Assembly: GCF_964355755.1 (NCBI RefSeq)
Contig: NC_092670.1
Location: 7,031,001 to 7,095,000, forward strand
DNA length: 64,000 bases
Direction: 5' to 3'
Source: Antedon mediterranea
Lineage: Eukaryota; Echinodermata; Crinoidea; Comatulida; Antedonidae
Below, in pieces: positions 1 through 64,000 of the stretch; the first letter of the stretch is position 1; each line of letters begins with the position of its first letter. The notes under the pieces were generated by a model, which saw only the letters and a program-made list of their open reading frames with translations, had not been told where the DNA came from and searched no databases. The position numbers and the translations under genes are program-made.

Positions 1-918
1 AACCCTACCATGGATATGGAAAAAAAATGAAAAAAAGAGAGCTCTATGTTCCCAGACAATGCACTAACTGTATATTGTACATCGAAATATGAAACGAAAT
101 GTATAAGTATCCATGACCAGCTCTATAATTGGGGACGATTGAGCTAAGACAATTTTGAAAACTAGAGCTGCAGGTCTTCAAAAACTACACTTATAACTTT
201 AAAAAATTCAGGCCTAAAGGCCTAAAAACGTGACCCTTTTTACCTTTTATTTGGAGGGGAATGCGTCCGCAAGCGTAGACCATTTTTCTTCGGGGAAAAT
301 CAGTTCATTTTCCAGATGTGAATCTAGAATTTCAATGTATGATGAGCAGTTCATGATATACAGGACATTGGAAATGTAATAACTTAGCTATAATAAGATG
401 TTGGAAAAATGTTTGTTTAGTGATGTAGGCAAGCCTACAGTGAAACGTCTATTTTTGGTACCCCACGGTACAGGGTTAATCGTAAATAAAAAAAAACAAT
501 AGATCGCGAACATAATTCGTGCCCTTTTGCTGTATAGCGTACGTCGAAAACTAACAGTACACATTCTGGTCCCTGGATGGAACATGATATCACGCGTAAA
601 CCGCAATGGTCCGGGCCCAATGTTAAACGTACAAAGGGACACCGCCAGACAAGTGCGTACCTATTGTTTATTAGATCGCCGGATATAATGCATGCAAAAA
701 AAGTGTAATAGCTCTCCGTCCGACCTACTAAAAAATGGAACGTCGCGGTTTTCTAGGCGCTGAAGCTACGAAGTGAACGCGAATGATTTTTACTGTATAT
801 TATATTCCCCGACGAAAAGTACTCGCGTTCCCCGACGGGGGGGGGGGGGGGGGGGGTGGGCTAGGCTTCCTGACGAGGGGGCTACAGCCCCCGTAGCCCC
901 CCGCTGGCGCCACCACTG
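1..918. other. Left edge, no gene recognised
   Basis: No HYR exon or other recognisable coding exon is visible. The stretch is AT-rich up to about 740, then holds a homopolymer of about 20 G (837-856), followed by a GGGGGCTACAGCCCCC hairpin (about 877-892). Homology to the other segmental copies begins at about 919. Confidence 0.5.
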
Positions 919-1302
919 GGCCAATGTATTAAATACAATTGTGTATTATGATTACAACTACAGAAAATTCATTTTCCTGTGTAAGAGCCATATTTTTTTG
1001 GAATGAAATGTGTGCACTTGAATTCTTGTATATACTGTAATTCTGATTCATAATTTGTCTTTTATATTCATTTCTTTTATTCGCAGCATAATATAACAAA
1101 TGGTAACAGAATAACAAATTGTATTGTGTTTTTTTGTACATAATGCGAACTAAAAAAAGTTAAAGTCACTCAAGCCATTCTTTAAAAGTCATTCCGTTTA
1201 ACAAATTGTTGACATGTGTTCACAACTCTCCTTATATCAAGATCAATTCAATTGAAATACGAATAATCAGTACTTAAGCATAGTTACATGTACTTTTCAT
1301 AG

Positions 1303-1466
1303 ATATTGAGGCTCCATTTTTTATGGTAACTTTACCGTTGGTTGATTTCGACATATTATTCTTAGCCATTTCTATACGCTTCACATCAGTGCAGACAAGT
1401 AACATTCATGGGGTGATCCAACTTTCTTCAGATATTTTTACTACAGATAATGTATCAGATACTTAA
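1303..1466 (+). pseudogene. HYR-like exon start with early stop (relic or terminal exon)
   Basis: After an AG acceptor-like dinucleotide the phase-1 reading frame gives DIEAPFF, matching the D-x-E-x-P opening of HYR exons. It then runs 53 codons to TAA without the Cys-Pro or the W/ATDNSG core. Copies occur at about 9211, 9997 and 37234. The last has one extra T in its T-run, which shifts the frame. It is probably a decayed HYR exon; a small alternative terminal exon is possible. Confidence 0.3.
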
Positions 1467-1823
1467 AACCCGTTGTTCGCTTAAATGTAGAAATACACTA
1501 ATCTAAGAAGTAATATAAAGTAGTAGTTTCTGAATCAGGATCGAGGGTTGCATCGTATATTGGAGGCACAGACAATTGCACGAGGATAATAATCTAACTT
1601 ATCAGCCTGCACATTCTAGACGTTACAAAATGTAACTGATATAAAATAGGTGTTACTATAGTTTAATAATATATTCATAGAATAGAATAATTTATACTCA
1701 TATTCCATAATAACTGAGACAAGAATGAACATTGTTGTCTCAGTTAATAATGAGGGAGGGTTTGAATTGGAATAATCCAATATATCGAAAGACTATCCAT
1801 ATATTATTATCAACATTGTTTAG

Positions 1824-2075
1824 ATCAAGAAGCTCCAGATATTTTCAATTGCCCAATGGATTTGATTGTTGACACAGTAACTGGTGAGGCATTTGCCATC
1901 AATGTCACATGGGTTGAACCGACAGCTACTGACAACTCTGATGAGACTCCTATACCAGTATCAGACTACACTTCTGGTGATATGTTTGCACTTGGTAACA
2001 CAACAGTCCAGTACAATGTCTCAGATTCAGCTGGTAACTTTAATGATAGCTGTAGTTTTTTCGTCACTGTTAAAG
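1824..2075 (+). CDS. HYR exon E1a
   Basis: 84 codons, phase 1-1, TAG acceptor and GTAAGA donor. Begins DQEAPDIFNCPMD, then the VTWVEPTATDNSDE core, and ends DSCSFFVTVKG. The two Cys of an HYR domain are present. Paralogues at 10516 (E1b) and 37754 (E1c) are near identical. Confidence 0.88.
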
Positions 2076-4812
2076 GTAAGAAAAGAAGAAATTAAACTTT
2101 AGCTTAAGTAATGTGAATATGTCAAATGTGATCTAGTTTTAGGAGAAGGAGGATATACAATAATTTAAATTCAGTAAATTAGCATAAAATGTTGAAAAGG
2201 TAATACAGTGGATCTTCTATTAATGGGACACCCTCGAGACCCCACACATTTTCCTCTCAAAATACATATTAGTACTCATTCTATCTTTTCTGCATTGTTA
2301 TTATAGATTTGGAGACACCATCTTTTAATGGTACATGCCCATCCAGTCCTTTGGAGGTACCAACTGATCCTCCAACCGGCAACAGACTCATTGGGGAAAT
2401 GTTTGCAACTGTGATCTGGACAATTCCATCAGCAACTGATAATGTAGGTGTTGTCATGGTTACAAACAACAGCTACCCTGGATCTCCAGTATATTTCAAT
2501 ATATCTTCTGATTATGACATGAATGTGGCATATGCTGCACAAGATGCAGCAGGCAATGTGGCGATATGTTCATTTTTAGTAAAAGTTGTGGGTAAGAATT
2601 AATTAAAAATAATATATAATCATTACGAAACAAGCCTGTAGAGACCAAACTGTAGTTTTTACTTATTTTCCAGACTTAACGTATATTTTAGCTCAAATTT
2701 ACCGTATTGAGCACTTTCTAGACGGTTACATTTAACCGAACATTTATATAATCATTATATATATTACAATAACTTATATCGTTCGAACAAATATTACCAT
2801 ACCATAAAAACATTAATTTTCTTCGGTGAATGTTAGTATATTTATATATAAAGTAAATGATGGATGAAACTAAGCCAGGACTGTTTAATGCCTAATGTGA
2901 CACCATCTCCATATACACCACTATAATCCCTTCCACGCTCTAACTAGGCCCTACATTGCTTAACTTCAGTGATCTGACGAGAACCGGTGTTTCAACGTGG
3001 TAAAGCCGTATAATTCTCACATTGATCAATAGTAATAATCTAGTCTGTATTAATTGAAATCATATTGATGTAATGCCATTAACATGACCATAACTGTTTG
3101 CAACTCATATCTGTTTATTTCATTATCAATATTATTATATATTATTATATTATTAATATTTTATTTCAGACGAAGAACCTCCTGTCTTCTATACTTGTGA
3201 CAACTCAACTGTTTATATCAACAACACTGCTGGTGAAAACTTTGCACCATACACATGGATGGAGCCAGCTAATGCTGACAACATTTTAGTAGATTCAGAG
3301 AGATCAACACCTAATTTTGCACCAGGTCAAGACTTTACCGTCGGAGAAAATTATATTATTTATATAAACTATGATACATCAGGAAACCAAAACAGTTGTA
3401 ACTTTACACTTGTGGTTGTAGGTATGTTTCTGTTTCAGTTATTCCTTTACTTTACATTAATTAATATTTTAAAGATATATAATTTTTTAAATACCTTGAA
3501 TTAAATAGAGTTTAGTGGGATACGATAAAACAACATAATTGACGCAATTCATAGCGAAAGTACCCCTCTTGATTAATTATAATACAAGCCGAACTAATCC
3601 CTATTGCTTGTAATTAGGACGTCATCAGTTGACCCACTAACGCGTTTTACAATAACCAACCATTTTAATTTCTCAAATTATACTAAGATTCTTGGTGAAT
3701 AATTTTACATTTGCCAGGTTAAAAAACATATTGGCACAGTTAAGTAAAGCTCAGTCACGATGTCCAGTTTTCCAAAAATTATAATTTTCAAAGAATCTTT
3801 GAAATATTACAAAAGAAATTAAACTAATTTAGTCTTGCTTGTATGTTTATTATATTTCAATAAATTATTTTTTTTGTATTTCTGTTTAAAGCATTTAAAA
3901 TTAAGTTTTTAGATTATACTCATCAAACACAGTCCTGCTATAATTAAGGGACGGGATATATTTACTCTTTTCTACTCATTTTGTGTGTAGATATTGAAGA
4001 TCCAGCTATTGCCAATTGTCCAAACAATACTGCAAGCATAACAGATAATGGCAAAAATTACAGTAATATTACCTGGACTCCGGAGCCTACAGCTACAGAT
4101 AATGATGGTGTTGTAAGTTTTGAAAAGACACATAATTCAGGAGATTTATTCTATTTTGGTGTTACAACTGTTAATTATACTGCTGTTGACCATTCCGGAA
4201 ATGTAGCCATATGTTTATTCAATATTACCCTTACAGGTAAGATTTTTTCCTGCATTGAAATAGTCATGTCTTGCTCAAGCATACTGTATTGCAGTGTATT
4301 GCACTGTAATTGTTATGCTTACTGGAAGTAAAGCTTTGTGCTACAGAAAGTAATTCTCTGTTATCTGTAACTAAGCAGTTCTATACTGCATAACCTAATA
4401 TTAAAAACTACTACTATTATTATTATTATCATTTTTAGATCTAGAATCACCTGAGATAATTGATTGTCCAATGGATTCGATTGTTAACACAACAACTGGT
4501 GAGGCATCTGTCTTCAATGTCACATGGATGGTACCGACAGCTACTGATAACTCTGGAGAGACTCCTGTACCAGTAGCAGACTACACGTCTGGTGATAATA
4601 TGTTTGGAATTGGGACCACAGCAGTCCAGTACAATGTCTCAGATTCAGCTGGTAACTTTAATGATAGCTGCACTTTTGTTATCCATGTTGAAGGTAAGAG
4701 TGTACCTTATATGACAAAATTAGATGTTATTTATTTATTTTTCATTTATTCAGGTATAAACACATTTACATTCCATAATGCAGCAACAGCTAAATCGGTT
4801 GGATTACAATAA
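1824..4812 (+). CDS. Gene 1 (3' part): HYR-repeat protein, five HYR exons and stop
   Basis: Exons: 1824-2075, 2307-2591, 3170-3421, 3991-4236, 4439-4693 and a putative terminal exon 4754-4812 with stop TAA. The 5' part lies outside the window or is not recognisable. HYR domains (about 80 aa, Ig-like beta sandwich, two cysteines) are known from hyalin, polydom/SVEP1 and other extracellular proteins, where they act in adhesion and matrix assembly; that role is inferred here. Many N-x-S/T sequons fit a secreted protein. A signal-peptide exon for the next gene follows about 490 bp after the stop. Alternative: all units belong to one larger gene and the terminal exon is skipped. Confidence 0.5.
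2307..2591 (+). CDS. HYR exon E2a
   Basis: 95 codons, phase 1-1. Begins DLETPSFNGTCPSSP, has VIWTIPSATDNVGV and ends AICSFLVKVVG. It is longer than a usual HYR because of a Pro-rich insert (VPTDPPTGNRLIGEM) between the first Cys and the Trp. Copies at 10999 and 38237 are nearly identical. Confidence 0.87.
2592..3169. other. Intron between E2a and E3a
   Basis: AT-rich intron with a polypyrimidine-poor, ATT-rich 3' end (about 3120-3169) before TTTCAG. A segment of about 90 bp (about 2610-2750) present here and in copy 3 is missing from copy 2. No coding signal is seen. Confidence 0.6.
3170..3421 (+). CDS. HYR exon E3a
   Basis: 84 codons, phase 1-1. Begins DEEPPVFYTCDNST, has TWMEPANADN and ends NSCNFTLVVVG. 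The usual Pro after the first Cys is Asp, and the SG-x-x-F turn is replaced by PGQDF. Copies at 11705 and 39102. Confidence 0.85.
3422..3990. other. Intron between E3a and E4a
   Basis: AT-rich intron conserved in copies 2 and 3, with small indels around 3570-3610 and in a T-run near 3868. No coding potential is seen. Confidence 0.6.
3991..4236 (+). CDS. HYR exon E4a
   Basis: 82 codons, phase 1-1, GTGTAG acceptor and GTAAGA donor. Begins DIEDPAIANCPNN, has ITWTPEPTATDNDGV and ends AICLFNITLTG. His replaces Pro in the D-[HP]-SGN motif compared with the other copies (12504, 39942). Confidence 0.88.
4439..4693 (+). CDS. HYR exon E5a
   Basis: 85 codons, phase 1-1. Begins DLESPEIIDCPMDS, has VTWMVPTATDNSGE and ends DSCTFVIHVEG. 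The donor GTAAGAG is followed 60 bp later by a strong acceptor and a stop-bearing exon. The copy at 12952 lacks two codons after MDS; the copy at 42874 is truncated. Confidence 0.88.
4754..4812 (+). CDS. Putative terminal exon of gene 1
   Basis: A pyrimidine-rich TTATTTTTCATTTATTCAG acceptor at 4753 precedes an open phase-1 frame encoding GINTFTFHNAATAKSVGLQ and TAA (4810-4812). The intron 4694-4753 is exactly 60 nt with no in-frame stop, so splicing and retention reach the same stop. AATAAA overlaps the stop (4808-4813). Copies at 13261-13319 and 32733-32791. A skipped cryptic exon is the alternative. Confidence 0.5.
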
Positions 4813-5296
4813 AAAAAAACAAGGCATAAAACAAAACAAATTATAAGATTCGTGCTAAGTACGGGATTGTTGATTTTCTATACCTCTCAATACGGCATCA
4901 AATTGGTGGTTCAAAATGAATCCTACATTATTCAAAGGTGTTTTGAAAGGCTACGATTCAAAATAAATACGTCACAATGTATTGCAAACTATAATGCATT
5001 ATTCTTTGTACATACAACTGTCTACGTTCGTCTACAAAACAACAATATAAAACAATTTGAGCATATTAATCCTTTGAACCTCATGGTACCTATTTAAACA
5101 TTTCAGATCAAGATAAACGTATATAAAGCACTATTTCTACATTTTATTTATTAGTTCCTCGTACATACAACTTTGTATACATTCAACATACACACACACA
5201 CACACATCAAAACTATGTTGAAGATATTGTTTTGAGTAAAACAATTTTAGTTTTTATTGTATCAGACGATTAGTTTACCTACATCTACATTTACAG
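4813..5296. other. Spacer between gene 1 stop and signal-peptide exon
   Basis: About 480 bp holding a (CA)8 microsatellite (5191-5206). It should contain the 3' UTR of gene 1 and, if the model is right, the promoter or 5' UTR exon of gene 2. It ends in a pyrimidine-rich acceptor (ACATCTACATTTACAG) directly before the signal-peptide exon. Nearly identical in copy 2 (13320-13801). Confidence 0.4.
4962..4967 (+). terminator. Candidate polyadenylation signal AATAAA
   Basis: Canonical hexamer about 150 nt after the gene 1 stop. It is kept in copy 2 (13469-13474). In an AT-rich genome the hexamer alone is weak evidence. Confidence 0.3.
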
Positions 5297-5358
5297 GAAA
5301 ATGTTACTAATATTTCTGATTTTGATACTTGGAATTTCTAATCTTGTTAATTCACAAA
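5297..5358 (+). CDS. Signal-peptide exon (gene 2 start)
   Basis: ATG at 5301 encodes MLLIFLILILGISNLVNSQ, a short hydrophobic core followed by polar residues, as in a cleaved secretory signal. The exon ends phase 1 at AAA|GTGAGT. The ATG is only 4 nt after a good AG acceptor, implying an upstream 5' UTR exon. If used internally, the 62-nt exon would shift the frame, so it should act only as a first coding exon. Copy at 13806 with V16F. Confidence 0.7.
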
Positions 5359-8300
5359 GTGAGTATTTTCTTCCTAGTTAGACTTTAATCAATATCTTGA
5401 TCTGGTCGTGAGCATTTCTATGTTTGTAGTCATGTTCCAGAACACTTTATAATGTTTTGTAAACAAACATTTGTAATGCACACAGCTGTTTCAACTATTG
5501 TTAAGATATCAGAAAAAGTCAAGCGCCCTCAGTGTTAGCAGACGAGGCTCCCCCGAGTCGCGCGGACATATAATTTTTGTTTACAAACCATTATTTCGCG
5601 AACGCCAAATTAAATTTCGCTATCGTGAGTTATTATGTAGTAAAAACATTTTATACAAAACTAAACGATTAAAAAAAGTGTATGTTCAATTAAAAAATAA
5701 ATATTTTATTGTTTCTTTACTATAAATTAATAAATAAACGACGATATTGTCCATTTTACTGAAATACTCTCCCGCACATAAACCAGGAAGTTGAGATAAA
5801 CTGTGTAATGAAATAGTAAACAATCGTAAGTAGAAAATATCATTGTATTCTTTACTTTTTTTTTGGATATAATTCATTTTTTTAGAAAAAGAACGAACTA
5901 GAATATAGTCCATCATTATTATATAAACAAAATAATACTAGTTTTGTTAATATAGCCTGGTTCAGTTTTTAGTAAAACTCGCATATTTTGCAACCCTTTT
6001 ATACATTAGAGAGCTTTCGCTATCTCGATCGGGAACGAGAACCAGCATTAATTACCGGTTCTCGATCTCGTACTCGTTTTAAGAACAAATGTAGTTTCGT
6101 ATCCAGTTTCGTAACTAAAGTATCCAACTAAATCAAAGAATTCAACAGAAAAAATTATTTTTAAACTGATATGGAAAACAACATTTATACCTACTTTTTT
6201 AAATGTATCGCTTGAGAAAAAAACTGGCGTTGGGTGTACAATTTTCAATTACATTACCTCTTAAAATCCACGTGATAAAACGACGACAACATGTTTTTCA
6301 CCTTCATCCAGGGTTGTTCTAATGAATATTCATTATTTTTCTGACTTTCGTGGTCTTTATTTGTTTTTATTGGCTATTAAAAAACAGTCGTTTTATGCTT
6401 GATTGCTTCCGGGTTTCCTCATGTGGTTTGTATACAATATGTTTTCAGAATCGCTACTCCATAAAACGCTATGAAACGTTGGGGGCGCTGCACTTAATTC
6501 ATATTTCTGGAACAGCTGTGTGCAAGCCAATGAACAAAAGTAGTTAGTTTTCATGGCGGTCACCTATGTTAAGTCAAACAAACCTTTATTTTTAGTGAGT
6601 CAAAATGTCAAAATTTAATAACATGTAACCGTTCTACACGTAACACGAAAGAAATACAGCATCGACTTAGTGTTTGGAGTTGATGGCTGCAGACAGATAA
6701 TATAGAGAGTTCAAATGAAATAGTTGGCTTATATATACTATCATTCCTATTAACGTTGGAATAAAAATAAAATAATAAACTTAGTTTTTCAAAAACTGGT
6801 AGTGGTCGAGCCTGATCTTCCCTTTTTGGTATAGTAACTCAGTTTGAAGTTAGGCACTTTATTGATTTCCTCGACTGGCTTTGGATTTTAACACACAGAT
6901 TAAAAAACTTGGGGAATCTTCAACCTGAATTTAATAGATTTGAAGTTAAGTTCTATCTAAATCTGAAATATCTGAATTTGTTAAGCAAGGAATAAGTTTA
7001 AATACAATTTATTTCGGAACGTACAAGGAGGACCTGCCAGCACTTAATAGGTTGAGAGTTAAGTAAAGTCATGTCAAATAAATTTATTTTCATATAAAAA
7101 CATTTACATTGAAATGAATTGAATGGTTTCGGCTAACAACAAATAAATAGGACTTAAACTACATTATTTATTGAAATTCTTGATTTTCGTAAAAACTAAA
7201 CCTACTCTGTTTCACACTGTCTCAGATGATTAACAACATTATAAAGTATACTATTTATTGTTTGTCAGGGCCCGCCCGTATAGGAGGAGGTGAGGAGGCG
7301 GAGTTCATTTAAGGGAGGTGCTTATTCGAGGATACTTTAATTTTTTAGTTGTAATAATAGGGTAACATTTATAATCAAATAGAATCCTCTAATAGATATG
7401 AAATTGGTAAATAGAATAACAAATGCTTGGTATATTGTAAATAACAGTCCGATGAATTCTATAGTATAATTGTGTTATAAATATAATACAATATTGTGTT
7501 TTTGTTGTGTGTATAAATGTGGATGGGCGGTTCTAAGTGATATTTTATTGGAGATGTATGCTGTTTATTCAAATAAATACCATCCTAATTGGTATAGTTA
7601 AAACATTATTTAGTTAGTTAGAAACTAACTTCCGTGGCACAGTGAGCCGTTTCGTTTCGGCCTAAGAAAGAAGACGTTAAAAGGCTTATAATGCGGGGAG
7701 GGGCGTACGCGCGAAAGAGGGGTGGGTTTGGGAGGGGACTGGGTTTGGGAGTGGGTGTCCCACCCCCCATCGTGTCCCCCTCCCGAGCCTCAGTTTCCAT
7801 TACATGTAATAACAATGTCACATAATGTACGGTAAATTTAAATAAATCCTTCCTAAATACTCTAATACGGATCTTTTTCGACGAACTAATAATAAACTTT
7901 GATCGAAAAACACTTCATTTGGTATTGCGGCACTCCGAAAATGCCTTGATAGTGCATGTGTTTAGTGTACGACTGTGCTTTGGTGGTCTGTTTAACCTCA
8001 GATATATACCCTATAGCCGGGTAAATAACTCAATGTAATTTAGTATACAATGATTGCCGTAATCGCCGTGTCTATAACACAAATCAATAAAATGCCAAAT
8101 ACGCCACATGCGTTTTTTCGGCCGTGTACATAGAACAAGACATTTCATGTTTATGTTATGCCTATGAAATAATGATAAAAAAAGAACATCATGTTTCTCG
8201 TATTTTTTATAGTTTATACTGCATACCATTATATAAAAAACCTTCATACGCGAGAAAAAAGTTCACGATATTACACTCTACTCCGTACAGGGGTGTAAAT

Positions 8301-11300
8301 ATACAGGTCCGCGCTAACGCTTGCACACGGACCAGGGCGGAAAATGGTGTATATTTGGAGAGTGATGACGTCAGCATTCACACGAGGAGCGAGCTAAGAC
8401 AACGTGATGCTGGTAGTGGGACTCGAGCATGCATGTGTTTTGAAAATAACTCAGTTGTGGGTATTTTCCGAAGATTTTAAATCGCGTTTTTTTTTTAACT
8501 CTTGAATTCATAAATAGTAATTAAACTCTTACCTCTTTCACTATGTAGGCCTATTTACAGAACTATAGCTCTAGCCTATTCTTCTTAATTAAAATAGTCA
8601 AGTGCGTCGAATCCGCGTCTAGTTCCCAATCGAACCCCCACCCAAACCAATTTAATCGACAACGTGAACCCGGAAATGACTTCTACCACGTACGATTGAA
8701 AATTTACCGATGAAATCAGAAATGTTGTTTTAAAACATTTTATAATATCTTCATAAGATAGAAATATGCAACAATATCGTAATAGTGAGAACTAATGTTA
8801 TCAAATCATTTTAACTTTCAATTGAGAGTAGATAATTATATTTGATATACTAGGCCAATGTATTAAATACAATTGTGTATTATGATTACAACTACAGAAA
8901 ATTCATTTTCCTGTGTAAGAGCCATGTTTTTTTTATTGAAACGTGTGCACTTGAATTCTTGTATATACTGTAATTCTGTTCTGTTTATTCGCAGCATAAT
9001 ATAACAAATGGTAACAGAATAACAAATTGTATTGTGTTTTTTTGTACATAATGCAAACTAAAAAAAGTTAAAGTCACTCAAGCCATTCTTTAAAAGTCAT
9101 TCCGTTTAACAATTTGTTGACATGTGTTCACAAATCTCCTTATATCAAGATCAATTCAATTGAAATACGAATAATCAGTACTTAAGCATAGTTACATGTA
9201 CTTTTCATAGATATCGAGGCTCCATTTTTTATGGTAACTTTACCGTTGGTTGATTTCGACATATTATTCTTAGCCATTTCTATACGCTTCACATCAGTGC
9301 AGACAAGTAACACTCATGGGGTGATCCAACTTTCTTCAGATATTTTTACTACAGATAATGTATCAGATACTTAAAACCCGTTGTTCGCTTAAATGTAGAA
9401 ATACACTAATCTAAGAAGTAATATAAAGTAGTAGTTTCTGAATCAGGATCGAGGGTTGCATCGTATTGGAGGCACAGACAATTGCACGAGGATAATAATC
9501 TAACTTATCAGCCTGCACATTCTAGACGTTACAAAATGTAACTGATATAAAATAGGTGTTACTATAGTTTAATAATATATTCATAGAATAGAATAATTTA
9601 TACTCATATTCCATAATAACTGAGACAAGAATGAACATTGTTGATTACAACTACAGAAAATTCATTTTCCTGTGTAAGAGCCATGTTTTTTTTTTATTGA
9701 AACGTGTGCACTTGAATTCTTGTATATACTGTAATTCTGATTCATAATTTGTCTTTTATATTCATTTCTTTTATTCGCAGCATAATATAACAAATGGTAA
9801 CAGAATAACAAATTGTATTGTGTTTTTTTGTACATAATGCAAACTAAAAAAAGTTAAAGTCACTCAAGCCATTCTTTAAAAGTCATTCCGTTTAACAATT
9901 TGTTGACATGTGTTCACAAATCTCCTTATATCAAGATCAATTCAATTGAAATACGAATAATCAGTACTTAAGCATAGTTACATGTACTTTTCATAGATAT
10001 TGAGGCTCCATTTTTTATGGTAACTTTACCGTTGGTTGATTTCGACATATTATTCTTAGCCATTTCTATACGCTTCACATCAGTGCAGACAAGTAACACT
10101 CATGGGGTGATCCAACTTTCTTCAGATATTTTTACTACAGATAATGTATCAGATACTTAAAACCCGTTGTTCGCTTAAATGTAGAAATACACTAATCTAA
10201 GAAGTAATATAAAGTAGTAGTTTCTGAATCAGGATCGAGGGTTGCATCGTATTGGAGGCACAGACAATTGCACGAGGATAATAATCTAACTTATCAGCCT
10301 GCACATTCTAGACGTTACAAAATGTAACTGATATAAAATAGGTGTTACTATAGTTTAATAATATATTCATAGAATAGAATAATTTATACTCATATTCCAT
10401 AATAACTGAGACAAGAATGAACATTGTTGTCTCAGTTAATAATGAGGGAGGGTTTGAATTGGAATAATCCAATATATCGAAAGACTATCCATATATTATT
10501 ATCAACATTGTTTAGATCAAGAAGCTCCAGATATTTTCAATTGCCCAATGGATTTGATTGTTGACACAGCAACTGGTGAGGCATTTGCCATCAATGTCAC
10601 ATGGGTTGAACCGACAGCTACTGACAACTCTGATGAGACTCCTATACCAGTATCAGACTACACTTCTGGTGATATGTTTGCACTTGGTAACACAACAGTC
10701 CAGTACAATGTCTCAGATTCAGCTGTTAATTTTAATGATAGCTGTAGTTTTTCCGTCACTGTTAAAGGTAAGAAAAGAAGAAATTAAACTTGAGCTTAAG
10801 TAATGTGAATATGTCAAATGTGATCTAGTTTTAGGAGAAGGAGGATATACAATAATTTAAATTCAGTAAATTAGCATAAAATGTTGAAAAGGTAATACAG
10901 TAGATCTTCTATTAATGGGACACCTTCGAGACCCCACACATTTTCCTCTCAAAATGCATATTAGTACTCTTTCTATCTTTTCTGCATTGTTATTATAGAT
11001 TTGGAGACACCATCTTTTAATGGTACATGCCCATCCAGTCCTTTGGAGGTACCAACTGATCCTCCAACCGGCAACAGACTCATTGGGGAAATGTTTGCAA
11101 CTGTGATCTGGACAATTCCATCAGCAACTGATAATGTAGGTGTTGTCATGGTTACAAACAACAGCTACCCTGGATCTCCAGTATATTTCAATATATCTTC
11201 TGATTATGACATGAATGTGGCATATGCTGCACAAGATGCAGCAGGCAATGTGGCGATATGTTCATTTTTTGTAAAAGTTGTGGGTAAGAATTAATTAAAA

Positions 11301-13319
11301 ATAATATATAATCATATATATATTACAATAACTTATATCGTTCGAAGAAATATTTACCATACCATAAAAACATTAATTTTCTTCGGTGAATGTTAGTATA
11401 TTTATATATAAAGTAAATGATGGATGAAACTAAGCCAGGACTGTTTAATGCCTAATGGGACACCATCTCCATATACACCACTATATTCCCCTCCACGCTC
11501 TAACCAGGCCCTACATTGCTTAACTTCAGTGATCTGACGAGAACCGGTGTTTCAACGTGGTAAAGCCGTATAATCCTCACATTGATCAATAGTAATAATC
11601 TAGTCTGTAGATTAACATGGCCATAACTGTTTGCAACTCATATCTGTTTATTTCTTTATTAATATTATTATATATTATTATATATTATTAATATTTTATT
11701 TCAGACGAAGAACCTCCTGTCTTCTATACTTGTGACAACTCAACTGTTTATATCAACAACACTGCTGGTGAAAACTTTGCACCATACACATGGATGGAGC
11801 CAGCTAATGCTGACAACATTTTAGTAGATTCAGAGAGATCAACACCTAATTTTGCTCCAGGTCAAGACTTTACCATCGGAGAAAATTATATTATTTATAT
11901 AAACTATGATACATCAGGAAACCAAAACAGTTGTAACTTTACACTTGTGGTTGTAGGTATGTTTCTGTTTCCATTATTCCTTTAATTTTAATTAATTAAT
12001 ATTTTAAAGATATATAATTTTTTAAATACCTTGAATTAAATAGAGTTTAGTGGGATACGATAAAACAACATACTTGACGCAATTCATAGCGAAAGTACCC
12101 CTCTTGATTATTGCTTGTAATTAGGACGTCATCCGTTGACACACTAACGCGTTTTACAATAACCAACCATTTTAATTTCTCAAATTATACTAAGATTCTT
12201 GGTGAATAATTTTACATTTGCCAGGTTAAAAAACATATTGGCACAGTTAAGTAAAGCTCAGTCACGATGTCCAGTTTTCCAAAAATTATAATTTTCAAAG
12301 AATCTTTGAAATATTACAAAAGAAATTAAACTAATTTAGTCTTGCTTGTATGTTTATTATATTTCAATAAAGTAGTTTTTTTTTTTTGTATTTCTGTTTA
12401 AAAAATTTTAAAAGTAAGTTTTTAGATTATACTCATCAAACACAGTCCGGCTATAATTAAGAGACGGGATATATTTACTCTTTTCTACTCATTTTGTGTG
12501 TAGATATTGAAGATCCAGCTATTGCCAATTGTCCAAACAATACTGCAAGCATAACAGATAATGGCAAAAATTACAGTAATATTACCTGGACTCCGGAGCC
12601 TACAGCTACAGATAATGATGGTGTTGTAAGTTTTGAAAAGACACATAATTCAGGAGATTTATTCTATCTTGGTGTTACAACTGTTAACTATACTGCTGTT
12701 GACCCTTCCGGAAATGTAGCCATATGTTTATTCAATATTACCCTTACAGGTAAGATTTTTTCCTGCATTAAAATAGTCATGTCTTGCTCAAGCATACTGT
12801 ATTGCACTGTATTGCACTGTAAGTGTTATGCTTACTGGAAGTAAAGCTTTGTGCTACAGAAAGTAATTCTCTGATATCTGTAACTAAGTAGTTCTATACT
12901 GCATAACTTAATATTAAAGACTACTACTATTATTATTATTATCATTTTTAGATCTAGAATCACCTGAGATAATTGATTGTCCAATGGATTCGACCACAAC
13001 AACTGGTGAGGCATCTGTCTTCAATGTCACATGGATTGTACCGACAGCTACTGATAACTCTGGAGAGACTCCTGTACCAGTAGCAGACTACACGTCTGGT
13101 GATAATATGTTTGGAATTGGGACCACAACAGTCCAGTACAATGTCTCAGATTCAGCTGGTAACTTTAATGATAGCTGCACTTTTGTTATCCATGTTGAAG
13201 GTAAGAGTGTACCTTATATGACAAAATTAGATGTTATTTATTTATTTTTCATTTATTCAGGTATAAACACATTTACATTCCAATATGCAGCAACAGCTAA
13301 ATCGGTTGGATTACAATAA
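5301..13319 (+). CDS. Gene 2: predicted secreted protein with signal peptide and five HYR domains
   Basis: Proposed exons: 5301-5358 (signal peptide), 10516-10767, 10999-11283, 11705-11956, 12504-12749, 12952-13200 and terminal 13261-13319. All junctions are phase 1, giving 466 aa, or 486 aa if the 60-nt last intron is kept. Composition: signal peptide, HYR x5, short polar tail. The first intron is about 5.2 kb and holds a TIR insertion and the duplicated non-coding block. The grouping rests on phase and order only. The donor at 13201 could also splice on to the HYR exon at 16704. Confidence 0.45.
5480..6521. mobile_element. 1042-bp TIR insertion, absent from copy 2
   Basis: Copy 1 and copy 2 align up to AATGC (5479 / 13984) and resume at AAGCCAATGAAC, so the 1042 bp between are an insertion. 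The ends are inverted: ACACAGCTGTTTC on the left and its complement GGAACAGCTGTGT on the right, with GCGCCC(T/C)CA subterminal on both sides. GC is present on both flanks (2-bp duplication). No transposase frame is seen; non-autonomous and of unknown superfamily. Confidence 0.7.
6522..8850. other. Conserved non-coding block of copy 1
   Basis: Shared with 13985-16538 and about 34900-36850 but without a coding exon. It holds a CAAATAAATTTATT(G/T)TCATAT-like repeat tail (about 7075), a G-rich stretch (about 7262-7320 and 7675-7760) and the hairpin/CRE element at 8306-8373. In the gene 2 model it lies in intron 1. Confidence 0.5.
8306..8373 (+). promoter_or_regulatory. Hairpin plus CRE-like TGACGTCA, conserved in three copies
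   Basis: GGTCCG (8306-8311) and CGGACC (8328-8333) can pair. A perfect cAMP-response palindrome TGACGTCA lies at 8366-8373. The CRE recurs at 15695-15702 and 36186-36193; in copy 2 the stem has one mismatch (GGTCCA). The surrounding 150 bp are richer in CpG than the rest. A promoter or enhancer role is inference. Confidence 0.3.
8884..10420 (+). repeat. 759-bp tandem duplication upstream of E1b
   Basis: The block starting GATTACAACTACAGAAAATTC at 8884 restarts at 9643. Copies 1 and 3 have it once. The first repeat has lost a short stretch near 8978. Both repeats contain the DIEAPFF-like relic (about 9211 and 9997). Confidence 0.85.
10516..10767 (+). CDS. HYR exon E1b
   Basis: 84 codons, phase 1-1. 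Begins DQEAPDIFNCPMD and ends DSCSFSVTVKG. Val replaces Gly in the SA-G-NFND motif, the glycine typical of the D-x-SGN turn, and Ser replaces Phe before the last strand. Otherwise matches E1a and E1c. Confidence 0.87.
10999..11283 (+). CDS. HYR exon E2b
   Basis: 95 codons, phase 1-1. Begins DLETPSFNGTCPSSP and ends AICSFFVKVVG. One residue (L to F) in the terminal strand differs from E2a and E2c. Confidence 0.87.
11705..11956 (+). CDS. HYR exon E3b
   Basis: 84 codons, phase 1-1. Begins DEEPPVFYTCDNST and ends NSCNFTLVVVG. T-I-G replaces T-V-G in the PGQDF segment compared with E3a. TTTCAG acceptor and GTATGT donor. Confidence 0.85.
12504..12749 (+). CDS. HYR exon E4b
   Basis: 82 codons, phase 1-1. 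Begins DIEDPAIANCPNN, has the canonical D-P-SGN turn and ends AICLFNITLTG. Same splice sites as E4a and E4c. Confidence 0.88.
12952..13200 (+). CDS. HYR exon E5b
   Basis: 83 codons, phase 1-1. Begins DLESPEIIDCPMDS and ends DSCTFVIHVEG. A 6-nt in-frame deletion after MDS removes two residues relative to E5a. The donor at 13201 opens a 60-nt intron identical in length to that in copy 1. Confidence 0.87.
13261..13319 (+). CDS. Putative terminal exon of gene 2
   Basis: Encodes GINTFTFQYAATAKSVGLQ and TAA. The preceding 60-nt intron (13201-13260) has no in-frame stop. AATAAA overlaps the stop and another lies at 13469-13474. Same structure as 4754-4812. Confidence 0.5.
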
Positions 13320-13801
13320 AAAAAAACAAGGCATAAAACAAAGCAAATTATAAGATTCGTGCTAAGTACGGGATTGTTGATTTTCTATACCTCTCAATAC
13401 GGCATCAAATTGGTGGTTCAAAATGAATCCTACATTATTCAAAGGTGTTTTGAAAGGCTACGATTCAAAATAAATACGTCACAATGTATTGCAAACTATA
13501 ATGCATTATTCTTTGTACATACAACTGTCTACGTTCGTCTACAAAACACCAATATAAAACCATTTGAGCATATTAATCCTTTGAACCTCCTGGTACCTAT
13601 TTAAACATTTCAGATCAAGATAAACGTATATAAAGCACTATTTCTACATTTTATTTATTAGTTCCTCGTACATACAACTTTGTATACATTCAACATACAC
13701 ACACACACACATCAAAACGATGTTGAAGATATTGCTTTGAATAAAACAATTTTAGTTTTTATTGTATCAGACGATTAGTTTACCTACATCTACATTTACA
13801 G
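13320..13801. other. Spacer between gene 2 stop and second signal-peptide exon
   Basis: Near-identical copy of 4813-5296, including a short CA run. By the tandem-gene model it holds the 3' UTR of gene 2 and the 5' end of gene 3. It ends in the same CTACATTTACAG acceptor. Confidence 0.4.
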
Positions 13802-13863
13802 GAAAATGTTACTAATATTTTTGATTTTGATACTTGGAATTTCTAATCTTTTTAATTCACAAA
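13802..13863 (+). CDS. Signal-peptide exon (gene 3 start)
   Basis: ATG at 13806 encodes MLLIFLILILGISNLFNSQ and ends phase 1 at AAA|GTGAGT. It differs from the first copy by V16F. An acceptor-like AG lies 4 nt before the ATG, so a separate 5' UTR exon is likely. Confidence 0.7.
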
Positions 13864-16800
13864 GTGAGTTTTTTCTTCCTAGTTAGACTTTAATCAATAT
13901 CTTGATCTGGTCCTGAGCATTTTAATGTTTGTAGTCATGTTCCAGAACACTTTATAATGTTTTGTAAACAAACATTTCTAATGCAAGCCAATGAACAAAA
14001 GTAGTTAGTTTTCATGGCGGTCACCTATGTTAAGTCAAACAAACCTTTATTTTTAGTGAGTCAAAATGTCAAAATTCAATAACATGTAACCGTTCTACAC
14101 GTAACACGAAAGAAATACAGCATCGACTTAGTGTTTGGAGTTGATGGCTGCAGACAGATAATATAGAGAGTTCAAATGAAATAGTTGGCTTATATATACT
14201 ATCATTCCTATTAACGTTGGAATAAAAATAAAATAATAAACTTAGTTTTTTAAAAACTGGTAGTGGTCGAGCCTGATCTTCCCTTTTTGGTATAGTAACT
14301 CAGTTTGAAGTTAGGCCCTTTATTGATTCCCTCGACTGGCTGTGGATAATAACACACAGATTAAAAAACTTGGGGAATCTTCAACCTGAATTGAATAGAT
14401 TTGAAGTTAAGTTGTATCTAAATCTGAAATATCTGAATTTGTTTAGCAAGGAATAAGTTTAAATACAATTTATTTCGGAACGTACAAGGAGGACCTGCCT
14501 GCACTTAATAGGTTGAGAGTTAAGTCAAGTCAAGTCAAATAAATTTATTGTCATATAAAAACATTTACATTGAAATGAATTGAATGGTTTCGGCTAACAA
14601 CAAATAAATATTACTTAAACTACATTATTTATTGAAATTCTTGATTTTCGTAAAAACTAAACCTACTCTGTTTCACACTGTCTCAGATGATTAATAACAT
14701 TTTAAAGTATACTATTTATTGTTTGTCAGGGCCCGTATAGGAGGAGGTGAGGAGGCGGAGTTCATTTAAGGGAGGTGCTTATTCGAGGATACGTTTAATT
14801 TTTTAGTTGTAATAATAGGGTAACATTTATAATCAAATAGAATCCTCTAATAGATATGAAATTGGTAAAAAGAATAACAAATGCTTGGTAAATTGTAAAT
14901 AACAGTCCGATGAATTCTATAGTATAATTGTGTTATAAATATAATACAATATTGTGTTTTTGTTGTGTGTATAAATGTGGATGGGCGGTTCTAAGTGATA
15001 TTTTATTGGAGAGGTGTTGGCTGTTTATTCAAATAAATACCATCCTAATTGGTATAATTAAAACATTATTTAGTTAGTTAGAAACTAACTTCCGCGGCAC
15101 AGTGAGCCGTTTCGTTTCGGCCTAAGAAAGAAGACGTTAAACGGCTTGTAATGGAGGAGGGGCGTACGCGCGAAAGAGGAGTGGGTTTGGGACGGGGTGG
15201 GTTTGGGAGTGGGTGTCCCCCCCCCCCCATCGTGTCCCCCTTCCGAGCCTCAGAAAATTTTGAAAAAAATAGATGCTTACACACTGTTTAATAGGCTAGA
15301 GCAACTGTTTCCATTACATTTAATAACAATGTCACATAATGTAAATTTAAATAAATCCTTCCTGTAATTTAGTTTACAATGATTGCCGTAATCGCCGTGT
15401 CTATAACACAAATCAATAAAATGCCAAATACGCCACACACGTTTTTTCGGCCGTGTACATAGAACAAGACATTTCATGTTTATGTCATGCCTATGAAATA
15501 ATAATAAAAAAAGAACATCATGTTTCTCGTATTTTTTATCGTTTATACTGCATACCATTATATAAAAAACCTTCATACCCGGGAAAAAAGTTCACGATAT
15601 TACACTCTACTCTGTACAGGGGTGTAAATATACAGGTCCACGCTAACGCTTGCACACGGACCAGGGCGGAAAAGGGTGTATATTTGGAGAGTGATGACGT
15701 CAGCATTCACACGAGGAGCGCGCTAAGACAACGTGATGCTGGTAGTGGGAGCATGCATGTGTTTTGAAAATAACTCAGTTGTGTGTATTTTCCGAAGATT
15801 TTAAATCGCGTTTTCTTTTTAACCTCTTGAATTCATAAATAGTAATTAAACTCTTACCTATTTCACTATGTAGGCCTATTTACAGAACTATAGCTCTAGC
15901 CTAGTCTTCTTAATTAAAATAGTTAAGTGCGTCGAATCCGCGTCTAGCGACGGTCGCGGGTTTGGTGCATCTTTTTTTCCTTTAGAATTAAAGTGGGTGG
16001 CTAGCCACCCTATTCACCCCCCTAGATCGAGATTTATGCGCGAAAAGAAACGTGACCATACCCTGTTTTATGGTTAGGGCCAACCGCTTCTTTTTTCCCA
16101 ATCGAACCCCACCCAAACCCCTTTAATCGACAGCGAACATAATACGCGGTACACCAACCGTGAGAACCTAACTCGTACCTTTATCCCTGTATGAATGTAC
16201 GTCGATGCGTAGTTGCAAATGAATTTCCGATTTTCGCCTGGAATCTGAAAAATACACATTTTGGTTTCATTTTGTTTAGCCCTTCTACTGTACCTTCACA
16301 TGCGCGGTCCGAAAAAAAAAAAAAAAAAAACTTAAATGGCTATCGCCATCAACGGCAAATTTAAAACCTGGAAATTGCAAGGTGATGACTCAACGTGAAC
16401 CCGGAAATGACTTCTACCACGTACGATTGAAAATTTACCGATGAAATCAGAAATGTTGTTTTAAAACATTTTATAATATCTTCCTAAGATAGAAATATGC
16501 AACAATATCGTAATAGTGAGAACTAATGTTATCAAATCTACGTTTCGCAGTACATCTGAGATAGATGAGGTAGGTAACCTAGACGGACATTTGTCCCAAA
16601 GTTTTTCCATTACAGTAGTGGTCTGGTACCAAAAAGCAGATTGTTCTTCATTTTCTCTTACTTTCTTTGTGTTAATTTTGTTTTTCTTTTTTTTTGTTAT
16701 TAGATAATGAACGTTCAATTATTGACTGCCCCACAAATGTCACTTCAAATAATTACATCGGAGGAGTATCTGGACTAATAAATATCCAAACAGACCAAAA

Positions 16801-19800
16801 AAGTCCAAATGCAACAGTCACGTGGGATCCTCCTGTGACAAGTGGCAATGGAACAGTGACTGTGGTGTCATCACCATATGAGTCTGGTGACATGATTCCA
16901 ATTGGAACTCACACAATCATCTTTACAGCAACTGATCTCTTTGGCAATAATGGAACATGTGACTTTGTTATCAAGGTGGAAGGTAAATTATTAAAAACCT
17001 ATAAAAGTATTTATCGTAATATAGAACAAAAATAGTAATACAAGATAAACTAAACATCAATTATAAATGTGATTAAACCACGATAATACAGTTTTTTTTA
17101 TAACCTAATAACAATGTTACTATGTAAAAACTAAATGGAAAAATAACATATAACATTAATCTACAGACAGAAAGTTGTAAAATTATGTCATTAAACGCTT
17201 CTGTTTTCCGTACTTCAGGAAGTATTGGCCGGCCGGCAGCCTTGTTCGTTTAAAGGCCTTTAATTAAGAACTATTTTGAGTTCAGCTTCTGTGAAGTTTC
17301 CTAGTTTTATTTGGAGGTTTTCTTCTATTATCGTTTTTTATTGGTTCGTCTGACACTGTAGGAGTTTTGCCAAGGAGATTAGAGAAATATGTCTTCCATT
17401 TATCAAGGCGTTCCTGTTGACTATCTGCTTTGAGTTTTGCTTTATTTGATTTCTTTCTTCCACTAATGTCGTTTATTATTTTCCAAACCAGGGAGGATTG
17501 TCTATTTGCATGGGCATTGTTTATATCGTCGATTCTATCTTGGACATATTTAGATTGTTCAGATTCGTAAGTGTCAACAAGGTCTTTTTGAGCATCAGCA
17601 AAAGACTTTTCGCTATCCCTCGTCGGGAAGGCGTTTTTTCTGATAGTGGCAGATAGTGTCTCGAGTATTTTGGTTGGATAGAGCTGACCAGTCGTAAGAT
17701 GGTGATGTTGATTTTGTTGCTTTGTTAGCTAAGACTAAGACGTATTTTTGTTGAAACAATCCTGTGATCTGAGCTCACTCCTTCAAACGTATTATATGCC
17801 TCACTATTGACGATGCTGTTAATCCATTTCTTATTTACAAGCATATAATCGAGTTGGGCTTTCATTCCGTGAGGGTATGTATGTTTCCACAGCTTTGATG
17901 GTTTCTTTTGGAAATTGGTGTTTAGACTGATGAGATCATTTTCATCGGCGAAGTCTTGTAGATATTGACCGTTTCGATTTGTTTCATAGTGGTAAGTAAA
18001 CAGATGATTTTCTTTTCCAAGTTGTACATTCATAACACCTCCCATTACCAAAACATTATGTTTAGGGATATTTCGAACAAGTGAAGAGAGGGCTTTGTAA
18101 AAGTCCTCAACATCATCTTCAAGGCTAGTGTTGGTTGGACTGTAGCACGAAATAACGGTTGTTGCAGGATTTCCGTTAAAAGAAGCAATGATTATTCGAG
18201 GGAGGATCATTTCGATATTACTCAAAGATCTCTGGGCGTTGGGACTTAGAAGGATTCCAACACCACCGATGGAAGCAGTCATATTGTTCTTCCAAGCAGA
18301 AGCTGAGATAAATGTCCAGCCTTTGCCAACATCGTGGTTTTTAAGTGTCAAGTCATCGTGAAAGAAGCGGTGTTCCTGTATGCAGAAAATTTCGATGTGA
18401 AAAGAATTGCAGAGGCAACGAGTTCATGAAGTTGATTTATGGTGTTCAGAGTTCGAACGTTGAACTTTGAGAAGGTTGTCGTCCTCTTACATTTTATAAA
18501 GTGTTATTGTGACTTTGTAGTTGATTTTTCGAGCACTGAGTCAAAGTCGTACCATCAGTAGAACGCGCCCCCTGGTAACCCGCGCGACGGGCGATGCGGT
18601 ATGTTGTGGGGTTTCGAGTACGAGTCATCAGATTACTTTCGGTGGCTATGTACTACTAGGATACGCCAGGTCTCTAGCAGTGCAGTACTTCCTTTACAAA
18701 GTTGTTTTGCCTTTGCCGTTGTGCATGAAGCATCCGCCGCCAACGCAAAATGGAAACTTGGCCAGAATAACTATTTGTTGTTATCTGCCAAAAAGAATCC
18801 AACCATCATCCTGCGGCCAATGACTTCACCTTAACCCTGACAGGGCAGCTGCCGGGTGCTACGCCTTGCTGAAGGGCAACCCGTGATTTTCTCCGGGACT
18901 GCTTATCTTATATTCGCAGCTAACCTCCATATCTGAAGTCCGTAATCCCCCAATCCGCAACATGGGGACCCGGTGGATGGGAGTCTTCTCCGCACCACAA
19001 ATAATAATATGTTAATATGTCTATTTTGTGCCTTATAGTATATCCATATAATACTGTATATATCTACAGTGTAGCATCTATATATAAATTTACGTAAGGG
19101 CAAAATTCGGTAAATCGCGCCTTACTTCTAGAATTTTCACTCGATGGTATGTAAAGTTGGTTCGTACTTTCGGTACTGATTTTAACCGCCTGATGTAACC
19201 CTGTTTACTAATTAAATTGAGTTAGATAATTAGTTATTGACGATTAAAACGAATTTAGGTTCAAAGATTTGCCCCAAATAGGGGTGTTTTCCGATCGTGG
19301 TATACACTGTCTAATGGATGTCCATCTTGAAAAATACCCGCCAAAAAAATGCGAGGAGGCTTCGCATTTTTCTATCTCCTCCTACGATAATTGTTTTTAA
19401 TAGCTGAAAACCGGTTGAACAGCTAGAGTACACCATCATAATGTTGAAGACAGGCCGATTTTCTTTAAAAAATACTATTTTGATAGATTTAATATACGAT
19501 TATACAAATGTATTGATTTGCGATGAATGGAACATCCCAATCTCTCAGTCTGCCAGAGTTTGGTTTAACACAAGTACTGTAGGTAAATTTATGAGCCCTT
19601 GGTTTAACACATACGGTAGGTAAATATATGGGCCCTTTGAGAATAAACTTGCAATACTTTAACAATACTGTAAATACCTATTAACTATTTTTCATTTGAA
19701 TCGAACATTTCTTACTGTGAATGTTCGTACTGTTAGATGTAATATAAAAATATATACAAATAAACTTTATTACTGAGACTGTGGATAGGCTCTACTGTTA

Positions 19801-22800
19801 GATATACAAATAAACTTTATACTGACAGTTCCTTCTCAACGTTTTTATTAATTAATAATTACCAAAAATATAAACGTCGTAGTGGTGTATCGTGACATGT
19901 ACTTTAATATTTCAATCGATTATGACAGTGACAGTTTTAACAAAGTATTAAATCGCAAATGTTTTAGGCCTACGGTATTTAGAGGTATATTATTTATAGG
20001 CCTATAAAACATGAACAAAATATTTCGTTACTCAGTGGATAAAGAATATATTTAAAAATTGTTCCTCTTTGTACCTATCCGCTTTCCCATCCCTCAACCC
20101 TAATGTTACATAGCGAGGAGGCTTCGCATTTTCCTATCTCCTCCTACGATAATTGTTTTTAATAGCTGAAAACCGGTTGAACAGCTAGAGTACACCATCA
20201 TAATGTTGAAGACAGGCCGATTTTCTTTAAAAAATACTATTTTGATAGATTGCTAGAGTACACCATCATAATGTTGAAGACAGGCCGATTTTCTTTAAAA
20301 AATACTATTTTGATAGATTTAATATACGATTATACAAATGTATTGATTTGCGATGAATGGAACATCCTAATCTCTCAGTCTGCCAGAGTTTGGTTTAACA
20401 CAAGTACTGTAGGTAAATTTATGAGCCCTTGGTTTAACACATACGGTAGGTAAATATATGGGCCCTTTGAGAGAAAAACTTGCAATAGGTTCGGAAAATG
20501 TTAAAAACCAATTTCTATTATTTGAATCGGTAAACAGTTTCCATTTATTATACATTGATAATGAAACATGAAATATTCCTATTTATGTCCCTCGAGGTTC
20601 ATTACAATTTATATTTAATAGTCCCACGGACTTCATCTTAGCCACTCCCCCGAGTGCTAAGGCCAAATTTATGATACCCTACTTTCTATGTAAGTTTATG
20701 TGCTTATAAATTAAGACTCATGTAAACAGCTTGATTACATCATTTTACAGACAAACGAAACTTTTTTAAACCTACTGTTTCAATAACTGAGTATAATACT
20801 GTATACGTTTTCATAAGTAAGCGCATATACATTTTCGTGTTTTCATTGACGAGATTGTAATAGTAACTTCAGTAACTATTACAGTACTTATTTATTATAC
20901 GACACAAGACAATTGTATCTGACAGGTACGTACATTATTCTAAAAAATAAGTCTAGATAGATCCCTTAGGCGTCATAAATCACAGGCCAACAAATCAGTA
21001 CTCATGACAGAAATTCGACCCAGTTTGGTTCACACAAATGTTTACAGGAATTTCAACACCACAACCGATGATTTGCCCTAAATATTTAGGTAGACTACAG
21101 TTTAATTTTTCACTGAATAGGAGCTTGCATTTCCGATTTCCATTTCGCAGAATGTCTAGGTCTATTTATTTAGTTTGGTTCTTATAATATATAAATACAA
21201 TCAACTTTATTACTGCGGTTCCATCACCACCACCACGTGCCGCCCAATTCCCGTACATACATTTCCATTTCTCCCTAATTTCTTTAATCCACATAAATTA
21301 ATTGTCTTTTATGGAATCCAGTATTGGTTTTGTTGTCTCTATTTCTGAATACCCCAATTAGGGGGACACTTCCGTTTTTGTTTAGTGTCCCAAAAAAGTC
21401 CCCGTCCGTGGATTCTACTGTATTCGAGAACCATCTGTGAGCACCCCTAGATGGTACGCGAGCGAAGCGAGCGTGCCATCTAGTAGTTGAAATTACTGGA
21501 CCCACCTTTTATTCAAATTGTTTAAAGAACAGTTTCGGAAGATAATTGTTTAGCAACAACACATTAAAATGTTTAAGGAATTCTGATACATAGTATCTAG
21601 ATGCGCGCTCTTTTAAATGTGATGAACTATGACGTAAAAGATGAAAATCCGACTTTTTTTTTTATTAAACTGGCCATATGATGACGTCACAACATCCGAT
21701 TGGTAAAATGTTTACATGAATTCTACAATTCAACAGCTTCCAGAAGAAGACTATCACTTTTTATTCTGACAAGTTAAAACATGTTGAAATTTACTGTAAA
21801 GATGAAAATAAGTGATCCACGTTATTCAATGCTAGTATTTATACTCTAGTAGCTAGATCAACTTTCGTATGCACTTTGAGGTCCAGAGAATTTGACTTCA
21901 GAAATTGGTTTAGGGTGGTCAAACAATCATTTTTGGCTTGGTTACACATTTTGAAAATGTGGCGAAAGGTCAAAAGGTCAGGGTGAAAGGTCATAAGACC
22001 AAACACCAATATGTCCTTAAATCTGAACAACCACTGGTCACAGCGAAGTAATTTTGGTTTCAAATTGATCAGAAGGTATACATTTATATTCAGTCTAATG
22101 GGACATTTTAGTTTAAAATGACCGGAAATGCCATTTCTGACCTTTGACCCACAACCCAGGGCATGTATTTATCTCCGTAACTACTGGTCGTAGACACTTG
22201 AATATGGTTTTAAATTGTTCGAAATATATATTTTGTTATTTGAAAAACATTTTGAAAAATGTTACAAAAGTTCAAAGGGTCAGGGTCAAGGGTTATATAA
22301 ACAAATAAATAAAGGTACTTGTATGTCGGCAACCACTGGTCGCAGCAAGTCAATTTTGGTCTCAAAATGTTCAGAAGGCATGCATTTATATTCCGTCTAA
22401 TGGGTCATTTTAGTAAAAAATGAAAGAAATGCCATTTCTGACCTTTGACCCACATACCAGGGCATCTTCATATCTCTGTAAGTACTGGTCGTAGAAACTT
22501 AAATTTGGTATCAAATTGTTCGAAATATACATATTTACATTCATTGTAATAGAAAATGTGGTTAAAAGATGAAAATACTATTACTAATGTTTCAAACAAA
22601 AAACATATCTCTACACAACTTATCCTTAGACAGTAATGTTATGCAATATGATACTTTAAATTGTTTCAATTTCAAGTAGGCCTACTAGTTATTGCTGTCC
22701 ACGAGAACATTTTGATATAAACGTCAAGCTCAACAGTTCTTTTCAGAATGCTAGAAGTAACTTGCCATGTGTATCACAAATAAAGATGCCTCCCCTGCCC

Positions 22801-25800
22801 TAAAAACCCCTTTGAACAATAATTGCCCGGGGAGTTTAATCGGATACACATGGCAAGTTACTTCTAGCATTCTGAAAAGAACTGTTGAGCTTGACGTTTC
22901 TATCAAAATGTTCTTGGGGACAGCAATAACTAGTACTTGAAATTGACACAATTTAAAGTATCAGTTATTGCATAACATTACTGTCTAAGGATAAGTTATG
23001 TAGAGATATGTTTTTTGTTTGAAACATTAGTAATAGTATTTCTGTTCATCTTTTAACCACATTTTCTATTACAATGAATGTAAATATGTATATTTCGAAC
23101 AATTTGATACCAAATTTAAGTTTCTACGACCAGTACTTGATACGTGGGTCAAAGGTCAGAAATGGCATTTCTGATAATTTTTGACTAAAATGTCCCATTA
23201 GATTGAATATGAAAGCATGCCTTCTGAACATTTTGAGACTAAAATTGACTTGCTGCGACTTGGTTGCCGAGATACAAGTATCTATTTTTATTTGTCCATA
23301 TAACCTTTGACCTTGACCCTTTGACCTTTTGTAACATTTTTAAAAATTTGCTACAAATAATAACTATTTATTTCAAACAATTTAAGACCAAATTTAAGTG
23401 TCTACGAACAGTAGTTACGGAGATACATACATGCCCTGAGGTGTGGGTCAAAGGTCATAAATGGCATTTCTGGTCATTTTTGACTAAAATGTCCCATTAG
23501 ACTGAATATAAATGTATACCTTCTGATCAATTTGAGACCAAAATTACTTTGCTGTGACCAGTGGTTGTTCAGATTTAAGGACATATTGGTGTTTGGTCTT
23601 ATGACCTTTCACCCTGACCTTTTGACCTTTCGCCACATTTTCAAAATGTGTAACCAAGCCAAAAATGATTGTTTGACCACTCTAAACCAATTTCTGAAGT
23701 CAAATTCTCTGGACCTCAAAGTGCATACGAAAGTTGATCTAGCTACTAGAGTATTAAGCATATATCCACAAACTTTATTAAGATTAGGCCTATATGTTTA
23801 AGAATATTTGCTACATTTTGTATTCTCTCTTGTAAGATTGATATGATTTATGCTACGGTAGACCTAAGGTAAAATAAGCTTTCGTCACTGACATGAATAT
23901 CCTAAATTTAATTGTAGATGCAACAGCAGAATTACAATCAGAGACTACTAACTCAACGATGGAAAATGGTAAGTACAATCTTACAGCATTTGTATATTTC
24001 ATAAATTAATCACATTAGTGTAATGATTTTCAATAGAGAGGTTTCGCAATCTTACGAATACGATAACGAAAACGGATACGTCACGCACACGTATTCGTTT
24101 TCGTAAGTCATAAAAAAATCTGGTTCGCATGGCAACGAAATATTGAGGCGCGTCCAAAATATGACTGCGGTAAATTTGAGCGAAGCGCTGGTACGTGTTG
24201 CTTGGTGCTTGGCTGCCTAGGCCTAGCGTAACATCAAAGCGAGTGAGGACTTTAAAAACTGCTATTTATCTAAATTGACCTGGCATTTTAGTAAATTACT
24301 TTAGTAAATAATTACTTTCAATAAATCTATAATTATATTATAATCATGAATCATTCCTAATTCAAATGCAAAATGTACAAAATAGATCAAAAACTATACT
24401 CGTTTTGTAGTTACGAATATGACTGGTGATATTCGTCAACACGAATACGCTTTACAAATATGAAATTGGGATCAGCTCAAAAGTTTCACAAATGTATGAC
24501 GTATCCGTTTTCGTTATCGTATTCGTAAGGTTGCGAAACCTCCCTATTGTGTGTTAATAGGGAGGTTTTGCAACACTACGAATACGATAACGGAAACGGA
24601 AACGTCACGCACACGTATTCGTTTTCGTAGGCCAGTAAAAATCTGTTTCGCATGGCAACGAATATTGAGGGCGCCGTTCAAATATTATGACTGCGGTAAA
24701 TTTGAACGAAGCGCATGTACATGTTTCTTGACTGCCTAGGCCTAGCGTAACATCAAAGCGTAGTAGTTACAAATATGACTACTGATATTCGTCAACACGA
24801 AAACGCTTTACGAATATGAAATGGGGATCAGCTCAAAAGTTTCACAAATGTATGACGTATCCGTTTTTGTTATCGTATTCGTAATCTTGCGAAACCTCCC
24901 TAATAACATTACCAAACGTATATATAAACTTTCTATACCATTAAGTAAACATTTTAGAAGTTAACCACCGATTTACCGAAATGTGTCTTTTATATATTGA
25001 TACGTTTCTATTTGAAGGTAGCTGTGTAGGCAAATGTGGTAGGTGGGACAAAAACTGTTATTGTGATAACGCCTGTGAAGAACTTAACGACTGTTGTCCG
25101 GACTATTTATTGCTGTGTCAAAGTAAGTATTTATTATTTATATATCCTTATATAATGTAATATGTAAATTCTTTTATTAAATTTCAAACCGCCTGGTGAT
25201 ATAGTGAAAATTAATTAATTATTCAATTTGAAACGACAAGAAATCTACAGTTTCTATATATAAATTTACGTAAGGGCAAAATTCGGTAAATCGCGCCTTA
25301 CTTCTAGAATTTTTACTCGATGGTATATAAAGTTGGTTCGTACTTTCGGTACTGATTTGAAACACCCGATGAAACCCTGTTTACTAATTAAATTAAGTTA
25401 GATAATTAGTTATTGACGATTAAAACGAATTTAGGTTCAACGATTTGCCCCAAATAGAGGTGTTTTCCGATCGTGGTATACACTGTCTAATGGATGGCCA
25501 TCTTGAAAAATACCCGCCACATAAATGCGAGGAGGCTTCGCATTTTTCCTATTTTGGAATTTGTGTTTTGTATTAGGGTTGAGGGATGGGAAAGTGGATA
25601 GGTGCAAAGAGGAACAAATTTTAAATATATTCTTTATCCACTCAGTAACGAAATATTTTTTTCATGTTTTATAGGCCTATAAATAATATACCTCTAAATA
25701 CAGTAAAACATTTGCGATTTAATACTTTGTTAAAACTGTCACATCGATTGAAATATTAAAGTCACGATACACCACTACGACGTTTATATTTTTGGTAATT

Positions 25801-28800
25801 ATGAATTAATACAAACGTTGAGAAGGAACTGTCAGTATAAAGTTTATTTGTATATAATAATGTGTTTATATATTTAACAGTAGAGCCTATTCACAATCTC
25901 ATTAATAAGTTTATTTGTAAATATTTTTATATTACATCTAACAGTACGAACATTCACAGTAGGAAATGTTCGATTCAAATGAGGACCAAAAATAGTATTT
26001 ACAGTATTGTTCAAGTTTATTCTCAAAGGGCCCATATATTTACCTACCGTATGTGTTAAACCAAGGGCTCATAAATTTACCTACTTGTGTTAAACCAAAC
26101 TCTACCAGACTGAGAGATTGGGATGTTCCATTCATCGCAATCAATACATTTGTATAATCGTATATTAAATCTATCAAAATAGTATTTTTTTAAGAAAATC
26201 GGCCTGTCTTCAACATTATGATGCTGTACTCTAGCTGTTCAACCGGTTTTCAGCTATTAAAAACAATTATCGTAGGAGGAGATAGGAAAATGCGAAGCCT
26301 CCTCGCATTTTTGTGGCGGGTATTTTTCAAGATGGACATCCATTAGACAGTGTATACCACGATCGGAAAACACCCCTATTTGGGGCAAATCGTGGAACCT
26401 AAATTCGTGTTAATCGTCAATAACTAATTATCTAACTCAATTTAATTAGTATAAGTACATGTCACGATACACCACTACGACGTTTATATTATCTGTAATT
26501 ATTAATTAATACAAACGTTGAGAAGGAACTGTCAGTATAAAGTTTATTTGTATATCTAACAGTGAAGCCTATCCACAATCTCAGTAATAAAGTTTATTTG
26601 TATATATTTTTATATTACATTAACAGTACGAACATTCACAGTAAGAAATGCTCGATTCAAATGAGGACCAAAAATAGTTAATATAGGTATTTACAGTATT
26701 GTCAAAGTATTGCAAGTTTATTCTCAAAGGGCCCATATATTTACCTACCGTATGTGTTAAACCAAGGGCTCATAAATTTACCTACTTGTTTTAAACCAAA
26801 CTCTGCCAGACTGAGAGATTGGGATGTTCCATTCATCGCAATCAATACATTTGTATAATCGTATATTGAATCTATCAAAATAGTATTTTTTTAAGAAAAC
26901 CGGCCTGTCTTCAACATTATGATGCTGTACTCTAGCTGTTCAACCGGTTTTCATCTATTAAAAACAATTACGGTATCGTAGGAGGAGATAGGAAAATGCG
27001 AAGCCTCCTCGCATTTTTGTGGTGGGTATTTTTCAAGATGGACATCCATTAGACAGTTTATACCACGATCGGAAAACACCCTTATTTGGGGCAAATCGTT
27101 GAACCTAAATTCGTGTTAATCGTCAATAACTAATTATCTAACTCAATTTAATTAGTAAACAGGGTTACATCAGGTGGTTAAAATTAGTACCAAAAGTACG
27201 AACCAACTTTATATACCATCGAGTAAACATTCTAGAAGTAACGCGCGATTTACCGAATTTTGCCCTTACGTAAATTTATATATAGATGTCCCTTGCTAAA
27301 AACTGGATATAATATGGACAACTCATTACTAATTAAATTATTATATGTTAGATTAAATAAATTTAAACAAATATGAAATCAATTTACATTAAAATATAAT
27401 CGATTGTCTTATTAGATATAAGTAAATTGTTGAGACCTAAATAATTACTATTTAATTTTCAAACATACCTTAATAATAATCGACTACGATAGGTGGTATC
27501 CACAAACTATTAAGATTAGACCTATGTTTAAGATTGTTACATTTTGTATTCTCTCTTGTAAGATTGATATAATGTTTGCTACGGTAGACCTACAATAAAA
27601 TAAGTTTTCGTCACTCACTTGATATCATAAATGTAATTGTAGATGCAACAGCGGACTTTCAAAGAGAGAGTAGTATGTCAACGATAGTAAATGGTAGGTA
27701 CAATCATCTACCATAACATTTTAAACATTAAAAATGTATTATATTTAATAAAGTATCTATATATTAATTCTACTAAAGTGGTCGCTGAATGGCACGTGCT
27801 CGCTGAATGGCACGTGCTCAAATTTGGCACACTAATGTTTCTTAATGGGCCGCACATGATAGGCTATATCACTTTCCTAAAAATGTTAAGGACAAACACT
27901 AAAAAAGGCCGAAAAATAACAGAGGCCATGTTTCGCGAGTTTTTACGTTACGTATCAACTGCGCAACCTTATCTGTTGTGTACCGCAATGGCCGGATCTA
28001 CAAATACCGTGCCTCCAAATTAAAACAGTGTTTAGTCTAAATATAAACAACTATGAAATCAACTTACATTAAGTTTAATCGATTGTCTTATTCAATATAA
28101 GTAAATTGTTGAGGCCTAAATAATTACTATTTTAAGATAAGAAAACTACAGTTTTAATATAATTATGTTAACGTCCCTTGCTAAAAACTGGATATAATAT
28201 AGACAACTCATTACTAATTAAATTATTATGTGTTAGATTAAATAAATATAAACAAATATGAAATCAATTTAGTAAATTGTTTAAATAATTGCTATTTTAA
28301 TTTTCGAATGGAATTACAAACATACCATAATAATTATATCGACTACGATAGGTGGTAAGTCAACTTAAAGTCACATCCATGTTTTTTTTAATACTGAAAC
28401 CTTTTGAAGTATAGTAGGTTGGTTTAATGCTATTCTTAATATAATCATGAAGATTAGTAGTTGTTTTTTCCCGTAGATTATTTTGCTTACTACATTTGTT
28501 GTTTATCACCTTTTTTACTTTAGATATTTCTTTGGGGACAGAAATAGTAACTAAATGGGTTACCATAACCGGTAAGTTTAATTGTCTTTAACGTCATATC
28601 AAAATGCTAGTGTTTAAGCATATATCCACAAAATGTATTAAAATTAGGCCTATGTTTAAGAATTTTGTATTCTCTCTTGTAAGATTGATATAATTTTTGC
28701 TACGGTAGACCTAAAGTAAAATAACATCACTTACATGATATCATAACTTTAATTGTAGATGCAACAACGGACTTTCAAAAAGAGAGTAGTATCTCAACGA

Positions 28801-31800
28801 TAGTAAATGGTAGGTACAATCATACAGCATGACATTTTAAACATTTCTTTAAAAATGTATTTTATTTAATAAAGTATCTATATATTAATGTTATTGTTTT
28901 AGACCAAAATGAGGGAACAATCAAAGAGAGTATATTATTAAAAACCAGATACAATGGTAATACTACAATCTAAATAAGTTAAAGTATAAAGTTAACTTAT
29001 TGTGATTACATTACTAGAAATGCGACTGATTATTTTAGCAATATACTATAACAATTTAATCAGCTTCATTACACAACATAGAGATGCACCGAAAAGCTAT
29101 AAAAAAACAGGTGTAACTAGCCTAATACTACTACTACCAATAATTAGCAATATCCACATAAGCTTACAGCTATATATTATTTTTAATTATTGCTTAATCA
29201 GTAACAAATCTTGTCTTATTACCTCACCAGATTGTGTTGAAAATATTTATCTAAACAGTAATGATGTTATCAACATAACTTCTCCAAATTATCATGACAA
29301 CTACGATAACAATGAAAACTGCGAATGGATCGTAGAAAGCCCTCAAAATACTGGAATTCTACTCACGTTTTATGATATAGAGCTAGAGAGCTGTTGTGAC
29401 TTTTTGATTATAACCTATGTTGACGTCAATGGCGATACATTACTTATAGAGTGGAATAGTAACAACTCTCTTTTGGTTACAACACACTTGAATTTAACTT
29501 TTCAAACTGACTTGTCAGTTGTTAACAGAGGGTTTGCTCTAGGACTGAAGATTATTAACATAGGTATGTTGACATTTTTTATTCAAGTATTTTATGCAAT
29601 TTCTCAACTTAGACTTAACTGTTGATACTGAACAAATATTGATATGTTTATTTTTAAATATAAATAGAAAATGTAGAATATTCTTGCTTTACTCGAAAAA
29701 CTGATATCCATACAAATTGATATTTTACTGATTATGTGTTTTGTATTAAGGGGGTTAAATTCTCATATATTATTAATGTTCAATTCCACTCATTATTTTC
29801 TCATACATGATTATGAACTGAGCTTTTAGGAGAGTTTCAAAACTGTCTTCAAAACATTTTATGTAATAAGAAAGATTTTCATTTCAATTTTTAACTCGTT
29901 TATATACTACTTTTGAAAGTGGATTAAATAATTAGTTTGAAGAGAAAACACGATGGATAACCCCACCGTAGATCTGACCAGCTTTATGTTGACTAAGATT
30001 GAAGAACGTGCTTGTATTGAGTGATCTTGCATTAAAATATTCTCTTTTAGACTATCAAATTATTAAACAAACCCCCTGCCTAGAAACATATTTACTTGAG
30101 CCATTAGACTTCGAAAGCGCAAGCATAAAATTTAAATTGCGACCTAATACGTTACCATTAAAGAGACGTACCTCAAGCTGGTCAGATAAAAGCAAAAATG
30201 ACGGTCTATATACCCTATGTATCTCTAAATCCACCAAAGATCTTAGGAATTTCCTTTTTTCATGTCCTGCGCTCCAGAATATTAGACTAGAGTAATTGGA
30301 AATACTCGAGCAAAATCTATCGAATGCAATTGACGTTTGGAACCAATTTAATAATGGAACCAATTTAATAATGTAACAATAGACCAAAAATTCATGTATG
30401 TTTTTGGTTCACCTGTACTTGATCTTCCTATAAATATTGAAGTTGCATTCGATAGATTTTGTAAAGGTTTCACCAAACGGGCATGGAAAAAGAGAAGGGA
30501 AATCAACAATGAAAATAATTAGTTCTTTGCTTTTTAAATCCTGTATTACTTTTAATCTTGTACATAATTTATTTCAGGTTTCCTTGTACTGTAAATAGGC
30601 CTATTGTTATCATTTTTTAAAACTTTTATTTTACTTACTGTATTATGGACGCACTTTCATTCAAGAAGTGTGACACTGTTTCAAAACTATTACTTTTGTT
30701 AATGTTATTTTTTTATAACATAATTTAGTTTAAGTTTCCTTGTACTGTAAATAGGCCTATTGTTAAATCATTTTTTCCCTCTAACTTTTATTTTACTTAC
30801 TCTGGACGCACCTACATTCAAGAAGAGTGCCACTGTTTCAAAAGTGTAGCTTCCAAATAAATTATTATATGTTGGCATTTTTTTCCTACTAATTAGAAAA
30901 ATAATTAATAAGGTTCGGTTTGCGATACATCATGTGTTTCCAAACGTTAGAGGTGTCGGGCAACACTAGCCCTTCATCAGTGCAAGTGAAGGAATTTGGA
31001 TAACGTCATAGTATAAGAACTGGCTGGGTGGACAGGAATAAAAGAAATACAACAAAAGGAGACATGGTGGAGTCTGAATAAGAGTAGAAAACAAAGAAAG
31101 TAGCTTGGTAGAGATATAAACAATTTTGGAATGAAACTAAAAAACAGCTTAAATGGTGGTTAATATTGAAACTTAAATTTTGGTAGTCAATGGAATAATT
31201 TTAACGATCTGGGAGTATGTTCCTAATGTTAAGTCCAAAAGGTTTTGTGATTTTAAGTTGTAATTCCGAGTGGTTTTCTTTGTCTTTGCGAGTTTTGTCG
31301 CTCCATTTGACATCGTGGTCTATTGCAATAACTCTGAAATTTGCAATCGAGTAAATAGCTGAATTAAAATGTTCGGCTACAGGTTGATCAAGCTTTAATG
31401 TTTTGATAGCTGATCTGTGTTGTGTCATTCCCCCCATACGGAGAGTGTTTTTTGTTTCCCCGACGTACTGTTTGCCACATATATTACAGTATATGAGATA
31501 AATGACGTTTTTGGTTAGACAATTAATTGATTGTCTTTTCCGAAAATTGCGACCAGTTTTGTTGCTCTGAAATTTTTCAGTAGAATCAACAAATGAACAA
31601 GTTTTGCAAGATTTTGCTGTCATGAGAGTTAATTTCACTCTTAAATATGGATCTGACTAATATATCACGAAGGGTGGTTCCGGAAAAACAGTCCTGAGAC
31701 GTTCTGTGGACTGTAGAATGGGCATATAATAATAATAATAATATAATAATAGCCCGTAATAGAGGCAACCTAGGGTGATAGGTTGTGACCAATGGCACTC

Positions 31801-32791
31801 TGGTCGAATTTGGCTGACGTGGTTTATACGTCAGTGTTTGACATCGAGGAATATCTTTTGCTTTCTTTATAGCAGTTTCGATGTATTCCTTCTTGTAATT
31901 TCTATTTCGGAGATGTCCGGTTAGTTCTTCGGTACGATTCTGAAACTCTAAATCTGAAGAACAGATACGTCTGATACGTAATGCTTGACTGTACGGTATG
32001 TTTTTAGTACAGTGTCGGGGATGACAACTGCTAGGGAGCAGGTACATATTTTTATCCGTGGGTTTACGGAATAGGTCAGTTTTGAGTTAACATTTTCTAT
32101 GGTCACTATAGTGTCCAAAAAATCAACGCTACTAGTGGATTTGGTAGCTGTAAATGTGATAGTTGGGTGCGCTGAATTAATATTGAGAAGAGAGATTCCA
32201 AATTATCTTCACCATGGGTCCAGGTCATGAAGATGTCGTCAATGTATCTAAACCAAACAAGTGGTTTATTAGGTTGGAGGGACAGAAAATTGGCCTCAAA
32301 TTGTCCCATAAATAAATTTGCAAAAGATGGCGCCATTTTTGTGCCCATCGCTGTGCCATGAATTTGAAGGTAATGGTCATATATATATACTATATTATAC
32401 AAATAATGTATATCCCACAGATCAAGAAGCTCCAGATATTATCAATTGTCCGATGGATTTGACAGTTAACACGTCTGTTGAGGCATTTGCAATCAATGTC
32501 ACATGGGTTGAACCTACAGCTACTGATAACTCTGGAGAGACTCCTGTACCAGTAGCAGACTACACTTCTGGTGATAATATGTTTGAAATTGGGAACACAA
32601 CAATCCAGTACAATGTCTCAGATTCAGCTGGTAACTTTAATGATAGCTGCACTTTTGTTATCCATGTTGAAGGTAAGAGTGTACCTTATATGACAACATT
32701 AGATTTTATTTATTTATTTTTCATTTATTCAGGTATAAACACATTTACATTCCAATATGCAGCAACAGCTAAATCGGTTGGATTACAATAA
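13806..32791 (+). CDS. Gene 3: predicted secreted HYR-SMB-CUB-HYR protein
   Basis: Proposed exons: 13806-13863 (signal peptide), 16704-16982 (HYR), 23918-23968 (linker), 25018-25122 (somatomedin B), linkers 27643-27693, 28524-28571, 28759-28809 and 28903-28956, 29231-29563 (CUB), 32421-32672 (HYR), terminal 32733-32791. All junctions are phase 1; the sum is 446 aa. Order: signal peptide, HYR, Ser/Thr/Asn-rich linker, SMB, linkers, CUB, HYR. SMB and CUB are disulphide-rich extracellular modules, so a secreted matrix or recognition protein is inferred. The donor at 32673 could instead splice to 33629 and continue into the long HYR array. Confidence 0.45.
13864..16703. other. First intron of gene 3, part of unit copy 2
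   Basis: Carries the conserved non-coding block up to 16538, including the CRE at 15695-15702, a C-run near 15218 and an A20 run near 16312. From 16539 to the acceptor at 16703 the sequence is unique and ends in a long T-tract. No coding exon is recognised. Confidence 0.5.
16704..16982 (+). CDS. HYR exon f
   Basis: 93 codons, phase 1-1. Begins DNERSIIDCPTNVTS. It carries an insert of about 11 residues (IGGVSGLINIQT) before VTWDPPVTS and ends GTCDFVIKVEG. The usual ATDNSG is degenerate (TSGNG). Its closest relative in the window is the exon at 33629, which shares the insert. Confidence 0.87.
17225..18995 (-). mobile_element. RTE-like LINE fragment with broken APE-type endonuclease
   Basis: The largest frame (18351-17725, minus) has SCYSPTN, GGVMNVQLGK, KLWKHTYPHG, QLDYMLVN and SSDHRIV, the layout of the endonuclease/exonuclease/phosphatase domain of LINEs often labelled craniofacial-development-protein-2-like. 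Frames before and after continue the homology: NVRTLN and HELVASA upstream, LVWKIINDISGRKK and WKTYFSNLLGK downstream. The catalytic Asp of the usual GGDMNAQ motif is Val, and frameshifts break the rest. No reverse transcriptase remains. The element sits in a gene 3 intron. Confidence 0.75.
19078..20460 (+). mobile_element. Partial long-TIR element with internal duplication
   Basis: Starts CTATATATAAATTTACGTAA and matches the element at 25254-27285. The stretch from GCGAGGAGGCTTCGCATTTT (about 19351) restarts at about 20115, and a shorter piece restarts again near 20250. No right terminal repeat is seen. Open frames inside (about 19441 and 20250) are copies of each other and have no recognisable domain. 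Confidence 0.6.
20461..21840. other. Intronic sequence without recognised gene
   Basis: AT-rich and unique apart from a GC-rich hairpin (21449-21481, ATGGTACGCGAGCG / CGAGCGTGCCAT) flanked by short repeats. A related hairpin occurs at 49641-49671, so it probably marks the end of a repeat family. Confidence 0.45.
21841..23754. mobile_element. 1.9-kb foldback element (near-perfect long palindrome)
   Basis: Arms of about 930 bp are inverted copies: ATACTCTAGTAGCTAGATCA at 21841 pairs with its complement ending at 23754, and the arms meet around 22772/22843 with a spacer of about 70 bp. Frames at 21839-22063 (minus) and 23532-23801 (plus) are mirror images and not genes. Each arm contains two TGACCTTTGACCC motifs. 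Confidence 0.8.
23918..23968 (+). CDS. Linker mini-exon 1
   Basis: 51 nt, phase 1-1, ATTGTAG acceptor and GTAAGT donor. Encodes D-ATAELQSETTNSTMEN, polar and Thr/Asn-rich. Homologous, together with about 200 bp of upstream intron, to 27643-27693 and 28759-28809. This supports a duplicated mini-exon cassette. Confidence 0.55.
24036..24544. mobile_element. MITE copy 1 (TA-flanked, Tc1/mariner-like)
   Basis: Inverted ends GAGAGGTTTCGCAATCTTAC and its complement (AAGGTTGCGAAACCTCCC), followed inward by ATACGATAACGAAAACGGAT. TA on both sides. No coding capacity. Tandem with a second copy 15 bp away. Confidence 0.75.
24560..24900. mobile_element. MITE copy 2, internally deleted
   Basis: Same termini (GGGAGGTTTTGCAACACTAC ... 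CTTGCGAAACCTCCC), flanked by TA. Shorter than copy 1 because about 170 bp of the middle is missing. Confidence 0.75.
25018..25122 (+). CDS. Somatomedin-B domain exon
   Basis: 105 nt, phase 1-1, encoding a single SMB module: SCVGKCGRWDKNCYCDNAC, then EELNDCCPDYLLLCQ. All eight cysteines are present in the family pattern C-x3-C-x6-C-x-C-x3-C-x5-CC-x6-C. SMB modules occur in vitronectin, ENPP enzymes and many invertebrate extracellular proteins. GTAAGT donor. The preceding intron holds the two MITEs. Confidence 0.85.
25254..27285. mobile_element. 2.03-kb long-TIR element
   Basis: Begins CTATATATAAATTTACGTAA and ends with its complement, with inverted similarity extending about 300 bp inward (AAAATTCGGTAAATCGCG...). 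The right part carries an internal tandem duplication of about 700 bp (CACGATACACCACTACGACG at 25763 and 26463). No transposase is seen. Relatives: 19078-20460, 49895-50240 (core) and 51556-52022 (right end); a diverged end at about 61040-61170. Confidence 0.7.
27286..28523. other. Intronic sequence with duplicated blocks around the mini-exons
   Basis: A block starting TGTCCCTTGCTAAAAACTGG recurs at about 27290 and 28172. The mini-exon cassette is at 27500-27700. At about 27784-27820 an 18-bp unit CGCTGAATGGCACGTGCT occurs twice, giving two CACGTG E-boxes. A 110-codon frame over this stretch has no domain. Confidence 0.5.
27643..27693 (+). CDS. Linker mini-exon 2
   Basis: 51 nt, phase 1-1. 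Encodes D-ATADFQRESSMSTIVN; donor GTAGGT. Its upstream intron (about 27500) matches that of mini-exons 1 and 3 (TATTCTCTCTTGTAAGATTG). Confidence 0.5.
28524..28571 (+). CDS. Linker mini-exon (WVTITG type)
   Basis: 48 nt, phase 1-1. Encodes D-ISLGTEIVTKWVTIT. Preceded by a good pyrimidine tract (ATCACCTTTTTTACTTTAG) and followed by GTAAGT. No domain similarity. Confidence 0.45.
28759..28809 (+). CDS. Linker mini-exon 3
   Basis: 51 nt, phase 1-1. Encodes D-ATTDFQKESSISTIVN, nearly the same as mini-exon 2. Same GTAGGT donor. Confidence 0.5.
28903..28956 (+). CDS. Linker mini-exon 4
   Basis: 54 nt, phase 1-1. Encodes D-QNEGTIKESILLKTRYN after a TTATTGTTTTAG acceptor; the donor GTAATA is weak. 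IKES resembles the QRES/QKES of the other mini-exons. Confidence 0.42.
29231..29563 (+). CDS. CUB domain exon
   Basis: 333 nt, phase 1-1, CACCAG acceptor and GTATGT donor. It reads CVENIYLNSNDVINITSPNY, then NCEWIVES, LLTFYDIELESCCDFLIITY and a LNLTFQTD...GFALGLKI end. The SPNYxxNY and NCxWxI motifs are diagnostic for CUB. The first Cys pair is kept. The second pair is unusual: two adjacent Cys and no later F-C-G. Extracellular module. The open frame also extends upstream, but the acceptor fits better. Confidence 0.8.
29950..30860 (+). mobile_element. CR1-like LINE 3' fragment with duplicated tail
   Basis: A frame starting about 29999 has YLLEPLDFESASIKFKLR, then LCISKSTKDLRNFLFSCPAL and later FDRFCKGFTKRAW, the layout of the C-terminal Cys-containing end of CR1/Jockey-type ORF2 proteins. 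The 3' tail GTTTCCTTGTACTGTAAATA occurs twice (about 30578 and 30735), a 150-bp tandem duplication. The rest of ORF2 is missing. Confidence 0.55.
30900..32366 (-). mobile_element. Penelope-like retroelement, 5'-truncated and broken
   Basis: Minus-strand order: reverse-transcriptase end (32402-32106; IHGTAMGTKMAPSFANLFM, then WFRYIDDIFMTW with the YIDD catalytic motif), a connector (32047-31586; SSCHPRHCTKNIPYSQALRI) and a GIY-YIG endonuclease (31638-31201; VIYLIYCNICGKQYVGETKN). RT plus C-terminal GIY-YIG is the Penelope-like architecture. A TAA-type microsatellite (31729-31752) and frameshifts interrupt it. It ends about 55 bp before the acceptor of the HYR exon at 32421. Confidence 0.85.
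30954..30980 (-). ncRNA. Degenerate hammerhead-ribozyme-like motif of the Penelope-like element
   Basis: On the minus strand CTGATGA (30980-30974) is followed by a stem GGGC/GCCC (30972-30958) and GACA (30957-30954), where a hammerhead needs GAAA. Penelope-like elements are known to carry hammerhead motifs near their ends. Stems I and III are not convincing, so it is probably a decayed copy. Confidence 0.3.
32421..32672 (+). CDS. HYR exon with mixed E1/E5 character
   Basis: 84 codons, phase 1-1, CCACAG acceptor. The first half (DQEAPDIINCPMDLTVNT, VTWVEPTATDN) resembles E1; the second half (PVADYTSGDNMFEIGNT, DSCTFVIHVEG) and the following 60-nt intron plus stop exon match E5. It could be an ancestral form or a product of recombination between E1 and E5. 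Confidence 0.87.
32733..32791 (+). CDS. Putative terminal exon after the HYR exon at 32421
   Basis: Encodes GINTFTFQYAATAKSVGLQ and TAA, after a 60-nt in-frame intron (32673-32732), as at 4754 and 13261. Homology to copies 1 and 2 stops about 80 bp after the stop codon. If used, it ends gene 3. Confidence 0.48.
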
Positions 32792-33628
32792 AAAAAAAAA
32801 CAAAGCATAAAACAAGCAAATTATAAGATTCGTGCTAAGTACGGGATTGTTGATTTTCTGTACCTGCATCAATCCAATTGTGCAAGTATTGTTCCTTAAT
32901 CTGAAATTCCTATTAGACTTATATTGAGGTAACATATTATCCCAAAATTGTACAGACTTTAAAAGGCTCTCTCAAAACTTGTGAAGAAGATGTTGTTGTC
33001 ATTGTTGTGACATTAGAATAATGAAATATTCATTCACAACCCATGAGTACATTAGTTTGTTTATATTTAGTCTTAACTAACTTTTTATTGTCATCAATCA
33101 AAAATATCTATATCCTTAATAATTCGTTTCCACTGAATTTGTATTGCCTTAATACACAAATACTCATTTTAACCAGTTTTACATTTCAATAGTATTTCGT
33201 TCGATGTTAAAAATTTGTTCTCATTAACAATGCCATTAATACAAATAATGTCACTGGCAATCCAATGGTTGTCAAAAAGCGTTTTTTTAGTTTAACGAAG
33301 TGCTTTCCCAAAAGGTGCTCATTCATTATTATAAGTTTCAAATTATTTTTAGAGAATATATAATCTATGTAAGCTTTTATCATATTTTTTTTTGTAAAAC
33401 AGTGGAATATCATCGGAATAAACATAAATAATACTAGAACATTAAATATTAAGTAAAATATTAACATCACATATTTTTTTTAAATAATAATACATTGAAA
33501 TGCTTTTCCATTGAGCACCATCATTGTTCCTAATTCTTTTTAACCAGCCATGTAGTGGATGGCTAGCCTTGTTACAATTTGAGCTACAGTAATGTTGTTA
33601 AGTCAAATGCAATTTATTTTGGTAATAG
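32792..33628. other. Intron or intergenic region, no gene recognised
   Basis: AT-rich. No signal-peptide exon like those at 5301 and 13806 is found here. An 87-codon minus frame (33470-33207) is hydrophobic and low-complexity with no homology I can recognise. The acceptor of the next HYR exon is poor in pyrimidines (TTTTGGTAATAG). Confidence 0.5.
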
Positions 33629-33913
33629 ATAAGATAAGTCCAATGATTGACTGCCCAGCAAATGTCACTTCTAACAATTACATCGGAGAAGGGTATGGAC
33701 TAGTAAATGTCAGCACAGATATAGGAAGTCCAAATGCCACTGTTACCTGGGATCCTCCTGAGACAAGTGACAATAGTGGTGGACTTGTGACTGTAATGTC
33801 CTCATCTTTTGAGTCTGGTGACATGATACCAATTGGTACTAACACAATCACATATATAGCAACTGATCCTTCTGGTAATAGGGACACCTGTGTCTTTGGC
33901 ATCAAGGTTGAAG
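33629..33913 (+). CDS. HYR exon f'
   Basis: 95 codons, phase 1-1. Begins DKISPMIDCPANVTS, shares the GYGLVNVST insert with exon f (16704), has VTWDPPETSDNSGG and ends DTCVFGIKVEG. It keeps the DNSGG core that is degenerate in f. Weak acceptor. Confidence 0.85.
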
Positions 33914-36900
33914 GTAAATTATATATCTTTTAAATTTGAGCAATTAGAAATTCATGACAAATTTTATTTCATTGTTATACTATTACATATCGTAAATGTA
34001 ATTGTGAATTGTGAATAAATGTCTAACTGTTACCAATATCTACTTTTTTTAAACCAGGGTAGCCCAATCGGTCAAAACGACTCTTTTGCCTTTGGTTGTT
34101 ATGTACAAACAAAGAGTACTAAACAGAAAGTGGTCTATATTTTTATTTACATTATGAAACTTACGTGTGCCGCTCTGTACAACATAAACATTCTTATTTA
34201 TTTTGATGTTCAATATAATAAAAGATGACAAGATTATATATATTTTTTTGTAATATTTGTTACCTTGATTTTCAGTGTTGCTCTTTTTATATGGTGACAT
34301 AATATACACCTATTTTTGTATCTGTTAAATTAATTGTTTCTCTGCAAAATTGTTTATTTATATGGAATATATAATATTACTATAAATGAATTTCAGCATT
34401 AATTGTACTAAATACGTCAGTACTACACTAAGTTTTTTTTTTTACATATAATAATATTTTTTCATGTATTCAACTAGTGCTGGAGAGTTTGTTCAATCCC
34501 AACATGATAAATATGTTTATTAAGATTTTCAATATTTATTAATTCTTGTATTTCATTTCCATTTTATTACTAAATAGACAATGAGGATCCTGTCTTGGTT
34601 TGTCCACCTAATATTACAACTACTACAGCAGATGATTCAAATCAAGCACTCAATGTCAGCTGGACTGATCCAATAGTAATTGACAATTCTGGTGAAGATA
34701 TAAAACCAACGTCCAAGTACTATCCTGGAAATAATGAATTCGATATTGGTAGAACTGATGTTATATATGATTCAGTTGATAGTTCACGCAATTCAGCAAC
34801 TTGTACCTTTACTGTAACTGTTATTGGTAAGTTTGACATGTATACTCCTAATGTAACTCGATTATCTGAATATGATTGTATATTATTACTAATAAATAAA
34901 ATAAATTTATTGTCATATAAAAACATTTACATTGAAATGAATTGAATGGTTTCGGCTAACAACAAATAAATAGGACTTAAACTACATTATTTATTGAAAT
35001 TCTTGATTTTAGTAAAAACTAAACCTACTCTGTTTCACACTGTCTCAGATGATTAACAACATTATAAAGTATACTATTTATTGTTTGTCAGGGCCCGCCC
35101 GTATAGGAGGAGGTGAGGAGGCGGAGTTCCTTTAAGGGAGGTGCTTATTCGAGGATACTTTAATTTTTTAGTTGTAATAATAGGGTAACATTTATAATCA
35201 AATAGAATCCTCTAATAGATATGAAATTGGTAAAAAGAATAACAAATGCTTGGTAAATTGTAAATAACAGTCCGATGAATTCTATAGTATAATTGTGTTA
35301 TAAATATAATACAATATTGTGTTTTTGTTGTGTGTATAAATGTGGATGGGCGGTTCTAAGTGATATTTTATTGGAGAGGTATTGGCTGTTTATTCAAATA
35401 AATACCATCCTAATTGGTATAGTTAAAACATTATTTAGTTAGTTAGAAACTAACTTCCGTGGCACAGTGAGCCGTTTCGTTTCGGCCTAAGAAAGAAGAC
35501 GTTAAAAGGCTTGTAATGCGGGGAGGGGCGTACGCACGAAAGAGGGGTGGGTTTGGGAGGGGACTGGATTTGGGAGTGGGTGTCCCCCCCCCCATCGTGT
35601 CCCCCTCCCGAGCCTCAGTTTCCATTACATGTAATAACAATGTCACATAATGTAAATTTAAATAAATCCTTCCTAAATACTCTAATACGGATCTTTTTCG
35701 ACGAACTAATAATAAACTTTGATCGAAAAACACTTCATTTGGTATTGCGGCACTCCGAAAATGCCTCGATAGTGCATGTGTTTAGTGTACGACTGTGCTT
35801 TGGTGGTCTGTTTAACCTCAGATATATACCCTATAGCCGGGTGAATAACTCAATGTAATTTAGTATACAATGATTGCCGTAATCGCCGTGTCTATAACAC
35901 AAATCAATAAAATGCCAAATACGCCACACGCGTTTTTTCGGCCGTGTACATAGAACAAGACATTTCATGTTTATGTTATGCCTATGAAATAATAATAAAA
36001 AAAGAACATCATGTTTCTAGTATTTTTTATCGTTTATACGGCAAACCATTATATAAAAAACCTTCATACGCAAGAAAAAAGTTCACGATATTACACTCTA
36101 CTCCGTACAGGGGTGTAAATATACAGGTCCGCGCTAACGCTTGCACACGGACCAGGGCGGAAAATGGTGTATATTTGGAGAGTGATGACGTCAGCATTCA
36201 CACGAGGAGCGAGCTAAGACAACGTGATGCTGGTAGTGGGACTCGAGCATGCATGTGTTTTGAAAATAACTCAGTTGTGGGTATTTTCCGAAGATTTTAA
36301 ATCGCGTTTTTTTTTTAACTCTTGAATTCATAAATAGTAATTAAACTCTTACCTCTTTCACTATATAAGTTTTCGTTTATTATTATTATTACTATGTAGG
36401 CCTATTTACAGAACTATAGCTCTAGCCTATTCTTCTTAATTAAAATAGTCAAGTGCGTCGAATCCGCGTCTAGTGACGGTCGCGGGTTTGGTGCATCTTT
36501 TTTTCCCTTTAGAATTAAAGGGGGTGGCTAGCCACCACATTCACCCCCTAGATCCAGTTTTATGCGCGAAAAGAAACGTGACCAGACCCTGTTTTATGGT
36601 TAGGGCCAACCGCTTCCTTTTTCCCAATCGAACCCCCACCCAAACCAATTTAATCGACAACATGAACCCGGAAATGACTTCTACCACGTACGATTGAAAA
36701 TTTACCGATGAAATCAGAAATGTTGTTTTAAAACATTTTATAATATCTTCATAAGATAGAAATATGCAACAATATCATAATATTGAGAACTAATGTTATC
36801 AAATCATTTAAACTTTCAATTGAGAGTAGATAATTATATTTGATATACTAGGCCAATGTATTAAATACAATTGTGTATTATGATTACAACTACAGAAAAT

Positions 36901-39900
36901 TCATTTTCCTGTGTAAGAGCCATGTTTTTTTTTATTGAAACGTGTGCACTTGAATTCTTGTATATACTGTAATTCTGATTCATAATTTGTCTTTTGTATT
37001 CATTTCTTTTATTCGCAGCATAATATAACAAATGGTAACAGAATAACAAATTGTATTGTGTTTTTTGTACATAATGCAAACTAAAAAAAGTTAAAGTCAC
37101 TCAAGCCATTCTTTAAAAGTCATTCCGTTTAACAATTTGTTGACATGTGTTCACAAATCTCCTTATATCAAGATCAATTCAATTGAAATACGAATAATCA
37201 GTACTTAAGCATAGTTACATGTACTTTTCATAGATATTGAGGCTCCATTTTTTTATGGTAACTCTACCGTTGGTTGATTTCGACATATTATTCTTAGCCA
37301 TATCTATACGCTTCACATCAGTGCAGACAAGTAACACTCATGGGGTGATCCAACTTTCTTCAGATATTTTTACTACAGATAATGTATCAGATACTTAAAA
37401 CCCGTTGTTCGCTTAAATGTAGAAATACACTAATCTAAGAAGTAATATAAAGTAGTAGTTTCTGAATCAGGATCGAGGGTTGCATCGTATTGGAGGCACA
37501 GACAATTGCACGAGGATAATAATATAACTTATCAGCCTGCACATTCTAGACGTTACAAAATGTAACTGATATAAAATAGGTGTTACTATAGTTTAATAAT
37601 ATATTCATAGAATAGAATAATTTATACTCATATTCCATAATAACTGAGACAAGAATGAACATTGTTGTCTCAGTTAATAATGAGGGAGGGTTTGAATTGG
37701 AATAATCCAATATATCGAAAGACTATCCATATATTATTATCAACATTGTTTAGATCAAGAAGCTCCAGATATTTTCAATTGCCCAATGGATTTGATTGTT
37801 GACACAGCAACTGGTGAGGCATTTGCCATCAATGTCACATGGGTTGAACCGACAGCTACTGACAACTCTGATGAGACTCCTATACCAGTATCAGACTACA
37901 CTTCTGGTGATATGTTTGCACTTGGTAACACAACAGTCCAGTACAATGTCTCAGATTCAGCTGGTAACTTTAATGATAGCTGTAGTTTTTTCGTCACTGT
38001 TAAAGGTAAGAAAAGAAGAAATTAAACTTTAGCTTAAGTAATATGAATATGTCAAATGTGATCTAGTTTTAGGAGAAGGAGGATATACAATAATTTAAAT
38101 TCAGTAAATTAGCATAAAATGTTGAAAAGGTAATACAGTAGATCTTCTATTAATGGGACACCCTCGAGACCCCACACATTTTCCTCTCAAAATGCATATT
38201 CGTACCCATTCTATCTTTTCTGCATTGTTATTATAGATTTGGAGACACCATCTTTTAATGGTACATGCCCATCCAGTCCTTTGGAGGTACCAACTGATCC
38301 TCCAACCGGCAACAGACTCATTGGGGAAATGTTTGCAACTGTGATCTGGACAATTCCATCAGCAACTGATAATGTAGGTGTTGTCATGGTTACAAACAAC
38401 AGCTACCCTGGATCTCCAGTATATTTCAATATATCTTCTGATTATGACATGAATGTGGCATATGCTGCACAAGATGCAGCAGGCAATGTGGCGATATGTT
38501 CATTTTTAGTAAAAGTTGTGGGTAAGAATTAATTAAAAATAATATATAATCATTACGAAACAAGCCTGTAGAGACCAAACTGTAGTTTTTACTTATTTTC
38601 CAGACTTAACGTATATTTTAGCTCTACTTTACCGTATTGAGCACTTTCTAGACGGTTACATTGAACCGAACATTTATATAATCATTATATATATTACAAT
38701 AACTTATATCGTTCGAACAAATATTACCATACCATAAAAACATTAATTTTCTTCGGTGAATGTTAGTATATTTATATATAAAGTAAATGATGGATGAAAC
38801 TAAGCCAGGACTGTTTAATGCCTAATGTGACACCATCTCCATATACACCACTATATTCCCTTCCACGCTCTAACCAGGCCCTACATTGCTTAACTTCAGT
38901 GATCTGACGAGAACCGGTGTTTCAACGTGGTAAAGCCGTATAATTCTCACATTGATCAATAGTAATAATCTAGTCTGTATTAATTGAAATCACATTGATG
39001 TAATGCCATTAACATGGCCATAACTGTTTGCAACTCATATCTGTTTATTTCTTTATTAATATTATTATATATTATTATATATTATTAATATTTTATTTCA
39101 GACGAAGAACCTCCTGTCTTCTATACTTGTGACAACTCAACTGTTTATATCAACAACACTGCTGGTGAAAACTTTGCACCATACGCATGGATGGAGCCAG
39201 CTAATGCTGACAACATTTTAGTAGATTCAGAGAGATCAACACCTAATTTTGCACCAGGTCAAGACTTTACCGTCGGAGAAAATTATATTATTTATATAAA
39301 CTATGATACATCAGGAAACCAAAACAGTTGTAACTTTACACTTGTGGTTGTAGGTATGTTTCTGTTTCAGTTATTCCTTTACTTTACATTAATTAATATT
39401 TTAAAGATATATAATTTTTTAAATACCTTGAATTAAATAGAGTTTATTGGGATACGATAAAACAACATACTTGACGCAATTCATAGCGAAAGTACTCCTC
39501 TTGAATAATTATAATACAAGCCGAACTAATCCATATTGCTTGTAATTAGGACGTCATCAGTTGACCCACTAACGCGTTTTACAATAACCAACCATTTTAA
39601 TTTCTCGAATTATACTAAGATTCTTGGTGAATAATTTTACATTTGCCAGGTTAAAAAACATATTGGCACAGTTAAGTAAAGCTCAGTCACGATGTCCAGT
39701 TTTCCAAAAATTATAATTTTCAAAGAATCTTTGAAATATTACAAAAGAAAAGAACTAATTTAGTCTTGCTTGTATGTTTATTATATTTCAATAAAGTAGT
39801 TTTTAAAATTACAATTGTTTTTTTTTGTATTTCTGTTTAAAACATTTAAAATTAAGTTTTTAGATTTTACTCATCAAACACAGTCCTGCTATAATTTAGG

Positions 39901-42900
39901 GACGGATTATATTTACTCTTTTCTACTCATTTTGTGTGTAGATATTGAAGATCCAGCTATTGCCAATTGTCCAAACAATACTGCAAGCATAACAGATAAT
40001 GGCAAAAATTACAGTAATATTACCTGGACTCTGGAGCCTACAGCTACAGATAATGATGGTGTTGTAAGTTTTGAAAAGACACATAATTCAGGAGATTTAT
40101 TCTATCTTGGTGTTACAACTGTTAACTATACTGCTGTTGACCCTTCCGGAAATGTAGCCATATGTTTATTCAATATTACCCTTACAGGTAAGAGTTTTTC
40201 CTGCATTGAAATAGTCATGTCTTGCTCAAGCATACTGTATTGCACTGTAAGTGTTATGCTTACTGGAAGTAAAGCTTTGTGCTACAGAAAGTAATTCTCT
40301 GTTATCTGTAACTAAGCAGTTTTATAATGCATAACTTAAAGATGTATTGTCCCCCAAAAAATGAAAAATAAAGATGAAATCAAATTTTGAATAGACCGTT
40401 TTGTAGTTAACATAAAGTTATTCACTTCCACCGAAAAAAAATCCAAAAAAAATATTGATTTCGCTTATAAAAAAATCAAAATAAGTTTACCATTTTTTCG
40501 AACTCATCGGCTCAGAAATTAGGCCGGTAGAGCTAACTCATACATATGCATGATATGTTAATGAGCATCCACACAGCAGAAATCTGATCTAACAATGGAC
40601 GATGCACGTTGTATGTACGGTATGTACAACAACACCACCAGAGATCGACGCGACTGTGGGTTTCCCTGGCCTGATCGTATGTAAAGCTGAGCTGTTAATT
40701 TGTCGGTAAGTAGGCCTAGACGGTTATTTTAAATATAATAATATATATAACGCAATAATAACAGGAAGGTAAATTAATTAACTTAGCCTGGGATTTTTTC
40801 CGTTCAGGGCTTCTAGGCCTAGAATAATTAATACATGCTGCTGCATATTACTAGGCTAGTACTAGTAGTAGCAAGCAGACTGATGTGACAATCGGGTCCC
40901 TGCAGAAGATGCCCAGCTAGGCCCTATTCTATACATTGTACTCTTCATAGACTGGCCTAAGATATATGCCATCAATCTTAGCTACATTCCGAAAATACAG
41001 CCAGCTTGCTGTACCATATATATTTACAGTTGAAGCTTGTTTAACTAATTTTTATGATAAAAATAAAACAAACATTTTTCAGGGAAAATGGTTGCAATAC
41101 AAGCCTGAAATTGATAACCTTCCAGCAGCACTGTACAAGTAGACAGAGGGGAAAAGCCAGCTTAGCCATTTTACAACACAAACAAATGTTCTCTGTACTG
41201 TAGTAAGTCAAATATTTATTTTCTCTTTTTATAAGTTATAAAATTATAAGTAATGTGTTTTAATTACCATAGAAAGGTAGTATACTTATTTGACTATGTC
41301 AAAGTAAGCAATTTCACTAGCCCAATTTTGCACTAAATATGCATGATCTATTTTTTCCAGATTTTCATACTTTGCTTTTACTTTTTTTAAAGACGTTGAG
41401 CTGATGAAGACTGGAACAGAGGTCACCCAAAGACAACAATGATAGACTCGGTATTGGAATATGATTGGATATTGCAGGAAAAATATTTCTGACTCTCCTG
41501 CTGCATTCGGCCAATATGTTCTTGTCCAGCTTGTAAAATATTGTATAATTTTTTTTGTATTATATGTACAGTATATTATTTTGTAAACATAACATTCAAT
41601 AAATAAAAAAAAACTACTACAACAGTACACAGGATAAATTCTTCAAATTTACTTACACTTCATAATTTTACTGTAAATATTACAGTGCAAAAGGAGTTAA
41701 TAAAATATATATATACAGTATATCTTATTGAATTCCTGTATTGTTTTTTGTGTCAATTTGTCTACTAATTATCAATGTGTTGATTGTGGCAGTATAATTA
41801 CGACAGCTATAGTCTTCTAAGATCGCTCACATCCATTACAAAGTGTCATTTTAATACTGTAGTAAGAAACGTTTCAATAAATTGTGAATGTTGCCACTGT
41901 ACGATACATTTTATGTTTCTCACTACTGTACTTGCTCTTATTGGTCAATCAATCAACCTAAAAAAAAAAAATTTGTGTCAAAATATCTGCATAAAATGTT
42001 TATTTGCGGAATGTTAATTTGAACCTATTGCATTTGATACAGAAAATATTTTATTTTTAAAATATTGCATCAGTAAAACATCCAAAACAATATTTAGATT
42101 TTTTTTTTTTTAATTTTCACTGCCGAATAGATAGTTGAAATCTTTAAAAATTAAACCAATTCATCATGATTAAAACCAAAATACATCCTTTCTGGTGGTG
42201 GTCTACTGTAGCCCTAGCTAGCAGTGTACTGCCTAGGCCTACTACACTCTACTTCTAGAGACAGAAGTAGGCAGCAGTTTGGCTACTCGAGACTGTCAGT
42301 GCTAGTAGTAGTAGTAGACTAGTAGTACAGTAGCAGCAAATTCGGGCCTAGGCCTAGCTAGGCCTCTCCTGTTAGCGAAACAAAAACTCACCTAAATGAA
42401 TAAGATTCAACATCAAAGTTACCAACTGTAATTCTAACTTAGCATTCTGCTAGCTATAGTTTTCGTGTTTTCTTCAAGATTCGTCTCGCATCACTACTCG
42501 ACTCTCTCGCACGGACACATGCATTGCTGCTATCGTTGTTGGCTGTTGATTTGGAAAGCATCATCATCCACACGATGTATCCATACAATATGAATATTTA
42601 TGAGCTAACTCAGGTCAAGGGTTAAATTAAACCGGAACACATTTGTCTTCCAGACAAATAGCTTCCGGTTGGTTAATTTTTGCATTAAATTGCGATTTTC
42701 CCGTGTAAAAAATTATTTTTTTCAATCCAAATTGAAGTCAAAGTGAATAACATTTATGTGCAATTAAAATGGCCTATTCAACAAAAATATTGAAAAAAAA
42801 TTTTTTTTCAGGGGGACAATACATCTTTAATATTAAAGACTACTACTACTATTATTATTATTATCATTTTTAGATCTAGAATCACCTGAAATAATTGATT

Positions 42901-45900
42901 GTCCAATGGATTCGATTACAATGAGTACCAACGAAATCAGTAATACATACATAAATTGGGAAATTTCCTCGTCCCATCTCACTTATTCCTTGGTTTCTGG
43001 CATTGTTCCTTAGTATCCAGTCAGTGACAATTTTGTACATATATATATATAATATATCATCTGTCTGCTGTGCTAGATGACCTGCCCAAGACCATTTCTT
43101 TGATTATATAACTTTCACTATGTATAACTCGAATTTTTTGTTGAATATGTGCGCTTACTAAATATTATCCATTTAAAAATATACAGTTTAGTGTTATCCC
43201 TAATGATCGTAAACTATTATTTATTTATTATCGATTTATAAATTTTGAATTATTTATACAGATACAGAGTCTCCTACTTTGGACTGTGTGTCCAATGTGA
43301 CTGTATACACCGATTTAAATTCAGCAACAGCTAATGTATCCTGGCCAATACCAGAAACAACAGACAACAGTGGTTTAGAACTTACATTAACCTCTAACTA
43401 TGAACCATATACACTGTTTGATATTGGAACAACTCTTGTAATGTACACATCAACAGATACATCAGATAATGGAGAAACTTGCACGTTTAATGTAACTGTA
43501 ATTGGTAAGTTAACCTTTATATGAAAAAATACATTAACACAAATACTAAAATATATATTAGTTAAAAGTTCCTTTGTGGTATTTATTATTTCATTGTAGA
43601 TAATGAAGATCCAGTATTTGATTGTCCTGACAACATTATGGCATATACAGATGAGTCACAATATTATTCAACTGTGTATTGGAATATGTCAGTTACTGAT
43701 AATTCAGGTAATGTTACATATAATTGTACAAGTGAATCTGGTGACCAGTTTGATGCTCTTTGGCCAATTATACAACAAAATGTAAGCTGTATGGCACAGG
43801 ATCCATCAGGAAATGACGCATCTTGCTTTTTCACCGTAACGGTCGAAGGTGAGTATATCATGATTGTGAAGATTGTCTTTCACACAAATATGTTTCTTTT
43901 ACAATTCAATTCTACAATGTTAAATTAAAATACAAAGAAAATAAATAATTGCTTTCAATATTAATCTATAAGTTTAGTAAAAAATGTTGTCATGGTATAT
44001 TTAATTAGTGTTCTATAGATTTTACAAAATCTTGTTTTAGAAATATTATTACATTAATATTATTAGCTTGTCACTCTGTTATTTACAGAGTAAGTATCTG
44101 TCAGCAATAAATTGATTTGTTTAAAATTCAATAATTCTGTTTCTCTTATAGATAATGAGAATCCAAATATAACATGTCCCAGTGATTTCAACAAGTCAAC
44201 AGATAATGGAAAACCAACAGCTTGGATTCAATGGGATGTTGAATATACAGAAAACACAGAATCTTTATATGATGTCAGCCTAACAGGAACAGGCTCAAGT
44301 TATAATCAGTCTGGCGAACACTTCCCCATTGGAACAACAATACTTGAATATACAGTAACTGATGCATTTGGAAACAGTGATAACTGTACATTTTATGTCA
44401 CTGTACGAGGTGAATATTAGTTGTAAATATTTTTGGATAATTTTAATGATTTTCAGTAAAACAGTTAATGTTTGCATGAAATTGGTTATAAATAAATATA
44501 TTGCCTAACAATGCAAACAACCCACGAACCTCATACCTTCTAACTTAAAATTTTAATTGCTTAACATTGTGCGATTACTTTTTGAATTATCAATTCCCTT
44601 TCTTTTTAAACAGATGAAGAAGACCCTGTGATATCGAGCTGTTCAATGAACATTGTTTTGAATACTACACGTAAGTTACCATTCACTAATGCTACTTGGA
44701 TGACTCCAAATGCTTCAGATAATTCAGGCAATGTTACCTTAATCTCTACACATAAGCCTGGTTATGGCTTTGCAGCAACAACAACTGAAGTCACTTACAC
44801 AGCAAGTGATCCGTCTGGAAACGAAGACATCTGTATATTCAATGTTACTGTAATTGGTAAGATTAACTAATAATTTAATTTGTATTAAACAATTACTATA
44901 AAACATGTTAATGTATTTACAAAGTTTCTTTAAAAAATAGTATTACTTAAAGAGAAAGATAAACTGCATTTTAAAATGTACTTTAGATAATGTATTTTTT
45001 CGATTTATTAAACAGATGCCGAGTCTCCTACTTTTAACTGCGTGTCCAATGTGACTGTGTACACCGATTTAAATTCAGCAACAGCTAATGTGTCCTGGCC
45101 AATACCAGAAACAACAGACAACAGTGGTTTAGAACCTACATTAACCTCTAACTATGAACCATATACACTGTTTAATATTGGAACAACTCTAGTAATGTAC
45201 ACATCAACAGATGCATCAAATAATGGAGAAACTTGCACGTTTAATGTAACTGTAATTGGTAAGTTAACCTTTATATGAAAAAATACATTAACACAAATAC
45301 TAAAATATATATTAGTTAAAAGTTCCTTTGTGGTATTTATTATTTCATTGTAGATATTGAAGATCCAGTATTTGATTGTCCTGACAACATTATGGCATAT
45401 ACAGATGAGTCACAATATTATTCAACTGTGTATTGGAATGTGTCAGTTACTGATAATTCAGGTAATGTTACATATAATTGTACAAGTGAATCTGGTGACC
45501 AGTTTGATGCTCTTTGGCCAATTATACAACAAAATGTAAGCTGTATGGCACAGGATCCATCAGGAAATGACGCATCTTGCTTTTTCACCGTAACGGTCGA
45601 AGGTGAGTATATCATGATTGTGAAGATTGTCTTTCACACAAATATGTTTCTTTTACAATTCAATTCTACAATGTTAAATTAAAATACAAAGAAAATAAAT
45701 AATTGCTTTCAATATTAATCTATAAGTTTAGTAAAAAATGTTGTCATGGTATATTTAATTAGTGTTCTATAGATTTTACAAAATCTTGTTTTAGAAATAT
45801 TATTACATTAATATTATTAGCTTGTCACTCTGTTATTTACAGAGTAAGTATCTGTCAGCAATAAATTGATTTGTTTAAAATTCAATAATTCTGTTTCTCT

Positions 45901-48900
45901 TATAGATAATGAGAATCCAAATATAACATGTCCCAGTGATTTCAACAAGTCAACAGATAATGGAAAACCAACAGCTTGGATTCAATGGGATGTTGAATAT
46001 ACAGAAAACACAGAATCTTTATATGATGTCAGCCTAACAGGAACAGGCTCAAGTTATAATCAGTCTGGCGAACACTTCCCCATTGGAACAACAATACTTG
46101 AATATACAGTAACTGATGCATTTGGAAACAGTGATAACTGTACATTTTATGTCACTGTACGAGGTGAATATTAGTTGTAAATATTTTTGGATAATTTTAA
46201 TGATTTTCAGTAAAACAGTTAATGTTTGCATGAAATTGGTTATAAATAAATATATTGCCTAACAATGCAAACAACCCACGAACCTCATACCTTCTAACTT
46301 AAAATTTTAATTGCTTAACATTGTGCGATTACTTTTTGAATTATCAATTCCCTTTCTTTTTAAACAGATGAAGAAGACCCTGTGATATCGAGCTGTTCAA
46401 TGAACATTGTTTTGAATACTACACGTAAGTTACCATTCACTAATGCTACTTGGATGACTCCAAATGCTTCAGATAATTCAGGCAATGTTACCTTAATCTC
46501 TACACATAAGCCTGGTTATGGCTTTGCAGCAACAACAACTGAAGTCACTTACACAGCAAGTGATCCGTCTGGAAACGAAGACATCTGTATATTCAATGTT
46601 ACTGTAATTGGTAAGATTAACTAATAATTTAATTTGTATTAAACAATTACTATAAAACATGTTAATGTATTTACAAAGTTTCTTTAAAAAATAGTATTAC
46701 TTAAAGAGAAAGATAAACTGCATTTTAAAATGTACTTTAGATAATGTATTTTTTCGATTTATTAAACAGATTCCGAGTCTCCTACTTTTAACTGCGTGTC
46801 CAATGTGACTGTGTACACCGATTTAAATTCAGCAACAGCTAATGTGTCCTGGCCAATACCAGAAACAACAGACAACAGTGGTTTAGAACCTACATTAACC
46901 TCTAACTATGAACCATATACACTGTTTAATATTGGAACAACTCTAGTAATGTACACATCAACAGATGCATCAAATAATGTGCAAACTTGCATGTTCAATG
47001 TCACTGTAATTGGTAAGTACAAATTATATGATAAAGAAAATACATGAACATTTGCTAAAATTTGCAGTTAGGTTTTTCATTTTATTTATTTTATTGCAGA
47101 TAATGAAGATCCTGTATTTTATTGCCCTAGTGGCAATATTATGACATATACAGATGAGTCACAATATTATTCAACTGTGTATTGGAATGTGTCAGTTACT
47201 GATAATTCAGGTAATATTACATATAATTGTACAAGTGAATCAGGTGACCAGTTTGATGCTGTTTGGCCAATAATACAACAAAATGTAAGCTGTATGGCAC
47301 AGGATCCATCGGGAAATGACGAATCTTGCTTTTTCTCAATAACAATTGAGGGTGAGTATATTGTGATTATTGATTCATATTTATTGATTTATTTTACATT
47401 TTAAAGATTTTTTTACACAAATTATTGGGTAAAATCTCAAATCAAGTATAGAATAGCAGATTTTGATGATGCAAAAAAATGAATATTATAAATAATTGAA
47501 TGCATAAACATAATAATGTAATAAACATAATAGGTTATAAAACCAGATGGATTATATGCAAACATATTATGACGTGTAACTAAGACGTGTAAAGTATCAA
47601 CAACCCAAATGCAGAGTTGAAAGATATAGAAAAAGTGCAATACCATACCTTATCTCGCTTCTAAATGAATAATCAGTATATATCACCCAGTACAGCTATG
47701 CGATTCTTATTGGTGCTTTTAGGTGTTTTTTTTTTCTATTTTAATATTTTAAGCTAAACTTTTTGAATGTTCCTGTATTGTATTTCTTGTGTAAATAGCC
47801 TCCTTTTTTATATATAATTATCATTGGTTTTATACTTTTATACAAATTTTAATATTGAGAAAATGTAAATATCTTTGTAATTCAGCTAAGGCTGCGATGA
47901 CGATATTGAAATAAATGAAATGAAATGAAAAAAAAAAAAATTCCGTAGGATTTTACATTGACCAAAATTCATAGGTTTAATATTAGATTGTCCATATTAA
48001 ACCATACAATGAGTACCAACGAATTCAGTAGTACATACATACTTAACATTCAATAAATGTATATTCAACATTTTAAAGTAACAGGAATTGTTGGGTTTTT
48101 TAATTTGTAGATAATGAGAACCCAAGTATAGAATGTCCAAGTGACTTCAATGTGACAACAGATAATGGACAACCAACAGCTTGGATTCAATGGGATGTTA
48201 AATACACAGACAACACACAATCTCTATATGATCTCAGCCTAACAGGATCAGGTTCAAGTTATAATGAATCTAGTGAAAACTTCCTTATTGGAACAACAAC
48301 ACTTGAATATACAGTAACTGATGTATTTGGAAACAGTTATAACTGCACATTTATTGTCTTTATACGAGGTGAATATACACTTTTAAATATTATTTTAAAT
48401 AATGTTTTTATTTTTACAAAAGCTCTATTGCATAATCGTCCTCTGTACGAAATTTGAATCCAACAAAGACTACTTCTAAACCTATAAATACCGAAAGTTA
48501 ACAAAAACTCGTTTTAGAACATGCAATTTTGTCTTTTGAATTCAATATAGTAACTTGTTATCCACACATTTTCTTACGTTTGTTGAGTATAGAAATTCAA
48601 AATTAACTCACTAACCTAATGTTTATTACATCATCATGTAGATACTGAGAATCCAATGATGAATTGTCCAGATGGCATTGTAAACATGACTTTAATTGAT
48701 GAAGCATACGGTATTGCCAATTGGGTTGAACCAGACATTACAGACAACTCTGCCATCATTCATGTGAACATATCAAATTACTTTTCTGGTGATCGCTTCT
48801 ACCCAGGCAACACAGCAGTTTATTATTTTGCTGAGGATCCATATGGAAACTCTGTTAATTGTACATTTATTGTTACAATCATTGGTAAGATTAATTACCG

Positions 48901-51900
48901 TTTCGATATTTTCCCTTATTTATAACTACAAAGTTAATCACATTTTTAATAAATATGTATAATTCTGGAACGTAAATTTTAATTTTTCATTTCTGCCATT
49001 TTACTCAAATTAAACTCATTAATTTGTATTGGTCTTAAAAAAAACAATTCTTTTAAAGATCTAGTAAAGAATTGTCCGTATGCTCAATAATATGAATTTT
49101 GGAGGTTTAGGAATAAATAACTATATATAGACCACGTTGTCATTTCATTTATTAATTTACAAATCTACCAAAAATAATAATACCGTAACAGAATTTATTT
49201 GATATTTTTAAAAAATCTGATGAAACCTCATTATTTCCTTATTCCTTAAACAATGAATACAAGCTGACTATTGATGTATGTTTCTCCCTCAGATGTTGAG
49301 ATACCGATATTTGATCCATGTCCCAGTAATATAGACGTAAACACAGATCCCAGACTGCCGTATGCTGTAGTAAATTGGACAATTTCAGTATATGATAACG
49401 TTGGTGTTATTGAACTTGATAGCAACTATCCACCATTTGATACATTTAATATCACAGTAACAGAGGTAAAATATGTTGCAACAGACTCTGAGGGCAATGA
49501 AGCAGAGTGTACATTTAATGTCACAGTAACAGGTAATAATGATTTGATCAGGTTATCACATTATTTAAAATCATAATGTCTACTTACAAATGTCCAGGTG
49601 GTCGTACATAGCAACAATTAGGTAAATATTAAAGTACTAAATGGTACGCTCGCTTCGCTCGCGTACCATCTAGGTCGTGCCCACAGATGGTTCTCGAATA
49701 CATAATAATTTCAGCGTTAAAAAATTGGCGATTTCAAATGCACGTACCGCAGGACAATAATACATGTCGTTTACAGGAACGAATAAATAGACACTGTGAT
49801 TTATGTACTGAACTAAAATTAGCACCCTGGGAATTACTTCCGAAAGAGAAAAAAACAAAATGAGACCAATTGTTTAAGTCAAATTTAAACAAACTTAATT
49901 TGTGTTTTGTATGCAACATTAGGGTTGAGGGATGGGAAAGAGGATGGGTGCAAAGAGGAACAATTTTTAAATATATTCTTTATCCATGTAGTAACGAAAT
50001 AATAATTGTTTTCATATAATATACCACTAAACACAGTAAAACATTGCGATGTAACACTTTGTTGAAACTATCACCGTCCTAGTCGATTGAAATAGTAAAG
50101 TACATGTAACGATACATCACTACGACGTGTATAATATGTTTATATAATGTAAAACAATTTGTGAAAACCACCCCTATTCGTGGCAAATCATAAATTCGAT
50201 TTAATCGTCAATAAATATTAAATTATCTAACTCAACTTAATTAGTAGGCCTAATGGTTTTCAATTGTTTCTTAGAGCCAATTCATACTTAAGTTGGTTCC
50301 TAACCTAGACTTGCCCAAGTCTGTATTTTCTTTTTTATTTATTTGTTTTTATTGTGACCGCGATTTTTGTCTGAAAATACAGACTTGTGAAACGCGTATA
50401 GAAATCGATTTGCAGACCGCAAACATCCGATAAGAATGAAGTAGGTGATCATACCGTATTTGGCTATATGGGGCGGGCGGTATGTAAATATGGATTTCGA
50501 ATCAACCAATGATCATCTTGTTTCAAAATGAAAAAGATCGAGTACGTAGGCCTACAGTGCTGAATGTACGGTCGAGACTGTTGATAAAATCTTGTTGCCA
50601 AGTTGTTTTTTTATTAATTGTTTAGTCATTGGCCTAGGCCTCTTTCGTAGGTCCCACTCAACTCGCACGTATGACCTGCCAAATAAAACGCCAATAAAGT
50701 AGGCCTACATACCACCGGCACACAACAAAGCTACACCACACACTACACAGAACAGGACAGTGTCTGGGTGGGAATTAAATCAAATAAATGATCCATTCAA
50801 TGTTTGATTTGCGGAGAAGCTAGCCTATCTTATCTAAGACGAGTTTTCATGTTCTTGGGAAAAATCCCATCAAATGATTACCAAACTACTATAGGCATAT
50901 AAAATCATTTCTAGCCTTCAGAAAATTTCATCAATGTACCAAGTACACGTTGTCTAAACGAAACATAGCGCATGCGCACCATCTTAGTTGTTGAGTCTTT
51001 AAACTTCTGAAATATGAATATTAAAACGGTGTACGAGTGAGTAGCCAATCGCATGCAGCTGAAACTAGTCAACCGGATAATCGTATGCACCAAGAATTCT
51101 TGGTGTCAAACCACGTGACTTGTGCGTGTTTCCCCAGACGGAGTATCCAAAATCAAGTAGTATACGTATGAAGCGCCATATGTGCCAAAATATTTATCTT
51201 TTTACTAATATTAAGACAAAACTCCGTCTGGAACCCAGACTAGTTCCTAACCCTACCCACCAAAGTTGTTCTGCGTTTAGGGCATGTGATGCACCGTAGG
51301 CCTATCTTCTACTGGCTTTACAACGCTACTCATGCCAGTGAGGGAAGGGTGATGATGTCACGTGGGTGGTTTAACTGCAATAATACAGATTTGTACATAA
51401 TATACGGCGAATGAATACGCTAGCTCATTATCCGTTAAAAAAAATCTATATCCAACCTCTGCAGCACAGATTAAAAAAAAATGGATCGAATTTCTGTTAT
51501 GAGTATACAGTACTTGCCTTTACGACGTCTGAGGGAATAGACACTTGTGGAACAGAGATTGGAATGTTCCATTCATTTCAAAACAATACATTTGCATAAA
51601 CGTATATTAAATCTATCAAAATAGTATTTTTTTAAGAAAATCGGCCTGTCTTCAACATTATGATACTGTACTCGAGCTGTTCAACCGGTTTTCAGCCATT
51701 ATAAACAATTATCGTAGGAGGAGATAGGAAAATGCAAAGCATCCTCTTATTATTGTCTGCGGGTATTTTTCAAGACGGACATCCATTAGACAGTGTATAC
51801 CACGATCGAAAAACACCCCTATTTGGGGCAAATCGTTGAACCTAAATTCGTTTTAATCGTCAATAACTAATTATCGAACTCAATTTAATTAGTAAACAGG

Positions 51901-54900
51901 GTTACATCTGGTGGTTAAAATCAGTACCGAAAGTACAAACCAACTTTATATACCATCGAGTAAACATTCTAGAAATAACGTGCGATTTACCGAATTTTGC
52001 CCTTACGTAAATTTATATATAGATAATGAATGAGAAATACCAATTGTTTTAATACTTGGATGTAAAACTACTAGATTATTTACAACATGTCCAAACAGTC
52101 CTACACCTGTAAGCCCAACACTAATGTAATTTTATATTACCATGGAAAAATAGCACATTTTGGAAATATGACCAGTTACATCAATGTTCATAAAAAATAA
52201 TTGTTAATTGAAACCCGACTTGTTATGGTGGTCTTCTGACTCTGGGTTAGACATAGGCTACATAAGACTTGTTATTGCTCTGTTTTGTCAATAGACTAGA
52301 TAGACAGAACACATCTCATGATTCTGTTTTGTCCATGGGCTAGATATTTTTCATTTTCATCTTTCTATCAGAACTTGAGAAAAGCTTTTTTAAAACGCTT
52401 AGAAACTTAAATCTTATCTCTTAATAATATTTGTTTATATTTGTCGAATATTAATATCCAGCACACTTTTTTCAGATACTGAGCCTCCTGAATACATTGG
52501 ATGTCCTACTAATATGATTGTCAAGGTTCCTGTTGGAATGGCCAATAGATCTGTAACATGGATAGAACCAGCAGCTACTGATAATGCCGGAGTATACAAT
52601 GTAACATCTACTCACAATCCTGGTAATACATTTGGAATTGGCACAGTTTCAGTGACATACACCGCATTTGATACTGCCGGATTAAAAACAACTTGTATGT
52701 TTGAAGTAACAGTTCAAGGTATTTGTTTGTTGGTGTACATTTCTACCACTTATCCAAGACCATAATTATAGATTACATTAAAAGGTACATTTAAGGTTAT
52801 GCCTAAATTGCGTTGTACCGTAGGTGTGCGCATACACCCTAATTATTTATTTCCGATTATCAAGAAGCTTGCATATACTGCAATCAATCAAGATTAAGTT
52901 TTGCTTATCTAAACACCTTTTGATAAACTATTCATACAGTAATCATCTTCATCTTCCTCTATGTGGACTAATTGTAGTGATTTATTTTGAATCTATAGAT
53001 ACGGAAGACCCTGTGTTTATCAACTGCCCAATGTCTCCAATAGAAGTATTCACTGATGAAGGCCTTGCATATGCCAACGTGTCATGGGATGACCCCCAAC
53101 CTATGGACAATTCTGGCATGTTAACAGTTACTCAAGTGAATTATCCTGGTGATGAATTTTATGTTGGAACTCACTCTGTTAACATTACAGCTGAAGATGA
53201 AGATGGTAACATTGGTATCTGCTCTTTTACTGTAATTGTCCAAGGTAATCAATGTTTGTGTTGAGCTTGTAGCAGCTTAATGCTTACTTATTATCATGCA
53301 CTTTATACTGCCAGATGTAGTTTTACACCTATGCATTATTTATTTCTCATTATACTGCCATTTCTTATGCTATTCCTAAAGTATGCAACATTTCAAGTCA
53401 TCACAACCTATTTCTTTTCTAATTTCAGATAATGAAAATCCGGAATTCAATTGCAGCATTGGCAATGTATTAGTGCAAGTAGATATGAACAGTTCTACTG
53501 CTCAGGCTGATTGGACATTTACCGACGCTACTGATAACGTAGGTGTCGTCAGAATGACACAAAGTCATAACCAGTCATATTATTTTGATATAGGCATGAC
53601 ACTGGTGACTTATATGGCATGGGATGATGCTGACAATCAAGATTCATGCTCATTTTATGTTATTGTAATAGGTAATATTTGTTTAAGTTTCATTTTTACA
53701 GAGACCATCCAATCAAATAAGATTATATAAATATAATATCATATAGTTACCTGCTCCGATAATTTAATGTTAATTTCTGCTATAATAAATGTAGAATTTG
53801 GTTCTGAATATGACAAATTCATAATATCTCTTACTTTAACAAAACCCTTGATAAATTGATCATTTACATTTGAATTGATCCTTTACATTTTAATTGATCA
53901 CATACAATATTTATTATACAGATAAATATCCACCAGTAATTTCAGACTGTCCTGATTACCCTGTTATGTCATACACTGACCCTGGCCAAGCTACTGGCAC
54001 TGCCAACTGGACTGAACCAATAGCTTCTGACAATTCAGGTTACCTCAACTGGTATAAATCCAATCTACCATTTTCATTATTCCCAATTGGTGAAACATTG
54101 GTGTCTTACAACGCAACAGACAACAGTAGTAACACTGCTATCTGTTTGTTTTCGGTTGATATTGTTGGTAAGTTTGCTTTAAGTTTGGCTCTATGGTTCA
54201 TGTTTCATGCAGATTACATATTGTTTTCGCATCTTAGTAATAGTATAATCTTAGTTGGCCACTTTCTGATCCTCATCTTCTTGCAAATAATATAAACTTT
54301 TAGTATGTATATAGTGTTATAAAAATATTTTAGTTACAGTTAAAGGTTTTTTTCTTAAAGTAAACTTTAGTAAATACATTCAATCTTAGACTAAAATAAA
54401 CAAACACAAACAATTCTTTCCATCCAAATTATGTTGTTATTATTCTTATTTTTTTTCTTATTCTTTTTATTGCCAAATATAAAATACATTAAAAACACGA
54501 AATACAAAAAAAACAAACAACAGAACCAACTGAGTGAGCTGGCATGGGACACAAAAGCGAACCTAATCACTATGACTTTAAAGCCTGTGTTCCCCACTCA
54601 CCCAGTTTCACAAGCAATGATTATACCATCTTAAAATATAATATATCAAAATTCCAAAGCTAAGTTTAAATCATAAAATAAAATAAAAATAAAAAGTATT
54701 TTAAATATACATAGGCTTAATTATTATCGGAGAACAAATTTATTTTAAGTTTAGCAAGGAATGTAGGGAAATAATCCAATAGCAGGGAATCTTTCACTTC
54801 ATCATGGATGTCTTCCCACAGTCGTGGGAAGACATGGATAACTGAGCGATGCAAACAGTTAGTCCGTGAATACAAATGCTTGAAACTTAAGGTTTCTTGA

Positions 54901-57900
54901 CGTCGAGTATTGACGCACACATTTTCGCGGATACTTTTACAATCAATAGAACCTATTAGTGTTTTACATACAAATAATGTTAAAAGATAGCTTCTTCGGC
55001 TCGATAGACGGGGCCAATTGAGTTGTTCTAATCTAACATCATACTCCATATCTCCTCTTCTCTGTTTCAATGCTAGCCATGTGGCTCTACGTTGAACAGA
55101 TTCAATCTTATCAATCAATTTTACTTTCTGGGGAAGCCATGCGGGAGTCGCATATTCGAGTATGGGAATGATAAGAGCTCGGTATAATGCAAATACAGCT
55201 GCTGACGAGGTGCCCCCAGCAATACTCGCAATATAACCAATCATCCTATTTGCCCTTGCCGTAACATTTTGTACATGGATATCCCAAGTCAAAGTATGAT
55301 TAATGGTAACGCCAAGGTGAGAATGAGTAAGGACCGATTGTATTGAGGAATCATTAAGGTAGTAAATTGGACGGTATGCCTTTTTGGATCTGGTGATGTG
55401 TAGAATACAGGTTTTATTTATTTGAATTCAATTGCATTTCATTTAAGTTGCACCATGTGGAGAGCGTATTTAGATCACGTTGAACTAAAAGTTCATCATC
55501 AACACTGTGTATATCCCTATAAATGATCGTATCGTCGGCGAATAGGGCACAAGATGGTAAGGAAGATGCAAGGTCATTGATAAATAAGTTAAATATCGTG
55601 GGTCCCAACACACTACCTTGGGGTATTCCAGATATCACAGAGCGTGAGCTACTGAGAGATTCCTGGAAAATAACCTTCTGAATTCGATTAGATAGAAAAG
55701 ATTGCATCCATTTCCATATTTGGCCTCTAATGTTAAACTGTGTAGCGAGTTTATTTAAGACAATTTGGTGGGGTAATTTATCAAAGGCTTTAGAGTAATA
55801 TAAAACAAGGCCAACAGCCATTAAGTCGCGTGCTACAATGCATAGGGATACCGGACCGACAGAAAAACAGACCGACAGACAGACAGACCGACAGACAGAC
55901 GGACCGACCGACATAGTGAACTATACTGACCGAAATTACTGAACATGTTTAAAAATGTTGAAATGTTTAAAAACATTTATATTTTTTTAATTTACACGTG
56001 CGTAGCCTGTCACTTTTGACGTGCTCGTATAACGTAATTTCGAGTTGAAAAGTAAGTCAAGAAAACAGAAATCGGGCAAAATGAGTGCGCAATAACATTT
56101 AACGCGCAGTGCGTGCGCAAAAATCTGCGCACTCATGGCAATTTTGTAAACGCTTAAAATTGCCTGAAACGTACTCTTATTTCATCGAAAATAAATTTTG
56201 AAAATTTTAAGAGCGCGTACGCATGCGTTACATGCGCTACGCACGTATATGTATTGTCATATGATGATTTATGCCCTGAAATTTATGAGTACCACATTTT
56301 ATTTAATTGTGATTCATGGTTGTTAAGATATGATTACAAACGTGATTTCGTTAAATCGTGCGTAGACCGCGTAATTTTTTATTGCGCACCGTGAAAACAT
56401 AACCACATCGATTCCTGGCAATAAGGAATATTCTGTGAAAAATTGACTTAGCTAGATTAAACTGATATCAAGATAAGGTCATAAAGCGATAAAACGCATA
56501 GTGATACCGGACCGACAGACAGACAGACAGACCGACAGACAGACCGACAGACCGACCGACCGACCGACATAGTGAACTATAGAGTCGCTTCCACGCGACT
56601 AAAAATAACATCAATTCTAGGTGGGCGTGGTTTGTCCAGCGACGATGCCCAATTATGCAGAAGGTTAGTTAGCTGCTTAACACATGAGCGGGATGGGAAA
56701 AACCCATGTTGGACGTCTGTGATAAGGCAATTTGAAGTAACATGTTCAAATATAGCAGACTGAATATATTTCTCAAGTATTTTACAACATATTGGTGTAA
56801 GTAATACTGGTCGATAATTTGAGATAGTTGCTTTGTTTCCAGTTTTGAAAACTGGAGTTACATTGGAAATACACCAGGAAGATGGTATTTTACCTTTCTT
56901 CAAAGTTAATTTAAATATATTATGAAGTGGCGGAGCTAACATATATGATGCCGTTTTAAGAATATACGGGTGTATGGCATCAGGACCAGGGGATTTATTA
57001 ATATCAAGCTTATTTAAACTGGATTGAATATCATTGATATCGAAATCTACCGATGAAAGTTCAGGTGTAGGGAAGGAACAAATAGGAGGGTCTGTCGGAC
57101 AGGGTTTAGATACATTAAAATAAATGCAAAGTGGTTATTAAAGCTATCTGCTATGACGGATGGATTAGAACTAACGAATCCGTTAATTTCAAACGAGGTT
57201 GGGGCCGGTGAACGCTTGCGTTGACGGACAAAACTCCAAAAGGCTTTCCGTGTTTTATCCCCCGTGAACAATCGGTTCACATAATCATAATAAGATTTAT
57301 GGCATAATTGTTTGACATCATTATGGACTCGCTTAAACTCCTCCCATGCAAGTATAGTACCTTGGCGTTTAGCCTTCTTAAACAATGTACGTTTCTTAGC
57401 TATAACTTTCTTTATATCATCAGTAACCCAGGGGTGACGTTTCTTCATCTTCTTAGTACGACGTGGAACACAATCACGTATCACAACATCATATATATCA
57501 AGAAACCCTTCCCATGAATCATCTACATTATTGTCAATGAAGATTCCCCATGGGGTTAGGTAAAAAAGTTGAAGAAGATGACCAACGTCAGTCTTACGAT
57601 AAGCTAAGAAACTATTAATTAATATTGTTTAGAATAAAATTTAGTTTTACAAATGTTAAAGGAAATAGCATGATGATCACTCTCAACTGGATTATCAATA
57701 ATACAGAGCGATGATATTTGATCGGGCCTATTTGTAAAAACCAAATCAATTGTGGTTCCAATTACATGGTTATTTGGGTTAGGCCTAGTGATACCATTAA
57801 CTAATTGGATACAATCAAGTGAATCCATAGCATCATTGAATGATGGAGGGCTACAGTTTGGTTGATCCCAGTTTAAATTGAGATCACCAACAATAAATAA

Positions 57901-60900
57901 GCTATCAAACATTGGTAGCTCAGGTAGAAGTGAAACAAGAAAATCATTGCTAAAACTGTTCCAAAACGCTATAGGCAGGTTTGGTGGACAATAACACATA
58001 ACAGAAGTGGAAACATTATCTTTCTCACGATGAAAAAAGATATATTACATAATTCTTTTTTTTTTGTTAATGTAAACTTGGTCAGGGGGACCCATTTTAT
58101 CCAATTTTTATGACACTGTATTCTAACCATTAATTTTATGATAATACTAAAAACTTGCCATGTTTTAACCTTTTATGAATGTTTTTAAACATTTAAAATA
58201 TTAAAATATTTGTTTGAGTTTAACCATTTTATCAGATTTGTTATTGTTATATTATGTTTATTACATGTAAGTGACAAGTAAGAAAATTTTGCACAAAGTG
58301 CTTGACGAAATAAATACATTGAATTGAATCGAATATATTCTTATTTTATATCTAAATCATTATTATAATTATGATCATTATAATGTCTTCATTTTTATTT
58401 TTTTTCCGATAAAAACTTAGAAAACGAGGCTCCAATTTTTTATACTTGTCCATCAAATATTACTATGGCTACTGATTATAATCAAGCATCAGCAATAGTC
58501 AACTGGAGTGACCCAAGTGTTTCGGACAACAGTGGAGAGCTCTTGATGAGTGTTCAGTCTCATATGTCTGGTGACATGTTTAGAATAGGGCAAACATTAG
58601 TTGTATATAATGCAACTGATCCTTACAACAACATAGCAGTTTGTTCTTTCATTATTTATATTTATGGTAAGTGCTGATTTTGTTTTATGATACATATGTT
58701 GATGTCCTGTAAGATACGATAACAACCACAGAAGAATTCAGCCCTCTTTATTTAGTATACGTATAGTTTGAAAATGACTTGGCGTGACCGAGTTATTTTC
58801 CATAATGTTACCTGTGTTGAAAATCATGATAGTGTGTTAAACATAGAAACACTTTTATTTGTAATGATAGTATCTAAATTTTGGTTTCAAGTTAATTTTG
58901 TTCACTCGAAATGTTTTACATTGCATTTAGTATTTCTTCAATTTACTATTGTTAATTTTCAATAGATGATGATGATCCAAACTTGCAGTGCCCATCTGAT
59001 ATTACAACTAATACAACATATGGCCAACATGACACATACAATGTCACCTGGAGTGATCCGATTGTAAATGACAATTCTGGTGAAGTTATAAAACCAACGT
59101 CCAAGTACATATCTGGAAACAATGCTTTTAACATTGGAAGTACTGTTGTTATATATGATGCAGTTGATAGCTCAGGCAATGCAGCAATGTGCAAATTTAC
59201 AATTACTGTTACTGGTATGTATTCCTCCATTGTTTGTTGTATTTCAATTGAATATAATTTAAAATCAAAGCATTGTATGTACCTTTGCAAAGATGAAACA
59301 AAACATGGGGCGGAAATAAGTTATTCATCAGGAACCAATGTAATTTCCCGGTATTTTTAAAACATACGCCACAGTTTTTAAACCTTAGTTTATTGTAGTT
59401 CTTATAGTAATCCAGTTGTAGGTTAGTATTTAAATATACTTTGATATTTACATTAATTTATTTACATATAAATATTACAGTGCTCTATTTTATTTTAGAT
59501 AAGGAAAATCCAGTTATCAATAACTGTCCAATTGATACGACAGTAAACACTACTACGGGACTACCGACTGCTAATATCTCTTGGATAGAACCAGAAGCAA
59601 TTGACAATTCTGGATATTGGGGTCTCACAGCAGACATAGGACCAGGAAGTGATTTCCCAATTGGCAATATTGTGGTAACATACACTGCTGAGGATCCATA
59701 CGAAAACACTGCTACGTGTTCATTTACTGTCACTGTAGAAGGTATGTTAATACTTATTCTGGCCAAAGTGATTATGAAGTAATCAGTAGCTTTGCTATTA
59801 TATATAATTGTAGATTCTCAAAAGGAAAAGAAACAATCAGGTAAATCTAATCTGGTACATATACTGTACAATGTTTATTTATTTGTTTATAGGCCTATGT
59901 ATTGCGTTTTTAAACCATATTCATGTTCGCCAATATTGTGTTCATGATGATAAAGATTTGTTATATTATTATAATTATAGATAACGAAGCACCGGTGTTT
60001 ACATTCTGTCCTGATAGTCAGTCAGTAAATACTACTAACGGAGAATATATCGGTGTTGCTGCATGGGATACACCAACAGCTAGCGACAATTCGGAAACTT
60101 TACCAATTATCGTTGGCTCACACAACACCACTTTTAAATTCCCAGCTGGGAATACACTGGTTAAATACGCTGCAAATGATCCATACGATAATGTTATGAC
60201 GTGTACTTTTACCATTACAGTTGAAGGTATTCTTTTGAGTAATTTCTCTCGTTGATTCATTTCATCTTCAAGTTATTATCCTCTATTCCATTGTAATTCT
60301 GATTTTTTCCACGTTACTTTCTTATAATTTTTTTTTACTCAGTACACTGTGTACAACACGATATTAAATACACGTGGTTCTGAACTTCTTTTTTTTTCTG
60401 TCATGAGCCATGTGATTAAACATTGAAGCTATTTCATTTTACAATTATGATTATATGTTGTCATCTTTTGTACTGTATACGTTATAAGCCTATGCCCATG
60501 TGGCCGTTTTTTCACATGTATATATTTGTTGTAACCGGGATCTACATTATAAGCTCCCTCTCCGTTTCTTTTTTCTCCATGTTCTTTATATATAAACTAT
60601 ATATATTTTTAAGAATGGAAATAAAAAAAGAATGCATTATTGTAGTGTTTTATTTAATTATAATAATATCTAAAAAAACTTGAAATCACAGATAATGAAG
60701 CACCAATTATTACGTCTTGCCCTGAAAATATTGAGACAACTACTGATACTATAACAGATTCTACCACTGTGACTTGGACACCTATTACTACAGCTACCGA
60801 CAACTCGGGTGTAGCACCAAACATCACTACTTGTATTGAGCAAGGAGCAACATTGGCCATTGGGAATCATACCGTTGATGTAACTGCAACCGACAGTTCT

Positions 60901-62877
60901 GGAAACATCAACGCTACATGTTCTTTTAACATTGAAGTTTTAGGTAAAATGAATTCCTACATAATATACTCATCCTGGTATTAAAACTGCATGTAAATTT
61001 ATTTTAACTTATTAACCATTTAAATTAATTAATTTGGCCTTCAATATCTAATTATTATCTAACTCAACCTAATTAGAGTATACTGGATTTTATTTTGGTA
61101 AAAATCAGTATCGAAATGAAGTAGGCCTATTATACCAGTTTACTGTATTTGCCATTACGTAAATTTATATATTTTTGCAGCTAAAACTATCCAAATAATC
61201 ATCTTAATTTAATTCTTGTAGATGATGTACCTCCTGTACTTACATGTCCAAATGATACACTTGTTATGCTTGGAAATACAAGTTCTACCGTTGTTGTCAA
61301 CTGGACACCAGCTAGTGTTTTTGATAATTCTGGGCTGGCTATAGTGCTTTATTCTTCACCAAAGATGAGTGGTGACAAGTTTAATATTGGCACCTTTGTT
61401 ATTACTTATACTGCCATTGATGCATTTGACAATATAGCTACGTGTACTTTTACAATAACTGTTAGAGGTAAATGAAAAATCAACTTAATTTTTGTATTTT
61501 TATATTTTGCTGTAGGCGATGCAAGTTTCACAACTGGCTGCATAGACAAGTTTTATAATTCAAAGGTTCATGATCAAGTAGCTTGTCATATGATGCCAAA
61601 TTGTAGAATGGTTATAAGGTCTGACCCATATACAATATTTTAAACTGTATTGATTTTTTTTATAGATTTGGAATTACCATATTTTGAAAAATGTCCGGAA
61701 TCGTTTACCGTAGGAACAGATCCTGGATTAGCAACAGCTAATGTGTCATGGGTTGAACCAGTTGCTATTGACAATAATGGTATAAACAGAACAGTGCAGA
61801 ATTATTATCCCAATCAGATGTACAATATTTCAACATACACTGTGATGTATATTGCTTATGATAACTCAAATAACAATGCAACCTGTGAATTTGTCATTTC
61901 AGTGGAAGGTAGGTATAACGCAAGCATTTGAATACGCAATCATTTGAATACCTAAATATATTTTGAGATTGGTGAATTGATTCCTTATTTTTAAACATCT
62001 TTTTGTAATTTGCACTTTATAAATTCAAAAACCATTACCCATTCACACGTACAATACAATATTCAGATGCTAGTTTTGTCATGGTCGGTATTATGTAAAA
62101 TAAACGCCTAGATTGTTTCTGTCGTCTTGAAAATACTCGAAGTTGAAACACTGTCTAGAACCTGGACTATATATAAACGCCATTTAAAAAAACTCATGAC
62201 TCATTGGTGTCGAAGATACATTTGTTTTAAGAGTTGACACAGAAACATGTTTACACGTTTGTATCAAGGTTATGTGTAAATCGAGTATTAATTATAGCCT
62301 ACTTAGTTAATTAAATACCCCCACAAATTAAACACTGCTCTTCTGTTGCCTTATTTAAAAAATTGCTCAAAACTCATTTTTTCGACCACTAACATGCCCA
62401 GCGCCTTTGATTTTGTACCTCGGTCTTTGAATTGACGCTTTATAAATATTGATATAATAATAATAATAATAATAATAATATAATGGCAGGTTTACATCTT
62501 TCATACCTGGCTAACTTCTCTACCAGTACAACCACAGTGTGTTTTAACCTAAAGTATAAAACATGTTGGAGACTTATATAATATCAAAATGAAACATTGT
62601 TTTTTGTTCTTTCCAGATAAAGAACTTCCAAATATTATATGTCCTGATAATATAACAAAAGAAACAGATCCTGGAATAGCCTTGACATTAGTAACTTGGA
62701 ATGTACCTGTACCAACTGATAATGTAGCAATTTTGCCAACCAGTGTAGTGGCTATTCCTCTCGTTTCTCCTCCTGTACATATTTCTATTACTGGTAATGT
62801 GGCATATGAGCAAGCTTACACAGCAGAAGATACTTCAGGGAACATTGCTTCCTGTACATTCTATATCACGGTTGAAG
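33629..62877 (+). CDS. Gene 4: long HYR array (31 intact HYR exons, both ends open)
   Basis: HYR exons run from 33629 to 62877, all phase 1-1. No start exon lies between 32792 and 33629 and no terminal exon is seen before the window end. The array either joins gene 3 through the donor at 32673 or has a start I cannot see. It includes the third E1-E4 block, a broken E5, the duplicated A-B-C-D cassette and 14 further single exons. Expected product: a very long secreted or membrane-anchored adhesion or matrix protein made almost only of HYR domains, like hyalin. The exact number of genes is uncertain. Confidence 0.5.
33914..34577. other. Intron between f' and g
   Basis: AT-rich, no coding signal. 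Two short overlapping frames (34019-34309, opposite strands) look like chance. Confidence 0.5.
34578..34826 (+). CDS. HYR exon g
   Basis: 83 codons, phase 1-1. Begins DNEDPVLVCPPNIT, has VSWTDPIVIDNSGE and ends ATCTFTVTVIG. The glycine of the D-x-SGN turn is Arg (SSRN). Closest in the window to the exon at 58966 (both have KPTSKY and VVIYD/DVIYD strands). Confidence 0.87.
37754..38005 (+). CDS. HYR exon E1c
   Basis: 84 codons, phase 1-1. Begins DQEAPDIFNCPMD and ends DSCSFFVTVKG. Matches E1a except for A versus V in the DTATGE segment. Confidence 0.88.
38237..38521 (+). CDS. HYR exon E2c
   Basis: 95 codons, phase 1-1. Begins DLETPSFNGTCPSSP and ends AICSFLVKVVG. Protein identical to E2a. 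Confidence 0.88.
38522..39101. other. Intron between E2c and E3c
   Basis: Matches 2592-3169, including the segment missing from copy 2, so copy 3 is closer to copy 1 here. No coding exon. Confidence 0.6.
39102..39353 (+). CDS. HYR exon E3c
   Basis: 84 codons, phase 1-1. Begins DEEPPVFYTCDNST and ends NSCNFTLVVVG. A-W-M replaces T-W-M at the core Trp compared with E3a and E3b. Confidence 0.85.
39354..39941. other. Intron between E3c and E4c
   Basis: Aligned with 3422-3990. A small insertion near 39804 extends the T-run before the E4 acceptor. No coding exon. Confidence 0.6.
39942..40187 (+). CDS. HYR exon E4c
   Basis: 82 codons, phase 1-1. Begins DIEDPAIANCPNN and ends AICLFNITLTG. The conserved Pro in WTPEPTATDN is Leu. 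Confidence 0.88.
40340..42826. mobile_element. 2487-bp TTAA-flanked DNA transposon (piggyBac/Kolobok-type)
   Basis: The left end AGATGTATTGTCCCCC and the right end GGGGGACAATACATCT are perfect inverted repeats, flanked by TTAA at 40336-40339 and 42827-42830. The same intron in copy 2 has a single TTAA (12908-12911) and no element: a clean empty site. Subterminal inverted similarity extends inward (GAATAG[AG]CC, GTTATTCACTT). A 114-codon minus frame (41630-41286) has no transposase motif I recognise, so it is probably non-autonomous. Confidence 0.85.
42874..42917 (+). pseudogene. Truncated HYR exon E5c
   Basis: Acceptor and first 44 nt (DLESPEIIDCPMDSI) match E5a, then homology stops. The frame continues through unrelated sequence (TMSTNEISNTYINWEISSSH) to TAG at about 43012-43014. 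The HYR core, second Cys, donor and terminal stop exon are lost. The sequence at the break (ACAATGAGTACCAACGAA) recurs at about 48006. Confidence 0.8.
42918..43261. other. Sequence between broken E5c and exon A
   Basis: Unique apart from the 33-bp match to 48006 and a short TA run near 43038. It ends in the ATTTATACAG acceptor of exon A. Confidence 0.5.
43262..43504 (+). CDS. HYR exon A
   Basis: 81 codons, phase 1-1. Begins DTESPTLDCVSNVTV; Val replaces the usual Pro after the first Cys. Core VSWPIPETTDNSG, end ETCTFNVTVIG. Older than A' and A'': its upstream intron differs. Confidence 0.88.
43600..43848 (+). CDS. HYR exon B
   Basis: 83 codons, phase 1-1, GTGAGT donor. Begins DNEDPVFDCPDNIM and ends ASCFFTVTVEG. 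It has four cysteines instead of two (extra Y-N-C and V-S-C), suggesting a second disulphide. Confidence 0.88.
44152..44409 (+). CDS. HYR exon C
   Basis: 86 codons, phase 1-1. Begins DNENPNITCPSDFN, has IQWDVEYTENTES in place of the P-x-ATDNSG core, and ends DNCTFYVTVRG. Confidence 0.87.
44614..44856 (+). CDS. HYR exon D
   Basis: 81 codons, phase 1-1. Begins DEEDPVISSCSMNI; Ser replaces Pro after the first Cys. Core ATWMTPNASDNSGN, end DICIFNVTVIG. Confidence 0.87.
45016..45258 (+). CDS. HYR exon A'
   Basis: 81 codons, phase 1-1. Begins DAESPTFNCVSNVTV. Exactly 1754 bp after exon A. Shares its upstream intron with A''. Confidence 0.88.
45354..45602 (+). CDS. HYR exon B'
   Basis: 83 codons, phase 1-1. 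Begins DIEDPVFDCPDNIM and has four Cys as in B. Differs from B by very few bases (D-I-E for D-N-E, WNV for WNM). Confidence 0.88.
45906..46163 (+). CDS. HYR exon C'
   Basis: 86 codons, phase 1-1. Protein identical to exon C (DNENPNITCPSDFN ... DNCTFYVTVRG). Confidence 0.88.
46368..46610 (+). CDS. HYR exon D'
   Basis: 81 codons, phase 1-1. Protein identical to exon D. No third D copy exists; exon E (48642) takes that position. Confidence 0.88.
46770..47012 (+). CDS. HYR exon A''
   Basis: 81 codons, phase 1-1. Begins DSESPTFNCVSN and ends QTCMFNVTVIG. Nearly identical to A' up to the last 40 bp, then changed (NNVQTCM for NNGETCT), marking the edge of the recent duplication. Confidence 0.88.
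47100..47351 (+). CDS. HYR exon B''
   Basis: 84 codons, phase 1-1. Begins DNEDPVFYCPSGNIM and ends ESCFFSITIEG, with the four-Cys pattern of B. One extra codon (S-G-N) and a different upstream intron show it is an older copy. Confidence 0.87.
47352..48110. other. Intron holding a LINE 3' tail
   Basis: 47700-47941 looks like a + strand CR1-like LINE 3' end (TTCAGCTAAGGCTGCGATGA, then a TGAAA-type tail and an A-run). At about 48006, ACAATGAGTACCAACGAA matches the break of E5c. Nothing else is recognised. Confidence 0.5.
48111..48368 (+). CDS. HYR exon C''
   Basis: 86 codons, phase 1-1. Begins DNENPSIECPSDFNV, has IQWDVKYTDNTQS and ends YNCTFIVFIRG. Diverged copy of C. Confidence 0.87.
48642..48884 (+). 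CDS. HYR exon E
   Basis: 81 codons, phase 1-1. Begins DTENPMMNCPDGIV, has ANWVEPDITDNSA and ends VNCTFIVTIIG. It occupies the place of a D-type exon after C''. Confidence 0.87.
48885..49292. other. Intron, nothing recognised
   Basis: 408 bp, AT-rich, ending in a TTTCTCCCTCAG acceptor. Confidence 0.6.
49293..49532 (+). CDS. HYR exon F
   Basis: 80 codons, phase 1-1. Begins DVEIPIFDPCPSNIDV, has VNWTISVYDNVGV and ends AECTFNVTVTG. The donor GTAATA is weaker than most. A 2.9-kb repeat-rich intron follows. Confidence 0.86.
49533..52475. other. 2.9-kb repeat-filled intron
   Basis: Holds a GC-rich hairpin (49641-49671, related to 21449-21481), a diverged core of the long-TIR family (about 49895-50240) and an inverted right end of that family (about 51556-52022, finishing AAATTTATATATAG). 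50240-51550 is unique and somewhat CpG-richer, with several AGGCCTA words; no exon is recognised. Confidence 0.55.
51556..52022 (-). mobile_element. Right-end fragment of the long-TIR element
   Basis: Same sequence, same orientation as the end of 25254-27285, including CCGAATTTTGCCCTTACGTA and terminal TATATATAG. Left part lost. Confidence 0.65.
52476..52718 (+). CDS. HYR exon 52476
   Basis: 81 codons, phase 1-1. Begins DTEPPEYIGCPTNMIV, has VTWIEPAATDNAGV and ends TTCMFEVTVQG. The SGN turn is degenerate (TAGLK). GTATTT donor. Confidence 0.87.
52999..53244 (+). CDS. HYR exon 52999
   Basis: 82 codons, phase 1-1. Begins DTEDPVFINCPMSPIEV, has VSWDDPQPMDNSGM and ends GICSFTVIVQG. Acidic turn EDEDGN replaces D-x-SGN. 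Confidence 0.88.
53429..53671 (+). CDS. HYR exon 53429
   Basis: 81 codons, phase 1-1. Begins DNENPEFNCSIGNVLV (Ser instead of Pro after the first Cys), has ADWTFTDATDNVGV and ends DSCSFYVIVIG. Confidence 0.87.
53922..54167 (+). CDS. HYR exon 53922
   Basis: 82 codons, phase 1-1. Begins DKYPPVISDCPDYPVM, has ANWTEPIASDNSGY and ends AICLFSVDIVG. Tyr replaces the usual Glu at position 3. Confidence 0.88.
54168..54656. other. Intron 5' part before the LINE
   Basis: AT-rich with a T/A-rich low-complexity stretch (about 54430-54520). No gene seen. The intron was about 0.9 kb before the LINE insertion. Confidence 0.5.
54657..58025 (-). mobile_element. Defective CR1/Jockey-type LINE, itself interrupted
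   Basis: Minus-strand order: endonuclease C-part (57999-57619; GDLNLNW, TTIDLVFTN, SDHHAI), connector (57484-57047), RT N-part (56942-56600; ISNYRPVLLTPICCKILEKY, QHGFFPSRSC), then an insertion, RT core (55800-55414; YYSKAFDKLPH, GIPQGSVLGP, FADD), and the thumb and C-end (55292-54717). The 3' tail is A-rich (ATAAAATAAAATAAAAATAA on the plus strand, about 54674). It is 5'-truncated within the endonuclease and frameshifted between the pieces, so inactive. Confidence 0.85.
55830..56599. mobile_element. Short TIR element inserted in the LINE reverse transcriptase
   Basis: Outer ends AAGTCGCGTG and CACGCGACT are inverted. Inside, two direct arrays of GACAGACC-type repeats (about 55847-55915 and 56504-56573) each start after GGATACCGGACCGACAG or GTGATACCGGACCGACAG and end CCGACATAGTGAACTATA. 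The core is non-coding. It splits the LINE frame between RIDVIF and YYSKAFD. Superfamily unknown. Confidence 0.6.
58060..58335 (+). mobile_element. LINE 3' tail fragment
   Basis: A non-coding stretch ending GCTTGACGAAATAAATACAT and TTGAATTGAAT, typical of the 3' UTR and microsatellite tail of CR1-like LINEs. No coding part is seen. Lies just before the acceptor of the HYR exon at 58421. Confidence 0.4.
58421..58666 (+). CDS. HYR exon 58421
   Basis: 82 codons, phase 1-1. Begins ENEAPIFYTCPSNIT (Glu for the first Asp), has VNWSDPSVSDNSGE and ends AVCSFIIYIYG. The D-x-SGN turn is DPYNN. Confidence 0.87.
58966..59214 (+). CDS. HYR exon 58966
   Basis: 83 codons, phase 1-1. Begins DDDDPNLQCPSDIT, has VTWSDPIVNDNSGE and ends AMCKFTITVTG. 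Closest paralogue is exon g (34578): shared KPTSKY and DAVDSSGNAA/DSVDSSRNSA. Confidence 0.88.
59499..59741 (+). CDS. HYR exon 59499
   Basis: 81 codons, phase 1-1. Begins DKENPVINNCPIDTTV, has ISWIEPEAIDNSGY and ends ATCSFTVTVEG. Confidence 0.88.
59814..59840 (+). CDS. Candidate 27-nt micro-exon
   Basis: Between HYR exons, ATAATTGTAG is followed by a frame D-SQKEKKQS and then G|GTAAAT, giving 27 nt with phase 1-1. A Lys/Gln-rich linker of nine residues would fit the rule of the array. Short length makes chance possible. Confidence 0.3.
59981..60226 (+). CDS. HYR exon 59981
   Basis: 82 codons, phase 1-1. Begins DNEAPVFTFCPDSQSV, has AAWDTPTASDNSET and ends MTCTFTITVEG. The SG-x-x-F turn is TTFKF. 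Confidence 0.88.
60227..60691. other. Intron, nothing recognised
   Basis: 465 bp, AT-rich, with T-runs. An 86-codon hydrophobic frame (60423-60683) looks like chance. Confidence 0.55.
60692..60943 (+). CDS. HYR exon 60692
   Basis: 84 codons, phase 1-1. Begins DNEAPIITSCPENIET, is Thr-rich (TTDTITDSTTVTWTPITTAT) and ends ATCSFNIEVLG. It has a third, unpaired Cys (TTCIEQG). Confidence 0.87.
61222..61467 (+). CDS. HYR exon 61222
   Basis: 82 codons, phase 1-1. Begins DDVPPVLTCPNDTLV, has VNWTPASVFDNSGL and ends ATCTFTITVRG. The intron before it carries a diverged end of the long-TIR family (about 61040-61170). Confidence 0.88.
61666..61908 (+). CDS. HYR exon 61666
   Basis: 81 codons, phase 1-1. 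Begins DLELPYFEKCPESFTV, has VSWVEPVAIDNNGI and ends ATCEFVISVEG. The D-x-SGN turn is DNSNN. Confidence 0.88.
61909..62616. other. Intron with a LINE 3' fragment and (TAA)n
   Basis: At 62339-62392 the plus strand reads SSVALFKKLLKTHFFDH and a stop, the usual C-terminus of CR1-like ORF2. It is followed by a short 3' UTR and an ATA/TAA microsatellite (about 62452-62480). The rest is unique. Confidence 0.55.
62330..62482 (+). mobile_element. CR1-like LINE 3'-end fragment
   Basis: ALFKKLLKTHFFDH followed by a stop and a TAA-repeat tail: very short 5'-truncated copy. Confidence 0.5.
62617..62877 (+). CDS. HYR exon 62617
   Basis: 87 codons, phase 1-1. Begins DKELPNIICPDNIT, has VTWNVPVPTDNVAI and ends ASCTFYITVEG. 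It has a longer middle loop (VVAIPLVSPPVHISITGN) and lacks the SG-x-x-F turn. Last HYR exon in the window; donor GTATTG. Confidence 0.87.
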
Positions 62878-63056
62878 GTATTGTAACGAAAATCCATTCT
62901 CGGGTTCGTTCCCTTTTGGGGGGAAGGGTCTGCGGTACCACGGCACACTCGAATGAAACAAACAAATCAATTACAATTTTTGGAGTGACCTTTATTCTTC
63001 TCTGATTCCAAATTATTGGTAACAACCGATTATAATAATTAATTAGATTAGTTCTG
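62878..63056. other. Intron start after the last HYR exon
   Basis: Short unique stretch with a GGGTTCGTTCCCTTTTGGGG segment before the minisatellite. No exon seen. Confidence 0.5.
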
Positions 63057-63715
63057 CTATGACGCCGGACTTGAAACAACAGCGTAACCACCAGTAATGA
63101 CGTAACCTCCAATAGTAGCGTAACCACCAACAACGGCGTAACCTCCAACATGCACGTAACCACCGATAAATGACGTAACCTCCAATAGTAGCGTAACCAC
63201 CAACAGCACGTAACCACCAACAATGGCGTAACCTCCAACCAGCAACGTAACCACCAACAATGTGTAACCTCCACAGCACGTAACCACCAACAATGGTGTA
63301 ACCTCCACAGCAACGTAACCACCAACAATGGCGTAACCTCCACAGCAACGTAACCATCAACAATGGCGTAACCTCCACAGCACGTAACCACCAACAATGT
63401 TGTAACCTCCACAGCAACGTAAGTTTCACCAACAATGGTGTAACCACCACAGCAACGTAACCACCAACAATGTGTAACCTCCACAGCACGTAACCACCAA
63501 CAATGGTGTAACCTCCACAGCAACGTAACCACCAACAATGGCGTAACCTCCACAGCAACGTAACCACCAACAGTGGTGTAACCTCCAACAGCATGTACAC
63601 CAACACAATGGTGTAACCTGTAACAGCAACGTAGCCACCAACAATGGTGTAACCTCCACAGCACGTAACCACGTACCGGCTAACAGGGTAACCACCAGTA
63701 GTCTTAACCACTGGC
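63057..63715. repeat. Minisatellite, about 35-bp unit of two 17-18-bp halves
   Basis: Alternating GTAACCACCAACAATGG(C/T) and GTAACCTCCACAGCAAC half units, about 18 full units. The left third is more degenerate (CCAATAGTA, CCAACATGC). Half-unit deletions break the phase. Long minus-strand frames (up to 267 codons, rich in W, L, V, H and C) result from the repeat and are not a gene. Confidence 0.9.
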
Positions 63716-64000
63716 TAATAGGTGTACCCACCAGAAAAACAGTATCACAACCACGGGGTGTACCACGGGCTAACTGTATCTCAAGCCGTATCACAACCAG
63801 TAGGTGCAACCTCCGGCTCAGCTATCTCAAATAGTGATACAACCAGTACAGTAGGCGCAACCTCCGGCTCACTATGTCTCAAAAGCCCCTTTCTCACAGA
63901 TGTGCCTGCAATATACCGGTACAGTGCTGGCGTCGTGCCGGTATCGTTACCGGCATATACCCATTCTCATCGGACTATCGTGCCGGAAATATAACCGGTA
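63716..64000. repeat. Degenerate repeat sequence at the right edge
   Basis: AGTAGG(C/T)GCAACCTCCGGCTC occurs twice (about 63799 and 63850), with related GTATCACAACCA words, then a CCGGTA-rich end. A plus frame (63722-63994) is Ser/Thr/Val-rich and low-complexity; no domain. It continues the minisatellite theme and is cut by the window end. Confidence 0.5.

Follow-up and report, generated by a model that had tools for sequence, protein, structure and literature searches.

An array of HYR exons in Antedon mediterranea that probably codes for the bulk of the stalk of a giant adhesion-class GPCR

We analysed a window of 64,000 nucleotides (C1:7031001-7095000) within a 354-Mb genome, in which an initial annotation had described 43 single-exon HYR domains. 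An HYR profile was built from 29 clear window exons and run on all six frames of the window. The search returned 44 matches, all on the + strand: 43 full-length exons, spanning positions 1824-62877, and one cut-off match at 42874. No HYR matches to this profile were listed for the - strand. The exons were typed by grouping 192 HYR exons (190 full-length, two partial) from four neighbouring genes at 68% identity, and the types are denoted by letters in the features below.

1824..4693, + strand: HYR exons 1-5, types A-B-C-D-A, first ABCDA cassette (exon borders 1824-2075, 2307-2591, 3170-3421, 3991-4236, 4439-4693)
10516..13200, + strand: HYR exons 6-10, ABCDA cassette in the second copy of an 8.7-kb tandem repeat, aligned pieces 95-99% identical to the first copy
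16704..16982, + strand: HYR exon 11, type E
29231..29563, + strand: CUB exon, phase 1-1, between HYR exons 11 and 12 (Pfam CUB, 44.9 bits)
32421..34826, + strand: HYR exons 12-14, types A-E-F
37754..40187, + strand: HYR exons 15-18, types A-B-C-D, third cassette copy
42874..43010, + strand: truncated type-A-like HYR remnant, 35 amino acids matched
43262..48368, + strand: HYR exons 19-29, two H-I-J-K cassettes followed by one H-I-J, in a tandem repeat of 1754 bp
48642..53244, + strand: HYR exons 30-33, types L, M, N and O (exon borders 48642-48884, 49293-49532, 52476-52718, 52999-53244)
53429..62877, + strand: HYR exons 34-43, types P-Y, the first ten of 15 predicted membrane-proximal domains
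1824..64000, + strand: the window's share of the candidate receptor gene, which ends near window coordinate 90446 (C1:7121446)

All 43 full-length exons have an AG acceptor and a phase-1 G|GT donor, and the length of each is a multiple of three (240-285 nt; 10,860 nt in total), so that the phase 1-1 borders and the size range first described hold for 43/43 exons. Joined, they give a stop-free frame of 3620 amino acids, with GAT as the junction codon in 38 cases, GAC in four and GAA in one. Pfam PF02494 matches 43 stretches of this product above its curated cut-off (1732 bits in all), one for each of the 43 exons; the array stands up to the Pfam check that the initial annotation had proposed, and the count of 43 domains is returned by both the profile search and Pfam. 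Two other families matched the product, both under their cut-offs. The splice points had been placed after the first base of a D codon and after the G of a closing glycine. The first placement stands, but the glycine is absent from the spliced protein, because its G and the first base of the D codon are the same phase-1 junction base; it appears only when the donor G|GT is read through. The truncated match at 42874..43010 has an acceptor and reaches an in-frame stop before any phase-1 donor, so its inclusion would end translation and any functional mRNA would need to leave it out.

Inspection of the 903 exon pairs revealed a median identity of 36%, with 17 pairs at 95% or above and 695 below 40%, which bears out the description of the array as a mixture of near-identical and deeply diverged copies. 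A tree of the 43 domains recovered the repeat groups but left 17 of its 36 inner branches open, with the bootstrap not settled. The domains contain 144 N-X-S/T motifs. Searched against solved structures, a profile of 24 window HYR exons matched only SraP (4m03, E 2e-6).

The non-coding DNA around these exons carries repeats of several kinds. Just 3' of the last HYR exon of the window lies a minisatellite (63074-63672) whose - strand reads GGYAIVGGYV and whose self-matches are 78-86% identical; a similar stretch recurs downstream at window coordinate 80.6-81.0 kb. Intronic retroelement fragments on the - strand (17728-18423, 32109-32438 and 56580-57134) are endonuclease- or reverse-transcriptase-like, slightly under the Pfam cut-offs. 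An open frame at 31204-31656 (- strand) looks like a GIY-YIG endonuclease such as Penelope-like elements carry, and has no Pfam match. The stretches 19075-27287 and 51554-52024 contain dispersed repeats in both inverted and direct orientation, many of them 90-95% identical, which probably belong to a transposon family within long introns. Past the window, C1:7108093-7111343 looks on visual inspection like a retrotransposon, with frames for a PHD-like finger, an endonuclease and a reverse transcriptase; the GDISSNPGP at its start resembles a 2A peptide.

The array continues beyond 62877, the limit of the range first described. In the 30 kb examined downstream of the window there are five further HYR exons (Z, a, b, c and d), within the next 5 kb (window coordinates 65651-67845), and after 67845 these 30 kb contain no more; no HYR exon was found in the 30 kb upstream. 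On the + strand the domain order continues from HYR (48 full exons) through EGF, Ig, SEA and a GAIN-like region to GPS and 7TM, while CUB, MAM and LDLa exons lie upstream of the window. Above Pfam cut-offs, the downstream exons comprise EGF (35 bits), Ig (32), GPS (57) and two 7tm_2 exons (34 and 42), and the upstream exons comprise CUB (68), MAM (113) and LDLa (27). SEA scored 29.7 bits against a cut-off of 26.4 in the segment 5' of the 7TM exons. The joined exon translations, in which some junctions are approximate, contain a complete 7tm_2 domain (profile positions 4-250 of 250, 142.4 bits). The GPS exon (PF01825, 57.4 bits) reads CHCDHLTNFAILM (...ICHCDHLTNFAILM), with its HLT motif intact; we take HL|T to be the cleavage site.

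Compared with solved structures, GPS plus 7TM is most similar to ADGRG2 (7xke, E 7e-53) and ADGRG6 (21du, E 5e-52), and residues 180-465 of the 465-residue query from the SEA-to-GPS region align with the ADGRG6 ectodomain (6v55, E 1e-15). The Pfam GAIN model gave no match at E up to 0.1 on the segments tested. Like the HYR exons, the two CUB exons and those for LDLa, EGF and Ig have lengths divisible by three and phase 1-1, and the MAM pieces read as phase 1. Phases match across the HYR-to-Ig exons, and the junctions from the SEA region to 7TM are of mixed phase, some of them approximate. Since the checked modules from CUB to Ig are of phase 1-1, modules or groups of modules can be duplicated or lost with the frame kept. 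We infer from phase, strand and order that the exons named here, from CUB through 7TM, are joined in one transcript. On this evidence, the 43 exons probably make up the bulk of the extracellular stalk in a giant adhesion-class GPCR (a probability of roughly 0.87), which among solved structures appears closest to ADGRG2/ADGRG6. The original label of an HYR gene most likely does not fit as such, since the array would form the extracellular part of an adhesion receptor with a 7TM domain.

The array might instead encode a secreted, hyalin-like matrix protein of HYR domains alone. Hyalin-type proteins are HYR arrays, and HYR clusters with no GPS nearby among the matches listed do exist in this genome, for example at C10:11.873-11.892 Mb and C4:29.466-29.490 Mb, as well as at C1:14.30-14.44 Mb; these clusters possibly encode secreted HYR proteins. 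In the gene studied here, EGF, Ig, SEA, GPS and 7TM exons follow the array on the same strand, the phases match from HYR to Ig, and the domain order recurs in the next gene. We consider a secreted product highly improbable, and a hyalin-only protein is rejected by the GPS and 7TM exons 3' on the same strand, provided that the exons are joined.

A search with the GPS exon singled out 14 loci: 12 share 91-100% identity with it and two share 83%. Eight of the 14 stand in tandem on C1 (+ strand, 6.597-7.295 Mb). Thirteen of the 14 loci (8/8 in the tandem set, 5/6 of the others) have an HYR exon on the same strand no more than 30 kb upstream; the locus at C2:32844882 has none upstream among the matches listed. 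A 7tm_2 match follows the GPS at at least six of the eight tandem loci, among the matches listed. At another of the eight (C1:7187k) 7TM-like frames were seen, and at tandem locus 6660125 we looked at the GPS and upstream HYR only. Elsewhere, at C7:2285059-2320983 (- strand), GPS copies of another family form a tandem run of eleven; ten have equal scores, and the spacing is about 3-6 kb. All genome-wide matches listed in our searches fall on the large contigs C1-C11. Nuclear-receptor zinc fingers, counted by exon, gave 49 matches, more than in sponges, which suggests a bilaterian. COX1 gave no match, and with it no mitochondrial contig; a GFP search gave none for GFP and none for its control.

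A splice audit covered the 190 full HYR exons of this gene and three sisters, leaving out 13 extra exons of the longest sister and five at C1:6975247-6977962. AG acceptors were present in 190/190 and G|GT donors in 186/190. The four non-GT donors belong to the last HYR exon (type d) of each gene and all read G|GCAAGT (e.g. C1:7098609), a GC-AG type donor with unchanged phase that is kept in all four genes. None of the 190 exons contains an in-frame stop. Two type-A exons with a stop occur elsewhere, at C2:32830111 and C8:18690868, among the matches listed genome-wide.

The order of types revealed how these genes differ, each exon set presumably representing one gene. The 48 full exons of the gene in our window read ABCDA ABCDA E AEF ABCD (remnant) HIJK HIJK HIJ LM NO PQRSTUVWXYZabcd. 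The sister at 6.54-6.59 Mb consists of AEF five times, A, NO, then KHIJ/LM/NO repeats and then P...d. The first stretch analysed of this sister contains 85 exons (84 full) and its left edge falls inside the array; the 40 kb farther left hold 13 more HYR exons (11 full), bringing the array to about 98, with a weak 14th match left out as doubtful. LDL-receptor-b (YWTD) repeats stand among its first HYR exons (C1:6528805-6532679, 66 bits). The sister at 6.743-6.782 Mb has at least 44 HYR exons, the left edge of the stretch again lying inside the array, and the next gene (7.127-7.182 Mb) has 14, in the order EAeAEFAEFEFAcd. Three of the genes carry each of the 15 proximal types (P-d) once and in one shared order; the fourth gene has c and d only. 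Length differences among those three genes are distal and arise mostly by exon groups.

The same units are visible in a self-comparison of the window. Three copies of the 8.7-kb ABCDA unit lie at about 915-9643, 8849-16132 and 34899-40339, and their aligned pieces are 95-99% identical, except two at 91.6 and 92.8%. The first two copies of the 1754-bp HIJK unit are 96.5% identical. The proposal that the array is still growing is supported, in the sense of recent expansion. As for how it grows, the duplication of symmetric exons had been suggested; the modules are indeed symmetric (1-1), but what expands is mostly a cassette of several exons.

We estimated Ka/Ks for the 14 proximal exons P-c of this gene against two sisters; type d was excluded because its donor is not GT. 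Divergence from one sister was Ks 0.052 and Ka 0.020, and from the other Ks 0.049 and Ka 0.020, whilst the two sisters differ from each other by Ks 0.010. The resulting ratios of 0.39-0.41 (Fisher p 2e-5 and 6e-5) represent a significant shortage of amino-acid change, which indicates that the frames of P-c are in use. Single-exon ratios against the first sister range from 0 to 1.17, one exon having no silent change, and say little, since few changes underlie each of them. Between the first two ABCDA copies there are 3 silent and 10 replacement changes (Ka/Ks 0.96, p 1.0); these youngest copies are indistinguishable from neutral and too young for judgement. We reject a pseudogene array on the basis of the 190/190 full exons that are open with AG acceptors and of the purifying selection on the 14 proximal exons.

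Such close copies raise the question of whether the assembly itself produced part of these repeats, by leaving haplotypes unresolved or by mis-joining tandem copies. Some blocks reach 99% identity in DNA or 97.6-100% in protein, and two sisters are only Ks 0.01 apart, as such an artefact might produce. Nevertheless, the copies have differences of their own and also differ in exon order and number, and the proximal types of this gene are separated from those of the sisters by a Ks of about 0.05. We judge an artefact improbable.

The position of the CUB exon within the array bears on whether the window holds one gene or more, since this exon may be either an internal module or the start of a second gene. 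If it is a start, the receptor would begin near CUB at 29.2 kb, and HYR exons 1-11, perhaps with the third ABCD, would belong to another or decayed copy. CUB is often N-terminal, and a gap of 15.4 kb separates HYR exons 11 and 12. Another ABCDA block lies farther upstream, beyond the CUB-MAM-LDLa exons, at C1:6975247-6977962 (97.6-100% amino-acid identity to types A-D here), and close copies of the type E exon (exon 11; its copy lies at C1:7127466, 5' of the next gene) and of the window CUB exon occur between the end of this gene and the next HYR array. These features would suit a division into two genes. Set against it, no + strand GPS was found on C1 between 6921302 (a sister) and 7116643 (this gene), among the matches listed, and the distal exons retain open frames and splice sites. 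Furthermore, in the sister at 6.53-6.60 Mb the A/E/F types are followed by the middle and proximal types seen here, and in the sister at 7.16-7.19 Mb they go straight to c-d, EGF, Ig and GPS. More than one gene in the window is thus possible but, in our assessment, unlikely. Three observations bear on the 5' end of the gene: in the 14.5 kb leading to the upstream CUB exon a crude scan found no signal peptide, the 30 kb upstream of the window are HYR-free, and a further ABCDA block stands farther upstream. The same crude scan of the next gene's region gave two unconvincing frames.

If the array is part of a single adhesion receptor, a mode of action can be proposed from its domains. The receptor would be cut at the GPS, and the long glycosylated arm would remain attached and extend far from the cell, where it could bind a ligand on another cell, the matrix or a microbe. 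Force plays a role in adhesion GPCR activation, and pulling or binding may expose the tethered agonist. Ligand-driven exposure of the tethered agonist has been described for the adhesion GPCR class (PMC12716839). A change in cassette number would alter the reach and tip composition of the arm and leave the signalling part untouched. A more speculative reading, to which we give little weight, is a fast-evolving recognition system, in which tandem receptors share a common signalling end and a fixed 15-domain proximal stalk, and the gain and loss of phase-1 HYR cassettes, with gain by duplication, remodel the distal arms for self/non-self, gamete or microbe recognition. Were this so, individuals or cell types would display receptors that differ in reach and tip, and the repertoire would perhaps be widened by skipping of symmetric exons.

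The locus thus likely encodes a GPCR whose arm consists of dozens of copies of one module, with a several-fold spread of exon number among sisters. The series of about 98, 48 and 14 exons, together with the sister of at least 44, would offer a natural test of whether arm length and composition tune an adhesion GPCR. It also illustrates that exon-phase symmetry acts on groups of exons: here it is mostly the cassette, rather than the single exon, that duplicates.

Several known systems share parts of this architecture. Sea urchin hyalin is a secreted matrix protein with tandem HYR domains; in contrast to hyalin and other secreted HYR arrays, GPS and 7TM exons come after the array here. ADGRV1 (VLGR1) is a giant among adhesion GPCRs, and its ectodomain repeats a single module, Calx-beta, dozens of times. 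Calx-beta gave no Pfam match in the 3620-residue HYR product or in the other segments tested, and the 7TM match to ADGRV1 (9fte) is weak, at 57 bits versus 183 for ADGRG2. Amphioxus adhesion GPCRs carry LDLa, Ig and CUB, modules that a survey of them did not find in mammalian ones (PMC2246102); in contrast to this receptor, the amphioxus survey has 0 occurrences of HYR or hyalin in the portion of its text available. Of the papers searched that name HYR domains or hyalin repeats, one is by its title and abstract on GPCRs, those of choanoflagellates (PMC12716839), and HYR domains in adhesion GPCRs may already be known. In the literature searched we found no report joining HYR domains with GPS and a transmembrane region, nor HYR arrays of this size with cassette-wise variation among tandem sisters.

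The closest likeness is to ADGRG2 and ADGRG6, the best solved matches for GPS plus 7TM, with ADGRG6 (6v55) also matching the GAIN-GPS region. The upstream CUB matches the CUB of 6v55 (E 9e-9), although cubilin matches better (E 7e-32), among many CUB proteins. SEA precedes GAIN in ADGRG6, and here it precedes the GAIN-like region. Relative to ADGRG6 and ADGRG2, which it resembles by best hit, the receptor would add 48 HYR domains together with MAM, LDLa, EGF and Ig.
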